64,000 nucleotides of DNA. It comes from Variovorax sp. RA8 (GTDB taxonomy: Bacteria > Pseudomonadota > Gammaproteobacteria > Burkholderiales > Burkholderiaceae_C). The position numbers and the translations under genes were made by a program. Shown here one piece after another: positions 1 through 64,000 of this stretch (within the stretch, counting starts at the first letter, position 1; each line of letters begins with the position of its first letter). The stretch is from the NCBI RefSeq assembly GCF_901827175.1, contig NZ_LR594662.1:4402001-4466000 (forward strand), in the 5' to 3' direction. The notes below the pieces were generated by a model. It was given only the letters and a program-made list of their open reading frames with translations. It was not told the origin of the DNA and searched no databases.

Positions 1-243
1 GCTCGCGATGCGGCCGGCGGCGCCAACGCGGTTGTCGACGATGTAAGAGCGGCCCTGCCTGCGCAAGGCTTCGGCCAGCTGCCGGGCAGTGGTGTCGAGC
101 GTGCCACCGGCAGGGTAGCCGACCAGCAGCTTGCCCGGCGTTCCGCCGCCCTGCGCCGTCGCCGAGAGCAGCCAGCCGGCGGCAGGAGCGGCGAGCGCCA
201 TGCGCGTGAATGCGCGGCGGGAGAGTCGTGGTGAAGAGTTCAT
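1..243 (-). CDS. Bug-family tripartite tricarboxylate transporter substrate receptor (5' part only)
   Basis: Reading leftward from an ATG at 243, the sequence encodes the first 81 residues of a periplasmic solute receptor and runs off the window edge. It begins with a twin-arginine-like export signal (SRRAFTRM, then an Ala-rich hydrophobic stretch ending near ATAQG). The Bug/TctC hallmark follows: a strand leading into VGYPAGGTLDTTARQLAE, and further on VDNRVGAAGRIA. Bug receptors bind small carboxylates in the periplasm, often for TctAB-type importers; many are orphans. The gene is divergent from the LysR gene at 365 with 121 bp between the starts, the usual arrangement for a Bug gene and its regulator. 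The ligand cannot be predicted. Confidence 0.88.
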   Translation of the reverse strand, partial: MNSSPRLSRRAFTRMALAAPAAGWLLSATAQGGGTPGKLLVGYPAGGTLDTTARQLAEALRRQGRSYIVDNRVGAAGRIAS

Positions 244-364
244 TTGCTTGCCTCGTTGACACCGTTGGTAGGGGTGGAGCGAATGATGGTCTTGCCGCGA
301 ATTGAATGGAACTGATGAGTTTGCAAGGACAAAATGCATACCCTGCAACTCACGGAACCGCGCG

Positions 365-1372
365 ATGAGCATCGGTCGCATCGATCTCAACCTGCTGAAG
401 GTGTTCGACGCGGTCTACGAAGACCGCAACCTGATGCTCGCGGGCCGACGGCTCAACCTGAGCCAGTCGGCCGTGAGCCATGCGCTGACGCGGCTGCGGG
501 AGCTCGTGGGTGACGAGCTGTTCCTGCGCACTGGCAAGGGCATGGCACCCACCGGGCGCGCCATGGCCATGGCGCCCGCGCTGCGCGATTCGCTGCGGCG
601 CATCGAAGCCACGCTGGGCGTCGAGCCCTTCTCTGCCGGCCAGTCGTCGCGCCGCTTTGTGATCGCTGCCAACGACCATGTCACCGCGGTCATCGTGGCA
701 CCGCTCGCGCGCGCGCTGCAGAAGGCGGCGCCCGGCGTGGACCTGGTCATCCGGCCTTCGACGCGGCTGGATCTGGCCGAGCAAATCGACCTTGGCCGCA
801 TCGACCTCGCGATCGGCATCTTCTCGCAGGTTCCGGTCCGACTGAACACGCGCACGGTCATGTCGCAGGGCGAGGCCATCCTGATGAGAAAGGGCCATCC
901 GGCCTCGCGCCGCAAGCTGCAGGTGAAGGACCTGGCGCGCTATCCGCTGGTGACCATTTCAGTGGGCGGCCAGGAGGAAGGCGCGGTCGACGGATTCATT
1001 TTGGAGCGTGGCCTTGCGCGCCAGTCCGAGATGTTCGACCGTCACGCGCTGGAAGAGGCGCTGCGCGACACCGGGCTGCCGCCGCGGCTGCGCGTGACCG
1101 TGCCGCATTCGCTGGCGATTCCGGCGCTGCTGCACGGCAGCGACATGCTGTCGATCGCACCGGCCTCCCTCGCGCAGGCCCTCGCGCGCGGCAGCGGTCA
1201 CAGCGAACTCCTGTTGCGCCAGCCTCCCTACCGCACCGGACGATCGGTGTTGCGGGCCGTCTGGCACCGACGCAACGACCACGACGCCGCGCACACATGG
1301 CTGCGCGAGAGGGTGGCAGAGGCGGCCGTGGCTGCCGGCGGAGTCGAGGAGGCAGGCAGCGAAGGCGCCTGA
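365..1372 (+). CDS. LysR-family transcriptional regulator beside a Bug receptor
   Basis: A 335-residue LysR-type regulator. The start at 365 was chosen because MSIGRIDLNLLKVFDAV is the normal LysR N-terminus; the extra residues of the longer open frame are not typical. The N-terminal winged helix contains LNLSQSAVSHALTRLRE, and the effector domain (about residues 90-310) has LysR substrate-domain patterns such as the segment around DLAIGIF. It is divergent from the Bug receptor at 243 and probably controls it. It belongs to a different LysR branch (NodD/LeuO-like N-terminus) from the two other LysR proteins in the window, so it is the least likely of the three to control the shared promoter boxes described here. 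Confidence 0.9.
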   Translation: MSIGRIDLNLLKVFDAVYEDRNLMLAGRRLNLSQSAVSHALTRLRELVGDELFLRTGKGMAPTGRAMAMAPALRDSLRRIEATLGVEPFSAGQSSRRFVIAANDHVTAVIVAPLARALQKAAPGVDLVIRPSTRLDLAEQIDLGRIDLAIGIFSQVPVRLNTRTVMSQGEAILMRKGHPASRRKLQVKDLARYPLVTISVGGQEEGAVDGFILERGLARQSEMFDRHALEEALRDTGLPPRLRVTVPHSLAIPALLHGSDMLSIAPASLAQALARGSGHSELLLRQPPYRTGRSVLRAVWHRRNDHDAAHTWLRERVAEAAVAAGGVEEAGSEGA

Positions 1373-1637
1373 CCCGCGCGCCGCGGCCGTAGCGGTGAGC
1401 CCGGCTTCAGCGTGCATGGCGAAGTCCAAGACGGCGCGGATGCGGGCCTTGCTCAGGCAGCGAAGGCGCGCGGCGGGCCGTCGGACGCGCGAAGTATCAG
1501 CTCCGGATTCCAGAGCTCCTGAAACTCTTCGGCGAAGCACCGCCTATCTGAGCGTGCCTAACCTCCAATTGTGTGCAGCCTGCGCACCCACGGCCCGCTC
1601 ACATCAAACGTCTACCGTCCCAAGCTATCGCCCGCGA

Positions 1638-1865
1638 TGTACACACTGGATGACTACAACATAGCCAAGATCGAACTCGATGCGCTAAATCAGCGTTGGG
1701 AGAATTACTCAGGCAACAACCCAACCAAGTACAGGGCTGACATCGCGGCAGCCGGTGATAAGGTTCGAGCAATCGAAAGCGCACTGAAGTCAGCAGGTAT
1801 TCTCCAGCGCACGCCCCAAGAAGAACTGGAACACAAACTCGATTCGGCATATCCGAACGCGCAGA
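1638..1865 (+). pseudogene. Truncated small conserved hypothetical protein
   Basis: An ATG at 1638 opens a charged, helical protein start (MYTLDDYNIAKIELDALNQR, continuing to about HKLDSAYPNAQ). After about 76 residues the composition changes abruptly and the DNA becomes the interior of an ABC-transporter permease in another frame. The open frame runs on to 1981, but those residues are out-of-frame permease sequence. I read this as a small unknown protein cut by a deletion that joined it to the permease remnant near 1866. The function is unknown. The preceding 1373-1637 holds no gene I can support. Confidence 0.45.
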
Positions 1866-2438
1866 GTTCTGCGGCTGCGTGCTGGGGCTGCTCGTGGCAC
1901 TGGCGCGGATTTCTCCGTTTCGGCCGTTGCGCTGGTTCGCCTTTTCGTATGTGTCGACCTTTCGTGGCACACCGCTGCTGATACAGATCCTGCTGATCTA
2001 CTTCGGCCCCTGCCGAGCTACGGCATCGTGATCTCTCCGATTCCCTCTGCGCTGCTTGCGGTGAGCCTGTTCGCCGCGGCCTACCTCAGCGAAAACTTCC
2101 GCTCCGGAATCATGGCCGTGGAAAAAGGCCAGTGGGAGGCTGCGTGGGCCATGGGCATGGGCTACTGGAAGGCGCCGTTTCGCATCGTGCTGCCGCAGGC
2201 CTTCCGCATCGCCCTGCTCCCGGTGGGCAGCCGGCTCATCGGGCTCATGAAAGACACGTCCCTCGCATCGACCGTCACGGTGGTGGAGCTCACCCGCGTG
2301 GCCGAGCAGTTGGGCGCCACGACCTTTCGCTACATGGAGATGTTCCTTATCGTCGGAGCCATCTACTGGTTCATCAACCAGGTGCTCACCATCTTGCAGA
2401 CCTGGCTCGAAAGCCACCTCTCGAAGCGCTACACATGA
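1866..2438 (+). pseudogene. Amino-acid ABC transporter permease, truncated and frameshifted
   Basis: This is the body of a HisM/GlnP-type polar amino-acid permease. The N-terminus is missing. The first readable part (1876-2010) is a membrane span followed by STFRGTPLLIQILLIYFG, the characteristic region after the first helices. One C appears to be missing in the C-run at 2007-2010, because the reading frame jumps there. The second part (about 2010-2438) contains the inner-membrane-component loop, with EAAWAMGMGYWKAPFRIVLP, and a normal C-terminus ending SHLSKRYT. Its stop overlaps the ATG of the ATPase remnant at 2435, as in an intact permease-ATPase operon. It is non-functional unless the frameshift is a sequencing error; the missing 5' end is not explained that way. 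Confidence 0.8.
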
Positions 2439-3064
2439 ACACATCCTCCACTCACATCACTGCCCCGGTGCAGGTGCAAGGCCTGGCCAAGAGCTTCGGC
2501 GCGAACCACGTGCTTCGCAGATTGATCTCACGGTGGCACGCGGCGAGGTCGTAGTCATCATGGGGCCCTCGGGTTCTGGCAAGACCACGCTGATCCGCTC
2601 GCTCAACTTTCTGGAGATGCCCGACCGCGGCACCATCCGCATGTGTGGCATCGAGATTGCCGATGCGGGCACGAAGCCTTCGGGCGACACCCGTCGCAAG
2701 ATGCGCGAGATCCGCAAGAAGACCGCGATGGTGTTCCAGTCGTTCAACCTGTTCGGACACATGACGGCGGTGGAGAACGTGATCGAGGGGATGGTGTCGG
2801 TGCAAGGCATCCGCAAAGCCTCGGCGCGGCCGCGCGGCCGACCCCGAGCTGCGTGGCGAGGTGCTCAAGGTGATGCGCGACCTTGCAGAGAAGGGCATGA
2901 CGATGTTGGTTGTGACACACGAGACGCGGTTCGCGAGGGATGTCGCGGACCGCATCGTCTTCATGGAGGGCGGCGTGATCGTGGAAGACGCCTCTCCCGA
3001 TCATTTCTTCGGACCGTCCGCAAGCCAGCGCTCGAGAGATTTTCTTGGCTTGATCGAAGACTGA
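2435..3064 (+). pseudogene. Amino-acid ABC transporter ATPase with frameshift and internal deletion
   Basis: A GlnQ/HisP-type ATPase remnant. The first codons from the ATG at 2435 read to about AKSFGANHVL. One C then seems to be missing near 2516-2519, and the frame moves to DLTVARGEVVVIMGPSGSGK, which contains the Walker A motif. The Q-loop segment VFQSFNLFGHMTAVENV is present. After about 2830 roughly 60 residues are missing, including the LSGGQ signature and Walker B. The text resumes with DPELRGEVLKVMRDLAEKG and the H-loop VVTHE, and ends normally with FLGLIED. Without signature and Walker B it cannot hydrolyse ATP. Together with the permease it marks a dead importer. Confidence 0.82.
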
Positions 3065-3223
3065 TTGCCACGCGCAGCAGGGCTGGCAGGGCCCCGCTGC
3101 GAAGGACATTCTCAAATGCCCTCGGCCTGCGCGCGTTGACTTTTCCACAGCCAACGCCGCTTCTCCCGAGCTTTCCTTGCACCAGGCGACCAAGGCTGTC
3201 ACCACCCATCAACGCTTCATGTG

Positions 3224-3294
3224 TTTGGTGCGTATCAGGCACCACTGTGCGTCCGTTTGCGAGCCTACCGGCGCCTCCTCTGGCTCTCTACGAT
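3224..3294 (+). promoter_or_regulatory. LysR-box promoter 1 (before MBL hydrolase)
   Basis: A copy of the shared 71-bp promoter. The operator TGGTGC-N7-GCACCA (3226-3244) is a perfect inverted repeat with 6-bp arms and contains T-N11-A, the LysR-type signature. CTACCG lies at 3265-3270, then 18 bp, then TACGAT at 3289-3294. With a start site about 7 bp after the -10, the operator centre falls near -66, the classic LysR recognition position. The downstream gene starts at 3421. The rest of 3065-3420 contains nothing else I recognise. Confidence 0.75.
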
Positions 3295-3420
3295 CAACGG
3301 CATGCGGCCTTCTGCCGTGATCCGGGCCCGACAACGCTTCGGTGTTGAACGGCAAACGTTCTGCCAGCCACCTGGCAGGTTAGGCCCGCGCAACCGGGCC
3401 GCCCTTTTGGAGATTCCGCC

Positions 3421-4338
3421 ATGTCCCCCACAGATGACACCTTGCAACCCACGAGCGAGAAACCCAAAGATCCAGTGCCCTCCCGTTACGCGCTGCGCAT
3501 CGGCGATATCGACGCGCTGGTGGTCAGCGACGGCGTGCTGCCGTTGCCCACCTCGACCATGGCCACCAACGCCGACCCGGCAGATCTGGCGAGCTGGCTG
3601 GATCAGATGTTCATGCCGCCCGACAAGTACGACTGGCCGCTGAACGTGATGGTGGCCCGCAGCGGCGACCAGAACATCCTCATCGACGCCGGCCTGGGCG
3701 GCCAGTTCCCGGGCTTCCCGCGCGCCGGGCAGTTCCCCCAGCGTCTGGCCGCGGCCGGCATCGAACTCGAGTCCGTCACCGACGTGATCTTCACCCACAT
3801 GCACATGGACCACGTGGGCGGGCTGCTCGTTCCCGGCATCAAGGAACGCCTGCGCCCCGACGTGCGCATCCACGTGGCCAAGGCCGAGGTGGATTTCTGG
3901 ATCTCGCCCGATTTCTCCCAGACAGTGATGCCCAAGCCGGTGCCGGAGGTGCTCCGCTCGACTGCCAAGAGCTTCTACAACGAATACCGCGATCGCATCC
4001 AGACATTCGAGGAGCGCCGCGAGGTGGCGCCGGGCGTGGTGGTCCGCCGTACCGGCGGCCACACACCAGGGCACAGCGTGGTCGACCTGGTGTCGGGCGG
4101 TGAGCGCCTGACGTTCGCCGGCGACGCCATGTTCCCCGTCGCGTTCGACCACCCTGACTGGCAGAACGGCTTCGAGCACGACCCGGAGAAAGCGGCCGAA
4201 GTTCGCATCGGCCTCCTGCGCGAACTGGCGCAGACCCGCGGGCTGCTGGTGGCCGCTCACCTGCCCTTCCCTTCCCTTGGCCGGGTGGCGATCGACGGTG
4301 ACATCTTTCGCTGGGTTCCGATCATCTGGGACTACTGA
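3421..4338 (+). CDS. Metallo-beta-lactamase fold hydrolase
   Basis: A 305-residue MBL-fold protein, probably cytoplasmic because no signal peptide is seen. The zinc motif HMHMDHVGG lies near residue 127, followed by GGHTPGHS and the metal-bridging Asp in FAGDAMF. These give the full set of MBL ligands, so it should be a dinuclear hydrolase. The overall layout (an NVMVARSGDQNILIDAGLG strand before the active site) resembles the AHL-lactonase-like and paraoxonase-like MBL group, but the substrate cannot be assigned. It follows LysR-box promoter 1 by about 130 bp and precedes an AhpD-like gene by 126 bp. A detoxifying hydrolase role fits the regulon. Confidence 0.9.
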   Translation: MSPTDDTLQPTSEKPKDPVPSRYALRIGDIDALVVSDGVLPLPTSTMATNADPADLASWLDQMFMPPDKYDWPLNVMVARSGDQNILIDAGLGGQFPGFPRAGQFPQRLAAAGIELESVTDVIFTHMHMDHVGGLLVPGIKERLRPDVRIHVAKAEVDFWISPDFSQTVMPKPVPEVLRSTAKSFYNEYRDRIQTFEERREVAPGVVVRRTGGHTPGHSVVDLVSGGERLTFAGDAMFPVAFDHPDWQNGFEHDPEKAAEVRIGLLRELAQTRGLLVAAHLPFPSLGRVAIDGDIFRWVPIIWDY

Positions 4339-4464
4339 GCGCGGCCTGCGGCGCGCAAGCAGGCTGCCGGCCTGTCGCGCCGCATCGTCGATGCCCAGGA
4401 TTTTTCTTCTCTCTCGCGCTCTTCGCGAACGGGTACCTCAGCCGCACTGAGGGCGGAGCCACAC

Positions 4465-4944
4465 ATGACTCATCGCCTCAACTACATCAAGCAATCGCCC
4501 GAGCTCTTCAAGAAGCTGATCGAGTTCAGCACGCTCGTGGACAACGGCACCATCGAGCAGACCGTTCGGGACCTCGTCGCTATCCGCGCCTCGCAGATCA
4601 ACGGCTGCGCGTTCTGCCTCGACATGCACATCAAGGAAGCAAAGATCCACGGCGAGCGCGAACTGCGCATTCACCATCTGGCTGCATGGCGTGAATCGAC
4701 GCTGTTCGTTCCCCGCGAGCGCGCGGCCCTGGCTTGGACCGAAGTGCTGACCAAGCTGCCCGAGCAAGGCGTGCCCGACGACATCTACGAGCGCGTGCGC
4801 ACACAGCTGTCGGAAAAAGAACTCTCGGACCTGACCTTCAGCGTCATGGCCATCAATGCATGGAACCGCGTGAACGTCGCGTTCCAGACTGTGCCGGGGT
4901 CATCCGACAAGGCCTTCGGCCTGGACAAGGCAAACCTCTCCTGA
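4465..4944 (+). CDS. Carboxymuconolactone decarboxylase / AhpD-like protein
   Basis: A 159-residue AhpD-fold protein. It has the redox motif CAFCLDMH (CxxC followed by the conserved His) near residue 50, and the family text ERELRIHHLAAWRES and ERAALAWTEVLTKL. Proteins of this type act as alkylhydroperoxidases or thiol-dependent peroxide reductases in the cytoplasm. It is a close paralog of the gene at 38478, with roughly three quarters of positions identical by eye, so the two are probably a duplication. Upstream there is only a poor promoter resemblance (CTGTCG-N18-CAGGAT at 4372-4401, no T-N11-A box), so it may be read through from promoter 1. Confidence 0.9.
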   Translation: MTHRLNYIKQSPELFKKLIEFSTLVDNGTIEQTVRDLVAIRASQINGCAFCLDMHIKEAKIHGERELRIHHLAAWRESTLFVPRERAALAWTEVLTKLPEQGVPDDIYERVRTQLSEKELSDLTFSVMAINAWNRVNVAFQTVPGSSDKAFGLDKANLS

Positions 4945-5184
4945 GTTCTTTTCGCAGGCGTCGCCGCCTCTGGCGGTGCCGCTTGCTCTTCCTGCGCGAT
5001 ACACCCTTCGCGCCGAAGACCGATGGCGTCTCGGGAGCACAACCTCCTTCGCCCTCGATGGCTGCGCCTCGCAGATCATTCCCTTTTTTTCCCCTTCGAC
5101 TTCCTTCTCGCCACATCGTGGTGGCGCAGCCGTGTGTCTTGGAACAGCGCGCTTTCGTTCGCACTGAAGCGGTGTTACGCCGCC

Positions 5185-5255
5185 ATTGATGCCACTGGCT
5201 CACTGCGGCGTTTCGCTCGACAGGGCTACCGCATCGAGCTGTCGAAACCTAGATT
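5185..5255 (+). promoter_or_regulatory. LysR-box promoter 2 (before GMC dehydrogenase operon)
   Basis: ATTGATGC at 5185-5192 begins the box, and T-N11-A is preserved although the right operator half is poor (TCACTG). CTACCG at 5226-5231 is followed by exactly 18 bp and TAGATT at 5250-5255. All distances equal those of the other ten copies. The first coding start downstream is 5372. Apart from this element I see nothing in 4945-5371. Confidence 0.68.
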
Positions 5256-5371
5256 TGAGTGCAACAGATGCAGAACGTGCGAACCGGTTTCCCTCATCGC
5301 ACGCTATGCCTGTCCATCCGCCTTCAACGCTTTTTGCGCTCGATGGTTCCCTCAAATTTCTGGAGCAGTTG

Positions 5372-5605
5372 ATGACGAAAAGAATCCTCCTCGCGGCGCT
5401 GCTGGCCGGCCTCACCACATCGATATCGATCTGTGCGATCCAGGCAGCCGGTGCTATCGCGCTTGCGCCGGCGACGGCCGAGGCCCGGGTCGCCAGCACA
5501 TTCCTCTCGCTCGATCTGTCGTATCCGGCGCCCCAGGAGCCTTTGGACCGCACGCCGATCACGCCGACAGAGACGGTAGGCGCCGCGCCCTATGAGCCCT
5601 TCTGA
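5372..5605 (+). CDS. Small exported protein ahead of the GMC dehydrogenase
   Basis: A 77-residue protein of unknown function. The start at 5372 follows a GGAGC ribosome-binding site. An N-terminal hydrophobic segment (KRILLAALLAGLTTSISICA) looks like a signal peptide or single membrane anchor. The remainder is short, Pro- and Thr-rich and without recognisable motifs. It is the first gene after LysR-box promoter 2 and lies 42 bp before the dehydrogenase small subunit. It may therefore be a periplasmic accessory of that complex, but this is inferred from position only. Confidence 0.6.
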   Translation: MTKRILLAALLAGLTTSISICAIQAAGAIALAPATAEARVASTFLSLDLSYPAPQEPLDRTPITPTETVGAAPYEPF

Positions 5606-5647
5606 TCGATGCGTCTGCACGAACTCTGCCCCACGAAGAAAGTCCCC

Positions 5648-6397
5648 ATGTCCCTGATTGACCAAGAGTCCCCCGCGCGACGCCTCTTTCTGCGCCAGAT
5701 CGGCGGCGCTTCCAGCGTTGCAGCGCTGGCGGCACCCGCACTGCTGAGCGGCCTCGGCAGCCCGCTCGCTTCGGCGCAGGGCAGTGCAGCGCAGTCGACC
5801 GATACTGCTCGCTCCACTGGCTACCTGTCGATGGGCCCTCAGGAAGCCGCCTGCGTCGAGGCCCTCGTCAACGTGATGTGCCCGGCCGATGCGATGACAC
5901 CGAATGGCGTCGACTGCGGCTTGCATCTGTACATCGATCACCAGTTGGCCGGCGGCTGGGGGCGTGGCGACCAGCTCTATCGACAAGGCCCTTGGCGCCC
6001 CGGCAAGCCGCAGCATGGCTACCAGTCGCCCCTTACACCCGAGCTGCACTTCAAGGCCGGCCTCGCGGTGCTGCGCCGCGAGACTCTGCAACGCACAGGC
6101 AAAGCCATCGAGCAACTCGAAGCCCGCAGCCTCGACGCCCTGCTGCAGGATGTGGCTGCCGGCCGGATGGACGACGAACACTATGGACTCGGTGCGTGGT
6201 TCAACGACTTTTTCTATCCGCTGTTCGTGCAGGCCTGCTTTGCTGATCCGATGTACGGCGGCAACCGCAACAAGGCCTTTTGGCGCGCAGTTGGCTTCCC
6301 CGGTCTGCCCGCTTTTCACGGGCGGAACGTGGTCCAGTACCGCGGCCTGCCCTTCCCTGGCGCGGCCAAGCCGCAGTCGATCGATGACTTCAGCTGA
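5648..6397 (+). CDS. Gluconate 2-dehydrogenase subunit 3 family protein (dehydrogenase small subunit)
   Basis: A 249-residue exported small subunit. The start at 5648 (MSLIDQESPARRLFLRQIGG) puts a twin-arginine signal, RRLFLRQ, at residues 10-16 before an Ala-rich hydrophobic stretch. The mature part has the subunit-3 features: an EALVNVMCPADAMTPNGVDCG segment early on, and GLGAWFNDFFYPLFVQACFADPMYG late in the protein. In known three-subunit membrane dehydrogenases this chaperone-like subunit carries the folded flavoprotein through the Tat pathway. The order small subunit - GMC flavoprotein - cytochrome c is the standard one. Confidence 0.88.
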   Translation: MSLIDQESPARRLFLRQIGGASSVAALAAPALLSGLGSPLASAQGSAAQSTDTARSTGYLSMGPQEAACVEALVNVMCPADAMTPNGVDCGLHLYIDHQLAGGWGRGDQLYRQGPWRPGKPQHGYQSPLTPELHFKAGLAVLRRETLQRTGKAIEQLEARSLDALLQDVAAGRMDDEHYGLGAWFNDFFYPLFVQACFADPMYGGNRNKAFWRAVGFPGLPAFHGRNVVQYRGLPFPGAAKPQSIDDFS

Positions 6398-6409
6398 AGG
6401 TCTGTTCCC

Positions 6410-8170
6410 ATGACTCAAAAACTCCCCAAACGCGCCGTCGTCTTCGTCGGCGGCGGCCTCACCGCCGGCCTGGCGGCGCGGCAGATGATGAATTCCGGCG
6501 TCGACGTGCTGGTGCTCGAGCGCGGTGGCGATCTCGCCGGCAGTGCGGCCGCCACGCTGCCCAACCAGCGTGACGAACTGCGCTGGGGCGTGCGCAACAG
6601 CCTGGTGCAGAACTGGGCCAACGAGACCTACACATTGCGTCATTCAATCAACGAGAGCGCGCTGCCGGTGCGCCGCATGGAAGCCTTCCTCCCCGGCGAA
6701 GGCATGGGCGGCGCTGCCAATCACTGGAACGGACAGACCTGGCGCTGGGCCGAGTACGACCCGGCCCTGCGCACCCGGCTCGAATCGCGCTACGGCAAGG
6801 CGGCGATCCCGCGCGAGATGACGGTGCAGGACTGGGGCGTCAGCTACGCGGAGATGGAGCCGTACCACGATCTGTTCGAGCAGCTCTTCGGCATCGCGGG
6901 GCAGGCCGGCAATGTCGGCGGGCGGCTGATCGAAGGCGGCAACCCCTTCGAGGCCCCCCGAAAACGCGACTTTCCGCAACCCCCGCTCGAGATTCTCGAG
7001 TCGGGCCGCATCTTCAAGACGGCCGCGCAAAGCCTTGGCTACAAACCGTTCCCGTTGCCCGCGGCCAACTCGCCGCGCGCCTACACCAACCCCGATGGCG
7101 CAAGTCTCGCGCCGTGCCAGTACTGCGGTCATTGCGAGCGCTTCATCTGCGAGGCCAATGCAAAGGCCAGCCCGGCAGTGCTGCTGTATCCGCTGCTGCA
7201 GAGGCAACGCAATTTCGAGATCCGTCTTCACTCGCAGGTGACCGGCCTCGTCTACGACAAGCACGCCCGGCGCGTGACCGCCGTGCAGTTCATCGACCTG
7301 CAGACCGCGCAAACGTATGAGCAGCCGGCCGATGTTGTCGTGCTGTCCGGCTTCACCATGACCAACACCAAGCTTCTGCTCACGAGCGGCATCGGGCGCC
7401 CCTATGACCCGAAGACGGGCAAGGGTGTGGTCGGCAAGAACTTCTGCTACCAGGTGATGTCGTCGGTACCGGTGTTCTTCAAGGACCGCTTCATCAATCC
7501 GTTCATGGCGTCGGGCGCCTCGCAGATGGTGGTGGACGAGTTCAACGGCGACAACTTCGACCACGCAGGGCTCGGCTTCTTCGGCGGCGGCTACATCTAC
7601 TCGAACGTGACGAACGGCCGCCCTATCAATTCCCGGCTCCACCCGGCCGGAACGCCCCGCTGGGGATCGGCGTGGAAGCAAGCCAACGCCGACTGGTATG
7701 CGCACGCCTTCAACGTCGCGGTGCACGGCAGCAACTACCCGCACAGCCAGAACTACCTCGACCTCGATCCGACGTACCGCGACGCCTACGGTTTGCCACT
7801 GCTGCGCATGACCTTCAACTTTCACGAGAACGACCACCGGATGAGCGAGTACGTCACGAACAAAGCCGCCGGGATTGCGCGCGCCATGGGTGCCACCGCA
7901 GTCGGTGCACCGCAACCACGGCAAGGCGACTTTGATACGCGCCAATACCAGACAACGCACACCACGGGTGGAACGATCATGGGCGCCGACCCCACAACGA
8001 GCGTGGTGTCGCCGCGGCTTCAGCACTGGGATGCGCAGAACCTCTTCGTGGTTGGCGCCTCTGTCTACACACACAACGCGGGATACAACCCCACGGGTCC
8101 CCTCGCGGCATTGGCGCTGCGCCTGGGCGATGACCTGGTGCGCTATGCAAAGCAGCCGCGCATGCTTTGA
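6410..8170 (+). CDS. GMC-family FAD-dependent dehydrogenase large subunit
   Basis: A 586-residue flavoprotein of the gluconate/sorbitol/alcohol dehydrogenase GMC type. The N-terminal FAD-binding fold begins at VVFVGGGLTAGLAARQMM, and the GMC hallmark GEGMGGAANHWNGQTWR follows near residue 95. A C-terminal NPTGPLAALALRLGDDL segment closes the FAD site. A Cys-rich segment, CQYCGHCERFICEANAK (near residues 236-252), suggests an iron-sulfur cluster as in related dehydrogenases. It lacks its own signal and should be co-exported with the small subunit. Electrons would pass to the cytochrome encoded next. The substrate, a sugar acid, polyol or alcohol, cannot be read from the sequence. Confidence 0.9.
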   Translation: MTQKLPKRAVVFVGGGLTAGLAARQMMNSGVDVLVLERGGDLAGSAAATLPNQRDELRWGVRNSLVQNWANETYTLRHSINESALPVRRMEAFLPGEGMGGAANHWNGQTWRWAEYDPALRTRLESRYGKAAIPREMTVQDWGVSYAEMEPYHDLFEQLFGIAGQAGNVGGRLIEGGNPFEAPRKRDFPQPPLEILESGRIFKTAAQSLGYKPFPLPAANSPRAYTNPDGASLAPCQYCGHCERFICEANAKASPAVLLYPLLQRQRNFEIRLHSQVTGLVYDKHARRVTAVQFIDLQTAQTYEQPADVVVLSGFTMTNTKLLLTSGIGRPYDPKTGKGVVGKNFCYQVMSSVPVFFKDRFINPFMASGASQMVVDEFNGDNFDHAGLGFFGGGYIYSNVTNGRPINSRLHPAGTPRWGSAWKQANADWYAHAFNVAVHGSNYPHSQNYLDLDPTYRDAYGLPLLRMTFNFHENDHRMSEYVTNKAAGIARAMGATAVGAPQPRQGDFDTRQYQTTHTTGGTIMGADPTTSVVSPRLQHWDAQNLFVVGASVYTHNAGYNPTGPLAALALRLGDDLVRYAKQPRML

Positions 8171-8180
8171 GGAGACTGGA

Positions 8181-8537
8181 ATGCGAACACTCCTGCTCAC
8201 CGCCTGCGCCGCAGCTTTCATGAACCTGGCGCATGGCCAAGCGGCCGTGCAGCCGCCCAAGACATGGACGACATGTGCGGCATGCCATACAGCGCAAGGC
8301 GCTGCCGCCATCGGGCCGCCACTGGCCGGCGTGGTGGGCCGAAAGGCCGGCTCGTCGCCGGGGTTCGGCTACAGCCGAGCCATGAAGAACGCACAGATCA
8401 CCTGGGACGACAAATCCTTGGCGGCCTTTCTCAGCGATCCGCAGCAAGCCGTGCCGGGCAACCGGATGCCTTTTGCGGGCGTCCCCGATGCCGGCGAGGT
8501 CGCGGAACTCGTCAGGTATTTGAAGACGCTGCGATAG
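8181..8537 (+). CDS. Class I cytochrome c, electron acceptor of the GMC dehydrogenase
   Basis: A 118-residue exported monohaem cytochrome. A signal peptide (RTLLLTACAAAFMNLAHGQA) is followed by the haem site CAACH, with downstream GPPLAGVVGRKAG and a sixth-ligand Met candidate in GNRMPFAG. The size and motifs fit a small class I cytochrome rather than the three-haem subunit of acetic-acid bacteria. It starts 10 bp after the dehydrogenase stop with a GGAG ribosome-binding site, so it is the last gene of that operon and would pass electrons to the respiratory chain. Confidence 0.9.
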   Translation: MRTLLLTACAAAFMNLAHGQAAVQPPKTWTTCAACHTAQGAAAIGPPLAGVVGRKAGSSPGFGYSRAMKNAQITWDDKSLAAFLSDPQQAVPGNRMPFAGVPDAGEVAELVRYLKTLR

Positions 8538-8683
8538 CGGACGACTGCCCGGCGGCCGATGCCTTGCACGCCGGGCACACCTTCGGTCGGCTGCCACAGC
8601 GCCTCGATCGGCGAGATGGCGCGGGCCTGCGCGGTGCCAGAGCCGAATCCAAGCGGCCGCTACGGGCCGCATGACCCTATGGC

Positions 8684-8761
8684 CCATGGGCAGCAGGGCC
8701 TAGCCCGATGCCGTGCAGCCTCCGGCTACGATCAAACGGATACTTGAGTCTCTGCCCATGG
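8684..8761 (+). repeat. 10-bp inverted repeat around a -10-like site, upstream of STAND regulator A
   Basis: CCATGGGCAG (8684-8693) and CTGCCCATGG (8752-8761) are perfect inverted copies 58 bp apart. Between them lies TACGAT (8727-8732), a plausible -10, but without the CTACCG box at the fixed distance seen in the shared promoters. The repeats could be operators for autoregulation of the gene at 8857. The rest of 8538-8856 shows no supported gene. Confidence 0.4.
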
Positions 8762-8856
8762 AAACCGTCGACCCAATCCGCCTTCCCAGTCAACCGCCTT
8801 GCGACGCGCACGCCAAGCCGGCGACGACGTGAGGCCGCCCGTACCCCATCATTCAA

Positions 8857-11580
8857 ATGAAGCCCGAGGAGTCACCTGACCTGGCGTCGGCAGAAGTCCG
8901 GTGGTACTTCGGCGTTTTCGTTCTCTGGGAAGCACAGCGCCGACTTGAGCGCGCCGGCGAGGCCGTGCGGCTGGGGCCGCGCTCTTTCGATCTGCTGTTG
9001 CAATTGATCAAGCGCGCCGGCGAGTTCGTGAGCAAGGACATCCTGCTCGCAGCGGTCTGGGCGGGCGTGGTGGTCGAAGAAGCCAGCGTGCGTGTCCACA
9101 TTTCCACGCTCCGCAAGACGCTCGGGGAACCGGGCGAGAGCGACGAATGCAAGGAGTGGATCTCCAACTTTCCGCTGCGCGGCTACCGCTTCAATGGGCG
9201 TGTCCGGCGCGAGACGACCGGCATCTGGACCAAGCCCGTGGCGTCACTGCCCGATCCTGGTTTCACGCCGCTGCCGGTTCGGCTGACCGAGCTTGTCGGT
9301 CGCGAAGCCGATGTGGCGGGCGTTCTCGAATCGCTCGAAACCCACCGGCTGGTCACGATTGCAGGCACGGGCGGCATCGGCAAGACCCGGCTCGCGATCC
9401 ACGTGGCGCAGAACCATCAGAAGCGACACGGCACGGAGATCGCCTTCACCGATCTGTCGTCGCTGATTTCCCAGGATCACGTGCTCGGCACGTTGGCACG
9501 CGCTGTGGGGGTGCCCGCCGACCTGCCGAACATCGTCGGAGCCATCACTCAGCGGCTGGCGGGGCGCGCCGTGCTGCTGTTGATTGACAACTGCGAGCAC
9601 GTGGTGGATTCCCTGGCGCCGCCGGTCGACGGCCTGCTTTCCGTGCTCCCCGGCTTGCGCATCCTCGCGACCAGCCGTGAGGCGCTTCGCGTGGCGGGCG
9701 AGTATGTCTTCCGATTGCCCGCGCTTGCGATTCCGCACGTCGAGCAGATCTCGCTTACGCAGGCGCTGCACTGGCCATCCGTCGAATTGCTTGTGGAACG
9801 GGCCAAGGCTGCGGGTGCGGGTGCGTTCGACGAGTCGCATGGCCCTCTGCTGGCCCAGATCACCAGGCAGGTCGACGGCATTCCCTTGGCGATCGAACTG
9901 GTGGCCGCGCGCCTGGGCGTCCAACCGGTTGCCGATCTGGCGCGCAGGCTGGACGACCACATGCGCCTCTATGCCTACAGCCGCGCCGCGCTCGCACGGC
10001 ACCGAACGCTCGCCGCGGCGCTGGACTGGAGCATCGCGTTGCTGAGCGATACGGAACTGCGGCTCTTTCGCTGGTTGTCGGTGTTCCGCGGCCGGTTCGA
10101 TGTCGAATCCGCGCTCGGCGTGAGTGCCGGCGGCATGGACACCGAGGTGGCATTCGACGCTCTGATCTCGCTGGTCAACAAGTCGCTGGTCTTCTTCGAC
10201 AGCAGCGACGCTGTTGCGCCCTACCGGCTGCTGGACACGACGCGAAGCTATGCCGCCGCGCTTCTCGCGCAGAGCGACGAACGACCCGCATTGCTGCGGC
10301 GCCATGCGATGCTCATGCGCGATCTCATGAAGGCCGCGGCGGCGGAACTCTCGGACCTGACCGAGCAGGCCTGGGCTGATCGATACGCGCACCGCCTGGA
10401 CGACGTGCGCTTTGCACTCGAAGTCTGCCTCACGCAGCAACCCGACGCGAAGATGGCCGCCTCGCTGGTCACGGCTTCCGCACCCTTGTGGTTTCACCTG
10501 GCCCAGGTCGTGGAATACCGCGACCGCGTCTCCGCAGCGCTAGCGCTGGTCGATCGGCAACCCACGCGCGACACGGAAACGGCGACCTGGCTGAACACGG
10601 CACTGGTCAGCGCCCTGCTCCACACCGGCAGGTCCTCGCCCGAGCTTGGGGCCGCCGCGGACCAGGCCCTGGCCGGCGCGCTTGCCGTCAAGATCCCCGT
10701 GCTGGAACTGCAAGCGCGCTGGGGCCGGTGCACGCACGACATGTTCCGCGGCGAGTATTCGGCGGCCTTGGATCAGGCGCACACGCTGATGGCGGCCGCA
10801 CAATCCTGGTCTGATCCCGCCGCGCTCAATCTCGCTCACCGCGTGATGGCGATGGCCAACCACTTTTGCGGCCACTTCGGTGTGGCAAGAATGCACAGCG
10901 AAGCCTCCGTGCGCGTGGGCGGCGGCCTGGGCCATGCCCGGGCCAACATGGTGGGAGTGAACGCCATCGTTGCGGCAAAAGCCATGCTGAGCCGAACGCT
11001 GTGGGTGCAGGGGGAAACGGCCAGGGCCCTCGAAGAGGCCAGCGACGCGGTGGACCGCGCGCAAGCGGCCGGAAAGTCCGTCTCTTTGTGCTCCGCGCTG
11101 TATGGTGCCTGCCCGGTCGCCCTGTGGGCCGGCGAACTCGAGCTTGCCGCCCAATGGATTCACTTGATGACGGACGAAGCACAGCGTAAGGGCCTGGTGG
11201 GCTGGCTGCGCTATGCCGAGTGGTTCTCACAGGGGCTGCAGTTGGGCATCGCGCCGGACCGGGACCTTTACGTACGCGAGGTGGCCGACCAGCTCGCGAC
11301 CTATGACGCCCCTCACCGGGAAATGCTCGCGACCTTCTGCGTCGACTGGGTCGACGACGAGATGATCGAGCGCGTCTCGCGCGGAGACAGTCCCTGGGTC
11401 GCCGCCGAGGTCTGGCGCGCCGCCGGATGGCGCGCGGCGCAAAGCGCTGCACTTGACGAGGCCGAGGTCTTCTACCTCCGGGCCATCGAAACCGCCAAGC
11501 GACAGGGTGCCGTCGCCTGGGAACAGCGCGCCACATTGGCACGTACCTGCCCGCCAGGCGCCCGGCCGGTTCAACGCTGA
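8857..11580 (+). CDS. Winged-helix STAND ATPase regulator A
   Basis: A 907-residue multidomain regulator. Residues about 10-105 form an OmpR/PhoB-type winged helix (RSFDLLLQLIKRAGEFVSK, then the recognition helix EEASVRVHISTLRKTLG and the wing FPLRGYRFNG). A STAND/NB-ARC NTPase follows with Walker A AGTGGIGKT near residue 170, Walker B AVLLLIDNCEHV and the sensor segment RILATSREALR. From about residue 400 the protein is helical and TPR-like. Such proteins use ATP-driven assembly on ligand binding to activate transcription. It is the closest paralog of the gene at 18091. Compared with that protein the C-terminus lacks about 40 residues, and it ends tail-to-tail with, and overlapping by 10 bp, the gene at 11571. 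Confidence 0.88.
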   Translation: MKPEESPDLASAEVRWYFGVFVLWEAQRRLERAGEAVRLGPRSFDLLLQLIKRAGEFVSKDILLAAVWAGVVVEEASVRVHISTLRKTLGEPGESDECKEWISNFPLRGYRFNGRVRRETTGIWTKPVASLPDPGFTPLPVRLTELVGREADVAGVLESLETHRLVTIAGTGGIGKTRLAIHVAQNHQKRHGTEIAFTDLSSLISQDHVLGTLARAVGVPADLPNIVGAITQRLAGRAVLLLIDNCEHVVDSLAPPVDGLLSVLPGLRILATSREALRVAGEYVFRLPALAIPHVEQISLTQALHWPSVELLVERAKAAGAGAFDESHGPLLAQITRQVDGIPLAIELVAARLGVQPVADLARRLDDHMRLYAYSRAALARHRTLAAALDWSIALLSDTELRLFRWLSVFRGRFDVESALGVSAGGMDTEVAFDALISLVNKSLVFFDSSDAVAPYRLLDTTRSYAAALLAQSDERPALLRRHAMLMRDLMKAAAAELSDLTEQAWADRYAHRLDDVRFALEVCLTQQPDAKMAASLVTASAPLWFHLAQVVEYRDRVSAALALVDRQPTRDTETATWLNTALVSALLHTGRSSPELGAAADQALAGALAVKIPVLELQARWGRCTHDMFRGEYSAALDQAHTLMAAAQSWSDPAALNLAHRVMAMANHFCGHFGVARMHSEASVRVGGGLGHARANMVGVNAIVAAKAMLSRTLWVQGETARALEEASDAVDRAQAAGKSVSLCSALYGACPVALWAGELELAAQWIHLMTDEAQRKGLVGWLRYAEWFSQGLQLGIAPDRDLYVREVADQLATYDAPHREMLATFCVDWVDDEMIERVSRGDSPWVAAEVWRAAGWRAAQSAALDEAEVFYLRAIETAKRQGAVAWEQRATLARTCPPGARPVQR

Positions 11581-14279
11581 CCCGTTCTGGCGCGAAACTC
11601 TTCCAGCGTCTGCGCTGCACGCAGTTCCCAGGCGAATGCGCCTTGCGAGCGTGCGAGGGCATGGGCCTGCAAATAAAGTGCCTGGGCTTGCGCGGCATCG
11701 CCCAGCAGTTCCTTGCGCCGCCCGGCGGCACGGTAGACCTCGGGAGCGCTCCACTGGCCTTCGCCCTGCATCGCGCGAGCCACCAGGTGATCGTCCACCC
11801 ACCGGTCGCAGAACGTGACCATCATTTCCCTGCGGGGCTCATCCATGACCAAAACCTTTGCCGCGACGGCATCGATGTGCGCGCTGGCGTCGTCGACCTC
11901 ACCGAGCTTCATGGCGTCGTCGTAGCAAAGGGCCCAGTCATGCCAGTAGGCAAAGCCCTTGGAACGGGTCTGCTGCAACATCGTGTCGACCCAGGCGCGC
12001 GCTGCCGGTTGTTCGCCGGCCCATATGGCCATCGGACAGATCCAGAAGAGCGCAACGCACAGCGACAGTGCGTGCCCTAGTGCCTCCGCCTCCTGCATGC
12101 ACCGGACGGCAGTGGTCATGGCGAGACGGCTCTCGCCCTGGATCCACAGGGTCCTGGCAAGAATGGCCACGGCGGTGGTGCGTGCGTCGGGCTGGAACGC
12201 GTTGACATGGTTGCGCCGGATCGCCTCGTCCACATCCGCCGCCGCTTCGGCGTGCATCCTGGCCTGGGCGAACACGCCGCAGAAGTGACTGGCGAGCGCC
12301 AGCATCCGGTGCGACAGGTTGCGCGTCACGGCGTTGGTCGAGTGGCTCGCGAATTCGCTCAGGATCTCGGCATGCCGCAACGCTGGTGGGTACGCGCCGC
12401 GCGTGACGTTCAGTGCGCAAAGGCCCCACCGAGCCTGGAATTCGAGCGTCTTCATCTTGAATTCCAGTGCGCAATCCAGCGCCCGCTCGCACGCCTGTGT
12501 CATCTCCGGCACCGTGCCGCCGGTATGCCACAGCGCGTTGTAGAGCGCGATCTCCAGCCGCCCGGCCGTCAGGCGGTCGGGTACCTTCAGCGAATCGACG
12601 TGGTCCAACGCCGCCCGTACACGATCCCGGTATTCGCTGACCTCGGACAGGCGAAACCACAGCGGCGCCGATGCGACAGTGAGCGCACCCGCGATCGTCA
12701 TGTCGTCGTGGTGGCCGATACAAGCGTCCAGCGCCGCGCGAACGTCGTCCAGGGAGCCGCGGTAGCGCTGCGTCCAGGCATCTGCGTCCAGCGACGCGAG
12801 CTCCGCGGTGGCAATGCCCATGAGGTCCAGCATGAAAAGGGCATGGCTTTTCGACACCGCGTCTTTCTCGCCCGCCCGCACCAGCAGCGCGTGCGCATAG
12901 CTGCGGGTGGTATCGAGCAGGCGGTAGGGCGAGTCCGCGGCCTGATCGGTGTCGTAGACGACGAGCGACTTGCTGGCCAAGCTCAGCAACGCATCGGACG
13001 CCACGTCTGGGTCCAGCGCACTTGCTGCCACGCTCAGCGCCGCCGCGGCGCCGAAGTAAGCGCGGAACACCGACAACCTGCGGAACAGAAGCAGCTCGGC
13101 ATCGCCCAGCAGGCCGATGCTCCAGTCCAGCGTCGCAGCCAGTGTGCGTTGTCTTGCCAGCGCAGCCCGCCTGGCCGTCGAATGCAGGCGCATGTGATCG
13201 TCGAGTCTGAATGCCAGCTCGCTCACGGGTTGTGCACCCAGGCGGGCCGCGACCAACTCAATCGCCAGCGGGATGCCGTCCACCTGCTGGCAGATCCTGG
13301 TCAGCGGACCGCTGCTTGCGTCATCGAATCCGCGGGCCCCCGCGGCCTCGGCCCTCTCGACGAGCAACTGAACCGCCGGCGAGCGCAACGCATGCTCCAG
13401 GGAATCGGGCTGGGACTGCTGGACCGCCAGGGGCATCAAGCGAAAGACATGTTCGCCCCCCACGCGAAGCACCTCGCGGCTGGTGGCAAGGACCCGCAAC
13501 CCGGGCAACGCGGCCAGGAATCTACCCAGGAGCGGCGACAGCCTCTCGATGACATGTTCGCAGTTGTCCACGAGCAGCAACATCGCCCGGTCTTCGAGGC
13601 GTTGGACCATGGCTTCTTCGATGTCCGACACACCGCCTCGCACGCCGATGGCGCGCGCCATGGTCGTCAGCACGTGGTCCTGTGAGGTCAGCGGCGCGAG
13701 ATCGACGAAACAGACCTGAGCGTGCGGCGGCCTTTCCGGATAGCGCGCGGCCACGCAGACGGCAACGCTGGTCTTGCCCACGCCGCCGGGTCCGGCGACC
13801 GTGACCAGCCTGCTCGCCGCGAGCATGCCGAGCAGGCGCTCGATCTCTGCCTCGCGCCCCACGAGCCTGGAGAAGCGAGCGGGCAACCCGGCCGGCGCAT
13901 CCCCCAGCGACGCATGGGCTACTTGCGTCACGGCAGCGGACGGCACGAACTCGCAGTGCACCCGCCCCAGGAAGCGATAACCGCGCAATGGGATGTTGGC
14001 GATCCATTCCAGGCACCCGTCCTGAGCACCGGGCCGACCCAAGGCCTTGCGCAGGATCGACATATGGACTCGAACGCTCGCCTCCTCGACCACCGTGTCA
14101 GGCCAGACCGCCGCGAGCAGCTCGTCCTTGCTGATTACTTCGCCAGCGCGACCCACGAGTGCGACCAGCAGGCCGAGGGCACGCGACCCGAGCCGCACCG
14201 GCTGCCCTTCGCGCTCGAGCCTTGGCTCGGCTTCCGACAGTGCGAAGGCACCGAAGCGCCACCGGCGACTCTCAGACAC
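11571..14279 (-). CDS. Winged-helix STAND ATPase regulator B
   Basis: A 902-residue paralog of the genes at 8857 and 18091 on the opposite strand, starting with GTG at 14279. Domain order is the same: winged helix with recognition helix EEASVRVHMSILRKALG, NTPase with Walker A AGPGGVGKTS and Walker B AMLLLVDNCEHV, the sensor RVLATSREVLR, then TPR-like helices. The recognition helix is almost identical to those of the two paralogs, so all three may bind the same operator. It is the third gene of an operon with two LuxR-type regulators; its start overlaps the stop of the preceding gene by 8 bp. The C-terminus stops at the same point as regulator A, short of the extra TPR region in regulator C. 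Confidence 0.88.
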   Translation of the reverse strand: MSESRRWRFGAFALSEAEPRLEREGQPVRLGSRALGLLVALVGRAGEVISKDELLAAVWPDTVVEEASVRVHMSILRKALGRPGAQDGCLEWIANIPLRGYRFLGRVHCEFVPSAAVTQVAHASLGDAPAGLPARFSRLVGREAEIERLLGMLAASRLVTVAGPGGVGKTSVAVCVAARYPERPPHAQVCFVDLAPLTSQDHVLTTMARAIGVRGGVSDIEEAMVQRLEDRAMLLLVDNCEHVIERLSPLLGRFLAALPGLRVLATSREVLRVGGEHVFRLMPLAVQQSQPDSLEHALRSPAVQLLVERAEAAGARGFDDASSGPLTRICQQVDGIPLAIELVAARLGAQPVSELAFRLDDHMRLHSTARRAALARQRTLAATLDWSIGLLGDAELLLFRRLSVFRAYFGAAAALSVAASALDPDVASDALLSLASKSLVVYDTDQAADSPYRLLDTTRSYAHALLVRAGEKDAVSKSHALFMLDLMGIATAELASLDADAWTQRYRGSLDDVRAALDACIGHHDDMTIAGALTVASAPLWFRLSEVSEYRDRVRAALDHVDSLKVPDRLTAGRLEIALYNALWHTGGTVPEMTQACERALDCALEFKMKTLEFQARWGLCALNVTRGAYPPALRHAEILSEFASHSTNAVTRNLSHRMLALASHFCGVFAQARMHAEAAADVDEAIRRNHVNAFQPDARTTAVAILARTLWIQGESRLAMTTAVRCMQEAEALGHALSLCVALFWICPMAIWAGEQPAARAWVDTMLQQTRSKGFAYWHDWALCYDDAMKLGEVDDASAHIDAVAAKVLVMDEPRREMMVTFCDRWVDDHLVARAMQGEGQWSAPEVYRAAGRRKELLGDAAQAQALYLQAHALARSQGAFAWELRAAQTLEEFRARTGQR

Positions 14280-14769
14280 GGACCAGCCCGCGCTGCGTCG
14301 CCTTCACGGCCACCTGCACCCTCGAGCCGACATGCAGCTTCTCGCAGATCCTGGAGACGTGTGCCTTGACGGTGGTGGCGGAGATGTCCAGCTTACGGGC
14401 GATGCGCTTGTTGCAATCGCCGTTCACGGCCGGATCCGCGTCCTGGCGCACATAGCCGTGCGCCCCACTGGCGATCGCCTGCATGACCTGCCCTTCCTTG
14501 TCCCGCCGCGTCACGACGATGACGCGCGGCGCACGCAAGCCGCCGGCCACGCCCGACGGGTCCGATGCCGATGCCGAGGCCGATGCCGAAGCAAGCAGGC
14601 TCAGTGCGCAGGCGTGGTCGGCCACGACCACGTCCACGACGCCCTCGTCGGGCCTGCTCCCCGACTGCACATGCAACCCCGGTTCCTGGTCGATGAGCGC
14701 GACGAGACCGGCCATGACGAGCGGATCGCCATGGCACACACGCACAGACAGATCGATGGAGCCGATCAT
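14272..14769 (-). CDS. LuxR/NarL-type response regulator with internal deletion
   Basis: A 165-residue protein. The receiver-like N-terminus (phosphoacceptor candidate in VVVADHACA) carries an Ala-Ser repeat (SASASASASASD) from GCCGAT-type DNA repeats. After GAHGYVRQDADPAVNGD the text jumps directly to CNKRIARKLDISATTVKAHV, the second half of a NarL-type helix-turn-helix. About 45 residues normally found here, the linker and first HTH helices (the LTxREREVL region), are absent while the frame is kept. DNA binding is therefore doubtful. It sits between the intact LuxR gene (ATGA overlap at 14766) and regulator B. It is either a decayed protein or an inhibitor-like remnant; I favour decay. Confidence 0.75.
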   Translation of the reverse strand: MIGSIDLSVRVCHGDPLVMAGLVALIDQEPGLHVQSGSRPDEGVVDVVVADHACALSLLASASASASASDPSGVAGGLRAPRVIVVTRRDKEGQVMQAIASGAHGYVRQDADPAVNGDCNKRIARKLDISATTVKAHVSRICEKLHVGSRVQVAVKATQRGLVRV

Positions 14770-15395
14770 GGCGATGCCTCCAGCAGCAGTCCCCGGCGAA
14801 AGGCTTCGCCGATCGCGGCAATCCGTGTCGGCTTCTGGAGCTTGCGCAGGATCGCCTTCACATGGGTCTTGACGGTGCCTTCGCCGATGCTCAGGCGCCG
14901 GCCGATGTCCTTGTTGGCCAGGCCCTGCGCCATAAGCTGGAGCACTTCGAATTCACCGGCGGTCGGCGCGGCGGACGAGAAGTTGTCCAGCAACTGGTCG
15001 GCCACCGGGCAGGACAGGTACCTGCGTCCCCCTGCAACGCAGCGCACCGCGTCCGAGAGTTCCTCGACCGAGCAATCATGCAGAAGGTAGCCGCGCACGC
15101 CAGCGTCCACGGCGCGGCGAATCTGCCATCCGGTGCTCTGGTCCGTGACCACGAGGAAAGACCTCGGCCCGGAGCCGCCCGGGCCGGGCGGGACATTCGT
15201 TGCCCTGTGAACGCCGGTTGCGTAGTCCGTGACGAGCACGTCGACGGCGTCGTCGCCGCCATCGACGTCGGGGAGGCCTGATTGAACGACGAAGTCGGCA
15301 CGGGAGCGCAGCAGCGATGCGATGCCGGCGGCCACGTAAGGGTCGCGGTGCGCGACTGCCACATGGATCGGCCTGGCCTGGGTCGGCGCGGTCAT
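14766..15395 (-). CDS. LuxR/NarL-type response regulator
   Basis: A 209-residue two-domain response regulator. I place the start at the ATG at 15395 (MTAPTQARPIHVAVAHRDP) after AGAAGGA; a TTG nine bases upstream is less likely. The receiver has the likely phospho-Asp in VLVTDYATG and a C-terminal end GVRGYLLHDCS. The GerE-type DNA-binding domain contains FEVLQLMAQGLANKDIGRRL and GTVKTHVKAILRKL. The usual acidic pair at the receiver start is AHRDP, so phosphorylation may be atypical. No intact sensor kinase is nearby; the closest is the truncated kinase at 17224. It is the first gene of the operon with the genes at 14272 and 11571. Confidence 0.85.
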   Translation of the reverse strand: MTAPTQARPIHVAVAHRDPYVAAGIASLLRSRADFVVQSGLPDVDGGDDAVDVLVTDYATGVHRATNVPPGPGGSGPRSFLVVTDQSTGWQIRRAVDAGVRGYLLHDCSVEELSDAVRCVAGGRRYLSCPVADQLLDNFSSAAPTAGEFEVLQLMAQGLANKDIGRRLSIGEGTVKTHVKAILRKLQKPTRIAAIGEAFRRGLLLEASP

Positions 15396-15452
15396 GGGCT
15401 TCAAGTCCTTCTGGAAGTCATGGGTGGAAGTTTGTGCAGTTGGCAGTCGCGT

Positions 15453-15482
15453 CGCCAGTTAAACCGTGTCAAGCCTTGTTAA
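15453..15482 (-). promoter_or_regulatory. TTRAC direct repeats (10-bp period) upstream of the LuxR-STAND operon
   Basis: On the minus strand three units follow without gaps: TTAACAAGGC, TTGACACGGT, TTAACTGGCG. A TTRAC core every 10 bp is how OmpR/SARP-type winged-helix proteins commonly bind. The same layout, with most bases conserved, occurs at 21012-21041. It lies about 60 bp before the start at 15395, so regulator B, encoded in this operon, may act on its own promoter. No clear -10 is visible. Confidence 0.5.
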
Positions 15483-15727
15483 GGGTCCGGATGCGCCAGG
15501 GACTGCACGACGGCGTCCCGGGTGACCGGGGCCTGCGGATGCAGCGCGCCCCGGCAGCGCCCGAGCGCGCCGCAGAGCAAGGCGACGGCACTCCCGGCCG
15601 TTGGCTGCTGCGACTCGGAGGCGGCGATCACCGCACCTGCGCCGACCGCGACCGTCACGATCGCGGCGCTGGCAACGTTCTTGAGCCACTCCAACCAGAC
15701 GCGACGAGGAGGCAGCGAGACCTTCAT
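15479..15727 (-). CDS. Small hypothetical membrane protein
   Basis: An 82-residue protein (start MKVSLPPRRVWLEW at 15727). It has one predicted membrane segment (NVASAAIVTVAVGAGAVIAA) and a short Cys-containing tail without known motifs. It lies 37 bp downstream of the hydrolase gene on the same strand and could be co-transcribed. No good ribosome-binding site is visible, so it is supported mainly by frame, composition and the hydrophobic segment. Its function is unknown, and it could be spurious. Confidence 0.4.
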   Translation of the reverse strand: MKVSLPPRRVWLEWLKNVASAAIVTVAVGAGAVIAASESQQPTAGSAVALLCGALGRCRGALHPQAPVTRDAVVQSLAHPDP

Positions 15728-15764
15728 GGGCACACAAGCGCCAGGACACGAGCGACGCGCAGCC

Positions 15765-16583
15765 TCAGGGCTGTGCCGTAGAGACCGCGTCTGCGGCTTC
15801 GGCGATCAGCCGGGTCACAAGCTTCGGCCGCGAGATCATGACCACGTGGGAAGCGCCCTTGACCACGACCGTCTTCATCGACTTCGCACGCTCGGCCATG
15901 AAGGCCTGCGCGGCAGCCGGAATGTTCTTGTCTCGGTCGCCGTAGATGAACCAGGAGGGCACGTTCTTCCACGCGGCAGCAGGCGACGCTTCGCCCAGGG
16001 CGCCCTCTGTGATGGGACGTTGCGACACGGCCATCAACCGGGCAAGCGCCGGTGACACGTCTTCGGCGAATTGCTTGCTGAACTTGTCCTGCTGGATGTA
16101 GAGGTCCTTGGCGCCGTCCGGCAGGAGCACCGGCGCAGCCAGCGCCGAGCCGAGCGTGCTGCCGGGAAACTTGCCCGACAACTCGGCCGCCGATTCGCCC
16201 ACCTCGGGGGCGAATGCAGCCACGAAGACCAGGGCCTGGACATTGGGCTTTCCCATCGCCGCGGCGGAAATCACCAATCCGCCATACGAATGTCCGACCA
16301 GCACGACCGGCCCGGGGATCGACCCCACGAGGGCTGCCACGTAGTCCGCGTCGGACTTCACGCCGCGAAGCGGATTGGCGACCGCGACAACGGAAAAGCT
16401 GCGCGCACGAAGGTCGCGTGCCACGTCGTTCCAGCTGGCCGATTCGGCGAAGGCGCCGTGGACCAGCACGACAGTGGGCTTTGCCGGGGCGCCCGATGTG
16501 GCCGCGCTTGCAGGTGCCGACAGGTGCAGCGTCAGGATGCCGATGGCTGTAAACGCGCTTGCGAGCTTGGAAAAATTCTTCAT
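15765..16583 (-). CDS. Exported alpha/beta hydrolase
   Basis: A 272-residue protein; the start at 16583 gives a good signal peptide (KNFSKLASAFTAIGILTLHL, cleavage near SAATSG). The mature protein opens with VVLVHGAFAESASWNDVARD, the oxyanion HG motif, followed by the nucleophile GHSYGG. The acid and His lie in the C-terminal YGDRDKNIP and KGASHVVM segments. It resembles the esterase/EstC-like group of small hydrolases often annotated as salicylate-esterase or pyrethroid-hydrolase relatives. The substrate is unknown and the location is periplasmic by inference. Longer open sequence upstream lacks coding character. Confidence 0.85.
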   Translation of the reverse strand: MKNFSKLASAFTAIGILTLHLSAPASAATSGAPAKPTVVLVHGAFAESASWNDVARDLRARSFSVVAVANPLRGVKSDADYVAALVGSIPGPVVLVGHSYGGLVISAAAMGKPNVQALVFVAAFAPEVGESAAELSGKFPGSTLGSALAAPVLLPDGAKDLYIQQDKFSKQFAEDVSPALARLMAVSQRPITEGALGEASPAAAWKNVPSWFIYGDRDKNIPAAAQAFMAERAKSMKTVVVKGASHVVMISRPKLVTRLIAEAADAVSTAQP

Positions 16584-16716
16584 GCTGATGTCCTTTGATG
16601 AATGGATGGCCTGACTTGAAAAAATGCTCACCCCTTGCGGGATGCATCGCGAGCGACAGGTCCAGGCGTTGGCCTTCGTTCGTTCTGAAAATCGGGCGGC
16701 AGTAGTGGGCGGCGGC

Positions 16717-17061
16717 TCAACACGCGCCGGAAAAGTGGCTTCTGTGCGCATGGGCGCTGGCGCACGCCGGCACCAGGCTGGCATGGCGGGCGGCGCCTGC
16801 GGAGCAGATGTCATGTACAGGCGGTGTCGCACGGATGGCCACGGTCGCAAATCGCAGTTCCGCGTGCGCCGCCTCACCGGCGGCGACCGCGCAGGCGGCC
16901 ACGATGGCCAGCAGCGAGATGCTCATGTATCCCGCGCTCCAGACCCGGTCGATCGCGCCTCGCGGCGCGGCGTCGGCGGCCGCCTGCAGGGCCTGCGCTC
17001 GCGCCCTGAGCGTGCGGCGTGTCGCGCCCGATGGCGCGAAGGAATGAATGTGCTGCGTCAT
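16717..17061 (-). CDS. Small hypothetical membrane or exported protein under LysR-box control
   Basis: A 114-residue protein with no recognised family. The start at 17061 follows the strong ribosome-binding site GAGGAG. A basic N-terminal part (TRRTLRARAQALQAAAD) precedes one hydrophobic segment (YMSISLLAIVAACAVAAGEA). The C-terminal third is rich in Ala, His and Cys. It stands about 75 bp after a perfectly spaced LysR-box promoter (17140-17210), which is the best evidence that it is a real, regulated gene. It is perhaps membrane-anchored with the C-terminus outside. Confidence 0.6.
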   Translation of the reverse strand: MTQHIHSFAPSGATRRTLRARAQALQAAADAAPRGAIDRVWSAGYMSISLLAIVAACAVAAGEAAHAELRFATVAIRATPPVHDICSAGAARHASLVPACASAHAHRSHFSGAC

Positions 17062-17139
17062 GGTGACTCCTCAAGGGCGTGCTGGCCCTGGCCTCAGGAC
17101 GGCTGGGCTCCGGTTCGCGAACATCGCGGCACGGCTCGA

Positions 17140-17210
17140 ATGCTAGGTTTCGCATCTCGGTTGCGGTAGGCATGCCGCAGGTACTGCCGTGTTGCATGCC
17201 CGGCATCAAT
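17140..17210 (-). promoter_or_regulatory. LysR-box promoter 3 (before small membrane protein)
   Basis: On the minus strand: ATTGATGC (17210-17203), right half GCAACA giving TGATGC-N7-GCAACA, CTACCG at 17169-17164, 18 bp, then TAGCAT at 17145-17140. Spacing is identical to the other copies. The target is the gene starting at 17061. Confidence 0.72.
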
Positions 17211-17223
17211 GTGCGGCGCACCG

Positions 17224-17829
17224 TCAGGCGCGTCGATGAAGAGGAAGCCACACGTTGAACTCGGCGCCGCGTCCGGGTCCCGCAGAGGTTGCCTTCACGA
17301 ACCCGCCGTGAACGACCGCAAGACCGTGGACCAGCGCCAGGCCGATGCCCAGCCCACCGCGCGAGGCGCCGTCCCCGGTGCCGGCCTGGCTGAAGAGACC
17401 GAAGACATGCGGCAGGAACTCGCGCGCGATGCCGCAGCCGCTGTCCGCCACCGCGAGACGGGCGAAGCCATCCTCGGAAGAAAGGCGTACCTCAACCTCC
17501 GCGCCGACGGGCGAGAACTTGGCGTTGTCCAGCAGGTTACCCACGACCTGCTCCAGCCGCACCGGGTCGGCATGGCAGATCAACGGATCGGCCGTCTGCA
17601 TCTGTGCGCGCAAGCGCCCCGATGACCAGCGCGCACCAAAGGCGGCGACAAGGTCCAGCGCGAGTGCGCCGAAGTCGACCTCCGCGCGGCGCAGCGCCAG
17701 CTTGCCCGTTCGCAGGCGCGAGAAATCGAGCAAATCGTCGATGAGCCGCGTCTGGCTTTCGATGGCGCGCTGCATCGCCTGGGCGATGCGCTGCAGTTGC
17801 GAGGGCCGACGGCGGTGATTGCTGCCCAG
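17224..17829 (-). pseudogene. Sensor histidine kinase remnant lacking the phosphorylated His
   Basis: This is the 3' part of a hybrid-type sensor kinase. The readable protein starts within the HisKA dimerisation helix (QTRLIDDLLDFSRLRTGKL) and then has a full HATPase domain: N-box VVGNLLDNAKFSP, G1 VADSGCGIA, F-box HVFGLFSQ and G2 RGGLGIGLALVHGL. The H-box with its autophosphorylated His, and all sensing domains, are absent. The upstream DNA (17830-18090) shows no in-frame continuation. It cannot autophosphorylate as it stands. It probably once paired with the LuxR-type regulators at 14.3-15.4 kb. Confidence 0.75.
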
Positions 17830-18090
17830 GCAAAGCGCACATCGCGATCCCTGTCACAAACCCCCGGGCCTGGCCGTCTTGCATATCGAAGGGGCTCGTC
17901 CCTGCCGGCAGCCAGTTCCTCCCGCATCGTGGGCCCGAACGGCTGCGGCCTTCATCTTCTTGGCTGGATCATCGAATGAAGAAATCTGCGCTCGAGGCAT
18001 TTCCCATCTCGGGCTGGCGGGTCGCCGCCGTCCCACGCCGCGCGGGCCTGTCCGCAGCGCAGGCATTGCGAGGGCTCGCGAGTGGGTGAC

Positions 18091-20961
18091 ATGTACGACA
18101 TCACGGCGCGCTCCACGCCAGGGGAGGCGCATGCCGGCGAGGCGCTGGGATCGGGCGAGATCCGCTGGCGCTTTGGCGCATTCATCCTCTGGGAGGCCCA
18201 GCGCCGGCTCGAAAGGCTCGGGCAGAGCGTTCGCCTGGGCTCCCGCTCGTTCGAGCTGCTGCTGCAATTGCTCAGGTGCGTGGGCGAGGTCGTGGGCAAG
18301 GAAGAGCTGCTCGCCACCGTCTGGGCCGGGGTGGTGGTCGAGGAGTCCAGTGTGCGGGTCCACATCTCCGCGCTTCGCAAGGCTTTGGGCGAGCCGCAAG
18401 ACGGGGACAACTGCAAGGAATGGATTTCCAACATTCCCCTGCGCGGCTACCGGTTCAACGGCACGGTTTTTCGCGAACAGGTCGGCATGCCGACCGAGGA
18501 TCGACCGCGCGCGGCGGCCCTGCCCGCGTTGTCTTTCGCGAAGCTGCCGGAGCGCCTCACCCGGCTGGTGGGCCGCGACGCCGACATGGAGCGCGTGCTG
18601 GCGGCACTCGCAACGCGCCGGCTGGTCACCCTCGTCGGCACCGGCGGCATCGGGAAGACCCGTGTCGCCATCCATGCGACCGAATGCCACGCGGAGCGCA
18701 CGGCCATGCAGCTGGCATTCATCGACCTTTCGTCGCTGGTCTCGCAGGCCCATCTGGCGAGTACGGTGGCCCGCGCGCTCGGCGCACCGCCGGACACCCC
18801 CGACACGACCCGGGCCATCCTGCAGCGCCTGGAAGACCGCGACGTGCTCCTGCTCATCGACAACTGCGAGCACATGCTCGACGCGCTGGCGCTTCTTGTC
18901 ACCGAACTGCTCGGCGCCCTGCCCGGCTTGCGCATCCTCGCAACCAGCCGGGAGGCCATTCGCATCGAGGGAGAACACGTCGAGCGGCTGTCGCCGCTCG
19001 CGGTGCCCGGCGCACAGTGTGTCGACCTGGTCGAAGCCATGGCGTCGCCGGCGGTCGAACTGCTGGTCGAGCGTGCGAAGGCCGTGGGTGCCCGCGCGTT
19101 CGAGGATTCCGACGGACGGTTGCTCGCCGCAGTCGCCCGCCAGGTCGATGGCATCCCGCTGGCCATCGAACTGGTGGCGGCACGCCTGGGCGTCCAGCCG
19201 ATCGGCGACCTTGCCTTCCGGTTGAATGACCACATGCGGTTGTACTCCGCGGGCAGTCGGGCCGTTCTGCACCGGCACAGCACGCTCGCGGCCGCGCTGG
19301 ATTGGAGCATCGCACTGCTCGACGACGCGGAACTGCGGCTCTTTCGGCGGCTCTCGGTCTTCCGGGGGCGCTTCGATGTCGAGTCGGCGCTGAGCGTCAC
19401 CCGGGCTGACATGGATTCCGAAGTGGCGTTCGATGCACTGATCTCTCTGGCAAACAAATCGCTGGTGTCGTTCGACAACAGCGACGGCATCGCGCCCTAC
19501 CGGCTGCTCGACACGACGCGCAGCTACGCCGCCGCACTGCTCGCGCAGACCGATGAAGGCCCGGCGTTGCGGCGGCGCCATGCGCTCTTCATGCGCGAGC
19601 TGATGAGCGCCGCGACGTCGGATTCGGGTGAACTCACCGTGCAGGCCTGGAACGCGCGTTACGCGCACCGGCTGGACGACGTGCGCAGTGCGCTGGACGC
19701 CTGTCTGGCGCAGCAGGACGACTGGGAAACCGGCGCCGCGCTCACCATCGCTTCGGCGCCCTTGTGGTTTCACGTCTCGCAGGTCGAGGAGTACTGCGAC
19801 CGGGTCATCGCCGCGCTCGCATGCCTCGCGCAACCGCCGGATGCGGGCACAGAGACAGAGGCATGGCTGCAAATCGCCTTGGGCAATGCGCTGTGGCACA
19901 CCCGCGGACCGGTCCCCGAAATGAGCGCAGCCTACGATCGGGCGCTTGCCCTGGCCATGTCGGTCCGATCGGTCGTGCTGGAGCTCCAGGCCCGCTGGGG
20001 TATCTGCGTGCTGCATGCGATTCGCGGCGAATACGCGGCCGCGCTGCACCACTCGCAGGTGCTGTTCGAATTCGCGCAATCGACCCCCGATCCCGCCGCA
20101 CTCAACCTGGCACATCGCATGACCGCGCTGGCGAGTCACTTCTGCGGCAACTTTTCTGCGGCCAGTGCCGGCGCCGAGGCGGCGATCGTTGTGGGCGGCA
20201 CCGTGCGCCAGACACCCGTCAATCTGTTCCAGGTCGATGCCGCCGTCGCATCGAACGCCTTTCTGGCTCGCACGCTCTGGCTCCAGGGCGATGCGGCGAA
20301 GGCCATGGCCACCGCCACCCACGCGGTGGCTCTTGCCGAGGCCGGAGGCAATGCGCTGTCGCTGTGCTTCGCGCTGTTCGGCACATGCCCGGTCGCCCTG
20401 TGGTCGGGCGAGCTGGAACTGGCGCGCAAGTGGGTGCGCATGCTGCTGGACGAGGCCCAGCGCAGAGGTCTGGTGTACTGGCACCAGTGGGCGCATTGCT
20501 ATGCACTGGGCCTGCAGGCGCTCACCGCGCACGACCCCCACCGGCATATACGCCAGGTCGCGCAGCAACTCGACGAGTTTGACGCGCCACGCAAGGAAAT
20601 GCTCGTGACCTTCTGCGCTGACTGGATCGACGACGAGACCATCGCGCGCGCCGGCGCCGGGCACGGTCAATGGAGCGCAGCCGAGACCTGGCGCGCTGCG
20701 GGCCGGCGCTGCGAGCAGCGCGGCCTCGACGATGAAGCCGAGGTGTTCTACCTGCGTGCCATCGACACCGCCAGGCAGCAAGGCGCGCTGGGATGGGAAT
20801 TTCGTGCGGCGATCAGCACCGCCCGGCTGTGGGATCGCCGAGGCAAGAGGAAGGATGCCCTCGAACTGCTGGACGAGAGCTGCGCGCGCGCGGTGCCGCA
20901 AGGCGAGCATCCCGGCCTTGCGCAAGCCCGCGCACTGCGCAGCGCACTTTCCCGGACCTGA
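18091..20961 (+). CDS. Winged-helix STAND ATPase regulator C
   Basis: A 956-residue regulator, the longest of the three paralogs. I place the start at the ATG at 18091; a GTG three codons upstream is possible. The winged helix carries the recognition helix EESSVRVHISALRKALG and the wing IPLRGYRFNG. The STAND NTPase has Walker A GTGGIGKTR, Walker B DVLLLIDNCEHM and the sensor RILATSREAIR. A TPR-like helical region occupies the second half, ending with a unit (RRGKRKDALELLDESC) that regulators A and B lack. It is followed at 21012 by the TTRAC repeats and the LysR gene at 21127. The ligand is unknown. Confidence 0.88.
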   Translation: MYDITARSTPGEAHAGEALGSGEIRWRFGAFILWEAQRRLERLGQSVRLGSRSFELLLQLLRCVGEVVGKEELLATVWAGVVVEESSVRVHISALRKALGEPQDGDNCKEWISNIPLRGYRFNGTVFREQVGMPTEDRPRAAALPALSFAKLPERLTRLVGRDADMERVLAALATRRLVTLVGTGGIGKTRVAIHATECHAERTAMQLAFIDLSSLVSQAHLASTVARALGAPPDTPDTTRAILQRLEDRDVLLLIDNCEHMLDALALLVTELLGALPGLRILATSREAIRIEGEHVERLSPLAVPGAQCVDLVEAMASPAVELLVERAKAVGARAFEDSDGRLLAAVARQVDGIPLAIELVAARLGVQPIGDLAFRLNDHMRLYSAGSRAVLHRHSTLAAALDWSIALLDDAELRLFRRLSVFRGRFDVESALSVTRADMDSEVAFDALISLANKSLVSFDNSDGIAPYRLLDTTRSYAAALLAQTDEGPALRRRHALFMRELMSAATSDSGELTVQAWNARYAHRLDDVRSALDACLAQQDDWETGAALTIASAPLWFHVSQVEEYCDRVIAALACLAQPPDAGTETEAWLQIALGNALWHTRGPVPEMSAAYDRALALAMSVRSVVLELQARWGICVLHAIRGEYAAALHHSQVLFEFAQSTPDPAALNLAHRMTALASHFCGNFSAASAGAEAAIVVGGTVRQTPVNLFQVDAAVASNAFLARTLWLQGDAAKAMATATHAVALAEAGGNALSLCFALFGTCPVALWSGELELARKWVRMLLDEAQRRGLVYWHQWAHCYALGLQALTAHDPHRHIRQVAQQLDEFDAPRKEMLVTFCADWIDDETIARAGAGHGQWSAAETWRAAGRRCEQRGLDDEAEVFYLRAIDTARQQGALGWEFRAAISTARLWDRRGKRKDALELLDESCARAVPQGEHPGLAQARALRSALSRT

Positions 20962-21011
20962 CAGACTTTGCGCCGCATCGGGCTCACGGGGACAGTGCCT
21001 GAAGGCCGGGC

Positions 21012-21041
21012 ATAACAAACATTGACAGGGCTTAACTGGCC
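21012..21041 (+). promoter_or_regulatory. TTRAC direct repeats (10-bp period) upstream of the LysR gene
   Basis: Three 10-bp units in a row, ATAACAAACA, TTGACAGGGC, TTAACTGGCC. They align without gaps to the repeats at 15453-15482 (TAACAA, TTGACA and TTAACTGGC conserved). They lie 86 bp before the LysR start at 21127 and 50 bp after regulator C. I infer an operator for one or more of the STAND winged-helix regulators. Confidence 0.5.
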
Positions 21042-21126
21042 CCGTCACGGCTTTGCGCGCAGAGTGACCGCTTCGCTTTCATGGGGGGATCAGGACACCC
21101 GATCCCTCGAACCGAGAAGCCGACTC

Positions 21127-22170
21127 ATGACAACTTCTGCCCTTCCTTCGCCCTCTTCCATCCCCCTCGCGCCACGCGCAGACCCGCTGGCCTCCAGCTT
21201 CGCCACCAGCTATGCCGGGGTGGTTGCCTTCATTGCCGTTGTCACGGAAGGCAGCTTTGCACGGGCCGCGGATCGACTGGGCATCGGCCGCTCCGCCGTG
21301 AGCCGCAGCGTCCAGAAGCTGGAAGACCAGCTGAACGTCCGGCTCTTCCTGCGCACCACGCGAAGCACCACGCTCACGCGCGAAGGCGACCTCTTCTACG
21401 CCAATTGCCACACCGGCGTCGACCGGATCGTCCAGGCGGTCGAAGAAATGCGGGACCTGCGGCAAGGCCCGCCCCGCGGGCACCTGCGCATCAACGCCGC
21501 AGTCGGGTTCGGCCGCCGGGTCGTCGCGCCGCTGCTGGGCGAGTTTCGCGCAACCTACCCCGAGGTCACCATCGACCTGTTGCTGAACGACAAGCCGACC
21601 GACTTCACCTCCGACCGGGTGGACATCGCGTTTCGCAACGGCCGCATGGAAGACGCCCAGATCATCGCCAAGCAGATCATCCCCATGCAGTTGCTGCTGT
21701 GCGCCTCACCCGCCTACCAGGCAGCCCACGGGCTGCCCGACAGCGTGGAAGCCCTGGCCGGGCACGAGTGCATCAACTTCCGCTTTTCATCCGGCCGGAT
21801 CTTCGAGTGGGAGTTCAAGGTCGGGGGGCAGCCACGCAAGCTCGTGCCCCAGGCCAAGCTCACCTACAACGATGCGGACCTGGTGCTGCAGGCCGTGCTC
21901 GACGGCCACGGCATCGCCCAGCTGCCAGGCTACCTGGCGTGCGAGGCGCTCAGGACCGGTGCGCTTGTCCCGTGCCTGACCCAGTATGCGCCCGACGACA
22001 GCGGCCATTACATCTGCTATCTGAGCCGCCAGCACCTGCCTTCGCGCATGCGCGTGTTCATCGACTTCATGACCTCGAAGATTCGGGCCGCCGACCTGGA
22101 TTGCCTCACCGACCTCAGCCCGAAGCTGCAGGCCGAGGCCGGGATTGGTGCCGACGCGACAACAGCGTGA
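21127..22170 (+). CDS. LysR-family transcriptional regulator (candidate master regulator)
   Basis: A 347-residue LysR-type protein; start at 21127 (MTTSALPSPSS), with an unusual 30-residue N-terminal tail before the winged helix (VVAFIAVVTEGSFARAADRL, GRSAVSRSVQKLEDQL). It belongs to the large CrgA/AphB-like branch. The effector domain ends normally. Its 3' end contains LysR-box promoter 4, so the box is encoded within its last codons and drives the hydrolase operon downstream. It is preceded by the TTRAC repeats. Its central position among the boxes makes it the best candidate for the regulator that binds them. That assignment is inference; the LysR protein at 42559 is the alternative. Confidence 0.88.
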   Translation: MTTSALPSPSSIPLAPRADPLASSFATSYAGVVAFIAVVTEGSFARAADRLGIGRSAVSRSVQKLEDQLNVRLFLRTTRSTTLTREGDLFYANCHTGVDRIVQAVEEMRDLRQGPPRGHLRINAAVGFGRRVVAPLLGEFRATYPEVTIDLLLNDKPTDFTSDRVDIAFRNGRMEDAQIIAKQIIPMQLLLCASPAYQAAHGLPDSVEALAGHECINFRFSSGRIFEWEFKVGGQPRKLVPQAKLTYNDADLVLQAVLDGHGIAQLPGYLACEALRTGALVPCLTQYAPDDSGHYICYLSRQHLPSRMRVFIDFMTSKIRAADLDCLTDLSPKLQAEAGIGADATTA

Positions 22171-22214
22171 GTCCCTGCGCAGGCCTACTCCCTCGCCTTC
22201 GGCGAACCTAGCAT
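22144..22214 (+). promoter_or_regulatory. LysR-box promoter 4 (before haloperoxidase-like hydrolase operon)
   Basis: ATTGGTGC at 22144-22151, right half ACAACA, CTACTC at 22185-22190, 18 bp, TAGCAT at 22209-22214. The first 27 bp lie inside the 3' end of the LysR coding region. The first downstream gene starts at 22290. Confidence 0.75.
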
Positions 22215-22289
22215 TTCAATCGTTCCACGGCCTCCTTCCCAGCGCTCGCGCACCGTGGTCCGACGTTTCAATTTCAACCGCAGGAAACC

Positions 22290-23258
22290 ATGAAGACCAC
22301 ACAGAATCCTTCGCGCCGACACCTGATTGCGACCGGCGCTGCCGTCGCCACCGGCACCCTCGCCTTCGGCATGCAAGAAGCAGCCGGCGCAGCAACCCGC
22401 ACCCGGCCCCTCCAGCCTTCGAGCCCTTCGAGGACTAGCAACACCATCACCACCCCCGACGGCACGCAGATCTACTACAAGGACTGGGGCGAAGGTCCCG
22501 TCGTCACCTTTTCTCACGGATGGCCGCTCAACGCCGATGCATGGGACGGACAGATGCTCTTCCTGGCGCGCAACGGCTTCCGCGTCATCGCGCACGACCG
22601 GCGTGGGCATGGCCGCTCGAGCCAGTCCTCGTCGGGCAATGACATGAACGGCTACGCCGACGACCTCGCGGTTCTCTTCGAGGCACTCGACCTGAAGAAG
22701 GCCACGATGGTCGGCCATTCCACGGGCGGCGGCGAGGTGGCGCGCTACATCGGACGCCACGGCAGCAAGCGGGTGGCCAAGGCGGTGCTCATCGGCGCTG
22801 TTCCGCCTGTCATGTTGAAGTCCGCGGCAAACCCCGAAGGCCTGCCGATGGAGGTGTTCGACGGCCTTCGCGCCGGGGTCGCCGGCGATCGCTCGCAGTT
22901 CTACAAGGAGTTCGCTCTCCCGTTCTTCGGCGCCAACCGCCCAGGCGCGAAGGTGTCGCAGGGCATCCTGGACCAGTTCTGGCTCTGGAGCATGCAATGC
23001 GGCCAGAAGAACTCCTACGAGTGCATCAAGGCCTTCTCCGAAACCGACTTCACCGAAGACCTGAAAAAGATCGATGTGCCCACGCTGATCATGCACGGCG
23101 AGGACGACCAGATCGTGCCCATCCACGACTCGGCAAAGAAGTCCGCTCAGCTCGTCAAAGGCGCCAAGGCGATCTACTACCCCGACGCTCCGCACGGGCT
23201 CACCGCCACGATGCAAGACAAGATCAATGCAGACCTGCTTGCCTTCCTCAAGAGCTGA
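22290..23258 (+). CDS. Exported non-haem haloperoxidase-like alpha/beta hydrolase
   Basis: A 322-residue protein with a twin-arginine-like signal ([20 protein letters not shown]) and an alpha/beta-hydrolase core of the non-haem chloroperoxidase type. Core motifs are [16 protein letters not shown] (oxyanion), [10 protein letters not shown], nucleophile [12 protein letters not shown], acid in HGEDDQIVP and His in [10 protein letters not shown]. Such enzymes hydrolyse esters or lactones and show adventitious perhydrolase activity. The Tat signal is uncommon and suggests a periplasmic site. It is the first gene of an operon with the genes at 23295 and 24181. Confidence 0.9.
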
Positions 23259-23294
23259 ACCACGCACACGACCGACCGACCTCGAACCTGCACC

Positions 23295-24170
23295 ATGCTG
23301 AATCTTTTGCTGCAAACCACGATCGAAGGAGACCCAGACGACTGGAACATTTCGCGATTCAGTCGCCTGGGTTCGTTTCTCTCGCAGCTTCAGGACGACA
23401 ACGGTCGGCCCGCCTTCCAGGTGACTGCGCGCGACCGTTCGTCGCGCACTGCTCCCGACCCCGTGCTGTCGACGCTGGATGAATCGGACTTCGACCAGCT
23501 CTGGCTCTTTGCCGTCGATACAGGCGACGGCCTCACACCGGAAGACTGCGCGAGCATCAGCCGATTCCGCCGTCGCGGCGGTGGCCTCATGGTCACGCGT
23601 GACCACATGGACCTGGGCAGTTCGATCTGCAACCTCAGTGGCGTCGGCGCCGCACACCACTTCCACAGCCGCAACTGCGAGCCCGATACGAACCGCCAGT
23701 GCGTCGACAACCCGTTCTCGGGCGCCATCTCGTGGCCCAACTACCACTCGGGCGCAAACGGCGACTACCAGCGCATCCGGTCGGTCGGCAGCATTCACCC
23801 GGTGATGCGCGACAGGCGCTCGGCCACGGGCGTGATCCAGTACCTTCCCGCGCATCCGCATGAAGGCACGGTCGGTGTACCGCCCGGTGATTCGAGCTGC
23901 CGCGTCGTCATGGAAGGGCAGAGCTCGCTGTCCGGCAGGCGCTTCAACATCGCGGTCGCGTTCGAGCACTCCGAGCACGGTGGTCGGGCCATCGCGCAGT
24001 CGACCTTTCATCACTTCGCTGACTTCAACTGGGACCCTTCGGCCGGTTGTCCTTCCTTCGTGGCGGAACCGGCCGGCGATGGAATCATCCGCTTCTCCGA
24101 AGCGCTTCGCTCGACGAAGCAATACGTGCGCAACGTCGCCTTCTGGCTCAGCGCCGACCAGCCCGCCTGA
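23295..24170 (+). CDS. Conserved protein of unknown function, possibly ThuA/glutamine-amidotransferase-like fold
   Basis: A 291-residue soluble protein. I do not recognise a specific family. The pattern near residues 70-110 (LWLFAVDTGDGLTPEDCASI, then RRGGGLMVTRDHMDLG) resembles the strand-turn layout of ThuA-like or class I amidotransferase-like proteins. There are several conserved-looking His and Cys residues (HHFHSRNCEPD). A C-terminal HHFADFNWD segment could bind a metal or sugar. It starts 36 bp after the hydrolase and ends 10 bp before the dienelactone hydrolase, so it is part of the same operon. The fold call is tentative. Confidence 0.7.
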   Translation: MLNLLLQTTIEGDPDDWNISRFSRLGSFLSQLQDDNGRPAFQVTARDRSSRTAPDPVLSTLDESDFDQLWLFAVDTGDGLTPEDCASISRFRRRGGGLMVTRDHMDLGSSICNLSGVGAAHHFHSRNCEPDTNRQCVDNPFSGAISWPNYHSGANGDYQRIRSVGSIHPVMRDRRSATGVIQYLPAHPHEGTVGVPPGDSSCRVVMEGQSSLSGRRFNIAVAFEHSEHGGRAIAQSTFHHFADFNWDPSAGCPSFVAEPAGDGIIRFSEALRSTKQYVRNVAFWLSADQPA

Positions 24171-24180
24171 GGAGAAAACC

Positions 24181-24882
24181 ATGCACGCGCCCTTTCGGAT
24201 CGCCACCACGGGGGGCAGCTTCACCGCGTACGTCGCCCGTCCGCAGAAACTTCCCGCGCCGGCCATCGTCGTCATCCACGAAGTCTTTGGCGTGAACGCC
24301 GACATGCGCCAGACCTGTGATGACCTCGCGGCGCAAGGTTACGTGGCGGTCTGCCCCGACCTGTTCTGGCGGATCGCGCCGGGCCTTGACCTCTCCGATC
24401 GCACGGAAGCGGAGCTCGCGCAAGCCCAGGCCCTGTACAACGCCTTCGACCTCGATGCAGGTGTGAGCGACATCGCCGCCACCGTACAGGCCACCCGTGC
24501 GATGCCGGAGGTCACGGGCAAGATCGGCGTGGTCGGTTACTGCCTGGGCGGCCTGCTGGCCTTCCTCACGGCCGCGCGCGCGAGACCCGACGCAACGGTG
24601 GCGTTCTACCCCGGCAACGCGGACAAGCATGTCCGCGAAGCGGACCGGATCGCCAACCCACTGATCGTTCACCTCGCGCAGAAGGACGAGTACATCCCCG
24701 CCGATGCGCAGCGGCAGATCGCATCTGAGTTGAACCGACGGCCGCAGGTGCAGGTCTACAGCTATCCGGGATGTGGCCACGCCTTTGCACGGCACCGCGG
24801 CACCGCCTACAACGCCGAAGCGGCGGCCTTGGCCAACCGCAGGACCGCGGATTTCCTGGCCCTTCATCTGCAGCCGCACTGA
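24181..24882 (+). CDS. Dienelactone hydrolase family protein
   Basis: A 233-residue cytoplasmic DLH-type alpha/beta hydrolase. The start at 24181 follows GAGGAG. The triad is visible: nucleophile Cys in GYCLGG, Asp in AQKDEYIP and His in GCGHAFARH. A conserved VVIHEVFGVNADMR stretch forms the Glu-containing segment that activates the Cys. Family members open dienelactones in chlorocatechol-type pathways or hydrolyse other small esters. No ring-cleavage genes are next to it, so a general detoxifying esterase is more likely. It is the last gene of the promoter-4 operon. Confidence 0.9.
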   Translation: MHAPFRIATTGGSFTAYVARPQKLPAPAIVVIHEVFGVNADMRQTCDDLAAQGYVAVCPDLFWRIAPGLDLSDRTEAELAQAQALYNAFDLDAGVSDIAATVQATRAMPEVTGKIGVVGYCLGGLLAFLTAARARPDATVAFYPGNADKHVREADRIANPLIVHLAQKDEYIPADAQRQIASELNRRPQVQVYSYPGCGHAFARHRGTAYNAEAAALANRRTADFLALHLQPH

Positions 24883-24967
24883 AACGCCTGACGCACCCGT
24901 AGCAGCAACGGCTTTCTCCAGCGAAAATCGCCGCACGGCCTTTCGCGGGCCATCACTTGATGGAGTC

Positions 24968-25101
24968 ATGCTGCGTCTCTACGACAGCCCGCCAAACTCC
25001 CCGAGGTCGCCCGGCTGCTGAAGAAGAACTACCCCAATGAAGTCGCCGACCTGGGCAACAACGCGGGCGTCAAGCTCGACGCGCTGCTCGAGAGCCTCTA
25101 A
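24968..25101 (+). pseudogene. C-terminal gene fragment
   Basis: The DNA reads in one frame as a coherent C-terminus (KLPEVARLLKKNYPNEVADL, then GNNAGVKLDALLESL and a stop at 25099-25101). It has no start of its own. In another frame just upstream, an ATG at 24968 reads MLRLYDSPPN, which looks like the first residues of a GST-type protein. The two do not join in frame, so I take this as a deletion scar between two former genes. The family of the C-terminal piece is not recognised. Confidence 0.4.
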
Positions 25102-25133
25102 TATGTCCATGGTGAGCGCCTGGCCGCGAACGC

Positions 25134-25204
25134 ATTGGTGCCTTGCAGACAACGCCGTGCTCCCTCTCGCATACCTACCGCTGAGGGCCGGCCGTTCCTA
25201 GGAT
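25134..25204 (+). promoter_or_regulatory. LysR-box promoter 5 (before exported beta-propeller-like protein)
   Basis: ATTGGTGC at 25134-25141, right half ACAACG, CTACCG at 25175-25180, 18 bp, TAGGAT at 25199-25204. The target gene starts at 25240 after AAGGAG. Confidence 0.75.
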
Positions 25205-25239
25205 CGATGGGGTCCATCCCACCCTTCAAGGAGCTCCCC

Positions 25240-26475
25240 ATGCGTCTGCGCACCATCGTCACCGCCCTCGCCTGCTGCCTCTGCACCTCCCTCAACGCCG
25301 TCGCGGCGGATGTAAAGTCCATCTCCCGCCTTGCCGCGGGCCCCGGCAACATCCTGTTCATCGCCGACTGGAAAGCCGCCCGCGTCCACGCGATCTCGCT
25401 AGCTGCGGCACATCAGCAGCCGGCAGGCACGGCGTTCAACATCCTTGACCTGGAGCGCCTGCTCTCCGCCCAGGTCGGCGGCGCCAAGGTTACGGTCGAG
25501 GACATGGTCGTGCGGCCTGGCACCGCACAGGTGTACGTGGCTGTGAGTTACGGCGCCGCGAAGACGCCGGCGCTCATCATGGTCACCAGCGACAAGAAGG
25601 CGCGCCGCGTCGACTTGAAGGCGGCGGCCTCTACGTCGGTCGCACTGCGCGACGCGCCCACCTCGGACTACAGCTTCTGGAAGGAAACGCCGGAGCGCAG
25701 CTTCACCGTCACCGACATGAAGTGGCGCGAAGGCGAACTCTTCGTTGCCGGCCTCTCCAACCAGGACTTCGCCTCAACGCTGCGCCGGGTGAAGTACCCC
25801 TTCGACGCGAAGCAGTCGATCACCTCGGTGGAGATCTATCACGCGGGCCACAACCTGATCGAGACGCGCGCGCCGATCCGCGCGATGAGCTTCGCGAGCT
25901 GGGGCGGCAAGCCCTACCTGGTGGCCGCCTACACCTGCACGCCGCTGGTGACGATCCCACTGGATGACCTGAAGGACGGCGCGCACATCCGCGGTAAGAC
26001 CGTCGCCGAACTCGGTTATGGCAACACGCCGGCTGACATGATTGCCTACTCGCGCACCGAGCAAGGCAAGACCGAAGACTTCCTGCTGCTGGCGAACTTC
26101 AACCGCGTGTCGAACGTTATTCCCGTGTCGCAACTGGAGGCGACGGGTTCGCGTCCTGGCATCGAGAAGCAGGTGCCTTTCGGGCAGCTCGCGGGTGTCG
26201 AAGTCATGCAGGCCCCGCTGGCCGGCACGCTGCGGCTGGACAATCTCGACGAGAAATCGTTCGTCGTCGTGCGTCGCCGGCTCGAGAAGGACGCGCTGCA
26301 GCTCGTTTCCATCGGCAAGGAACTGAGCTTCCGGCTGACCGACCACGTCTCGGAGTACGCCTTCGCAGAGTACAGCTTCAAGCGCGACAACTTCCAGCTG
26401 CAGAACATCAAACCCCGGCAGGACATCCTGCTGAAGGACGAAGGCTTCCCGGACCTGATCAAGGCATCGGAGTAA
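25240..26475 (+). CDS. Exported protein of unknown function, probably repeat-rich
   Basis: A 411-residue protein; the start at 25240 follows AAGGAG and gives a clear signal peptide (RLRTIVTALACCLCTSLNAV, cleavage near AVAADV). The mature part has repeated strand-turn segments (GNILFIADWKAARVHAISL, TAQVYVAVSYGAAK, FLLLANFNRVSNVIPV) that suggest a beta-propeller or similar repeat structure. I recognise no catalytic motif. It is the first gene after LysR-box promoter 5. The next gene, another exported protein, starts 4 bp downstream, so the two are translated together and may act together in the periplasm. Confidence 0.75.
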   Translation: MRLRTIVTALACCLCTSLNAVAADVKSISRLAAGPGNILFIADWKAARVHAISLAAAHQQPAGTAFNILDLERLLSAQVGGAKVTVEDMVVRPGTAQVYVAVSYGAAKTPALIMVTSDKKARRVDLKAAASTSVALRDAPTSDYSFWKETPERSFTVTDMKWREGELFVAGLSNQDFASTLRRVKYPFDAKQSITSVEIYHAGHNLIETRAPIRAMSFASWGGKPYLVAAYTCTPLVTIPLDDLKDGAHIRGKTVAELGYGNTPADMIAYSRTEQGKTEDFLLLANFNRVSNVIPVSQLEATGSRPGIEKQVPFGQLAGVEVMQAPLAGTLRLDNLDEKSFVVVRRRLEKDALQLVSIGKELSFRLTDHVSEYAFAEYSFKRDNFQLQNIKPRQDILLKDEGFPDLIKASE

Positions 26476-26478
26476 GCC

Positions 26479-27279
26479 GTGCGTCTTCGCCGACTATGCG
26501 GTGCCGTGGCGCTCGCCGCGACGCTGGGCGCGTCGCACGCCGGACCAGCCGCGCCGTCCCCCGCAGCTGCGCAAATGGTGCGCGTCCAGCCGTCCGCTGG
26601 CCAGGTGCCGGCCAACCTGCTGCGCCTGTCCATCGAGTTCGCGACACGGATCGAAGGCCCGGTGCTGCCGAGGCTCGCACTACTGCGCCCCGACGGAAAG
26701 CCGCTCACGCAACCGTTTCTCGAGCAGGAACTCTGGTCGCCCAGCGGTCGAGTCCTGACCGTGCTGATGCATCCGGGCCGCGTCAAGACCGGCTTGAAAG
26801 CGCGTGACGTCCTGGGGCCGATCCTGGTCGACGGAGACGAGGTGACCTTGACGCTTGACGACCATCCCATCCATCACTGGCGCGTCGGCCCCCCGGACAC
26901 GAGCGGTCCCGCGGTGTCGGCATGGCGCCTGTCGTCCGTGCACGCCGCATCGAAACAAGCGCTCGTCGTGACGCTGGACGACGCCATCGATGGCCGGGAA
27001 GCCGACTACATCGCGATCGCAGACCCACACGGCCGGCGCGTAAGTGGCCAAGCCCTGCTGAAAGACGGCGAGCGCACTTGGTCGTTCACGCCACACACCG
27101 CATGGCGCGCAGGCGAATACCGATTGATCGCCCGCGGCACCCTCGAAGACCCGGCCGGCAATCGCCTTGGCGGACGCTTCGAAACGCCCGCAGATGCGCC
27201 GGCGGCTGCACCCGCCGATGCAGCACTTGCATTCACCGTGGGCTCGACCTCGCGATTGGCCAGCGCGCGTCGCCCTTGA
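26479..27279 (+). CDS. Exported protein of unknown function with Ig-like C-terminal part
   Basis: A 266-residue protein starting with GTG at 26479, 3 bp after the preceding stop. It has a signal peptide (RLRRLCGAVALAATLGASHA). The sequence RVQPSAGQVPANLLRLSIEF is typical of a bacterial Ig-like (Big/SbsA-type) entry strand, and WRAGEYRLIARGTLEDPAGN near the C-terminus is another such unit. No enzyme motif is visible. It is tightly coupled to the gene at 25240 and probably is its periplasmic partner. It is also in the same transcription unit as the PagL-like gene. Confidence 0.7.
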   Translation: MRLRRLCGAVALAATLGASHAGPAAPSPAAAQMVRVQPSAGQVPANLLRLSIEFATRIEGPVLPRLALLRPDGKPLTQPFLEQELWSPSGRVLTVLMHPGRVKTGLKARDVLGPILVDGDEVTLTLDDHPIHHWRVGPPDTSGPAVSAWRLSSVHAASKQALVVTLDDAIDGREADYIAIADPHGRRVSGQALLKDGERTWSFTPHTAWRAGEYRLIARGTLEDPAGNRLGGRFETPADAPAAAPADAALAFTVGSTSRLASARRP

Positions 27280-27345
27280 ACCGCTGAGCCTCATGCATTC
27301 GACGACACCGCGAGACCCGCGCTGCTCGAAGCACCCGCGAATCAA

Positions 27346-27951
27346 ATGTCCGACCCTACTTTCCACTTCAACCTCCGGCTACCGCAACTGCATCGCAAGC
27401 GACATAGCGCAGCAATGGTCCTTCTCGGCATCGTCGCCTGCATTTCGCAGGTGGCGCGCGCTGACACGCCTGCGCACCAACCCTCTTCCCTCTTCACTCA
27501 GTTCGGCTCGGCGCACGGTACCCGCACGCTGACCGCGGGGCTGACCTGGGACCTGCCCCATCGATGGCAACTGGGGCCGGGCGAGCTGAGCAGCTATCTG
27601 GAGGCCTCTTACGCTTACTGGCAGATCCAATCGTCAGACCGGGCCGGGCTGTCGCATTTGTCGCAGCTCGCGCTGGTTCCCGTGGTGCGCTACCGCCCTG
27701 CGGAAGGCTCCTCGCCGTGGTTCTTCGAAACCGGCGTGGGGTTGACCGCCACCTCGTCGCGCTACAGGACCCGACAGAAGAGCTTCTCGACCAGCTTCAA
27801 CTTCAGCACACACCTGGCGGTCGGCCGCAGCTTCGGCGCGCAGCGCGAACACGAGATCGCGCTGCGCCTGGAGCATTTCTCGAACGCAGGCATCAAGCAC
27901 CCCAACCCCGGTGAGAACTTCCTGCAGTTGCGCTACGCACGCAGGTTCTAG
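27346..27951 (+). CDS. PagL-like lipid A deacylase (acyloxyacyl hydrolase family)
   Basis: A 201-residue outer-membrane beta-barrel enzyme. The ATG at 27346 opens the frame, but an ATG at 27415 gives a cleaner signal peptide (MVLLGIVACISQVARAD), so the mature start is about residue 40. The PagL signature lies at the C-terminus: ALRLEHFSNAGIKHPNPGEN, with the catalytic His-Ser pair in HFSN, and a terminal Phe after the last strand. Family members remove the 3-O acyl chain of lipid A in the outer leaflet, which lowers membrane permeability or immune stimulation. It lies downstream of the LysR-box exported proteins and overlaps, tail-to-tail, the AraC gene at 27948. Confidence 0.88.
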   Translation: MSDPTFHFNLRLPQLHRKRHSAAMVLLGIVACISQVARADTPAHQPSSLFTQFGSAHGTRTLTAGLTWDLPHRWQLGPGELSSYLEASYAYWQIQSSDRAGLSHLSQLALVPVVRYRPAEGSSPWFFETGVGLTATSSRYRTRQKSFSTSFNFSTHLAVGRSFGAQREHEIALRLEHFSNAGIKHPNPGENFLQLRYARRF

Positions 27952-28760
27952 CGGCGCTGCGCAAGGTAGCGCGCCGGTGGCTGGCCCATGGCCTTCCTGA
28001 ACATGGCGATGAAGGCACTCACCGAGTCGTAGCCCAGGTCGTGGGCGACCTGCTGCACCGAGAGGCCTGAGGTCAGCCATTGCAGCGCAACGATCAGGCG
28101 CAGGCGTTGGCTCCAGCGGCCGAAGGACATGCCCGTTTCGAGCTGCACCAGGCGGGTCAGCGTCCGCTCGCTCATGGCCAGGCGCGACGCCCACCGCGCT
28201 GCGGTGGTCCGGTCCGACGGGTCGCGCATCAACGCATCGAGGATCCGACGCAGGCGCGGCTCCTCCGACACCGGCAGGTACAGGGCTTCGGTCGGCATGC
28301 GCACCAACTCGTCCAGCAGCACGGCATGCAGCCGCTGCGCCCTCGGTTCGCACTGTGCGTCGCCGGCCATGGCGACCAGGCGAAGAATGAGTTCGCGCAG
28401 CAAGGGGCTGATGCCCAGCGCGCAGCAGGTCGGCGGCATGGCCGCGGCAGCGTGTTCCACGAACAGAAAACAGACATTCCCGCCCGGCGAGACACGCAGG
28501 CTGTGGGGCACGCCGCCGGGAATCCAGAAGCCACCGTGCAGCGGCGCCATCCACAGCGCGCCCGGCAACTCGCAGGTCACGGTGCCGCGCAGCACCATCG
28601 CCAACTGTCCCTGCCGATGCTGGTGCGTCGGCAGCTCTTCGGCCGGCGCATGGGCGCGAATGCGCACGGCGGCCACGCGGGCCTGCATCTTGTCGAACTC
28701 GAAAGACCAGGGACCTTGCTCTTGCGAATCCCCGGATTCATGTTGACCGGATTTGCGCAT
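27948..28760 (-). CDS. AraC-family transcriptional regulator with cupin sensor
   Basis: A 270-residue regulator. I place the start at 28760; earlier in-frame ATGs at 28781 and 28826 are possible. The N-terminal cupin domain contains HQHRQGQLAMVLRGTV and GGFWIPGGVPHSLRV. The C-terminal double helix-turn-helix has RLAMSERTLTRLVQLETGMS and VAHDLGYDSVSAFIAMFRKA, then the usual GQPPARYL end. Its divergent neighbour is the MFS remnant at 28845, which it presumably once regulated; regulators of this type commonly control an adjacent exporter. With the transporter destroyed it may be an orphan. Confidence 0.88.
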   Translation of the reverse strand: MRKSGQHESGDSQEQGPWSFEFDKMQARVAAVRIRAHAPAEELPTHQHRQGQLAMVLRGTVTCELPGALWMAPLHGGFWIPGGVPHSLRVSPGGNVCFLFVEHAAAAMPPTCCALGISPLLRELILRLVAMAGDAQCEPRAQRLHAVLLDELVRMPTEALYLPVSEEPRLRRILDALMRDPSDRTTAARWASRLAMSERTLTRLVQLETGMSFGRWSQRLRLIVALQWLTSGLSVQQVAHDLGYDSVSAFIAMFRKAMGQPPARYLAQRR

Positions 28761-28844
28761 ATTCAGTCGGACCACAGGCATTCGAATTTGCGCATCGTCA
28801 CTAGATTCGACCGTGGCATCCCGCATTTCCTCGGACCTCCAACG

Positions 28845-29674
28845 TCCTGTTGCCCAGCCTTCTCAAACGAGACTTTCCCCACCATGTGGCCAAGCTCACC
28901 GCCTGCTACGCGCTGGCGATGATCGCCGCCGCAGGCATCGCATCGGCCGTGGCCGTGCCACTGGACCATGCACTGGGCGCCTGATGGCCCGCCTCGCTGG
29001 GCATCGTCGCCGTGCTGCCCCTCCTCGCCGCGGTACTGTGGCTGCCGCAACTGCGTTTTCGCACGGTCTCGGCGCCGGGCCTTCCCACAGGCGCGCGGGG
29101 GGCATCGGTGTGGAAGGCCTCGCTGGCCTGGCAAGTGGCCGGGTATCTGGGTCTCACCTGCTTCATCTACTTCGCGGCGATTGCATGGCTGCCTTCGATC
29201 CTCCAGGAGGCCGGCTTCTCGCGCGCGCGCGCCGGCACGCTGCACGGATGGATGCAACTGGCGGGGGCCGTGCCCGCGCTGTTGTTGATGCCGCTGCTGC
29301 ATTGCATGCCCGACCAACGCTGGCTCGCCTTCGCCTCGCCCGCGCTGAGTGCCTTTGGCTTGGCGGGCCTGCTGGTCCTGCCTGCACTGACGCCGCTGTG
29401 GATCTTCGCCTTCGGCATGGGCATGGGATCGGCACTGATCCTGAGCCTGGCCTTCGTCGGACTGCGCGCCGGCAGCCAGCAGATTGCCGCGTCGCTCTCG
29501 GGCATGTCGCAGTGCATCGGCTACCTGCTGGCGGCCATCGGCCCGACCTTGGTCGGCTTCCTGCACGAAGCCGCGGGCAACTGGACGATGCCGCTGGCGG
29601 TCTGCCTGGTGCTGTGCCTGGCGATGTGCGGACTCGGGCTGTCGGTGGGCCGAGCCGTGCACATCGGCCATTGA
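28845..29674 (+). pseudogene. MFS transporter (CynX/NimT type), truncated with internal stop
   Basis: The N-terminal helices are missing; text begins with NVLLPSLLKRDFPHHVAKL, the first cytoplasmic loop of the CynX-like branch. A TGA at 28981-28983 interrupts the frame after DHALGA. Reading continues in the same frame with WPASLGIVAVLPLL and gives seven or eight further membrane helices to a normal end at 29674. The missing 5' end lies right at the AraC intergenic region, so a deletion removed the promoter and start. An ATG at 29012 could in principle start a half transporter, but I regard the gene as dead. Confidence 0.78.
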
Positions 29675-29816
29675 TACGGCTGGGCCCGCAACCTCACAGC
29701 CCGCGGGCTGCATCTGCGCCACGGCCCGCTGCGCGCCGCTCAGGACCTTCACGTCGCTGTCCGATTCGCCGGCTCGATAGGCGGCATGCGTGCTCCAGGT
29801 GTCGGGGTTCACAGGG

Positions 29817-29887
29817 ATCGTAGAAGCACCTCGCCGACCGCGGTAGGTGCCATGGCGTGACTGCGGTGTTGCCCTGCGCGCACCAAT
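29817..29887 (-). promoter_or_regulatory. LysR-box promoter 6 (leftward, now without an intact gene)
   Basis: Minus strand: ATTGGTGC (29887-29880), right half GCAACA, CTACCG (29846-29841), 18 bp, TACGAT (29822-29817). It fires leftward toward 29690-29812. There about 45 codons read like protein (NPDTWSTHAAYRAGESDSD) before the antisense of the MFS remnant begins. I think its former gene was cut by the deletion that also damaged the transporter. It is divergent from promoter 7 with 21 bp between the two boxes. Confidence 0.68.
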
Positions 29888-29908
29888 GCGTCGCGCACCG
29901 TCACCGCG

Positions 29909-29979
29909 ATTGGTGCGCCGGTGACAACACGGTGCACCCCGACACAGGCCTACCGCCTCTGCGCACGCCTGCCTAGCAT
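29909..29979 (+). promoter_or_regulatory. LysR-box promoter 7 (before GST-WrbA operon)
   Basis: ATTGGTGC at 29909-29916, right half ACAACA, CTACCG at 29950-29955, 18 bp, TAGCAT at 29974-29979. It is back-to-back with promoter 6. The target is the GST gene at 30079 and the six or more genes behind it. Confidence 0.75.
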
Positions 29980-30078
29980 CGAATCGTTCGCCAGCCCTCC
30001 CTTCACGACGCGAGGCCGACCGCCCCGCCGAAAGCGAAGAACTCACTTCAACGCAACGTTCAACCCAACGGATTCCTC

Positions 30079-30711
30079 ATGAAGCTCTATCACATGCCCG
30101 GCGCATGCTCCCTCGCCGACCTGATCGTTCTCCAGTGGATCGGTGCAGACCACGAGCCGGTGCGCATGAGCCTGGAAAGCATCAAGTCGCCCGACTACCT
30201 TGCCATCAACGCGGGCGGCACGGTACCGCTGCTGGCACATGGCGACCTGACGCTCACCGAGAACGTCGCCATCCTCGGCTACCTGGCAGACCTGTACCCC
30301 GCGGCGCGCCTGCTTGGCGACGGCTCGCCGCGCGCCCGCGCCGAGGTCATGCGCTGGCTGGGCTTTCTCAACTCGGATGTGCACAAGGCGTTCAAGCCGA
30401 TCTTCGTGCCGCAGCGTTTCCTGAAGGACGCGGCGATGGCGCCCGTGCTGGCCGACAACGCGCGCGGCCATGTGCGCGACTATCTCGCGCGACTCGACGA
30501 CCAACTCGAAGGGCGCGACTGGCTCACCGGCGAACGCTCCATCGCCGACCCGTACCTGTTCGTGCTCTCGCGCTGGTCGGCGGCCAAGAAGGTCGACATG
30601 CAGGGACTGGACAACCTCGCACGCTTCGTCCGGATGATGGACGGTGACGCCGGCGTGCAAGCCGCGCTGGACGCAGAGCGCGATATGCCGCAGCAAGCTG
30701 GGACGCCATGA
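30079..30711 (+). CDS. Glutathione S-transferase (beta-class-like)
   Basis: A 210-residue cytoplasmic GST. It has the thioredoxin-like N-terminal domain ([20 protein letters not shown], with a Cys at position 10 as in beta-class GstA) and the cis-Pro region [20 protein letters not shown]. The helical C-terminal domain contains the N-capping box motif [13 protein letters not shown]. It conjugates electrophiles to glutathione. It is a paralog of the longer GST at 35165 (more than half identical by eye). It is the first gene of the promoter-7 operon, and its stop overlaps the start of the next gene by an ATGA. Confidence 0.92.
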
Positions 30712-31067
30712 GACTTTCGCTGGCCGCTTCCCCCCAAGCCTCCGAACCGCGTTGCGCCACCTCGGGCACGCTCGCCCGCTGGTACGCCGAACAGCCCGCC
30801 GTGCGGCGGCTGTGGGCCGTCCAGGCGACGGACAGGCCCATGCTGCGCGTCATCGTCATGCTGGAACCCTCGCTGGACGGCGACGAGATCAGCCCCGCCT
30901 GGATGGCTCACGGCAGCCGTTGGGCGCGCGATCTGCGCGAACGGCTGGCCGGCGCCGTGCAACTGGAACGCATCGACGGGCCGTTGCCCGACGAGTTCGA
31001 GATCGAAGGCGAAGGTGCCGTGCTTGCGGCGCTGTGCTGGCGCGATTCGACCGCGCCCGACGCCTGA
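30708..31067 (+). CDS. Conserved hypothetical protein, translationally coupled to GST
   Basis: A 119-residue soluble protein with no family I recognise. It has a plausible ferredoxin-like strand-helix layout ([20 protein letters not shown], then a helix around [14 protein letters not shown]) and an acidic C-terminal half. The start overlaps the GST stop (ATGA at 30708), so it is translated with it. Its place between GST and WrbA suggests a role in the same electrophile or quinone defence, inferred from position only. Confidence 0.65.
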
Positions 31068-31108
31068 GCCCCTTCATCTTCCCCTCACACCACACCCGGA
31101 CCTTCACC

Positions 31109-31711
31109 ATGAGCAAAGTTCTCGTTCTCTACTACAGCATGTACGGCCACCTCGAAACGATGGCCCACGCGATCACCGACGGCGCGCGATCCGTCGAAGG
31201 CTGCGAAGTGGCCCTCAGGCGCGTGCCCGAGACCATGCCGGCCGACGCGTTCCGCCAGGCCGGCGGCAAGGCCGATCAAGCGGCACCGATTGCCACGGTG
31301 GCGGAGTTGCCGGACTACGACGCGATCATCTTTGGCGCGCCCACGCGCTTCGGCAACATCGCCGGGCAGATGCGCACCTTCCTCGACCAGACCGGTGGCC
31401 TGTGGGCCTCGGGCGCGCTCATCAACAAGATCGGCAGCGCCTTCACCTCGACAGGCACGCAGCACGGCGGACAGGAAACCACCCTCGTGTCGCTGCATTC
31501 GACGCTGCTGCATCACGGCATGCTGATCGCTGGCGTGCCGTACTCGTGCACAGGCCTGACGAACATGGCCGAGATCACCGGCGGTTCGCCCTACGGCGCT
31601 GCCACGCTGGCCGGCTCCGACGGCAAGCGCACGCCCTCGGACAACGAGCTGTCGATCGCCCGCTTCCAGGGTGAACACGTGGCGCGGCTCGCGGCGCGCC
31701 TGGCAGACTGA
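31109..31711 (+). CDS. wrbA: NAD(P)H:quinone oxidoreductase (WrbA family)
   Basis: A 200-residue flavodoxin-fold quinone reductase. The start at 31109 begins with [20 protein letters not shown], the FMN phosphate loop of Wrb[21 protein letters not shown] and [15 protein letters not shown] are the other WrbA landmarks. It is full length for the family. WrbA performs two-electron reduction of quinones, avoiding semiquinone radicals, in the cytoplasm. It is the third gene of the promoter-7 operon, followed 7 bp later by the pirin gene, a common detoxification pairing. Confidence 0.92.
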
Positions 31712-31718
31712 GACTGTC

Positions 31719-32411
31719 ATGTCCACTCGCCAGAGCGAAGTCGCTGGTGTCGAAGCCGTCATCCTGCCGCCAGTGCGCGATCTCGGAGACGGTTTCAAGG
31801 TTCGGCGTGCCTTGCCGTCGGCGCACCGGCGGATGGTCGGGCCGTTCATCTTCTTCGACCACATGGGGCCTGCGACCTTCGCCGCTGGCCAGGCCTTCGA
31901 CGTGCGACCGCACCCGTACATCGGTCTGGCCACGGCCAGTCCCCGCACGGCATCGGAGGGCGCCACATTGACGCTGATCGCCGGACGCAGCGACGGCCTG
32001 GTATCACCGATGCGCACGTACTCTGACATGGTGTACGCCGACATCGCGCTCGAGGACGCCGCGCGCTACCGGGTGAAGGCAGAGCACATCGAACGCGCGG
32101 TCTATGTGGTGTCAGGCGCGCTCGAGGTCATTGGCCAGGCCGGCCGCTTCGAAGCCGGAGAACTCGTGGTCTTCAAGCCGGGCGCCGAACTCGTGTTGCG
32201 CGCGGCCGGCGCCACGCGGTTGGTGCTGGTCGGTGGGGAGCCGTTTGCCGAGCCACGGCACATCGAATGGAACTTTGTCTCTTCCCGCGCCGAGCGCATC
32301 GCACAGGCCAAGCACGACTGGCGTGCACAGCGCTTTGCGGGCGTACCCGGCGACAGCGAACTCATCCCCCTGCCTGCGGACACGCCGCCCGCAGGCTCCG
32401 CTTCGGCGTGA
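31719..32411 (+). CDS. Pirin-like protein with damaged metal site
   Basis: A 230-residue bicupin of the pirin family, shorter than the usual 280-300. The N-terminus (GFKVRRALPSAHRRMVGPFI and FFDHMGPATF) is normal. The iron-binding HPHIG motif reads RPHPYIGLATASPRTAS, so the second His ligand is Tyr. The segment that carries the other two ligands (the region normally reading HRDS...GIVHSE) is missing. The text jumps to EGATLTLIAGRSDGLVSP, the start of the second cupin, in frame. About 60-70 residues have been lost. Without at least three ligands the protein should not bind iron, so quercetinase or redox-sensor functions are unlikely. The frame remains open, hence I list it as a CDS. Confidence 0.82.
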   Translation: MSTRQSEVAGVEAVILPPVRDLGDGFKVRRALPSAHRRMVGPFIFFDHMGPATFAAGQAFDVRPHPYIGLATASPRTASEGATLTLIAGRSDGLVSPMRTYSDMVYADIALEDAARYRVKAEHIERAVYVVSGALEVIGQAGRFEAGELVVFKPGAELVLRAAGATRLVLVGGEPFAEPRHIEWNFVSSRAERIAQAKHDWRAQRFAGVPGDSELIPLPADTPPAGSASA

Positions 32412-32427
32412 AGAAAGAGGCTCGACC

Positions 32428-32643
32428 ATGGCCCAAGGCACAGCGCGCATCGGACGCGACCACTACTGCACGCAGATCGACCTGGCCAGCGGCCAAACGC
32501 TCGTCTCGGACGAGCCCTCCGTTCTTGGCGGCGAAGGCGGTGTGGACGACGTCCAGAAGGCGCGCCTGGTCGACATCGCCGAGCGAACCCCGGTGACCCT
32601 GACGCTCAAGGCCGGCATCTCGATCCGAACGCATCTGCTCTAG
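32428..32643 (+). CDS. Internally deleted OsmC-like protein
   Basis: A 71-residue protein that joins the two ends of an OsmC domain. The first half (ARIGRDHYCTQIDLASGQTL, VSDEPSVLGG) and the last half (KARLVDIAERTPVTLTLKAG) are characteristic. The central helices with the first catalytic Cys are missing, roughly 70 residues. The frame is maintained across the join. Neither catalytic Cys remains, so peroxidase activity is not expected. It stands between pirin and the hydrolase-OsmC fusion, both of which also carry signs of rearrangement or fusion. It is probably a decaying gene. Confidence 0.6.
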   Translation: MAQGTARIGRDHYCTQIDLASGQTLVSDEPSVLGGEGGVDDVQKARLVDIAERTPVTLTLKAGISIRTHLL

Positions 32644-32660
32644 ACACAGGAACTCGCCCC

Positions 32661-33854
32661 GTGCCAACACGCCCCTTCGAAGTCATCAATGCCCAGGGAC
32701 ACCGCCTGTCAGGCAGCCTCGAAATGCCCGAGGGCATTCAGCGGGGTTGGGCGCTTTTCGCACACTGCTTCACCTGCGGCAAGAACGACCTCGCGGCCGT
32801 GCGCATCGCTCGCGCGCTGGCCAGCGCGGGTATCGGCGTGCTTCGCTTCGATTTCACCGGGCTGGGGGACAGCGAGGGCAGCTTCGCCGATGCGAGCTTC
32901 TCGCTGAACGTGCAGGACCTCGTGTGCGCCGCCGATGCCATGGAGGCCGCCGGCATGCCGGCGCGCCTGCTCATCGGTCACAGCCTGGGCGGCTCCGCCG
33001 TGCTCGCCGCAGCAGGCCGCATCGCGAGCGCGCGAGCGATTGCGACCATTGCTGCGCCGTTCGACGTGGCCCAGGTGCTGCACCTGCTGGACCCGGCGGG
33101 TCTTGCGCGCCTGGAGACCGAGGGACATGCGCGGGTCCAGGTGGTCGGACGGCCCATGGCGGTGGGCAAGGCCTTCGTGGACGACTTGCGTGCACACGAC
33201 CCGGGTGCGCGCATCGCGGCACTTCACCGACCGCTGCTGCTGCTGCACGCGCCGCAGGACCGGACGGTCGACATCGAGAACGCCACACGCATCTTTCTGG
33301 CGGCAAGGCACCCGAAGAGTTTCGTCTCGCTCGATGATGCGGACCATCTGCTGTCCAAGCGCGAAGACGCCGAACAGGTCGCGCGCCTCATCGCGACCTG
33401 GGCGGCCCCCTACCTGCCCGAGCCGCCCGCCGGGCACCCTCTCGCGGCGGATGCCGAGGCCGAAGAAACGGGGTTGGGCAAATTCCAACTCGCGCTGCGC
33501 TCAGGCGGGTCGCGCTGGCTCGCCGACGAACCCGCCACGGTGGGAGGGCTCGGTTCAGGACCGACACCCTACAACCTCCTGTCGTCCGCGCTCGCCGCCT
33601 GCACGACCATGACGCTGCGCCACTACGCCGACAGCAAGGGCTGGCCGGTCGCGCGCATCCGCACCGCGGTGAGCCACCGAAAGGACAAGTCGGCCTCCCC
33701 GCCCGATGTCTTCAGCCGCCGGGTGTCCATCGAGGGCCCCCTCACGCAGGCGCAACGCGAGGAGCTTGTGGAAATGGCGCAGCGATGCCCCGTTCACCGA
33801 ACGCTCGAAGCGGGCGCGCGTTTCGAGCCTGTGGAAGGGGAGCCCCCGGCATGA
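32661..33854 (+). CDS. Bifunctional alpha/beta hydrolase - OsmC family protein
   Basis: A 397-residue fusion starting with GTG at 32661. Residues about 1-250 form an alpha/beta hydrolase: oxyanion FAHCFTCGKND, nucleophile GHSLGG, acid in HAPQDRTVD and His in DDADHLLSK. Residues about 265-390 form an OsmC domain with YNLLSSALAACTTMTLRHYA (first Cys) and RCPVHRTL (second Cys). Fusions of this order occur in many proteobacteria; the OsmC part reduces organic peroxides with thiols, and the hydrolase part may release them from esters. Its stop overlaps the next start (ATGA at 33851). Confidence 0.9.
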   Translation: MPTRPFEVINAQGHRLSGSLEMPEGIQRGWALFAHCFTCGKNDLAAVRIARALASAGIGVLRFDFTGLGDSEGSFADASFSLNVQDLVCAADAMEAAGMPARLLIGHSLGGSAVLAAAGRIASARAIATIAAPFDVAQVLHLLDPAGLARLETEGHARVQVVGRPMAVGKAFVDDLRAHDPGARIAALHRPLLLLHAPQDRTVDIENATRIFLAARHPKSFVSLDDADHLLSKREDAEQVARLIATWAAPYLPEPPAGHPLAADAEAEETGLGKFQLALRSGGSRWLADEPATVGGLGSGPTPYNLLSSALAACTTMTLRHYADSKGWPVARIRTAVSHRKDKSASPPDVFSRRVSIEGPLTQAQREELVEMAQRCPVHRTLEAGARFEPVEGEPPA

Positions 33855-34366
33855 GCGAGGCGCCGCGCCAAGCAAGCGCACACCGCCTTGCGACACCCGA
33901 AGGTCCCCCGGGGAGCCCACCTTTCCCCCATGAAGCCGCCGCCGATCTCATTCATCGGTGCGTCGAGCGCAGCGGCCTTTGCATGGGCTTGGTCGGGCTG
34001 GCCAGGCTGCGTGTCGCCCAGGCTCATGGATGCGAGGCGCGCATCGACGCCCACTTCCTGTCGCTGATCGATGCGGGCTTTTCGATCGACAAGCTCATGC
34101 TGGTGGCCGATTGGCGCGAAGCGGGCGCGGCACTCCGGCCGCAGGAGCAGGCCGCGCTCGCATGGGCGGAGGCGCTGGCGCGGCGAGGTACGACACCCGC
34201 TCCCGATGCGCTCTGCCAGGAAATCCTCGCGCTGATGGGGCAAGAAGCGCTGGTGGGCCCGAGCCTTGCCATCGCGCTGGAGAACGCACTGAGCCAGCCG
34301 ACCCGCACGCCTGCACAGGGCGACCGACGCCAGCGAGCGCTGCATCAGGGAAAGGATCAACGATGA
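33851..34366 (+). CDS. AhpD-like protein lacking the CxxC motif
   Basis: A 171-residue AhpD-fold protein. The alignment with the true AhpD-like proteins at 4465 and 38478 is visible in LVADWREAGAALRPQEQ followed by AALAWAEALARRG. At the position of their CxFCLDMH motif it reads HGCEARIDAHF: the first Cys and the His are kept, the second Cys is Arg. It therefore cannot make the AhpD disulfide. It may be a one-Cys variant, a structural partner or a decaying copy. It is the last intact gene of the promoter-7 operon, ending 55 bp before promoter 8. An ATGA at its stop opens a short frame (MTAPIAAAGAGAPGRAAN) that runs into the promoter and is probably a remnant. Confidence 0.6.
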   Translation: MSEAPRQASAHRLATPEGPPGSPPFPHEAAADLIHRCVERSGLCMGLVGLARLRVAQAHGCEARIDAHFLSLIDAGFSIDKLMLVADWREAGAALRPQEQAALAWAEALARRGTTPAPDALCQEILALMGQEALVGPSLAIALENALSQPTRTPAQGDRRQRALHQGKDQR

Positions 34367-34421
34367 CTGCACCCATCGCTGCGGCTGGTGCCGGCGCGCC
34401 AGGACGTGCTGCCAATGCGCG

Positions 34422-34492
34422 ATTGGTGCCTTGCAGACAACACCGTGATCCATCGCACAGGCCTACCGCACCCCATGACCCGATCCTACGAT
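34422..34492 (+). promoter_or_regulatory. LysR-box promoter 8 (before exported cupin)
   Basis: ATTGGTGC at 34422-34429, right half ACAACA, CTACCG at 34463-34468, 18 bp, TACGAT at 34487-34492. It is nearly identical to promoter 5 over the first 28 bp. The target starts at 34522, only 29 bp after the -10. Confidence 0.76.
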
Positions 34493-34521
34493 TCATCCAT
34501 CGCATCAACAAAGGCAAGACC

Positions 34522-34941
34522 ATGGTCAAGATCGCAAGAAGCCTCGGGCTCACATTCCTGCTCGCCGCAGGCGCTGCCCTGTCACAGCACGCCGCCGCGC
34601 ACGGCGGGCCCAAGGACGCCAAGGTGACGCCGCTGCTGACCCAGGAGATGAAGGACATCCCCGGCAAGGAAGTGCTGATGATCACGGTAGACTATCCGCC
34701 CGGCGCCGCCGACCCCGTGCATCGTCATGACGCCCACAGCTACGTGTACGTGCTCGAAGGCTCGATCGTGATGGGCGTCAAAGGCGGCAAGGAAGTCACG
34801 CTCAAGCCCGGCGACACGTTCTACGAAGGCCCCGACGACATCCACACCGTCGGGCGCAACGCAAGCAAGACCAAACCTGCGAAGTTCGTCGTCATGCTCG
34901 TGAAGAACAAGGGCGCCGAGTTCTTCATTCCAGTGAAATAA
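34522..34941 (+). CDS. Exported single-domain cupin protein
   Basis: A 139-residue protein; the start at 34522 gives a signal peptide (KIARSLGLTFLLAAGAALSQ, cleavage near AAAHGG). The mature part is one cupin: the first motif AADPVHRHDAHSYVYVLEGS supplies two or three His ligands and the Glu, and the second is KPGDTFYEGPDDIHTVGRN. It should bind a divalent metal in the periplasm. Exported cupins of this size are often found with oxidative-stress genes, but no reaction is established. It has its own LysR-box promoter immediately upstream. Confidence 0.82.
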   Translation: MVKIARSLGLTFLLAAGAALSQHAAAHGGPKDAKVTPLLTQEMKDIPGKEVLMITVDYPPGAADPVHRHDAHSYVYVLEGSIVMGVKGGKEVTLKPGDTFYEGPDDIHTVGRNASKTKPAKFVVMLVKNKGAEFFIPVK

Positions 34942-34954
34942 CCCACCGGTTGCA

Positions 34955-35109
34955 TTCCACCCGCCGCAACGAAGATGACGGGTGTCAGATCGCCGAGGCG
35001 GCTGTAATGAGGCGTGCACTTTCCACCCGTTCGTGCACGGGACAGACTCACGTCGGCGCGGTGTCCCCGCGTAAATCCGACCAGCAACACGGCGACGCGG
35101 CGGGTGGAA
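34955..35109. repeat. 13-bp inverted repeat flanking 129 bp
   Basis: TTCCACCCGCCGC (34955-34967) and GCGGCGGGTGGAA (35097-35109) are perfect inverted copies that enclose a 129-bp non-coding stretch between the cupin and the GST gene at 35165. No target-site duplication was found. It could be the ends of a small mobile relic or a large hairpin in the GST leader. Confidence 0.45.
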
Positions 35110-35164
35110 GGCATCCCTTGCTTCCTGCAACAGGAAGCCGGCACACGCACACAGGACCCGCGCC

Positions 35165-36064
35165 ATGAAACTCTTCTACATGCCAGGCGCCAGTGCGCTG
35201 GCCGATCACATCGTGCTCGAGTGGTCCGGCCAGCCGTACGAGACGGTACGCATGGACCGCCGCAGCATCAAGACGCCGGAGTACCTGGCACTCAACCCGA
35301 CGGGCACTGTGCCGCTGCTCGTGCATGGCGACTTCACGCTGACCGAGAACGTCGCCATCCTTGGCTACCTTGCGGACCTGCATCCGCAACTGCAGCTGGC
35401 TGGCGACGGGTCGCCGCGCGCACGGGCGGAGGTGATGCGCTGGCTCGGTTTCCTGAACTCCGATGTGCACAAGGCGTTCAGGCCGATCTTCTTTCCCGAG
35501 CGCTACCTGCCGGACGACGGCCAGGCGGCGCGACTGGCTGCCACGGCGCGCAGCCACGTGCGCGAGTACCTCGCGCGGCTCGATGCGCAACTCGCCGGAC
35601 GCGCATGGCTCACGGGCCAGCGCTCCATCGCCGACGCCTATCACTTCGTGATGCTGCGCTGGGCCATCGGCACGAAGGTCGGACTGCACGGCTTCGACCA
35701 GCTGACGGCCTTCGTTCGCCGCATGCATGCCGATGAAGGCGTGCATGCGGCGCTCGTGATGGAGGAAGGCCTGGCGCCGCATACCCAGCATGCGCGCAGC
35801 GCCCCGGATCAGCTGATGCGCCTGAACGAACGGATCCGCGACAACCTGGCCACCACGCTGACCGCCGAAGTGGTCGGCGTGGTCGAGTACAGCGAAGGCG
35901 ACGGCCCCGAGCTCGAAGTGCGCCGTGGTCTCGTGCAGGTCGAAGTCGCCCGGATGGACACGGTCTTCAGCTGGCAGGATGAGAACTACCGCGCGCAGGC
36001 GGCCATCCCATTCCAGAACTTCTCCCGTTATGTCAGCAACGGCGCGATCCGGCTCGACCTGTAG
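35165..36064 (+). CDS. Glutathione S-transferase with extra C-terminal domain
   Basis: A 299-residue protein. Residues 1-200 form a GST like the one at 30079 ([53 protein letters not shown]), but position 10 is Ser-Ala rather than Cys, so the catalytic residue differs. Residues about 205-299 are an extension not found in ordinary GSTs: a helix ([20 protein letters not shown]) then a small beta domain ([19 protein letters not shown] through [19 protein letters not shown]). The latter resembles a small stand-alone protein fused on. No LysR box precedes it; the upstream region holds only the 13-bp inverted repeat. Role: conjugation or reduction of electrophiles, with the extension of unknown use. 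Confidence 0.88.
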
Positions 36065-36074
36065 CCCCCCGTCC

Positions 36075-36780
36075 ATGACCCCAGCGCCCGCCCCCTCCGC
36101 GCTGTCTGCGCCCGTAGCACGTGAGTCGATGGACTACGACGTCGTCATCGTGGGCGGTGGTCCCGCCGGCATGGCGGCGGCCATCCGGATCAAGCACATC
36201 GATGCGAGCCTCTCGGTCGCGGTGCTTGAAAAAGGCAGCGAGCCCGGTGCGCACACGCTCTCAGGGGCGGTGATGGACCCTGGCGCCATCGACGAGGTGC
36301 TGCCCGAGGTGTGGGCCGCGACGGCGAGCCGACAGCCGCGTTCCAGCATGCCCAAGCTGGGCATTGCCGCGCCGCCATGGACGCTGCACAACACGCGCCC
36401 GGACCATGCGAGCCTGCGGCCCGCGGACCAATGCGAGCCCATCGCCTATCCGAAGCCGGACGGCGTGCGCAGCTTCGACCGCCTGAGCTCGGTCTATCTG
36501 AGCAACACGCACCATGCGGAAGACCAGCCGGTGCACCTGACGCTGCGCGATGCGGCGGTGCCGGTCGACGTCCACCTGCGCGTGTACGCCGGCCCCGAAA
36601 ACCGCTACTGCCCCGCCGGCGTCTACGAGTTCCTCCAGAACGACAAGGGCGAGGACCGGCTGCAGATCAATGGGCAGAACTGCATCCATTGCAAGACACT
36701 GCGACATCAAGGACCCGACCCAGAACATCGTGTGGAACGCACCCGAAGGCGGCGACGGTCCCACCTATGCATCCATGTAG
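36075..36780 (+). pseudogene. Electron-transfer flavoprotein-ubiquinone oxidoreductase with large deletion
   Basis: The N-terminal FAD-binding fold is readable ([36 protein letters not shown]). Then about 300 residues, the ubiquinone-binding centre, are missing. Text resumes with [20 protein letters not shown] and the C-terminal ferredoxin-like region (YCPAGVYEF, then [11 protein letters not shown]). An extra A near 36701 shifts the frame just after CIHCKT; the true continuation [20 protein letters not shown] ends with TYASM and a stop at 36778-36780. Both the deletion and the frameshift inactivate it. ETF-QO normally passes electrons from ETF to the quinone pool at the inner membrane. Confidence 0.82.
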
Positions 36781-36869
36781 ATCGACCTGTTCGCCGCCGG
36801 CGAACGCCAAGGAGCCCATGCCATGAAGATCCCCTTCCTCTTGTCACCGTCCCAGGCGCAGGTGCACGC

Positions 36870-37127
36870 ATGACCGCCGGCTGCGCGCACTTGGCCCAGA
36901 TCCGCCCCGTCACGCCGAACACCAATGGATGCGAGGAATGCCTGCGCACCGGCGGCCGCTGGGTTCACTTGCGCATGTGCCTGACCTGCGGGCACGTCGG
37001 GTGTTGCGACTCGTCGCAGGGAAAGCACGCGACCGGGCATTTCCACGAGACCGGCCACCCGGTCGCGCAGTCTGTAGAGCCCGGCGAATCCTGGCGATGG
37101 TGTTATGTCGACAAGCAGCTCGTCTGA
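36870..37127 (+). CDS. UBP-type zinc finger domain protein
   Basis: An 85-residue protein that is almost entirely a UBP-type zinc finger: [40 protein letters not shown] and [10 protein letters not shown] give the spaced Cys and His ligands, and SWRWCYVD closes the domain. In eukaryotes this domain binds the ubiquitin C-terminus; free-standing bacterial copies are of unknown function and often lie near redox genes. The start overlaps, as an ATGA, a 16-codon frame from 36823 ([16 protein letters not shown]) that is probably a remnant. It precedes the peroxiredoxin by 49 bp and may be transcribed with it. Confidence 0.82.
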
Positions 37128-37176
37128 GCCTCGGCTGCGATGCGATCGATCTCCACCTACTTTTCAGAGCCTTGCC

Positions 37177-37812
37177 ATGAGCCCGCAACTTTCCGCCTTT
37201 GATCACAACGACACCGCCGATGCGGTGTTCGACGCCACGGGCATCGCTGCACGCGCCAAGCGCGCCGGCGACCTGGCGCCTGACGCGACATTGCCGGACG
37301 GCTCTGGCCGTCTGGTTCGTCTGTCGGACTGGTGGCGCAAGGGACCGCTCGTGCTGGTCTTCTACCGCGGCGGCTGGTGCGGGTACTGCAGCCTCCAGCT
37401 GCGGGCCTGGCATCAGCGCGCTGATGACCTGGCACGGCTCGGTGCCACGCTGCTGGCGATCTCGCCGCAGACGCCCGACCATTCGATGCGAACGGCCGAG
37501 GACAACCAGCTCGCGTTTACCGTGCTCAGCGATTCGAACCTCGAGGCCGCCAATGGCTTCGAGTTGGCCTTCACGCTGCCGCCCGAGCTCGTGAGCTTCT
37601 ACGGTTCGGTGGGCACCGACATTCCCGTGCTGAACGGCAATGGCTTGTGGGTTCTGCCAGTTCCGGCGACCTATGTGATTGACGAGGAAGGCCGCATCCG
37701 TTTCGCCCACATCGAGGAAGACATTCGAAAGCGCGCGGAGCCGGCCGATGTGTTGCGCGTCGTCGCAGACATGGTTAACGCCCGTGCTCTTTCGGTGGCG
37801 ACCGGCAGCTGA
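37177..37812 (+). CDS. Peroxiredoxin-like AhpC/TSA family protein
   Basis: A 211-residue thioredoxin-fold protein; start at 37177. The catalytic segment VLVFYRGGWCGYCSLQLRAW has a CxxC pair instead of the single peroxidatic Cys of classic AhpC, as in the peroxiredoxin-like_2 group. It has FTVLSDSNLEAANGFELAFT and a conserved Thr/Arg environment around AISPQTPDHS. It should reduce peroxides or act as a thioredoxin-like reductant in the cytoplasm. A strong hairpin follows at 37837. Confidence 0.88.
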   Translation: MSPQLSAFDHNDTADAVFDATGIAARAKRAGDLAPDATLPDGSGRLVRLSDWWRKGPLVLVFYRGGWCGYCSLQLRAWHQRADDLARLGATLLAISPQTPDHSMRTAEDNQLAFTVLSDSNLEAANGFELAFTLPPELVSFYGSVGTDIPVLNGNGLWVLPVPATYVIDEEGRIRFAHIEEDIRKRAEPADVLRVVADMVNARALSVATGS

Positions 37813-37836
37813 CGACTGCAGCGCCTCCAATGCGAC

Positions 37837-37863
37837 GAAGCCCGCAAATGACTGGCGGGCTTC
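37837..37863. terminator. Bidirectional terminator hairpin
   Basis: GAAGCCCGC (37837-37845) and GCGGGCTTC (37855-37863) form a perfect 9-bp stem with a 9-nt loop. It lies between the convergent peroxiredoxin (+) and small exported-protein (-) genes and can serve both; the flanking T-runs are weak. Confidence 0.6.
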
Positions 37864-37890
37864 CTTCGCTCGGTCCCAACAGTGCGTGGC

Positions 37891-38187
37891 TCAGTTGGGC
37901 GTGCCGCCGGGAACGGGCTTGCGACGATTCGGCTTGCGCGCGTCGCGCGTCTGGTGGCGCTTTTCACCGGCGACGGCGGCCCTGTCGGTTCCGATCGCGC
38001 TCCCTTCCGCGGTCTTTTCCGTGTCGCCCGAGGGTGCGGCAATCTTGCCCTGTGTCTTCGCCGCCACCTTGGCCTGCGCGCGCACCTGGGGCTTGCTGCC
38101 GGTGATGGCCTGGTTCTCCGCCGATTGTGCGAAGACGCTTGTCGCGGCCAGGAAGGCGGCGGTCATGACGGTGATGTGCTTGAACAT
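37891..38187 (-). CDS. Small exported basic, disordered protein
   Basis: A 98-residue protein. The start at 38187 gives a signal peptide (FKHITVMTAAFLAATSVFAQ). The rest is rich in Lys, Arg, Ala and Gln with no fold evident (QVRAQAKVAAKTQGKIAA, then a basic RKPNRRKPVPGG tail). It is likely periplasmic and intrinsically disordered, like other small Comamonadaceae secreted proteins of unknown role. A TAGAAT -10-like site lies on the minus strand about 65 bp upstream. A 10-bp inverted repeat (CGAAAGTGAA at 38201, TTCACTTTCG at 38272) flanks that site. Confidence 0.6.
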   Translation of the reverse strand: MFKHITVMTAAFLAATSVFAQSAENQAITGSKPQVRAQAKVAAKTQGKIAAPSGDTEKTAEGSAIGTDRAAVAGEKRHQTRDARKPNRRKPVPGGTPN

Positions 38188-38320
38188 GGGATTGGCTTTC
38201 CGAAAGTGAATGGGATGACGCCGCGTTGGCCCGGGCGCCCCAAAAAATTCTAGGACGCGGTCTCTCCGCTTTTCACTTTCGACTGGTGCCATTTCGGAAA
38301 CATGCCGAGTCCCCGGCGGG

Positions 38321-38391
38321 ATTGTTGCGCGAGGGGCAACACCGTGAAGCCTTGCGCGTGGCTACCGGTCGCGACCTCCCAAACCTACGCT
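38321..38391 (+). promoter_or_regulatory. LysR-box promoter 9 (before AhpD-catalase operon)
   Basis: ATTGTTGC at 38321-38328; the operator TGTTGC-N7-GCAACA (38323-38341) is a perfect inverted repeat. CTACCG at 38362-38367, 18 bp, TACGCT at 38386-38391. The target gene starts at 38478. Confidence 0.76.
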
Positions 38392-38477
38392 ATGTCCCTG
38401 TCCAAGCGATCCTCGCAAACGGACGACTCAGCCGATTCTGAGTCCAGGCATCCGCCACCCATTCCCAGGAGCTAGTC

Positions 38478-38957
38478 ATGACCCAACGTGTCAACTATGT
38501 CGAGCAGTCGCAAGAACTCTTCAAGAAGTTCGTCGAGTTTCTCAATGCCATCAAGGAGGGCGCGATCGAAGAGCCGCTTCGCAACCTCGTGTCGATCCGC
38601 ACGTCGCAGCTCAACGGCTGCACCTTCTGCCTGGACATGCACGTCAAGCAGGCCAAGATCCAGGGCGAGCGCGAGCTGCGCCTGTACCACCTGGCCGCAT
38701 GGCGCGAATCGACGCTGTTCATCCCGCGCGAGCGTGCGGCACTGGCCTGGACCGAAGTGCTGACCAAGCTGCCCGAGCAAGGCGTGCCCGACGACATCTA
38801 CGAGCGGGTGCGCACACAGCTGTCGGAAAAGGAAATCTCCGACCTCACCTTCCTGGTCATGTCGACGAACGCCTGGAGCCGTCTGAACATCGCCTTCAAG
38901 AGCGTGCCCGGCGCCTCCGACAAGGTCTTCGGCCTGGACAAGGCGAAGCTCGCCTGA
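38478..38957 (+). CDS. Carboxymuconolactone decarboxylase / AhpD-like protein
   Basis: A 159-residue AhpD-fold protein with CTFCLDMH (CxxC plus His) near residue 50 and the Glu-rich WRESTLFIPRERAALAWTEV helix. It is a near duplicate of the gene at 4465. It begins with MTQRVNYVEQSQELFKKFVE and ends DKVFGLDKAKLA. Expected role: thiol-dependent reduction of organic peroxides. It is the first gene of a five-gene oxidative-stress operon (AhpD, NAD(P)-binding protein, YceI, Ohr, catalase) behind LysR-box promoter 9. Confidence 0.92.
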   Translation: MTQRVNYVEQSQELFKKFVEFLNAIKEGAIEEPLRNLVSIRTSQLNGCTFCLDMHVKQAKIQGERELRLYHLAAWRESTLFIPRERAALAWTEVLTKLPEQGVPDDIYERVRTQLSEKEISDLTFLVMSTNAWSRLNIAFKSVPGASDKVFGLDKAKLA

Positions 38958-39022
38958 GTCCCACTGGCAGGAACCGCTCCCCATCAACCACCCGCCCCCT
39001 TGCGGGCTACAAGGAAATCATC

Positions 39023-39778
39023 ATGAAGATCGTTGTCATCGGCGGCTCGGGCCTCATCGGTTCGAAGGTCGTCAGCAAGCTACGCGACGCCGGCCATGAG
39101 GTCGTCGCCGCATCGCCTGCCTCGGGCGTGAACACCATCACCGGCGAAGGCCTGGCCGAGGCCCTGCAAGGCACGCAGGTGGTGCTGGACGTGGCGAACT
39201 CGCCCTCGTTCGAGGACAAGGCAGTGCTCGAGTTCTTCGAAACCTCGGGGCGCAACCTGCTGGCCGCGGAAGCCGTGGCCGGGGTGAAGCACCACGTCGC
39301 GCTGTCGGTAGTCGGCACCGATCGCCTTTCCGAGAGCGGCTACTTCCGCGGCAAGATCGCACAGGAAAAACTGATCCGCGAATCGAAGATTCCGTACACC
39401 ATCGTCCATTCGACGCAGTTCTTCGAGTTCCTCGGCGGCATCGCGCAGTCGGGCACCGACGGCGACACCGTGCACCTCTCGCCGGCCTTCGTGCAACCGA
39501 TCGCATCGGATGACGTCGCCGCCGCCGTCGCGGACTACACCCTCGGCAGCCCCGTGAACGGCGTGGTCGAGATTGCGGGCCCAGAGCGTGTTCGCTTGTC
39601 CGATCTGGTGCAGCGTTTTCTCGCCAAGACCAACGATCCGCGCAAGGTCGTCCAGGACGTGCACGCGCGTTACTTCGGCGCGGAACTGAAGGACGACACG
39701 CTCGTGCCGGGCCCCAACCCACGCATCGGTGCGCTCAACTTCGAAGCCTGGTACGCGCTGCCCAAGCCCGCACGCTGA
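39023..39778 (+). CDS. NmrA/atypical SDR NAD(P)-binding protein
   Basis: A 251-residue protein with an N-terminal Rossmann fold (KIVVIGGSGLIGSKVVSKLR). It has the NmrA-type substrate region (VALSVVGTDRLSESGYFRGK, YTIVHSTQFFEFLGGI) instead of the YxxxK catalytic pair of classic SDRs. Such proteins act as NAD(P) sensors or quinone/epimerase-type reductases. The middle gene position in an oxidative-stress operon suggests it senses or regenerates redox cofactor there. The start at 39023 is the only ATG before the glycine-rich loop. Confidence 0.88.
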   Translation: MKIVVIGGSGLIGSKVVSKLRDAGHEVVAASPASGVNTITGEGLAEALQGTQVVLDVANSPSFEDKAVLEFFETSGRNLLAAEAVAGVKHHVALSVVGTDRLSESGYFRGKIAQEKLIRESKIPYTIVHSTQFFEFLGGIAQSGTDGDTVHLSPAFVQPIASDDVAAAVADYTLGSPVNGVVEIAGPERVRLSDLVQRFLAKTNDPRKVVQDVHARYFGAELKDDTLVPGPNPRIGALNFEAWYALPKPAR

Positions 39779-39862
39779 CACGAAGCCCGCCCTCGGCCGC
39801 GGCCTGACGCGACCGGGGGCTGCTGCCCCCAAGGGCTCCCCTCCCCCCTCCTGGTGAATCCC

Positions 39863-40444
39863 ATGCCCGACAGCCCCCAGCGCTCCACATTCGCCTCATC
39901 GAACCTGGCCGACGTAAGCCGCGGGCGCTATGTCATCGATCCCGTCCATTCGCATGTGCTGTTCAGCGTGTCGCACTTCGGCATCTCGACCTACCACGGC
40001 GAATTCACCGCGCCTGCCGGCACACTCGACATTCCACTGTCAGCAAATGGCAGCCAGACACGCCTGGCGGTGTCCGTACCGGTAGCCAACGTGAGAACGA
40101 CGAGCCGGATCCTCGATGACGAACTCAGAAGCCGCGAGTGGCTCGATGGCCAGCGGTTTCCATCGATCGCATTCGACTTCGCTGCGCCTCTTTCCCTGTC
40201 CGAAAATTCGTTTCAGGTGGCTGGCGCACTCACTTTGCACGGCGTGACGCGCAACGTCACGTTCGACGTGAGCTTTGTCGGTGCCGGCATGAATCCGGCC
40301 AAGCAGGTCTACACGATCGGATTCGACATCCGGGGGCACATCCGCCGCAGCGAGTACGGCGTCACCACCGCGCTCCCGATGATCGGCGACGAACTCGGTC
40401 TCATCATCAGCGCGGCCTTCGAACTCGAGGTGTCGGCCGCCTGA
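39863..40444 (+). CDS. YceI family lipocalin-like protein
   Basis: A 193-residue protein. The start is set at 39863 (MPDSPQRSTFASSNLADVSR); a GTG at 39854 is possible. The YceI fold is clear: RYVIDPVHSHVLFSVSHFGI, the FTAPAGTLDIP strand and GALTLHGVTRNVTFDVSF. YceI-type lipocalins bind isoprenoid quinones or fatty acids. Unlike most, this one has no signal peptide, so it is probably cytoplasmic. It lies in the AhpD-catalase operon and may hold quinones or lipid peroxides. Confidence 0.88.
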   Translation: MPDSPQRSTFASSNLADVSRGRYVIDPVHSHVLFSVSHFGISTYHGEFTAPAGTLDIPLSANGSQTRLAVSVPVANVRTTSRILDDELRSREWLDGQRFPSIAFDFAAPLSLSENSFQVAGALTLHGVTRNVTFDVSFVGAGMNPAKQVYTIGFDIRGHIRRSEYGVTTALPMIGDELGLIISAAFELEVSAA

Positions 40445-40483
40445 GTAGAGCGCTCCTCCCCTTGAATTGAACGGAAGCCTGGA

Positions 40484-41029
40484 ATGCCCACGCAGAAAGA
40501 CAAAGCCGGCGTCGTCGCAGCGAAAGCGGCGCAATGCGGTCGATTGCAACCGCCTCCCGTCGCGCTGCTCGACAGGTACAAGGGGCAGGCGTTCGAACCG
40601 ATCTATTCGACAGTCGTCACAGTGAGCGGCGGCGAAGCCGAACACGGAAGGGCTTCGGGCGTGGCGCGCTCCGAAGACGGCAACCTGAACGTGCAGCTTC
40701 GCCTTCCCACCGCCCTGGGCGGAGACGGCGACGGCACCAACCCAGAGCAACTGTTTGCAGCAGCGTACGCCGCGTGCTTCCATGGGGCCTTGAACTTGCT
40801 GGCCGCGAAAAGAAGGATTCCGGTTCACGACGCCAACGTGCAGATGTCCGTCGCATTCGGTCGCGACCCCGTCGACGGGCTCTTCATGCTCACGGCCGAT
40901 GTCCGGATTCACTTGCCCGACGTCGAAAAAAGCGTGGCCGAGGAACTGGTGCGCAGCACCGAGAGGTTCTGTCCGTACGCCAAGATGGCGCGCAACGGCA
41001 TCACCACCATCGTGGCACTGGCGACCTAG
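40484..41029 (+). CDS. Organic hydroperoxide resistance protein (Ohr/OsmC family)
   Basis: A 181-residue Ohr-type peroxidase, longer than the usual 140 because of a 40-residue N-terminal tail. The catalytic elements are complete: [20 protein letters not shown] supplies the peroxidatic Cys with its Glu and Arg environment, and [16 protein letters not shown] the resolving Cys. The [18 protein letters not shown] strands are Ohr-like. It reduces fatty-acid and organic hydroperoxides using lipoylated or thiol donors in the cytoplasm. It lies between YceI and catalase in the same operon. Confidence 0.9.
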
Positions 41030-41088
41030 GAGCCTCCCCTCCGCGCCCCTTCGACGGCGCATCCATTCCCTGCTTCGAGAAGCACTCC

Positions 41089-42546
41089 ATGAGCAATCCC
41101 TCCGACACGCCGCGCAAGACGCCGCTGACCACTGCCTTCGGCGCCCCCGTGGTCGACAACCAGAATAGCCTCACCGCCGGCCCGCGAGGCCCCCTGCTGA
41201 TGCAGGACGTGTGGCTGCTGGAGAAACTCGCCAACCTCAACCGCGAGGTCATCCCCGAACGCCGCATGCATGCCAAGGGCTCCGGCGCCTTCGGCACTTT
41301 CACCGTCACGCACGACATCACGCGCTACACCCGTGCCAAGCTTTTCAGCGCCGTGGGCAAGAAGTCCGAGATGTTCGCCCGCTTCACCACCGTGGCCGGA
41401 GAACGCGGTGCGGCCGATGCCGAGCGCGACATCCGCGGCTTCGCGCTCAAGTTCTACACCGAGGAAGGCAACTGGGACCTGGTTGGCAACAACACGCCCG
41501 TGTTCTTCCTGCGTGACCCGCGCAAGTTCCCGGACCTGAACAAGGCCGTCAAGCGCGACCCGAGAACCAACATGCGCAGCGCCAGCAACAACTGGGACTT
41601 CTGGACCCTGCTGCCCGAGGCGCTGCACCAGGTCACCATCGTGATGAGCGACCGCGGCATTCCGGCGAGCTACCGCCACATGCACGGCTTCGGTTCGCAC
41701 ACCTACAGCTTCATCAATGCGGCCAACGAGCGCTTCTGGGTCAAGTTCCACTTCAAGACGCAGCAGGGCATCAAGAACCTCACCGACGCCGAAGCCTCGG
41801 CCCTGGTGGGCGGCGACCGCGAGAGCCACCAGCGCGACCTGTTCGATTCGATCGGCCGCGGTGACTTCCCCAAGTGGACGCTGTACGTGCAGGTCATGGC
41901 CGAGGCCGATGCGCAAAAGGTGCCCTACCACCCCTTCGACCTGACCAAGGTCTGGCCCAAGAAGGACTATCCGCTGATCGAGGTGGGCGTGATGGAGCTG
42001 AACCGCAACCCCGAGAACTTCTTCGCCGACGTGGAGCAGAGCGCCTTCGCACCGAGCAACCTGGTGCCGGGCATCGGCGTGTCGCCCGACAAGATGCTGC
42101 AGGCGCGCATGTTCGCGTACTCGGATGCCCAACGCTACCGGCTGGGCGTGAACCATCATCAGATCCCGGTGAACGCCGCACGCTGCTCTGTGCACAGCAA
42201 CCACCGTGACGGCACGATGCGCGTCGATGGCAACTATGGCGGCACGCCGCACTACGAGCCCAACAGCTTTGGCCAGTGGCAGGAACAGCCCGACCATCGG
42301 GAGCCGCCGCTGAAGCTACGCGGCGATGCGGACTTCTGGAACTTCCGCGAGGACGATGCCGATTACTACAAGCAGCCCGGTGACCTGTTCCGCCTGATGA
42401 GCCCCGCGCAGCAACAGGTGCTCTTCGACAACACGGCGCGCGCGATGGGCGATGCCCCGGAGTTCATCAAGCGTCGCCACATCGACAACTGCACTCGGGC
42501 CGATCCGGCCTACGGCGCGGGCGTGGCAAAGGCGCTGGGTCTGTAA
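41089..42546 (+). CDS. Catalase (small-subunit haem catalase, clade 3-like)
   Basis: A 485-residue catalase. The start at 41089 gives [20 protein letters not shown], the usual opening of bacterial small-subunit catalases. The distal His is in [20 protein letters not shown] and the Asn in [20 protein letters not shown]. The proximal haem-ligand Tyr lies in [20 protein letters not shown]-site residues of the clade-3 type appear intact. It converts hydrogen peroxide to water and oxygen. It is the last gene of the promoter-9 operon and ends 12 bp from the convergent LysR gene. Confidence 0.95.
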
Positions 42547-42558
42547 GGCCGCGCTGTC

Positions 42559-43446
42559 TCAGGACAGACGTTCGAGCTGCACCGCGAGGAACTCGATGAA
42601 CAGCCGCGCACGCGCCGGCGCCTGGCGCCCGAAGGCGTGCAGGGCCGAGATGGTCACACGCGGCAACGGCTGCGATGGCAGCACGGGCTCCAATCGACCG
42701 GCATCGATGTCGTCCTGCACGAACAGGCGCAGGATCTGCACGATGCCCAAGTCGCCGAGCGCCGCGATGCGCAGTGCGACACTGTTGTCCGTGTCAAACA
42801 CGCCGGGGGGATTCAACACGGTGCCATCGGCAAAGCGGATCGGAAAGGCCTTGCCGCCCAGCATGTAGCGCACGTGCGCGTGGCTGTGCAAAGCCTCAAT
42901 CGATTCGGGCGTGCCGCGGTTCGCGAGATATCCAGGCGACGCAACCAGCGCGAGCGGCAGATCGGCGAGGCGCCGCGCTGTGAGGTCGGAGTCCGCCACG
43001 TCCCCTGCGCGGATGGCGATGTCGTAACCCTCGCGGATCATGTCAACGTGGCGATCGGCCAGGCTCATTTCCAGCTTCAGCTCCGGGTGCCTGGGCAGGA
43101 ACTTGCCGACCACGGGTTCCAGCAAGATGCGCCCCAGGTCACCGGGTGCGGTGATGCGCAACAAGCCCCGCGCCATGCCGACTGGCTGCATCACGTCGCT
43201 GGCCTCGTCGAGCGCGCGCAGCAGCGGCGCGATGCGTTCGTAGTACGCGGCCCCCTCCTGCGTGAGCGACAACAGCCGCGTCGAGCGCTGGAAAAGGCGC
43301 ACGCCGAAGCGCTGCTCCAGCCGCGCCACGCCCTTGGAAACAGCTGATGGTGAGGTGCCCAGCACCCGCGCGGCCGCACTGAACGAGCCGGCCTCGACAG
43401 CAGTGGCAAAGGCCATCAATCCGGGTGCGTGGGGTAGAACATTCAT
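42559..43446 (-). CDS. LysR-family transcriptional regulator, divergent from an SDR
   Basis: A 295-residue LysR-type protein (start MNVLPHAPGLMAFATAVEAG at 43446). The winged helix contains FSAAARVLGTSPSAVSKGVA and the effector domain SLADRHVDMIREGYDIAIR. It belongs to the same CrgA/AphB-like branch as the protein at 21127. It is divergent from the SDR at 43551, with 104 bp between starts, and probably controls it. The SDR promoter shares the CTACTG-N18-TAGATT core of the regulon but has no clear T-N11-A box at the standard place. It is the second candidate for control of the shared boxes. Confidence 0.9.
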   Translation of the reverse strand: MNVLPHAPGLMAFATAVEAGSFSAAARVLGTSPSAVSKGVARLEQRFGVRLFQRSTRLLSLTQEGAAYYERIAPLLRALDEASDVMQPVGMARGLLRITAPGDLGRILLEPVVGKFLPRHPELKLEMSLADRHVDMIREGYDIAIRAGDVADSDLTARRLADLPLALVASPGYLANRGTPESIEALHSHAHVRYMLGGKAFPIRFADGTVLNPPGVFDTDNSVALRIAALGDLGIVQILRLFVQDDIDAGRLEPVLPSQPLPRVTISALHAFGRQAPARARLFIEFLAVQLERLS

Positions 43447-43484
43447 TGAAGACTCCGAGGCACAAGTGTTTCCATTTTTGCCCA

Positions 43485-43514
43485 CTACTGGAGTTCGCGT
43501 GGACACCCTAGATT
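43485..43514 (+). promoter_or_regulatory. Promoter core of the regulon type before the SDR (no box)
   Basis: CTACTG at 43485-43490, exactly 18 bp, TAGATT at 43509-43514, matching the -35/-10 geometry of the eleven LysR-box promoters. At the expected operator position the sequence is ATTGAAGA with GGCACAAGTG further on, shifted by one base, so I count it only as a core match. Confidence 0.5.
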
Positions 43515-43550
43515 GAAGACTTCTCTCTTCGTTGAACAAGGAAACACATC

Positions 43551-44300
43551 ATGAAAAAACTCTCTGGCAAAGTGGCCGTGATCACCGGCGGCAACAGCGG
43601 CATCGGCCTGGCCTACGCCCAAACTTTCGCGGCGGAAGGCGCCCACGTCGTCATCGTGGGGCGCCGCCAGGACGCAGTGGACACAGCGCTGGCCAGCATC
43701 AGCCCGGACGCGATGGGCTTCGTCGGCGACGTGGCCGACCTGGCGATGCACGACCGCCTGCTCGCTGCAGTGAAGGCACGCTTCGGCGCCATCGACATCT
43801 ATGTGGCGAATGCAGGAACGGCCATCCTCGAGCCGTCGTCTGCCGTCACCATCGACACCTACGACGCGCAGTTCGCGACCAACACGCGCGCGGTGTTTAT
43901 CGGCGTGACCAAGGCGCTGCCGTTCATGCGCGATGGCGGCTCGATCATCCTCACGAGCTCGATCGCCGGCAGCAAGGTGATGGACAACCACGCGGTTTAC
44001 GCCGGCAGCAAGGCAGCCATCGAGGCCTTCGCACGCAACTGGGCGCTCGAGCTCAAGGAGCGCCGCATCCGCGTCAACGTGCTGAGCCCGGGTCCGGTCG
44101 ACACGCCGATCCTCGCGAAGCTGGGCATCACGGACGCTGCGCGGCCTGAGTTCGACAAGAGCATGGCGGCAGCGATCCCGTTGGGCCGCTTGGGCCAGCC
44201 GAACGATCTGGCGCAAGCGGCGCTGTTTCTGGCGAGCGACGACAGCGCGTTCGTCACGGGCGTCAACCTGAACGTCGACGGCGGCATGGCGCTGACCTGA
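43551..44300 (+). CDS. Short-chain dehydrogenase/reductase
   Basis: A 249-residue classical SDR. Cofactor motif TGGNSGIG, the NAG segment in YVANAGTA, the Ser in ILTSSIAGSK and the YAGSK (YxxxK) pair are all present. The C-terminus FVTGVNLNVDGGMALT is standard. The 37th-residue region (VGRRQDAVD) with Arg after the second strand suggests NADP preference. It is divergent from the LysR gene at 43446; such LysR/SDR pairs are often responsive to a xenobiotic aldehyde or ketone. It converges on the SnoaL-like gene, with a terminator between. Confidence 0.92.
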   Translation: MKKLSGKVAVITGGNSGIGLAYAQTFAAEGAHVVIVGRRQDAVDTALASISPDAMGFVGDVADLAMHDRLLAAVKARFGAIDIYVANAGTAILEPSSAVTIDTYDAQFATNTRAVFIGVTKALPFMRDGGSIILTSSIAGSKVMDNHAVYAGSKAAIEAFARNWALELKERRIRVNVLSPGPVDTPILAKLGITDAARPEFDKSMAAAIPLGRLGQPNDLAQAALFLASDDSAFVTGVNLNVDGGMALT

Positions 44301-44306
44301 CAGGCC

Positions 44307-44330
44307 GCGCCGTGTCTGAAACCACGGCGC
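44307..44330. terminator. Bidirectional terminator hairpin between SDR and SnoaL-like gene
   Basis: GCGCCGTG (44307-44314) and CACGGCGC (44323-44330) form a perfect 8-bp stem with an 8-nt loop (TCTGAAAC), between convergent genes ending at 44300 and 44338. Confidence 0.6.
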
Positions 44331-44337
44331 CCGGTCG

Positions 44338-44766
44338 TCAGGCCTGAGCCACGGTGCGCGGAGGGAGAAATCCCTTCGCGTGGGCCAGGTCAGGCCACGG
44401 CATCACGGTTTCGCCGGCGACCAGCCACTTGCCGTCCGTGCGCCGAAGCCGCAGCTCGTAGAGCGCCGGATCAGCGTTCTGGCTCATGCGCCGAAAGAGG
44501 ATCGCGGTGGCTTCATCGCCCTGCTCCTCGATGTGCAGGATGCGTTTTTCCGTCGACAGCGGCGCCTCGCCCGCATCGCGACGGCTTCTGAATTCGGCCA
44601 TCATCTCCGACTTGGAAAAACGTGCGATCTCTCCCTGGGGCGTCAGTACCAGGAAGCCGAGGTCTTCGGTGTAGAGCGCTTCCATTTCATCCATCCGGTA
44701 GTGGCTTCCGGTGTCGGCGAGCACGTCGATGAAGGCAATGATGTCGGGATGGTGAGATTGAGGCAT
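44338..44766 (-). CDS. SnoaL-like (NTF2-fold) protein
   Basis: A 142-residue NTF2-like protein. The start at 44766 (MPQSHHPDIIAFIDVLADTG) is required because the promoter's -10 at 44849-44854 rules out upstream starts. The fold is indicated by EALYTEDLGFLVLTPQGEIA and the SKSEMMAEFRSRRDAGEA helix, followed by strands ILHIEEQGDEATAILFRRM and KWLVAGETVMPW. NTF2-like proteins of this type are small-molecule isomerases, cyclases or binding proteins; no catalytic residue can be fixed here. LysR-box promoter 10 stands directly upstream. Confidence 0.82.
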   Translation of the reverse strand: MPQSHHPDIIAFIDVLADTGSHYRMDEMEALYTEDLGFLVLTPQGEIARFSKSEMMAEFRSRRDAGEAPLSTEKRILHIEEQGDEATAILFRRMSQNADPALYELRLRRTDGKWLVAGETVMPWPDLAHAKGFLPPRTVAQA

Positions 44767-44848
44767 GTGACGCTCCTTGGACTGGGCTGCGAAAAGAGCC
44801 TCTACGCACGCGACGGATGCGGCCTTGCGATGGAAGCTCGAGGCTTTC

Positions 44849-44919
44849 ATCGTAGGAAGGGCTGCGTCGCTGCGGTAGGTCCGCGCAGGGACGCGTGCTG
44901 ATTCCGTTCCGGCATCAAT
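44849..44919 (-). promoter_or_regulatory. LysR-box promoter 10 (before SnoaL-like gene)
   Basis: Minus strand: ATTGATGC (44919-44912), right half GAATCA giving TGATGC-N7-GAATCA, CTACCG (44878-44873), 18 bp, TACGAT (44854-44849). It lies in the 162-bp gap after the acyltransferase gene. Confidence 0.7.
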
Positions 44920-44928
44920 GCGGGACGA

Positions 44929-45930
44929 TCACGCGGTGCTGCGGGCCTGCGGCCATGCCTTCTGGCGCCATCTCTTCAGCGGTGTGTCCATCAGATGCAG
45001 GCAGATCGCCGCCATCGTGAACGAGAACGCAAGGGTCGCGCTCAGCGTGATCCACAACGGTTGCTCATCGCGAAGCAGCAGCGCCAACGGGAAATGCCAG
45101 AGGTAGATGCCGTAGGACAGTCGGCCGATGTAGACCATGGGCGCCGAGGCGAGGAACTTCGCTCGTTCGTGCTCCGCGGCAAAGCAGATCAGCACGAAGG
45201 CCGACAGCTCCGCCAATGTGATGCGCAGCGTAACCGCTTCGGTCTGGTGGCTCGTCGGCAGCGAAGGCAGGGCCATGAGGACCAGCAGGGCCACGCAAGC
45301 CATCGCGAGCACATGCTTCGATGCCTTGAAATGGGTCAGTGCAGCAATGGCTCCGAGCAGGATTCCGCTCATTCGTGTGTCGAAGCGGAAGTACGCCTGC
45401 GACCAGGTCCAATTCATGGCCACGAAGTACCGCCATGCAGTCACGGCAAGGAATGCAAACACAAGCCATCCGACAGGATGCCGTGTTCGCAGAAGCAGCG
45501 GCAGCACGAGGGGCCACAGCAGGTAGAACTTCTCCTCCACGCCGAGGGACCACGTGTGCCCGATGGTGTAGGCCAGCTCCCAGAAGGCCAGCGCATAGTC
45601 GTAGACGTAGAGTGCGGCGAGCACGGCGGAGAGCCAGCGATTTTCCGCCGGCCAGAGGACGGGGGCCAGCCCCACGTAGACCGCCACCATGAGCAGCAGC
45701 GTCGGATACAGCCGCAACGCCCGGCGCGCGTAGAAGCGCCCGATCTCGATGCCGCCATGGCGGTGCTCCGCCGTCAGCAGCGAAGTGATGAGATAGCCCG
45801 ACAGGACGAAGAAGACGTCCAGCCCGATGAAGCCGCCATGCGCACCGGGGACCTCGCAGTGGAACAGGACCACCGCGAGGATGGACAGCGCGCGAACGCC
45901 GTCGAGCGCGGGGTTGTAGGTCAAGGACAT
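44929..45930 (-). CDS. Acyltransferase 3 family membrane protein
   Basis: A 333-residue integral membrane O-acyltransferase with about ten hydrophobic segments (for example VRALSILAVVLFHCEVPGAH, GWLVFAFLAVTAWRYFVA). The family catalytic site FHCEVPGAHGGFIGLDVFFV and the RxxR-type RFYARRALRLYP motif are present, as is VEEKFYLLWP. Members transfer acetyl or other acyl groups onto surface polysaccharides or peptidoglycan. The start at 45930 (MSLTYNP) is best; upstream residues are atypical. It begins 10 bp after the CocE gene's stop, so they form an operon. Confidence 0.9.
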   Translation of the reverse strand: MSLTYNPALDGVRALSILAVVLFHCEVPGAHGGFIGLDVFFVLSGYLITSLLTAEHRHGGIEIGRFYARRALRLYPTLLLMVAVYVGLAPVLWPAENRWLSAVLAALYVYDYALAFWELAYTIGHTWSLGVEEKFYLLWPLVLPLLLRTRHPVGWLVFAFLAVTAWRYFVAMNWTWSQAYFRFDTRMSGILLGAIAALTHFKASKHVLAMACVALLVLMALPSLPTSHQTEAVTLRITLAELSAFVLICFAAEHERAKFLASAPMVYIGRLSYGIYLWHFPLALLLRDEQPLWITLSATLAFSFTMAAICLHLMDTPLKRWRQKAWPQARSTA

Positions 45931-45940
45931 CTGTCCGCGC

Positions 45941-47824
45941 TCAGCGAGTGGCCAGCGGGTCCGGCCTGCACGGTTGCAGGATCGTCGCACCGCAGGCCGG
46001 ATAGCTTGCCGGCCCCTTGACGTCCTTCAGCACGCCGAGCCGCAACACGGAGTCGTACGTCGCGTTGTGCAGCACATGAAGGCGCTGCTTCTGCGTGAAG
46101 GTGTCGAACACCAGGCCACCGGTTTGGGCGGGCGTGTCGATCCAGATCCGCAGCCGCGAGCCGCTGCGAAAGTAGTGGCCCATCTTGTGGATCTCGACAC
46201 GGGCAAGGACCGGCCGGCCCGGCAGCAGCGGCATTGGCTGCTCGGGCCGTTCAAGCCGGATGGGCAGCAACGGCGTCGAGCGCGCAGTGTCCAGGGCGCG
46301 GTTGGACAAGCGCAACCAGCCCCGCTGGACATAGGTTTCCTGCCCATCGGGCCGCAGTTCGGTGACGGTGACCTGCAGGTCGGCGTCGCCGGCACCGGCC
46401 GTGACCCAGAGGTCGGCGCTGCCCGGCCCGTAGACCATCATGTCTTCACCCAACGGCGCAGAGGTGTAGGCCACGCCCGTGGCCTTCCAGTCGCCGGGCA
46501 GCGGACCCCAGAAGCTTCTTCCCGCAATGTCGTTGACGACCACACCGGCGCCGGGATAGTCGAAGCCGTAGGCGGCTCCGGAACCAGGCGCATCGGCGAG
46601 GGCTTGGCCCGCAGCCAGGTGGAACGCCTTGACGGACAGGTCATTGCTGCGGATCGGCCCCCGTTGCACCACCCAGCGCGGCTTGGGAGAGACGCGCCGC
46701 TCCAGCGCATTGGCGCTCGCGCTTGTTTCGGCGGTCTCCACCCACACGGTGGTGCGCGGCGTGTCGCGTTCGAATCCGTTGTTTTCGCCCTTGACGAATC
46801 GGTCGAGAAATCGCACGGCCATCGCCTGGAAATCCGAGGCCAGGTACATGTCATGCCGGCCGTTGGTCTGCACCGACCACAGCATGGCCGGATCGAGCCG
46901 GGACTGGTAGTAGCCGCTGCGCGGCGTGATGGCCTGGTCCTGGAACGCTTCGAGCGACAGCACGGGAACCTGCACGCGGTCGGCATGCGGTGCCAGGTCG
47001 AAGCTCTTCATGTGGTCGTCCCGCAGGGGATGCGCCAGGAACAGGTGCATCACGGAGTTCGCATCCTCGGCCGCGAGGTTCTTCGGGATCTGCCCCAGGC
47101 AGGCCGCATCGCCCTCTTCCGTGGCCGTCTGCGCAACCACCTTCTCCCAGTACGCGCGCATGGAGCCACGCAAGGGCGTGATGAAACCGGGCGCCGGCAC
47201 GCCGCCGGGCATCAGTGCATCGCGAAAGTCCGTCAGCACCATGCCGGGCACGATGGCCCGAAGGTGCGGCGGGCGTTGCTGCGCCGTCGCCAGTTGGGAC
47301 GACCCACCGTACGACCAGTTGACCATGCCGACCTTGGTGTCGGACCAGGGTTGCGACGCCGCGAATTCGACGGCTTCGGCGCCATGTCTTCCGAGTTGCG
47401 GACGCGTGTACTCGAGCGGGCCTGTGGAACAGCCGCTGCCCGCGGCGTTGACGCCCATCACCGCATAGCCGGCCTCGACGAGGCCCTGATCGAGTTCGAC
47501 CGACATCGACGTCTTGTAGTGGAGGTAGGGCGTGCCGCCGATCGATCCGGCGTCGTAGCCGTTGATGCTCAGGATGACCGGGAACCTTCCCGATGCCTTC
47601 GGCAGCAGCACGCTGTAGCGCAGCCTGATCCCGTCCGATGTCATGAGATAGCCGGTCAGGCGCTTGGCCCAGAACGCAGCGGCCGGTCCCTGCGCGGGGA
47701 ATTCGAAAGGCCGCGACGCCGGCAGGCCCGTGTCGGGATCCAGCAGGACATCCTGCCCATGTGCTGCGAGCGACGTGACGAACGCCGTGGTGAGCGTGAT
47801 GGCGGCGACGATGAATTTCTTCAT
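45941..47824 (-). CDS. Exported CocE/NonD-family hydrolase
   Basis: A 627-residue protein with a signal peptide (KKFIVAAITLTTAFVTSLAA, cleavage near AHGQDV; start at 47824). It has an alpha/beta-hydrolase core (VILSINGYDAGSI, nucleophile in NWSYGGSS of the Pro-directed peptidase group) and a C-terminal beta-rich domain (MMVYGPGSADLWVTAGAGDA, GHYFRSGSRLRIWIDTP). This is the X-Pro dipeptidyl-peptidase/cocaine-esterase architecture. It would cleave esters or proline-linked peptides in the periplasm. A regulon-like -35/-10 pair lies upstream, but its operator is degenerate. Confidence 0.88.
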   Translation of the reverse strand: MKKFIVAAITLTTAFVTSLAAHGQDVLLDPDTGLPASRPFEFPAQGPAAAFWAKRLTGYLMTSDGIRLRYSVLLPKASGRFPVILSINGYDAGSIGGTPYLHYKTSMSVELDQGLVEAGYAVMGVNAAGSGCSTGPLEYTRPQLGRHGAEAVEFAASQPWSDTKVGMVNWSYGGSSQLATAQQRPPHLRAIVPGMVLTDFRDALMPGGVPAPGFITPLRGSMRAYWEKVVAQTATEEGDAACLGQIPKNLAAEDANSVMHLFLAHPLRDDHMKSFDLAPHADRVQVPVLSLEAFQDQAITPRSGYYQSRLDPAMLWSVQTNGRHDMYLASDFQAMAVRFLDRFVKGENNGFERDTPRTTVWVETAETSASANALERRVSPKPRWVVQRGPIRSNDLSVKAFHLAAGQALADAPGSGAAYGFDYPGAGVVVNDIAGRSFWGPLPGDWKATGVAYTSAPLGEDMMVYGPGSADLWVTAGAGDADLQVTVTELRPDGQETYVQRGWLRLSNRALDTARSTPLLPIRLERPEQPMPLLPGRPVLARVEIHKMGHYFRSGSRLRIWIDTPAQTGGLVFDTFTQKQRLHVLHNATYDSVLRLGVLKDVKGPASYPACGATILQPCRPDPLATR

Positions 47825-47867
47825 GGTTCGTGTACTCGGGGGCTTGCTGGATCGGCGGCGGGTGGCG

Positions 47868-47897
47868 ATGTTAGGGCATTGCTGCGTCACCGACAGT
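47868..47897 (-). promoter_or_regulatory. Promoter of CocE gene, degenerate regulon type
   Basis: Minus strand: ACTGTC (47897-47892), 18 bp, TAACAT (47873-47868), start of the gene at 47824. The geometry equals that of the LysR-box promoters, but the operator region (47938-47918) has lost T-N11-A symmetry. Possibly a drifted member. Confidence 0.4.
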
Positions 47898-47992
47898 CCT
47901 TCGCACGACAAACGTTGTGCGCCGGAAAGTACACCCGGTCCGACGCTGTCTTGTGACTGCGTTTGGCGAATGCGTACCGCGCCACCGAACCG

Positions 47993-48063
47993 ATTGATGT
48001 CCGTCGCTCAACACGGTGCGGCCTCTCGCGCGGCTAGTGGCAGACCTCGCCGGAACCTACGAT
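47993..48063 (+). promoter_or_regulatory. LysR-box promoter 11 (upstream of small frame and GST operon)
   Basis: ATTGATGT at 47993-48000, right half TCAACA, CTAGTG at 48034-48039, 18 bp, TACGAT at 48058-48063. The next intact gene is the GST at 48350, which also has its own promoter and operator. A short frame at 48153 lies between. Confidence 0.68.
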
Positions 48064-48152
48064 CGACGCGGCCTTCAATATCCCCACACACGCACCCTAC
48101 CGAAGGTCCAGGCCATCGACTTCATGTGCGACGCGACGACGGAAAGATTCAG

Positions 48153-48296
48153 ATGATGGATTCAGTGACCCCATCGTCGCCGCCGTCCAGCGTCACCGTC
48201 CGCACCGGTATCGCAGGCAGCAAGGCTCGAGCTCGTGCGCGCGGACCGTCGCACGCGTTGAGCTTGCGCAACATCGCGCCTCGAGGCGGTGCTTGA
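48153..48296 (+). CDS. Possible small protein or gene remnant
   Basis: A 47-codon frame (MMDSVTPSSPPSSVTVRTGI...) following GGAAAG, about 85 bp downstream of LysR-box promoter 11. It is Ser-, Arg- and Ala-rich without a recognisable domain. It may be the surviving end of a deleted regulon gene. Other than this and the promoters, 47840-48316 holds nothing I can support. Confidence 0.25.
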   Translation: MMDSVTPSSPPSSVTVRTGIAGSKARARARGPSHALSLRNIAPRGGA

Positions 48297-48316
48297 TTCG
48301 GTGCGCCGCCGATCCT

Positions 48317-48340
48317 ATACTTTCCAAAACAGGAAAGTAT
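48317..48340 (+). promoter_or_regulatory. Inverted-repeat operator overlapping the -10 of the GST-ArsR operon
   Basis: ATACTTTCC (48317-48325) and GGAAAGTAT (48332-48340) are perfect 9-bp inverted arms around a 6-bp centre, and TATACT (48316-48321) is a good -10. The operator ends 9 bp before the ATG at 48350. An ArsR-type repressor encoded in the same operon (49041) would bind here and block transcription. Confidence 0.65.
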
Positions 48341-48349
48341 TAGCCCCTC

Positions 48350-49039
48350 ATGAACGCCCTCACACTGCACTACCACCCGCTCTCGTCCTACTGCCACAAG
48401 GTGCTGATCGCGATCGACGCGTTGGGCATCGACGTAGAGAAGCGGCTGCTCAATCTGGGTGACCCCGAAGAACGTGCCGCGCACCTCGCGCTGTGGCCCA
48501 CGGGCAAGATGCCGCTGCTGGTGGACCGGCTTCGGCCCGTGCCCGAATCGAGCATCATCATCGAGTACCTCCAGCGTCACCATGCAACCTCGGGCCGCAC
48601 CCTCATTCCGGAAGACCCGGACGTCGCGCTCGACGTGCGCTTGTGGGACCGCCTGTTCGACTTGCAGGTGATGACACCGATGCAGGCGCTGACCGCCGAC
48701 CTTCTGCGGCCGCAAGGCGAACGCGATGCACGCGGGGTAGCCAAGGCGCGAGAAGGCTTGTCGTCGGCCTACGCGTTCATCGACCGTCACCTGGAAGGGC
48801 GAACCTGGGTTGCCGGCAATGCCTTCAGCATGGCCGACTGCGCTGCGGCGCCCGCTTTTTTGTATGCGGTGACCTACGTGCCGCTGTCGGCGCAACATGT
48901 GCACCTGGCCGCCTACTTCGAGCGGTTGATGGACCACCCCTCGGTGGCAGCCACCATTGATGCGGCGCGCCCTTGGTTCAAGTTCTATCCCGGGCGCGCC
49001 GGTCTGTCGCGTCGCTTCTTCGATCCGGCGAGTGCCTGA
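48350..49039 (+). CDS. Glutathione S-transferase
   Basis: A 229-residue GST. The N-terminus LTLHYHPLSSYCHKVLIAID is thioredoxin-like with an SxxxC arrangement. The cis-Pro region LWPTGKMPLLVDR and the SSIIIEYLQ helix are followed by a helical domain with GNAFSMADCAAAPAFLYAV. It differs from the two beta-like GSTs of this window. It is first in an operon with an ArsR repressor and an AHSA1 protein, all sharing one operator, so it is induced by a small ligand of that repressor. Confidence 0.9.
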   Translation: MNALTLHYHPLSSYCHKVLIAIDALGIDVEKRLLNLGDPEERAAHLALWPTGKMPLLVDRLRPVPESSIIIEYLQRHHATSGRTLIPEDPDVALDVRLWDRLFDLQVMTPMQALTADLLRPQGERDARGVAKAREGLSSAYAFIDRHLEGRTWVAGNAFSMADCAAAPAFLYAVTYVPLSAQHVHLAAYFERLMDHPSVAATIDAARPWFKFYPGRAGLSRRFFDPASA

Positions 49040-49040
49040 G

Positions 49041-49385
49041 ATGCGAGCAGCGATCGCCGAGCCCGCGCAGCTCGACCGCATGTTCTTTGCACTGGCCGAC
49101 GCATACCGCCGCGGCATGCTCGACCGCCTGAGCCGCGGACCGGCCTCGGTGTCCGAGCTGGCCGCAACGCTGGGCATGGCGCTGCCTTCGGCCGTCAAGC
49201 ACCTCGCCGTGCTTGTTGAAGGCGGGTTCGTCGCCTCCCAAAAGAGCGGCCGTGTGCGCACCTACACGGCCGAACCCGAGGCGTTCGATGCCATGGAATC
49301 GTGGGTCGCGAAGCGCAAGACGCTGCTCCACGCGCAATTCGACCAACTCGATGCCTATCTGGCCGAGCAAAAAGGCAAGTCATGA
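49041..49385 (+). CDS. ArsR-family helix-turn-helix repressor
   Basis: A 114-residue winged-helix repressor. The recognition region ADAYRRGMLDRLSRGPASVS and ELAATLGMALPSAVKHLAVL is ArsR-like, and SGRVRTYTAEPEAFDAMESW is the usual wing and end of the group found with AHSA1 genes. No metal-binding Cys motif (ELCVCDL) is present, so it senses something other than a heavy metal. The start at 49041 is 1 bp after the GST stop; its own stop overlaps the AHSA1 start (ATGA). Confidence 0.9.
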   Translation: MRAAIAEPAQLDRMFFALADAYRRGMLDRLSRGPASVSELAATLGMALPSAVKHLAVLVEGGFVASQKSGRVRTYTAEPEAFDAMESWVAKRKTLLHAQFDQLDAYLAEQKGKS

Positions 49386-49840
49386 CGCACATCCCCGCCG
49401 CACACACCGACTTCGTCATCGAACGCGAACTCGACGCCTCGCCCGAGAAAGTTTTTCAGGCCTGGGCCGATCCCGAAGCAAAGCGCCGCTGGTCCGACTG
49501 CCATGCCGAGTACACAACCGAGTACCGCTTGGACTTTCGGCCGTTCGGCCATGAAACGCATCGGGTCGCCTATCCCGATGGCCGCATCCAGCACATCGAG
49601 AAGGTCTTTTTCGACATCGAACCCGCACGGCGCATCGTCTTTGCCTACGACATCCAGCTCGACGCACGCCGACTGTCGGTGTCGCTCGTAACGGTCGAGT
49701 TCTTGGCGCACAAGCATGGAACTCGCATGGTCTACAAGGAACAGCTCACGTACCTGGACGGTCATGAAGATCGCGCCGAGCGCATCCGTGGAACGGAAGA
49801 AGGCTTGGACCGGCTTAGGCTGGAAATGGCACGGCGCTAG
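49382..49840 (+). CDS. SRPBCC/AHSA1 family protein
   Basis: A 152-residue START-like fold protein of the AHSA1 branch (FVIERELDASPEKVFQAWAD, the family's standard opening; YKEQLTYLDGHEDRAERIRG near the end). These proteins form a hydrophobic cavity for a small ligand and are regularly paired with ArsR repressors. Its role here may be to bind the same compound that GST detoxifies. It is the last gene of the operon, and the stress region ends here. Confidence 0.9.
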   Translation: MTHIPAAHTDFVIERELDASPEKVFQAWADPEAKRRWSDCHAEYTTEYRLDFRPFGHETHRVAYPDGRIQHIEKVFFDIEPARRIVFAYDIQLDARRLSVSLVTVEFLAHKHGTRMVYKEQLTYLDGHEDRAERIRGTEEGLDRLRLEMARR

Positions 49841-49950
49841 AACAGGTGCCCAGCCGTCTCTGCGCACTGCGCAGCATCAGGCCGCTTCGTCGCCACGACA
49901 GGGGTTGCGTCGACCCCACCGATACCATCATCGAGGTTTGCGGCACGGTG

Positions 49951-49980
49951 TGCACCTCAGAAGGTGTCAAACGTTGTTAA
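49951..49980 (-). promoter_or_regulatory. Partial TTRAC repeats (orphan)
   Basis: Minus strand TTAACAACGT, TTGACACCTT, then CTGAGGTGCA: the first two units match the repeats at 15453 and 21012, the third does not. No gene starts downstream on that strand, so a target was perhaps lost. The rest of 49841-50284 shows no gene I can support; it marks the change from the GC-rich stress region to the pic region. Confidence 0.3.
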
Positions 49981-50284
49981 GGCGCTCGATGGCAAACGCG
50001 GGGTTGCGCCCCCGTCTTCCCCATGAGATTCGATTCAAGCCACAAGGGCGTCGACTCAGAGCCAAACCGCAGAGGCTCTTCTCCCTTCCTCGCATCTTTG
50101 GTGTCTACGAGACAACAGGGTGACGCACTCTGGCCATCTACCGGCGTGCGGGTCTGGTCAATAGCATAGAGTGCGCTGAGTCAGTGACCAGCAGCTCCTT
50201 GCAGGCAACACCTAGAACTACTCACATGCGCGGTTTCACTGAGCACCAACCTCCATGGATCGAGATCATTTCAAGGGTGACTTG

Positions 50285-50355
50285 ATGAATCAAACTTTCA
50301 ATGCAAGTTCTACGGCTGACGACGTTCTTGCTGGCGTTGACCCTCGAGGCTGGCT
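50285..50355 (+). pseudogene. N-terminal stub of a short-chain dehydrogenase
   Basis: ATG at 50285 reads MNQTFNASSTADDVLAGVDP and then RGW, the typical opening of a group of SDRs (ADDVLAGVDL, then the glycine-rich loop). The loop and everything after it are missing; the sequence becomes unrelated and runs into the 3' end of the acyl-CoA dehydrogenase. Another deletion scar, at the border of the two regions. Confidence 0.45.
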
Positions 50356-50408
50356 GAGCGTCTGCTCCCGATTTGACATTCAAGAGACCACCTGCCGCCT
50401 GGTTTCTA

Positions 50409-52199
50409 CTAGTACATTTCGGTTGGCAGCGCATTCACGCTCTCTGCACCATCCACGATGTTGTCGCGAACGCCAGGCGCGCGGCTGAGGATATGGTCGG
50501 CGTAGAAACGCGCGGTGGTGATCTTGGCCTGCATGAAACCTGTATCCGTTCCGTTGGCCAACTGGTCCTCGGCGACCATCAGCGCACGGGCCATCTGCCA
50601 GCCCGCCACTAGGTTGCCCGCCAGCATGAGGTAGGGCACGCTGCCTGCAAAGGCGGCGTTAGGGTTGGTCTTCGTATTGGCGGCGATGAAACCGACCACG
50701 TCGACGAAGGCCTGGCGTGCGGCCTTCAGGCGGACCAGCACGACCTTGGCATGGGCACTGCTGCGTTTCGCCAGTGCGGCTTCGGTCTTCTCGATCTGTG
50801 CAGCGATGGCCTTGGCGCCAGTACCGCCGTCGCGCGCGGTCTTGCGGCCGACGAGGTCGTTGGCCTGGATCGCGGTGGTGCCTTCATAGATGGTGAGGAT
50901 CCTGGCGTCACGGTAATGTTGCGCCGCACCGGTCTCCTCGATGAAGCCCATGCCACCGTGCACCTGCACACCCAGGCAAGTGACCTCCAGGCTCATCTCG
51001 GTGCTGTAGCCTTTGACGAGCGGCACGAGGAACTCGTAGAACGCCTGGTTTTGCTTGCGTGCTTCGGCGTCCGGGTGGTGGTGCGCCGCATCGTAAGCGG
51101 CAGCGGCCACGCTGGCCATGGCACGGCAACCCTCAGTGGAGGCGCGCATGGTCATGAGCATGCGCTTGACATCGGGGTGGTGGATGATCGGCGCGGCCGT
51201 GCTCATGGAGCCGTCGACCGGTCGGCTCTGCACACGGTCCTTCGCATAGCCCACGGCCTTCTGGTAGGCACGCTCGGCAATCGCGATGCCCTGCAAACCC
51301 ACGGCGTAGCGGGCTGCGTTCATCATGATGAACATGTACTCAAGGCCACGGTTCTCCTGGCCCACGAGGTAACCCACCGCGCCGCCGTGGTCGCCGTACT
51401 GGAGCACCGCCGTCGGGCTCGCCTTGATGCCCATCTTGTGCTCGATGCTCACGCAATGCACATCGTTGCGCGCGCCGAGCGAGCCATCATTGTTCACCAT
51501 GAACTTCGGCACGACGAACAGGCTGATGCCCTTCACGCCCTCCGGCGAACCGGTCACGCGGGCCAGCACCAGGTGCACGATGTTCTCGGCCATGTCGTGC
51601 TCACCATAGGTGATGAAGATCTTGGTTCCGAACACCTTGTAGCTGCCGTCCGGCTGCGGTTCGGCGCGGCTGCGCACCGCCGCGAGGTCGGAGCCCGCCT
51701 GCGGCTCGGTGAGGTTCATCGTGCCAGTCCATTGCCCGCTCACCAGCTTCTCAAGGTAGATGGCCTTCAGCTCGTCGCTGCCTGCGGTCAGCAAGGCTTC
51801 GATGGCGCCGTCGGTCAACAGCGGGCACAGCGCGAAACTCATGTTCGCGCTGTTGAGCATTTCACCGCAGGCCGCGCCGATGGTCTTGGGCAGGCCCTGG
51901 CCGCCGAAGTCCACCGGATGCTGCAGACCCTGCCAGCCGCCTTCGGCGTACTGCTGGTAGGCTTGTTTGAAGCCCGGGGTGGTGGTGACCTGACCGTCCT
52001 TCCAGGCGGAGGGGTTCTTGTCGCCTTCGAAATTCAACGGGGCGATCACGCCCTCGGTGAGCTTGGCACATTCCTGCAGTACAGCCTGCGCGGTTTCGAG
52101 GCCGGCGTCCTCGAAGCCCGGCATCTGCGCCACCTGATCGATGCGCGCCAGATGCTCGATGTTGAACAGGATGTCTTTGAAGGGAGCGACGTAGTTCAT
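50409..52199 (-). CDS. Acyl-CoA dehydrogenase
   Basis: A 596-residue acyl-CoA dehydrogenase of the long FadE/DmdC-like type with C-terminal extension. The signatures are complete: WTGTMNLTEPQAGSDLAAVR, KIFITYGEHDMAENIVHLVL and GVQVHGGMGFIEETGAAQHY, with the catalytic-base segment ILTIYEGTTAIQANDLV. It oxidises an acyl-CoA using FAD and ETF. It lies 142 bp after the picR gene on the same strand. The pic pathway does not need it, so it is a neighbour or serves a CoA-linked side route. Confidence 0.92.
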   Translation of the reverse strand: MNYVAPFKDILFNIEHLARIDQVAQMPGFEDAGLETAQAVLQECAKLTEGVIAPLNFEGDKNPSAWKDGQVTTTPGFKQAYQQYAEGGWQGLQHPVDFGGQGLPKTIGAACGEMLNSANMSFALCPLLTDGAIEALLTAGSDELKAIYLEKLVSGQWTGTMNLTEPQAGSDLAAVRSRAEPQPDGSYKVFGTKIFITYGEHDMAENIVHLVLARVTGSPEGVKGISLFVVPKFMVNNDGSLGARNDVHCVSIEHKMGIKASPTAVLQYGDHGGAVGYLVGQENRGLEYMFIMMNAARYAVGLQGIAIAERAYQKAVGYAKDRVQSRPVDGSMSTAAPIIHHPDVKRMLMTMRASTEGCRAMASVAAAAYDAAHHHPDAEARKQNQAFYEFLVPLVKGYSTEMSLEVTCLGVQVHGGMGFIEETGAAQHYRDARILTIYEGTTAIQANDLVGRKTARDGGTGAKAIAAQIEKTEAALAKRSSAHAKVVLVRLKAARQAFVDVVGFIAANTKTNPNAAFAGSVPYLMLAGNLVAGWQMARALMVAEDQLANGTDTGFMQAKITTARFYADHILSRAPGVRDNIVDGAESVNALPTEMY

Positions 52200-52341
52200 C
52201 CAAATTTGCTTCTAGAGCAACTCCGAAATAGTGTGGGAAACGCTGTCCTGCATGTCGGCACAAGCTTGCCGGCTAAAAGTCAGGGACGATGTATGGCCGC
52301 TGCCACTGAACTGGAGGTCAGAGCAGTTCAACTCAGCCGGT

Positions 52342-52872
52342 TTAGCTCAGCTTGCCCGTCTTTTCATGTGCGTCCACCAGCTTGGCTAGAAGCCTCATGA
52401 ACTCGACACGTTCTTCTGGAGATAGCGGTTCGATGAGCAGTTCTTGAGAGCGATGGATGCTCCCTTGCAAGTCGTTTATCAGGTTCAATCCCGGCTTTGT
52501 GATGACCGAAAGTCTTGACCGACGATCATCAGGATTTACTCTGAATTCGACCAACCCTTTGTCTTGCAGCCGTTTGAGCACTTCCGCTGCCGTCGTCCGG
52601 TCCAACACAAGCTCTCGGCAAATGGCTTTCTGATCAAGCCAAGGGTTCACCGACAGCGCTGTCAGCATGCCGACCTGGAGGGGTGTGATGCTCTCGGACT
52701 TGCATAGATCGAAAAAAATTGCCTGCCCAATCTGGGTCAACCGACGAATCAAATATCCTGGGCGGCGCCACATGACTTCACGCAATGGGCTAAAGGGTTC
52801 GGGCCCCTGGGGCTTTGCCGAATCTGTGGAGTCGACTGTCTTTTCCTGAGCAGGAGAACGCTTTTTCATCAT
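52342..52872 (-). CDS. picR: MarR-family regulator, PicR-like
   Basis: A 176-residue MarR repressor. The start at 52872 (MMKKRSPAQEKTVDS) gives the normal length; the longer frame is atypical. The winged helix reads VNPWLDQKAICRELVLDRTT, AAEVLKRLQDKGLVE, with the wing NPDDRRSRLSV. In Alcaligenes faecalis JQ135 the picolinate cluster is repressed by a MarR-type regulator, PicR, released by a pathway intermediate; the position here, next to picE and the hydroxylase, supports the same role. The symbol is by context. Confidence 0.82.
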   Translation of the reverse strand: MMKKRSPAQEKTVDSTDSAKPQGPEPFSPLREVMWRRPGYLIRRLTQIGQAIFFDLCKSESITPLQVGMLTALSVNPWLDQKAICRELVLDRTTAAEVLKRLQDKGLVEFRVNPDDRRSRLSVITKPGLNLINDLQGSIHRSQELLIEPLSPEERVEFMRLLAKLVDAHEKTGKLS

Positions 52873-52956
52873 CTCGATATCGCCGATAGTGTCAGTTGGC
52901 GAGTTTATCGACTCCCTCCATGGAGGCAGGAAAACCGAGCAGCGTCCGAACATCGT

Positions 52957-53763
52957 CTACAGCAAGTCGACCTTTAGGTACTCGCCCAGCAGACGATGGA
53001 AGTCCACCTCGTCATCCCACGGAATCATGTGGCCGGCAGCAGAGGCCTTGCATTGCTTCAAGTCGGGTGCGAGCACTTCGATTTCGGCCAGGTCTTCCGG
53101 GAGCACGACACCGCCTTTCCCTGCCGTCATGAGAAGTCCAGGCGTTCGCAGCTTAGGAAGATCTGCGTGTATGTCGTCTTCGTGAAAGCCCACGTGTGCT
53201 TGGACGATAGCCTCCTCGCTGCACGTGTGAAGCCACTCGGCCCGCAATTGCAGGTGTTCCACTTTCCAGGTCGGAGCATAGGGGCGAAGCTCTTCTGCCG
53301 TGATTCCCCTGATCGCCAACTGAATCGACTCTAGGTACCAAGACAGCGGCACGGGGTAAGCCCGGCGACCTGGGCCGGACATGGGAGGATCGATAAGCAA
53401 CAGCCTACCTATGCGCCGTGGGTCACGTGCCGCGGCGCGAACCGCAACGCGAGCACCCATGGAGTGTCCTAGCACTAACACGGATGACCACCCCAGAACG
53501 TCCATCAAATCGAGCACATCGGCCGCCATCGTGTCGAGGCTTGCGTCCATTCCTGGCGAGCTGAAGGACAAGCCGCGTCCACGAAAGTCAAGCACATGGA
53601 CGTCATAGTGCCGAGCCAGCCTCTCGGCGACAAAACCCCAGGTGACCGCAGGGCTCGTGATCCCGGGCAACAGTAGCAAACGAGGGCCCTGCCCTCCATA
53701 GCGCAGGAGGTGCAGACGTACACTGTTGGCGCGCACGTGATACCCATGAAGAAAGGAACTCAT
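52957..53763 (-). CDS. picE: N-formylmaleamate deformylase (NicD/PicE-like alpha/beta hydrolase)
   Basis: A 268-residue alpha/beta hydrolase starting MSSFLHGYHVRANSVRLHLL. Key segments: LLPGITSPAVTWGFVAERL (oxyanion), LDFRGRGLSFSSPG, nucleophile GHSMGARVAVRAAA, LLIDPPMSGPGRRAYP, and the His in AAGHMIPWDD. The PPMSGPGRRAYP and RAEWLHTC segments match what I recall of NicD of nicotinate degradation. It removes formate from N-formylmaleamate, giving maleamate. It follows the hydroxylase genes at 121 bp and precedes picR at 84 bp. Confidence 0.85.
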   Translation of the reverse strand: MSSFLHGYHVRANSVRLHLLRYGGQGPRLLLLPGITSPAVTWGFVAERLARHYDVHVLDFRGRGLSFSSPGMDASLDTMAADVLDLMDVLGWSSVLVLGHSMGARVAVRAAARDPRRIGRLLLIDPPMSGPGRRAYPVPLSWYLESIQLAIRGITAEELRPYAPTWKVEHLQLRAEWLHTCSEEAIVQAHVGFHEDDIHADLPKLRTPGLLMTAGKGGVVLPEDLAEIEVLAPDLKQCKASAAGHMIPWDDEVDFHRLLGEYLKVDLL

Positions 53764-53852
53764 TAGGACTCCTAGGTGATCCCCTCGCCCGGACCTTCTG
53801 ATTCCAGGCAAGCGGTGGGACAGATGCAATGAAGCGCTGGACCTTCGCACCA

Positions 53853-53871
53853 AGGGTGCTTCCCGCACCCT
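53853..53871 (-). terminator. Hairpin between hydroxylase and picE genes
   Basis: AGGGTGC (53853-53859) and GCACCCT (53865-53871) form a 7-bp stem with a 5-nt loop just after the hydroxylase operon's last stop at 53884. There is no T-run, so it may weaken rather than end transcription, or stabilise the upstream mRNA. Confidence 0.35.
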
Positions 53872-53883
53872 GCACGTGTGGCC

Positions 53884-55101
<1,218 letters not shown>

Positions 55102-55106
55102 GTCTC

Positions 55107-55958
55107 TTACTCCGCTTGTTTGAGATCGGCAAAGATGCCGGACTGCTCGAGGGCGCGCTCCACACAGGCCGTGAAAAGCTTCCGGTCGATGGCATCGCGT
55201 TCGGGGAGAGCGGTGCGGACAGCGGCCCGCAGTTGCTCATGACCCGCGGCACCGGCCCCCCTGGCCGCGATGTTGGCCGCTAGTTCTCCCAGTAGAAGAG
55301 GAGGACCGTCGGCAGCCCCCAGCACGATTCGTGCACGCGCGTGCGATGCATCGAAACAGACCGCCGCACTCGCTTCGGCAAATTCGCCTGGCTTGCGGCA
55401 GACCTTGTGATAGCCCCAATGCAACGTTCGCGTCTCTGACGGCACGGCAACAGAGACGATCAGTTCATCGCTCTCCAGAACTGTCGTGTACGCTCCAAGC
55501 ATCAGCGCGTCGGCCTCAATCGTGCGCTCACCGCGCGGTGACTTGGCCACGATGCGCGCACCGAGTGCCGCGAGCGTGACCACCCAGTCTGCGGCCGGAT
55601 CGGCATGCGCCAGGCTGCCGCCGACGGTGCCGCGGGTGCGGATCGCCCGGTAGGCGATGCCGCCTGCGACTTGGCGCATCGGGTGCGCCGCTAGCGGCTC
55701 GTGCACGCCGTCTTCTATCTCAGCGTGCGTGACGGCAGCGCCGATCTCAACCCAACCCTCCTTACGACGGACGGTGCGCAGACCGGGGATGTCAGAGATA
55801 TCGACCACGTGCGCTGGGCGCGCCAACCTAAGGTTGAGCATGGGCCCGAAGGACTGGCTTCCGCCCATGGCTTTGGCAGTGCCACCGCCCGTCGCCAGCA
55901 CCGCGAGGGCGTCACTCACTTCGAGAACGCGGGTGTATGCAAAACGAGGGGCTTTCAT
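55107..55958 (-). CDS. Molybdenum hydroxylase FAD-binding subunit (CoxM-type)
   Basis: A 283-residue flavin subunit. The FAD pyrophosphate-binding segments are VLATGGGTAKAMGGSQSFGP near residues 20-40 and RTRGTVGGSLAHADPAADW near 110. The C-terminal CO_deh_flav_C domain ends normally at LKQAE. In hydroxylases of this family it passes electrons from the iron-sulfur subunit to an acceptor. The start overlaps the stop of the large subunit (ATGA at 55955-55958) and the next gene starts 5 bp after it, so the three subunits are made together. Confidence 0.9.
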   Translation of the reverse strand: MKAPRFAYTRVLEVSDALAVLATGGGTAKAMGGSQSFGPMLNLRLARPAHVVDISDIPGLRTVRRKEGWVEIGAAVTHAEIEDGVHEPLAAHPMRQVAGGIAYRAIRTRGTVGGSLAHADPAADWVVTLAALGARIVAKSPRGERTIEADALMLGAYTTVLESDELIVSVAVPSETRTLHWGYHKVCRKPGEFAEASAAVCFDASHARARIVLGAADGPPLLLGELAANIAARGAGAAGHEQLRAAVRTALPERDAIDRKLFTACVERALEQSGIFADLKQAE

Positions 55959-58426
55959 TGGGCGCGCTCCTGTCCCAGCGTCGATTTCTCAAGGGCCTTG
56001 AGCAAGCGGCGTGGCGTCAACGGGGTCATCAAAACCTCGTCGGCGCCCGTGCCGCGCAACGCGTCGTTCACGGCGTTGAAGATCACCGCAGGCGGCGCGA
56101 TCGCACCGCCTTCGCCCACCCCCTTCGCACCGAAATCGGTGTGAGGCGAAGGGGTCTCAAAATGTTCGATACGGATGCGCGGCACTTCCGTGGCGCCCGG
56201 AAGGATGTAGTCCGCAAGGGTGGAGGCCAAGGGCTGGCCTTGCTCGTCGTAAGGGCTCTCCTCGTACATGGCCGTGCCGATGCCCTGCGCGATGCCACCG
56301 ATGGTTTGTCCTTCCACGATCATCGGGTTGACCATGGTGCCGCAGTCTTCGACCACGACATAGTCAAGGATTTCAACCTCGCCCGTCTCAGTGTCGACGG
56401 CGACCACCACGGCATGCGTCGCGTACGTGAAGGTCCCGGTATCGACATTGGGTTTGTACGCACGGGACACTTCCAGCCCACCCAGATGAACGTTCGCCGG
56501 TAAGTCCTGCGGGGTGAGGTACCAAACCCGCCCGACCTCTGAAAGGGGAATCGACTTGTCGCCAGCGACAGCGCGCCCTTCGATCAAAGCAACCGCGCTC
56601 GGCTCCACGCCCATGAGGTAAGCTGCAATCGATTGGATGCGGGGCAATAACTCTTTGCACGCGGTCGATATGGCCCCGCCGGACATGACGGTGGCGCGAG
56701 ACGCATAGGTTCCAGAGGAGAACGGCGTCAGCGCTGTGTCACCATGCACGACCCGGATTCTGGCGACCGGAATGCCAAGAACGTCGTTGGCGATCTGCGC
56801 AAAGCTGGTCTCCATGCCCTGCCCATGCGAGTGCACGCCCACACGCACTTCGAGCCCGCCATCCGCCGTCATCCTGACCATCGCTTGATCAAAACCGGGC
56901 ACTACAGGTAGCCCCCAGTTGGCGAACACAGTGGTCCCGTGGGCTGACTGCTCGGTGTAGGTGGCCGTACCGAAACCGATCCGGCGCCCGTCAGGCTCTC
57001 CACGCGCCTGCCGCTCGCGGACAGCCGCCACGCCGATCATCTCCACTGCGCGCCGCAAGCTCGCTGGAAAGTCGCCGCTGTCAAAGTGTTTGTTGGCCAC
57101 GTTGACGTAGGGCATCGCAGCAGCCGGGACCAGATTCTCCATCCGGACTTCCCAGGGCTCACGACCGACTTCCCGCGCCACTGCGTCCATGAGCAGTTCG
57201 ATCGCGAAGCAGACGCCCGTGCGCGCCACGCCGCGATAGGCCATGAACCCGGGCTTGTTGGTCGCGACACACAGGGTTTCACAGCGGTAGCCGCGAAAGG
57301 TATACGGACCCGGCAGGTTGCCGATCGCCTGCCCCGGCTCCAAGCCCACGAAGAAGGGATAGTAGGAGTACGCCCCGCCGTCGATGGTGATGATAGCGTC
57401 CAACGCCAGAAGCTTTCCAGTTCGGTCCGCGTAAGCCGTTAGCTGGTAGTGATGCTGTCGCGTGTTTGCTCCGACGATCAGATGCTCACGACGATCTTCG
57501 AGATATCGGAACGGCGTGCGATAAGTCTTGGCCAGCCAAGCCACGCAAAGATCCTCGGGATAGAGCTGCCCCTTGTAGCCGAAGGCGCCTCCGACGTCGG
57601 GCGACACCACGCGCACCGCCTCTTCATTCATCGCGAGGTGCTGGGCAATACCCACACGCAGCAAATGCGGCACTTGGGTCGCACTGACCACCACAAGCTG
57701 CTCAGTCTGGAAATCCCAGTAAGCCAGCACCGACTTGCCCTCCAACGGCACGATGCACTGGCGCGACAGTTCCACCGTGCGGCTGACCTTCACCTCCGCC
57801 TTCGCTGCCAACTCATCGAAGTCGCGGTTGGCACGCAAGGTGAGGAACCGGTTGTCCTTCCACCCAGGGTGCATGAACTCTCCGGTGGCTGCGAGGGCCG
57901 ACTCCACATCGTAGTAGACCGGCAGTTCCTCATAGGAGATCTGCACATCCTCCAGCAAGTCTTCCGCCACGGCACGGGTAGGGGCCACCGCCATCGCGAT
58001 GGCCTCCCCGACGTGGCGGACTCTGCCTGATGCCAGGGGCGGCAAAGCCGAGAACTGATACGTGGGTATTGAAGAGGGTGATCCGATGTCGGCCGCGTCC
58101 GACATCATCTCGCGGAGGAACACCTTCCCGGCGAACTTGTCTGGGATCTCAACGCCAGTGATGGAGGCGTGCGCCAAAGGGCTGCGCAGAAATGCCACCT
58201 CCTGCATCCCAGGCAGCACGAAGTCACCCACGAAGTTGCCCTTGCCCACCAAATGACGTGCGTCTTCCTTGCGAGGTACCCGGGCACCAATGCCCTCGCG
58301 CTTCAACAGCCTCGCCGGAATGTCTGATCGGTCCATGCGCTTCTTGTCCTTCACCAATGTCTTTGTGTCGGCCGGCACGGAATTGGGCACCTGTGGAACC
58401 ACCCCGCGGAACCTCCGACGCTGCAT
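55955..58426 (-). CDS. Molybdenum hydroxylase large subunit (XDH/CoxL family), probably picolinate 6-hydroxylase
   Basis: An 823-residue molybdopterin-binding subunit. I use the ATG at 58426 because GGGGAGGA precedes it; an ATG at 58336 is possible. Typical segments: VVSPDVGGAFGYKGQLYPED, the active-site loop GFMAYRGVARTGVC and the Mo-proximal Glu in FGAKGVGEGGAIAPP. The loop has no Cys, unlike the AYRCSFR loop of CO dehydrogenase, so it is an N-heterocycle or aldehyde hydroxylase. With the Rieske oxygenase, decarboxylase and 2,5-dihydroxypyridine dioxygenase nearby, picolinate to 6-hydroxypicolinate is the best assignment; another pyridine acid is possible. Confidence 0.88.
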   Translation of the reverse strand: MQRRRFRGVVPQVPNSVPADTKTLVKDKKRMDRSDIPARLLKREGIGARVPRKEDARHLVGKGNFVGDFVLPGMQEVAFLRSPLAHASITGVEIPDKFAGKVFLREMMSDAADIGSPSSIPTYQFSALPPLASGRVRHVGEAIAMAVAPTRAVAEDLLEDVQISYEELPVYYDVESALAATGEFMHPGWKDNRFLTLRANRDFDELAAKAEVKVSRTVELSRQCIVPLEGKSVLAYWDFQTEQLVVVSATQVPHLLRVGIAQHLAMNEEAVRVVSPDVGGAFGYKGQLYPEDLCVAWLAKTYRTPFRYLEDRREHLIVGANTRQHHYQLTAYADRTGKLLALDAIITIDGGAYSYYPFFVGLEPGQAIGNLPGPYTFRGYRCETLCVATNKPGFMAYRGVARTGVCFAIELLMDAVAREVGREPWEVRMENLVPAAAMPYVNVANKHFDSGDFPASLRRAVEMIGVAAVRERQARGEPDGRRIGFGTATYTEQSAHGTTVFANWGLPVVPGFDQAMVRMTADGGLEVRVGVHSHGQGMETSFAQIANDVLGIPVARIRVVHGDTALTPFSSGTYASRATVMSGGAISTACKELLPRIQSIAAYLMGVEPSAVALIEGRAVAGDKSIPLSEVGRVWYLTPQDLPANVHLGGLEVSRAYKPNVDTGTFTYATHAVVVAVDTETGEVEILDYVVVEDCGTMVNPMIVEGQTIGGIAQGIGTAMYEESPYDEQGQPLASTLADYILPGATEVPRIRIEHFETPSPHTDFGAKGVGEGGAIAPPAVIFNAVNDALRGTGADEVLMTPLTPRRLLKALEKSTLGQERAQ

Positions 58427-58691
58427 CTAGATGTCCTCCCCTGACGTGATCGGCCACATAGGCCAGGTCAGTGGCACTACGCGTAGCCCCCCTACTTTGC
58501 AAGCAGGGTCTTCGTTGAGGAAGAATCACGATATGCCAGTTAACTTGCACAAGTATATGCCTGATGAATGCGCATGGAAAGCGGGTAAACGCTGATGGGT
58601 GCCAGGCAACACCTTGCGCCCCCATTCTGGTGCCTTTTTCCAATGAACGCGGCAAATTTCTGCACCATAAGAAGCAGCCCTTCCGGTCAGC

Positions 58692-58708
58692 ATGGTGCAT
58701 TGCACCAT
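58692..58708. promoter_or_regulatory. Palindrome in the divergent pic promoter region, candidate PicR operator
   Basis: ATGGTGCA-T-TGCACCAT is a perfect palindrome (8-bp arms, one central base) at 58692-58708. TGCACCATA recurs at 58661-58669 as a half site 40 bp away. Another short palindrome, ACTTGCACAAGT, is at 58543-58554. The 377-bp gap (58427-58803) separates the divergent hydroxylase and Rieske operons and holds no gene, so regulation of both from here is expected. The binding protein is inferred. Confidence 0.5.
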
Positions 58709-58803
58709 AGTGCAAACCCGCACTTGAAAACAACAACGCACCTCCGTAATATGACCGTACACTGTCATAAATCTTTAGTGCTGAAAGTTACAGGAATAGA
58801 GCC

Positions 58804-59121
58804 ATGGATTGGATCAAGGTCGCCTCGGCGCAGGAGCTCAGCAACGATGAGGCGAAGACAGTCAATGTGGCCGGTCGTGGCATCGCGCTGTACCGGATCG
58901 ACGACGAGTTTTTCGCTACCGATGGCATGTGCACACATGCCACGGCGTTGCTGTCAGAGGGGTATGTGGAAGACGGCTGTGTGGAGTGCCCTCTGCATCA
59001 AGGTCGCTTTGACATCCGCACCGGAAAGGCTATGTGCGCACCGGTCACGGTGGACCTGCGCATCCACCCCGTGAAACGAGAAGGAGACGACATCTACGTG
59101 TTGTCTCCCGCGAGCGAATGA
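58804..59121 (+). CDS. Rieske-type ferredoxin of the pic oxygenase
   Basis: A 105-residue Rieske ferredoxin (DWIKVASAQELSNDEAKTVN). The cluster ligands are CTHATALLSEG (CxH) and CPLHQGRFD (CxxH). It carries electrons from the reductase at 59118 to the oxygenase alpha subunit. In the four-component 6-hydroxypicolinate 3-monooxygenase (PicB) of A. faecalis such a ferredoxin is one component. Its stop overlaps the reductase start (ATGA). Confidence 0.92.
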   Translation: MDWIKVASAQELSNDEAKTVNVAGRGIALYRIDDEFFATDGMCTHATALLSEGYVEDGCVECPLHQGRFDIRTGKAMCAPVTVDLRIHPVKREGDDIYVLSPASE

Positions 59122-60371
59122 CGTCGCCCGGCGTTGTCATCGTCGGCGCGGGCCAGTCTGCAGCCGTCGCTGCGCGCACCCTGCGCGAGCAGGGCTACCG
59201 AGGCTGCATCACGATGCTCGGTCGTGAACGCCACAGACCGTACGAGCGGCCGCCCTTGTCAAAGGCTGTCCTGACAGCCGTTGAAGAGCCCAGGCTCGAC
59301 GTGCTCACGGAAGATGCCTGGGTGCGCAACGATATCGAACTGCTGAGCAACAGCGAAGCGGTTGCCGTGGATCTGCAGCGTCGGCATGTCCGCCTCGCCG
59401 ACGGTCGGGTGATCGGGTACGAAAGGTGTCTGATCGCCACAGGCGGGGAAGCCCAGACGCTACCCTTTGTCCCTACCGCCCACCCCCGGGTGCATCACAT
59501 CCGTACCCTGGATGACGCACGCAGGCTGCGTGCCTCCCTTCAGGTCAGGCCCCAGGTCGCGATTCTGGGTGGTGGCTTCCTAGGTCTCGAGGTCGCCCAC
59601 TCGGCGCTCTCTGCAGGCGCATCGGTCACGGTTCTCGAACGCGCGGCCTCTCTGCTGGTTCGCTTTCTGCCATGCGAGGCGTCAGCCTGGCTGGAAGCCC
59701 GTATGCGGGATGCCGGTGCGAAGCTCCTGCTCGGGGCCTCCCTCAGCGACGTCCATGCATCGCCCAGCGGTCGCATGCGCTTGATCGCGGGCGCCGGGGA
59801 TCTGGAGGTGGACGAATTGATCGTGGCGGTCGGCCTCTCACCCAACGACTCGCTGGCTCGCGAAGCAGGCCTTGAGGTGGCAGCAGGGGGTGGGATTCTG
59901 GTAGATGCATCCTGCCGCACCAGCAACGAACACGTATTCGCGTGCGGTGACTGCACTAGCCAGCAACGCCCGGGTCAGACGGCGCCAACGCGCTTGGAGT
60001 CCTGGCAAAACGCGAACGAGCAGGCACGTACCGCCGCTGCCTCCATGCTCGGCGCCCCTCTTCCCGCGCCCGCAGTGCCGTGGTTCTGGACCGACCAAGG
60101 ACAACACAACATCCAGGTACTCGGTCTGCCCGCGCCCGATCTCGAATATGTGCGCCGCGGTGACCTGGCCAGCGACAAGGTGATGTGGATCGGCCACCGG
60201 GGCTCTGTTCCGCTGCACGGCGTGGTCATCAATGCCGGCTCCGATCTGCGAGCCATTCGCCCTCTTTTCGAACGCGGCCAGCCTGTGCAGTGGGAGGACT
60301 TCCCGCTGCACACAACCAACCTGCGTGCATGGGTCAAGCAATTGCAAGCCCACGCCAGCACGACCGCCTAA
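59118..60371 (+). CDS. FAD-dependent ferredoxin reductase of the pic oxygenase
   Basis: A 417-residue reductase of the oxygenase-coupled type (pyridine nucleotide-disulfide fold). Start MTSPGVVIVGAGQSAAVAAR at 59118 with the FAD loop GAGQSA. The NAD(P) loop is ILGGGFLGLEVAHSALSAGA, and the second FAD motif is VFACGDCTSQQRPG. It transfers electrons from NAD(P)H to the ferredoxin. It is translated together with the ferredoxin and is followed 26 bp later by the oxygenase. Confidence 0.92.
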   Translation: MTSPGVVIVGAGQSAAVAARTLREQGYRGCITMLGRERHRPYERPPLSKAVLTAVEEPRLDVLTEDAWVRNDIELLSNSEAVAVDLQRRHVRLADGRVIGYERCLIATGGEAQTLPFVPTAHPRVHHIRTLDDARRLRASLQVRPQVAILGGGFLGLEVAHSALSAGASVTVLERAASLLVRFLPCEASAWLEARMRDAGAKLLLGASLSDVHASPSGRMRLIAGAGDLEVDELIVAVGLSPNDSLAREAGLEVAAGGGILVDASCRTSNEHVFACGDCTSQQRPGQTAPTRLESWQNANEQARTAAASMLGAPLPAPAVPWFWTDQGQHNIQVLGLPAPDLEYVRRGDLASDKVMWIGHRGSVPLHGVVINAGSDLRAIRPLFERGQPVQWEDFPLHTTNLRAWVKQLQAHASTTA

Positions 60372-60397
60372 CCCACTCTCATCGCTAAGGAGCTTCC

Positions 60398-61708
60398 ATG
60401 TATCAATCGCAGGCGGTCATCGGCATCACGAATGCCCGAAAGAACCCGCCATTGGAGCAGTGTGTCTGGCCCGCGGACGCCCTGAACAACATTCCAGATT
60501 GGGTCTACACCAGCCAGGCCATCTATGACCAGGAGATCGAACGCATCTTCCGCGGAGACACCTGGAACTTTGTCGCTCTGGAGGCGGAGATTCCCAACCC
60601 GGGCGACTACAAGCGCGGCTACGTCGGCGCCACGCCCGTCGTGATCGCCCGCGCGGAGGACAACACGATCTCTGTCTTCGAGAACCGCTGCGCCCACCGC
60701 GGTGCCGAGTTCTGCCGTTCCAGCCAGGGGAATACGAAGGAGTTCGTCTGCCCCTACCACCAGTGGTCGTACGACCTCAAGGGGAACCTGCAAGGCGTTC
60801 CTTTCAGACGCGGAATCAACAAGGTGGGCGGCATGCCGGCGGATTTCAAGAACGCCGATCACGGCACCCGTCAGTTGCGTGTGACGACACGGAACGGCGT
60901 GGTGTTCGCTACCTATTCCGACAAGACCCCTCCGCTGGAGGAGTACATGACCAAGGAGATCGTCGAGGAGTTCGATGTCGCCTTCTCAGGCAAGAAACTC
61001 AAGATCCTCGGCTATTGCCGCAATGAGCTTCCGTGCAACTGGAAGATGTACCACGAGAACCTCAAGGATCCGTACCACGCGACGCTGCTGCACTCGTTCC
61101 TCGTGGTGTTCGGCCTGCTGGTGCCGGGCATCAAGTCGACCGTGGTGGCGGACAAGGTTCATGGCCGCCACGGCTTCATGGCTTCGTCCAAGCCCGACGA
61201 GATCTATGCCACGGTCGCCGCGAACGACAAAGCGGAGATGCGATCGTTCAGCGACGACCTCAGGTTGCGAGACGAACGTTTCCTGGACTACGTGCGGGAG
61301 TTCAAGTCGCCCTGGTCCGCCAACATGATGACTCTGTGGCCGAACCTGATCGTTCAACGTCAGATGAACACCATGGGCGTGCGCCAGATCATTCCGAACG
61401 GCCCCAACAGCATGGTGATGCAGTGGACGATGTTCGGCTACGAAGATGACACACCGGAAATGACGCGGCACCGCCTGCGCCAGGGCAACTTGATGGGCCC
61501 TTCCGGCTTCCTCGGTCTTGAGGACAACGAGGCCTTGAAGTTCGTGCAAGAGGGCCTGCGCAACTCTTCAACAGACAACAACGTCGTCAAGCTGGATGCC
61601 GGTCACGAGGGCTCAGCGCGCAACCTGATCTCGGAGTCTTGCATCCGGTCCCTCTACCAGTACTACCGTGAAGTGATGGAAATCCGTGTCGCGGAGAAAG
61701 CAGCATGA
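60398..61708 (+). CDS. Rieske non-haem iron oxygenase alpha subunit, 6-hydroxypicolinate 3-monooxygenase type
   Basis: A 436-residue large subunit. The Rieske cluster is CAHRGAEFCR ... CPYHQWSYDLKG, and the mononuclear iron site NLKDPYHATLLHSF supplies the 2-His set with an acidic ligand nearer the C-terminus. Its overall form resembles the benzoate/anthranilate/salicylate-hydroxylase group of alpha subunits. It starts at 60398 after AAGGAGC. With the beta subunit, ferredoxin and reductase it gives a four-component enzyme, as in PicB, and would 3-hydroxylate 6-hydroxypicolinate. Confidence 0.9.
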   Translation: MYQSQAVIGITNARKNPPLEQCVWPADALNNIPDWVYTSQAIYDQEIERIFRGDTWNFVALEAEIPNPGDYKRGYVGATPVVIARAEDNTISVFENRCAHRGAEFCRSSQGNTKEFVCPYHQWSYDLKGNLQGVPFRRGINKVGGMPADFKNADHGTRQLRVTTRNGVVFATYSDKTPPLEEYMTKEIVEEFDVAFSGKKLKILGYCRNELPCNWKMYHENLKDPYHATLLHSFLVVFGLLVPGIKSTVVADKVHGRHGFMASSKPDEIYATVAANDKAEMRSFSDDLRLRDERFLDYVREFKSPWSANMMTLWPNLIVQRQMNTMGVRQIIPNGPNSMVMQWTMFGYEDDTPEMTRHRLRQGNLMGPSGFLGLEDNEALKFVQEGLRNSSTDNNVVKLDAGHEGSARNLISESCIRSLYQYYREVMEIRVAEKAA

Positions 61709-62220
61709 AAGAGCGACTCGCCTACGCCAAGACCACGGTGTCGCCCCAACGCGCGGCCGAGTTGCGCGCTGAGATCGACTCCTTGCATGTCGAGTACTGC
61801 GCTGCCCTCGACGCGAACGATGTCGAACGCTGGCCCGACTTCTTCTGCAAGGATGCGACCTACCGCATCACCTCGCGCCACAACGCCCTGCTGAACATGC
61901 CCGTGGGCCTCGTGTACTGCGAAGGCTTGGACATGATCATCGACCGCGCCCAGGCGGTAGCGCACTCGCAGATGTTCGCACCGCGGCACATGCTGCATGT
62001 GCTCGGCATCACGCGGGTGCTGCAGGAAGCCGACAACACGGTCAGTTCCCAGACGCCATTTATCTTGATGCAGACCCTTGTCGAAGGCCCATCCACGGTG
62101 CACCTGTCGGGCACATACCACGACCGTTTCGTGCGCGAAGGTGACCGGCTTCTCATCGCCAGTCGCCAGGTGGTGCACGACACGGAAATTCTTGACACCG
62201 CCTTGGCCTATCCAGTCTGA
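61705..62220 (+). CDS. Rieske oxygenase beta (small) subunit
   Basis: A 171-residue NTF2-fold beta subunit (QRAAELRAEIDSLHVEYCAA, RWPDFFCKDATYRITSRHNA, then SGTYHDRFVREGDRLLIASR). It starts with the ATGA overlap at 61705 and packs against the alpha subunit to complete an alpha3beta3 oxygenase. It has no catalytic residues. It is followed 11 bp later by picC. Confidence 0.92.
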   Translation: MKERLAYAKTTVSPQRAAELRAEIDSLHVEYCAALDANDVERWPDFFCKDATYRITSRHNALLNMPVGLVYCEGLDMIIDRAQAVAHSQMFAPRHMLHVLGITRVLQEADNTVSSQTPFILMQTLVEGPSTVHLSGTYHDRFVREGDRLLIASRQVVHDTEILDTALAYPV

Positions 62221-62231
62221 GGCCACCTAGG

Positions 62232-63233
62232 ATGAGCATGAACAAAACCCCAAAGATCGCGCTGGAAGAGCACTTCTCCGCCCCAGGATTCGGCGAGTAC
62301 TCCGCTAAATACACCCGAGCGCTCCCCGCCGATTTCGTCGCCAAGCTCGATTCCAAGCTGGCTGACTTCGATGATCAGCGCCTTCGAGAAATGGACGCGG
62401 GGAACATCGAGTACGTCGTGCTGTCGCAAACAATGCCCGGCGTGCAGGCCGAGACAGATCGCGACAACGCCGTGCGCCGGGCGCGCGAGAACAACGAGTT
62501 CCTGGTCGAGCGCGTGGCACGCCATCCGCGACGCTTCGGAGCCTTCGCCCACGTGGCTCTGCAGGATCCCACTGCCGCCGCCTGTGAGCTGGAACGCACC
62601 GTCGTCGAGTATGGCTTCAAGGGCGCAATGATCAATGGCCACACCCTGGGGCGCTACTACGAAGGTGCGGAATTCGATGTGTTCTGGGAGCGCGCGCAGG
62701 CGCTCGGCGTCCCCATCTACCTGCATCCCAACGCGTTCAGTCAGCCGCCAGCGTTGCTGGAAGGCATGCCGGTGCTTCAGGGCGCAGCCTGGGGTTGGGG
62801 CGTGGAAACGGCAGGTCATGCGTTGCGCCTGTTGTTTGGAGGAGTGTTCGACCGGTTCCCACGCCTCAATCTTCTTCTGGGGCACATGGGGGAGGCTTTG
62901 CCGTACCAGCGCTGGCGCCTCGACAGCCGTTTTTCCGCGTATCCGTCGGGCATCAGGCTGGCACGCAAGCCCAGCGAGTACATCGGCAGCAACATCCTCA
63001 TCACCACCTCCGGCGTGTGCTCTGCACCTGCCTTGATGGGCGCAATAGGCGAGCTTGGGGACCAGGCTGTTCTCTTTTCAGTGGACTACCCATACGAGTC
63101 GACCGCCGAGGCCTGCGCCTTCATCGAGGAAGCACCGCTCACCGACAGAACCCGTGCACTGGTGTGCCATGGCAATGCGCGCCGGCTCTTCAGGATGGGC
63201 AGCACGGAGGAGCTCGCGCTCCTGCAGATCTAA
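62232..63233 (+). CDS. picC: 3,6-Dihydroxypicolinate decarboxylase (amidohydrolase 2 family)
   Basis: A 333-residue non-oxidative decarboxylase of the gamma-resorcylate/2,3-dihydroxybenzoate decarboxylase group. The metal-site opening is KIALEEHFSAPGFGEYSAKY (Glu and His in EEHF). Other family points are VPIYLHPNAF, LLLGHMGEALPYQRWR and the metal Asp in LFSVDYPYESTAEA. Such enzymes remove CO2 from a hydroxylated ring using a divalent metal. In A. faecalis PicC of this family turns 3,6-dihydroxypicolinate into 2,5-dihydroxypyridine, matching the next gene. Regiospecificity is inferred. Confidence 0.88.
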   Translation: MSMNKTPKIALEEHFSAPGFGEYSAKYTRALPADFVAKLDSKLADFDDQRLREMDAGNIEYVVLSQTMPGVQAETDRDNAVRRARENNEFLVERVARHPRRFGAFAHVALQDPTAAACELERTVVEYGFKGAMINGHTLGRYYEGAEFDVFWERAQALGVPIYLHPNAFSQPPALLEGMPVLQGAAWGWGVETAGHALRLLFGGVFDRFPRLNLLLGHMGEALPYQRWRLDSRFSAYPSGIRLARKPSEYIGSNILITTSGVCSAPALMGAIGELGDQAVLFSVDYPYESTAEACAFIEEAPLTDRTRALVCHGNARRLFRMGSTEELALLQI

Positions 63234-63256
63234 CACTCCAAACCAAAGGACGAAAA

Positions 63257-64000
63257 ATGCCAGTCAGCGACTATCAGTTGGTCAAAGCGTGGGATGAGGT
63301 TCTGAAGCTCAGCAAGGTGGAGCGCGGACAGAAGGTCTCGATCCTGTGTGGCCCTCATACGCATCCGCAAACGCTGCAGACGGCGACGATTGCAGCGCAG
63401 GCAGCCGGCGCGATCGTCACCAAGATCGAGCTGCAGCCCATCAACGCGGAAAAAGCAACCAGCCGCGACCGGATGAACTACTTGGGTGAAACACCCCTCA
63501 CGAACAATCCAGTTGCACTCGCGGCAATGAAGAATAGCGATCTCGTCCTTGACTTGATGGTGCTGTTGTTCTCTCCTGAACAGCTCGAAATTCTCGAGTC
63601 CGGAACAAAGATCCTTTTGGTCGCGGAGCCACCCGAGGTACTGGTGCGGGCGATTCCGAATGAGGACGATCGCAAGCGCGTGCTGGCAGCATCGAAGCTC
63701 CTCAAGAAGGCGAGAAGGATGCACGTGACGTCGCCGGCTGGCACGGATGTGACCTTCCAGCTCGGAGATTTCCCGACCATCTGCGAGTACGGATTCTGCG
63801 AGGAACCCGGGCGCTGGGATCACTGGCCAAGCGGTTTCCTTTTTACCTTCGCCAACGAAGGCGGCAGCGACGGCACCATCGTGGTCGATCGTGGCGACAT
63901 CCTTCTGCCACAGAGGAACTACGTCTCGGACAAGATCACATTGAACTTGCGCGACGGTTTCGTGCGCAGCATTGAAGGTGATGTCGATGCCGCCATGCTG
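63257..64000 (+). CDS. picD: 2,5-Dihydroxypyridine 5,6-dioxygenase (NicX/PicD-like), 3' end beyond window
   Basis: The first 248 residues of a NicX-type extradiol dioxygenase, which has an M29 aminopeptidase-like fold. Start MPVSDYQLVKAWDEVLKLSK follows AAAGGA. Recognised landmarks are TIAAQAAGAIVTKIELQPIN, DLVLDLMVLLFSPEQLEILE, KILLVAEPPEVLVR and EYGFCEEPGRWDHWPSGFLF. The C-terminal iron ligands lie beyond the window. It opens 2,5-dihydroxypyridine to N-formylmaleamate, the substrate of PicE at 52957. PicF and a maleate isomerase are expected further right. Confidence 0.9.
   Translation, partial: MPVSDYQLVKAWDEVLKLSKVERGQKVSILCGPHTHPQTLQTATIAAQAAGAIVTKIELQPINAEKATSRDRMNYLGETPLTNNPVALAAMKNSDLVLDLMVLLFSPEQLEILESGTKILLVAEPPEVLVRAIPNEDDRKRVLAASKLLKKARRMHVTSPAGTDVTFQLGDFPTICEYGFCEEPGRWDHWPSGFLFTFANEGGSDGTIVVDRGDILLPQRNYVSDKITLNLRDGFVRSIEGDVDAAML

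Follow-up and report, generated by a model that had tools for sequence, protein, structure and literature searches.

The stretch of Variovorax sp. RA8 that we analysed (64,000 nucleotides, which we call the window) contains twelve predicted promoters with a shared 71-bp layout and a gene for a LysR-type regulator, which is probably the activator of all of them. The regulator gene (21127..22170, + strand) has an in-frame ATG at 21127 and encodes 347 aa. Within 21220-22170, its product matches HTH_1 (72.6 bits) and LysR_substrate (133.1 bits) from Pfam, both above the cut-offs. We will call this protein LysR 21127. Each predicted promoter consists, in order, of ATTGRTGC, 6 bp, a GACAACACCGTG-like 12-mer, 14 bp, CTACCG, 18 bp, and TANNNT. 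The 64-kb window contains no Rfam family at gathering score and no tRNA.

The first site (3224..3294, +), a perfect dyad, precedes a metallo-beta-lactamase-fold gene (3421-4338) and then a carboxymuconolactone decarboxylase (CMD) gene (4465-4944). The site at 5185..5255 (+), which has a divergent second element, precedes an ORF (5372-5605) that is followed on the same strand by a gluconate 2-dehydrogenase subunit 3-like gene (5609-6397) and a GMC oxidoreductase gene (6410-8170). On the minus strand, the site at 17140..17210 lies before an ORF (17061-16717) and an alpha/beta hydrolase gene that ends at 15765. The site at 22144..22214 (+) overlaps the 3' end of the LysR gene and precedes an alpha/beta hydrolase gene (22290-23258), and the site at 25134..25204 (+) precedes an ORF (25240-26475) whose 411-aa product has no Pfam match. 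Two sites are divergent partners: 29817..29887 (-) has no evident same-strand gene directly downstream, and 29909..29979 (+) precedes a glutathione S-transferase (GST) gene (30079-30711), with WrbA-like, pirin, and OsmC genes following in the same direction. The site at 34422..34492 (+) precedes a cupin gene (34522-34941) and then a GST gene (35165-36064). Another perfect dyad, at 38321..38391 (+), precedes a CMD/AhpD-like gene (38478-38957), which is followed by NmrA-like, YceI, and catalase genes. The site at 44849..44919 (-) precedes an ORF (44766-44338) whose 142-aa product has no Pfam match, and the site at 47993..48063 (+) precedes a GST gene (48350-49039). The twelfth site (50097..50167, +) was absent from the original prediction and has only small ORFs downstream.

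Ten of the eleven sites that were originally listed have same-strand ORFs downstream, and the first genes behind the sites include two alpha/beta hydrolases and two GSTs. Farther downstream, and in the same direction, are the WrbA-like, pirin, OsmC, peroxiredoxin, NmrA-like, YceI, and catalase genes; the operons may extend this far, with these genes cotranscribed from the sites. The site at 29887(-) faces an MFS-like gene, and the substitution pattern there is that of coding on the + strand. The two boxes in 29817-29979 are divergent and 22 bp apart, and the minus-strand box is retained in relatives despite having no evident gene; it may serve for cooperative binding with its partner 22 bp away. 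Divergent pairs of sites are also found in relatives. Besides 29887(-), only one of the twelve sites in the window, 50097(+), lacks a clear gene. It is possibly a relict promoter, and 50097-50500 is possibly the remnant of a lost target gene. The regulon model makes it likely that the uncharacterised proteins encoded at 25240-26475 and 44338-44766 belong to a single stress response.

Extraction of the sequence at the coordinates of the eleven listed sites reproduced the positions, the strands, and every distance in 11 of 11 cases. All eleven also carry the T (position 6) and the A (position 18) of T-N11-A, and both of the perfect dyads that had been claimed are present (TGGTGC-N7-GCACCA at 3226 and TGTTGC-N7-GCAACA at 38323). 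The second elements at 5185 (CTCACTGCGGCG) and 44919 (GGAATCAGCACG) diverge more than the original prediction implied. When each of the eleven sites was left out and scored with a weight matrix built from the other ten, the scores ranged from 24 to 67 bits. After the window had been shuffled 40 times in a way that preserved 2-base blocks, no score exceeded 10.1 bits. In a weight-matrix scan of the window, the only other match above 2.6 bits was the twelfth site, 50097(+), at 25 bits. We also varied the spacing of the elements within the window. With the true spacing there are 10 exact and 12 one-mismatch sites. Among the 342 variants, one, in which CANC is shifted by 3, retains 5 exact and 11 one-mismatch sites; this test is weak for the CANC gap because CAACAC half-matches itself.

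The consensus of the dyad is TGKTGC-N7-GCAACA, which contains T-N11-A. The centre of the dyad is at position 12 and the -10 element occupies positions 66-71. If transcription starts 7 bp after the -10, then the dyad is centred at about -66, and the operator centre given in the original prediction (about 66 bp before the presumed start) agrees with the spacing of the sites. The usual sites for LysR activators are near -65 and -35. Around the putative activation element, positions 30-31, 37-38, and 42-47 are conserved; these are loosely dyad-like, and a second dyad is not clear. CTACCG overlies the -35. Information content is low in both the 6-bp spacer and the 17-bp spacer that precedes the -10.

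The original prediction described a scattered regulon, but the sites are clustered in one locus. When we searched the genome (7,424,241 bases in 4 contigs) for the architecture with at most one mismatch, all 12 of the 12 matches were inside the window. Four further matches, all outside the window, have 2 mismatches each, and a reversed-pattern control gave 0 matches in the whole genome. Rather than being placed at random in the genome, the motif is confined to about 47 kb (3224-50167). With an RBS-only pattern and up to 2 mismatches, we found 11 matches (9 in the window and 2 elsewhere), and the reversed control gave 2.

Within the genus, the motif is present in 23 of 100 Variovorax genomes, including RA8. 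A family-level search found it in 4 of 299 genomes and 2 of 141 genera, and two of the four genomes were Variovorax (RA8 and one other). A class-level search with a stricter pattern found it in 1 of 369 genomes, namely RA8 itself. A scan of a named genome collection yielded 58 pattern matches in 54 stretches, of which 15 are from Variovorax and 39 are from other genera: Achromobacter, Paraburkholderia, Burkholderia, Caballeronia, Cupriavidus, Bordetella, Advenella, Rhizobacter, Stenotrophomonas, Luteibacter, Luteimonas, Rhodanobacter, Dyella, and Nannocystis.

The pattern for the collection scan included the dyad and CTACCG and left out the -10. Of the 40 matches outside Variovorax, 38 have a -10 at the same position, as do all 18 of the Variovorax matches; some of these 58 matches come from close relatives, so not all of them are independent. 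None of the other offsets from 56 to 79 has more than 2 matches. The fixed position of the -10 is the strongest independent support for the architecture being a promoter. A logo of 98 distinct sites from outside Variovorax shows the same blocks, with frequencies of 0.96 for the T and 1.00 for the A of T-N11-A; since the matrix was used to select these sites, the logo is not independent. In two relatives (L107 and L111), an additional LysR box precedes a gene for a histidine-kinase-like ATPase. The counterpart in the window, between 17775 and 18082, has no box, and its spacer is about 300 bp, versus more than 700 bp in the two relatives.

Which regulator binds these sites? The window encodes three LysR proteins (at 365, 21127, and 42559), three winged-helix/AAA proteins (8857, 11571, and 18082), two LuxR-type regulators (14272 and 14766), an AraC-type regulator (27948), and an ArsR-type regulator (48957). 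We profiled LysR 21127, LysR 42559, and the winged-helix/AAA protein 18082 across the genus. Homologues of LysR 21127 (E ≤ 1e-100) are present in 24 of the 100 Variovorax genomes, and these include all 23 genomes with the motif (Fisher p 1e-21). The 24th genome has the LysR homologue and, within the 39 kb around it, no cluster genes or sites. More broadly, a homologue of LysR 21127 was found at E ≤ 1e-90 in 45 of the 45 motif-bearing genomes that were searched, including Nannocystis (these come from 47 loci, of which two share one genome and one, L036, was left out of this search). As a base rate, 8 of 300 genomes from the order, including RA8, have a homologue at the stricter threshold of E ≤ 1e-100.

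We also compared the genes of the window to the 39 stretches from outside Variovorax, which are up to 8 kb in length, and required at least 50% identity over at least 90 residues. A homologue of LysR 21127 is present in 27 of these stretches. NmrA, CMD, and cupin genes are present in 26, 23, and 20 of them, and since these accompany the motif nearly as often as LysR does, linkage alone is no proof of regulation. Because co-occurrence is unavoidable for genes within a single cluster, the distant loci weigh more. Two stretches (L029 and L042) contain the motif and no relative of any of the window genes tested.

Loci that were picked by LysR alone provide the converse comparison. Among nine such loci from the order, outside RA8, seven have a site of at least 20 bits. 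Both of the loci from one genome (G594) have the LysR homologue and no site in the stretches scanned (13.7 and 19.9 kb). Among 12 plasmid loci, which are a selection from 24 plasmid records that spans species, nine have a site of at least 25 bits and 11 have one of at least 15 bits. One plasmid locus (L131) has no site, with a best score of 10.8 bits, even though NmrA, catalase, and hydrolase genes adjoin its LysR gene. Where the LysR gene lies beside CMD, cupin, or ABH-MBL-SDR genes, the sites precede those genes in most of the loci examined. In Bordetella sp. BOR01 (L067) and Burkholderia sp. WSM2230 (L069, whose genome was taken, from its accession, to be that of L068), the sites lie beside cluster genes and the LysR homologue is on another contig. 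This arrangement is as would be expected of a trans-acting regulator.

The original prediction offered LysR 21127 and LysR 42559 as candidates. LysR 21127 fits, and its co-occurrence with the motif is better than that of the other regulators compared; together with the dyad at about -66, this favors a LysR-type reading. The genus profile and the comparison to the 39 stretches disfavor both LysR 42559 and the winged-helix/AAA proteins. As for LysR 365 and the LuxR-type, AraC-type, and ArsR-type regulators, none has a relative with at least 50% identity over 90 residues in the 39 stretches from outside Variovorax.

The alternative that survives best, which we nevertheless consider very unlikely, is that a winged-helix/AAA (STAND-like) regulator binds the sites and that LysR is a mere neighbour. 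There are three such genes within the cluster, at 8857-11580(+), 11571-14279(-), and 18082-20961(+), and each encodes a regulator of about 900 aa with an OmpR-type winged helix and an AAA/STAND-like ATPase. The protein at 18082 has homologues (E ≤ 1e-150) in 18 of the 23 motif-bearing Variovorax genomes (Fisher p 2e-13), and relatives of this family lie near sites in Luteimonas and Rhodanobacter (beyond 8 kb in both) and in genome G641 (L096). On the other hand, 18082 falls below the threshold in five of the 23 genomes with the motif and is present in two genomes without it. Each of the three proteins, when used as a query, has a match in just 1 of the 39 motif stretches (up to 8 kb) from outside Variovorax; this is probably a single protein, because the three queries match one another. 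Also, OmpR-type winged helices usually use direct repeats, whereas the operator is an inverted T-N11-A dyad.

Another alternative is that CTACCG/CTASNAT is the promoter of an alternative sigma factor and that a different protein uses the upstream dyad. Within the window, conservation of the -35-like CTACCG almost equals that of the -10, and its sequence is unlike TTGACA. But TANNAT at 18-bp spacing fits sigma-70, and a LysR activation element would be expected to show conserved bases over the -35. The joint occurrence of the dyad and CTACCG elsewhere is no independent test, because both are in the search pattern. We think that an alternative sigma factor is even less probable than a winged-helix regulator.

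We would give still lower odds to binding by LysR 42559. It is a LysR family member inside the cluster, all 14 of the Variovorax genomes that have it (E ≤ 1e-100) carry the motif (Fisher p 2e-11), and it has relatives near sites in Rhodanobacter (49% identity, beyond 8 kb) and at plasmid locus L126 (57%). Yet it is missing at that threshold from 9 of the 23 genomes with the motif, none of the 39 stretches from outside Variovorax has a relative at 50% identity or above, and it is 33% identical to LysR 21127. Least probable of all is that recombination or a mobile element recently multiplied one promoter into the twelve sites, which would then have no common regulator: the sites do share their architecture within one locus and include divergent pairs, but a recently copied block would be conserved throughout, and here the 6-bp and 17-bp spacers carry little information while conservation of the separated blocks extends to other families.

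Given the sites, their spacing, their confinement within the genome, their conservation, and their statistical tie to LysR 21127, we propose that the twelve sites are activator-dependent promoters of one regulon under LysR 21127 (probability about 0.88). T-N11-A is the box of the LysR family, whose members are described in part of PMC5002191 as binding neighbouring sites as dimers of dimers. By analogy, a dimer of dimers of LysR 21127 would bind the recognition dyad at about -66, and the less conserved activation element would reach over the non-consensus -35 (CTACCG). Inducer-bound LysR would be held where sigma-70 RNA polymerase is recruited to a good -10 (TANNAT), and the operons for detoxification of peroxides, quinones, and electrophiles would then be switched on. 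The combination of a poor -35 and a good -10 argues for activation rather than repression. The functions of the targets suggest that the inducers are peroxides, quinones, or electrophiles.

Classical LysR regulators usually control one divergent promoter pair, whereas LysR 21127 seems to act on about ten transcription units within a single cluster. The best match to LysR 21127 among PDB sequences is 3hhg (E 9e-45). This is CrgA of Neisseria meningitidis, a LysR family member that is described, in the part of PMC6422896 that we consulted, as binding T-N11-A at the crgA/mdaB promoter. The resemblance to CrgA is limited to homology over most of the protein; the neighbourhood differs, and the targets appear to differ as well. 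(mdaB is a quinone reductase gene.) In the portions of the literature searched for CrgA, we found a description of neither the operator of LysR 21127 nor a multi-promoter cluster. The best NCBIfam model for LysR 21127 is YafC (NF040888), and we ruled out this assignment since the score of 206 bits is far below the curated cut-off of 470.

PA2206 of Pseudomonas aeruginosa is also a LysR-type regulator with oxidative-stress targets, and has a box (ATTGCCTGGGGTTAT) next to the -35; we compare it by its description only. That box is a different one, and clustered targets are not described in the excerpt of PMC3557286 that covers PA2206. The promoters of OxyR, CatR, and OccR resemble the ones in the window in having a T-N11-A box and dimers of dimers on adjoining sites, as described in part of PMC5002191. 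As far as the excerpts show, a Variovorax paper (PMC9115942) concerns the protocatechuate pathway and PMC7464077 concerns hypochlorite responses in general. In the open-licence literature searched, we found no description of this gene set (carboxymuconolactone decarboxylase, cupin, and NmrA) under a LysR regulator, and no described regulon with this box, as the original prediction had claimed. LysR regulons are well known as a kind; this member appears to be undescribed. For an apparently uncharacterised LysR subfamily, the analysis thereby predicts the operator, the promoter layout, and the targets, all of which can be tested.

Several cysteines of LysR 21127 are conserved. In an alignment of 53 rows (LysR 21127 from the window, the copy from its own genome, and 51 further sequences), Cys is invariant at C94 and C297 (all 53 rows) and is found at C192 in 50 rows, at C215 in 51, and at C283 in 47. 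Seven columns are mostly Cys; LysR 42559 has a different residue at five of them and a gap at the other two. This difference is only a lead, because it comes from a pairwise alignment at 33% identity. The homologues of LysR 21127 from Luteimonas, Rhodanobacter, and Nannocystis are 81%, 75%, and 70-71% identical to it. In the genome searches, homologues from Burkholderiales outside Variovorax were at most 71% identical. A protein search found homologues in Xenophilus (83%) and Aquabacterium (80%), so closer relatives exist within the order, and the case for transfer is weakened. Horizontal transfer is suggested chiefly by the homologues in Nannocystis and Luteimonas, and may have occurred.

As a tentative idea, which we consider possible and rather unlikely, LysR 21127 could be a cysteine-based sensor of electrophiles or oxidants that heads a horizontally mobile detoxification module. 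A minimal set of CMD, cupin, LysR, and NmrA genes, with the operators, would have spread across Burkholderiales, Xanthomonadales, and Nannocystis, and then expanded in Variovorax until about ten operons shared the box. Should sensing rest on redox or electrophile chemistry, LysR 21127 would be a detoxification regulator, distinct from OxyR, in soil and plant-associated bacteria. The dense cluster, under a single proposed regulator and with operators that recur outside the genus, is also a good system for studying how a regulon grows by adding operons.

Two other features of the window may be of interest. The ORF at 35925-37127(+) has a partial match to ETF-ubiquinone oxidoreductase (FAD, Fer4_ETF_QO) and then a zf-UBP zinc finger, which looks like an unusual combination. 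Adjoining the cluster, and without the box, are molybdenum hydroxylase-type genes at 53884-58426(-) and a Rieske ring-hydroxylating oxygenase gene at 60398-61708(+).
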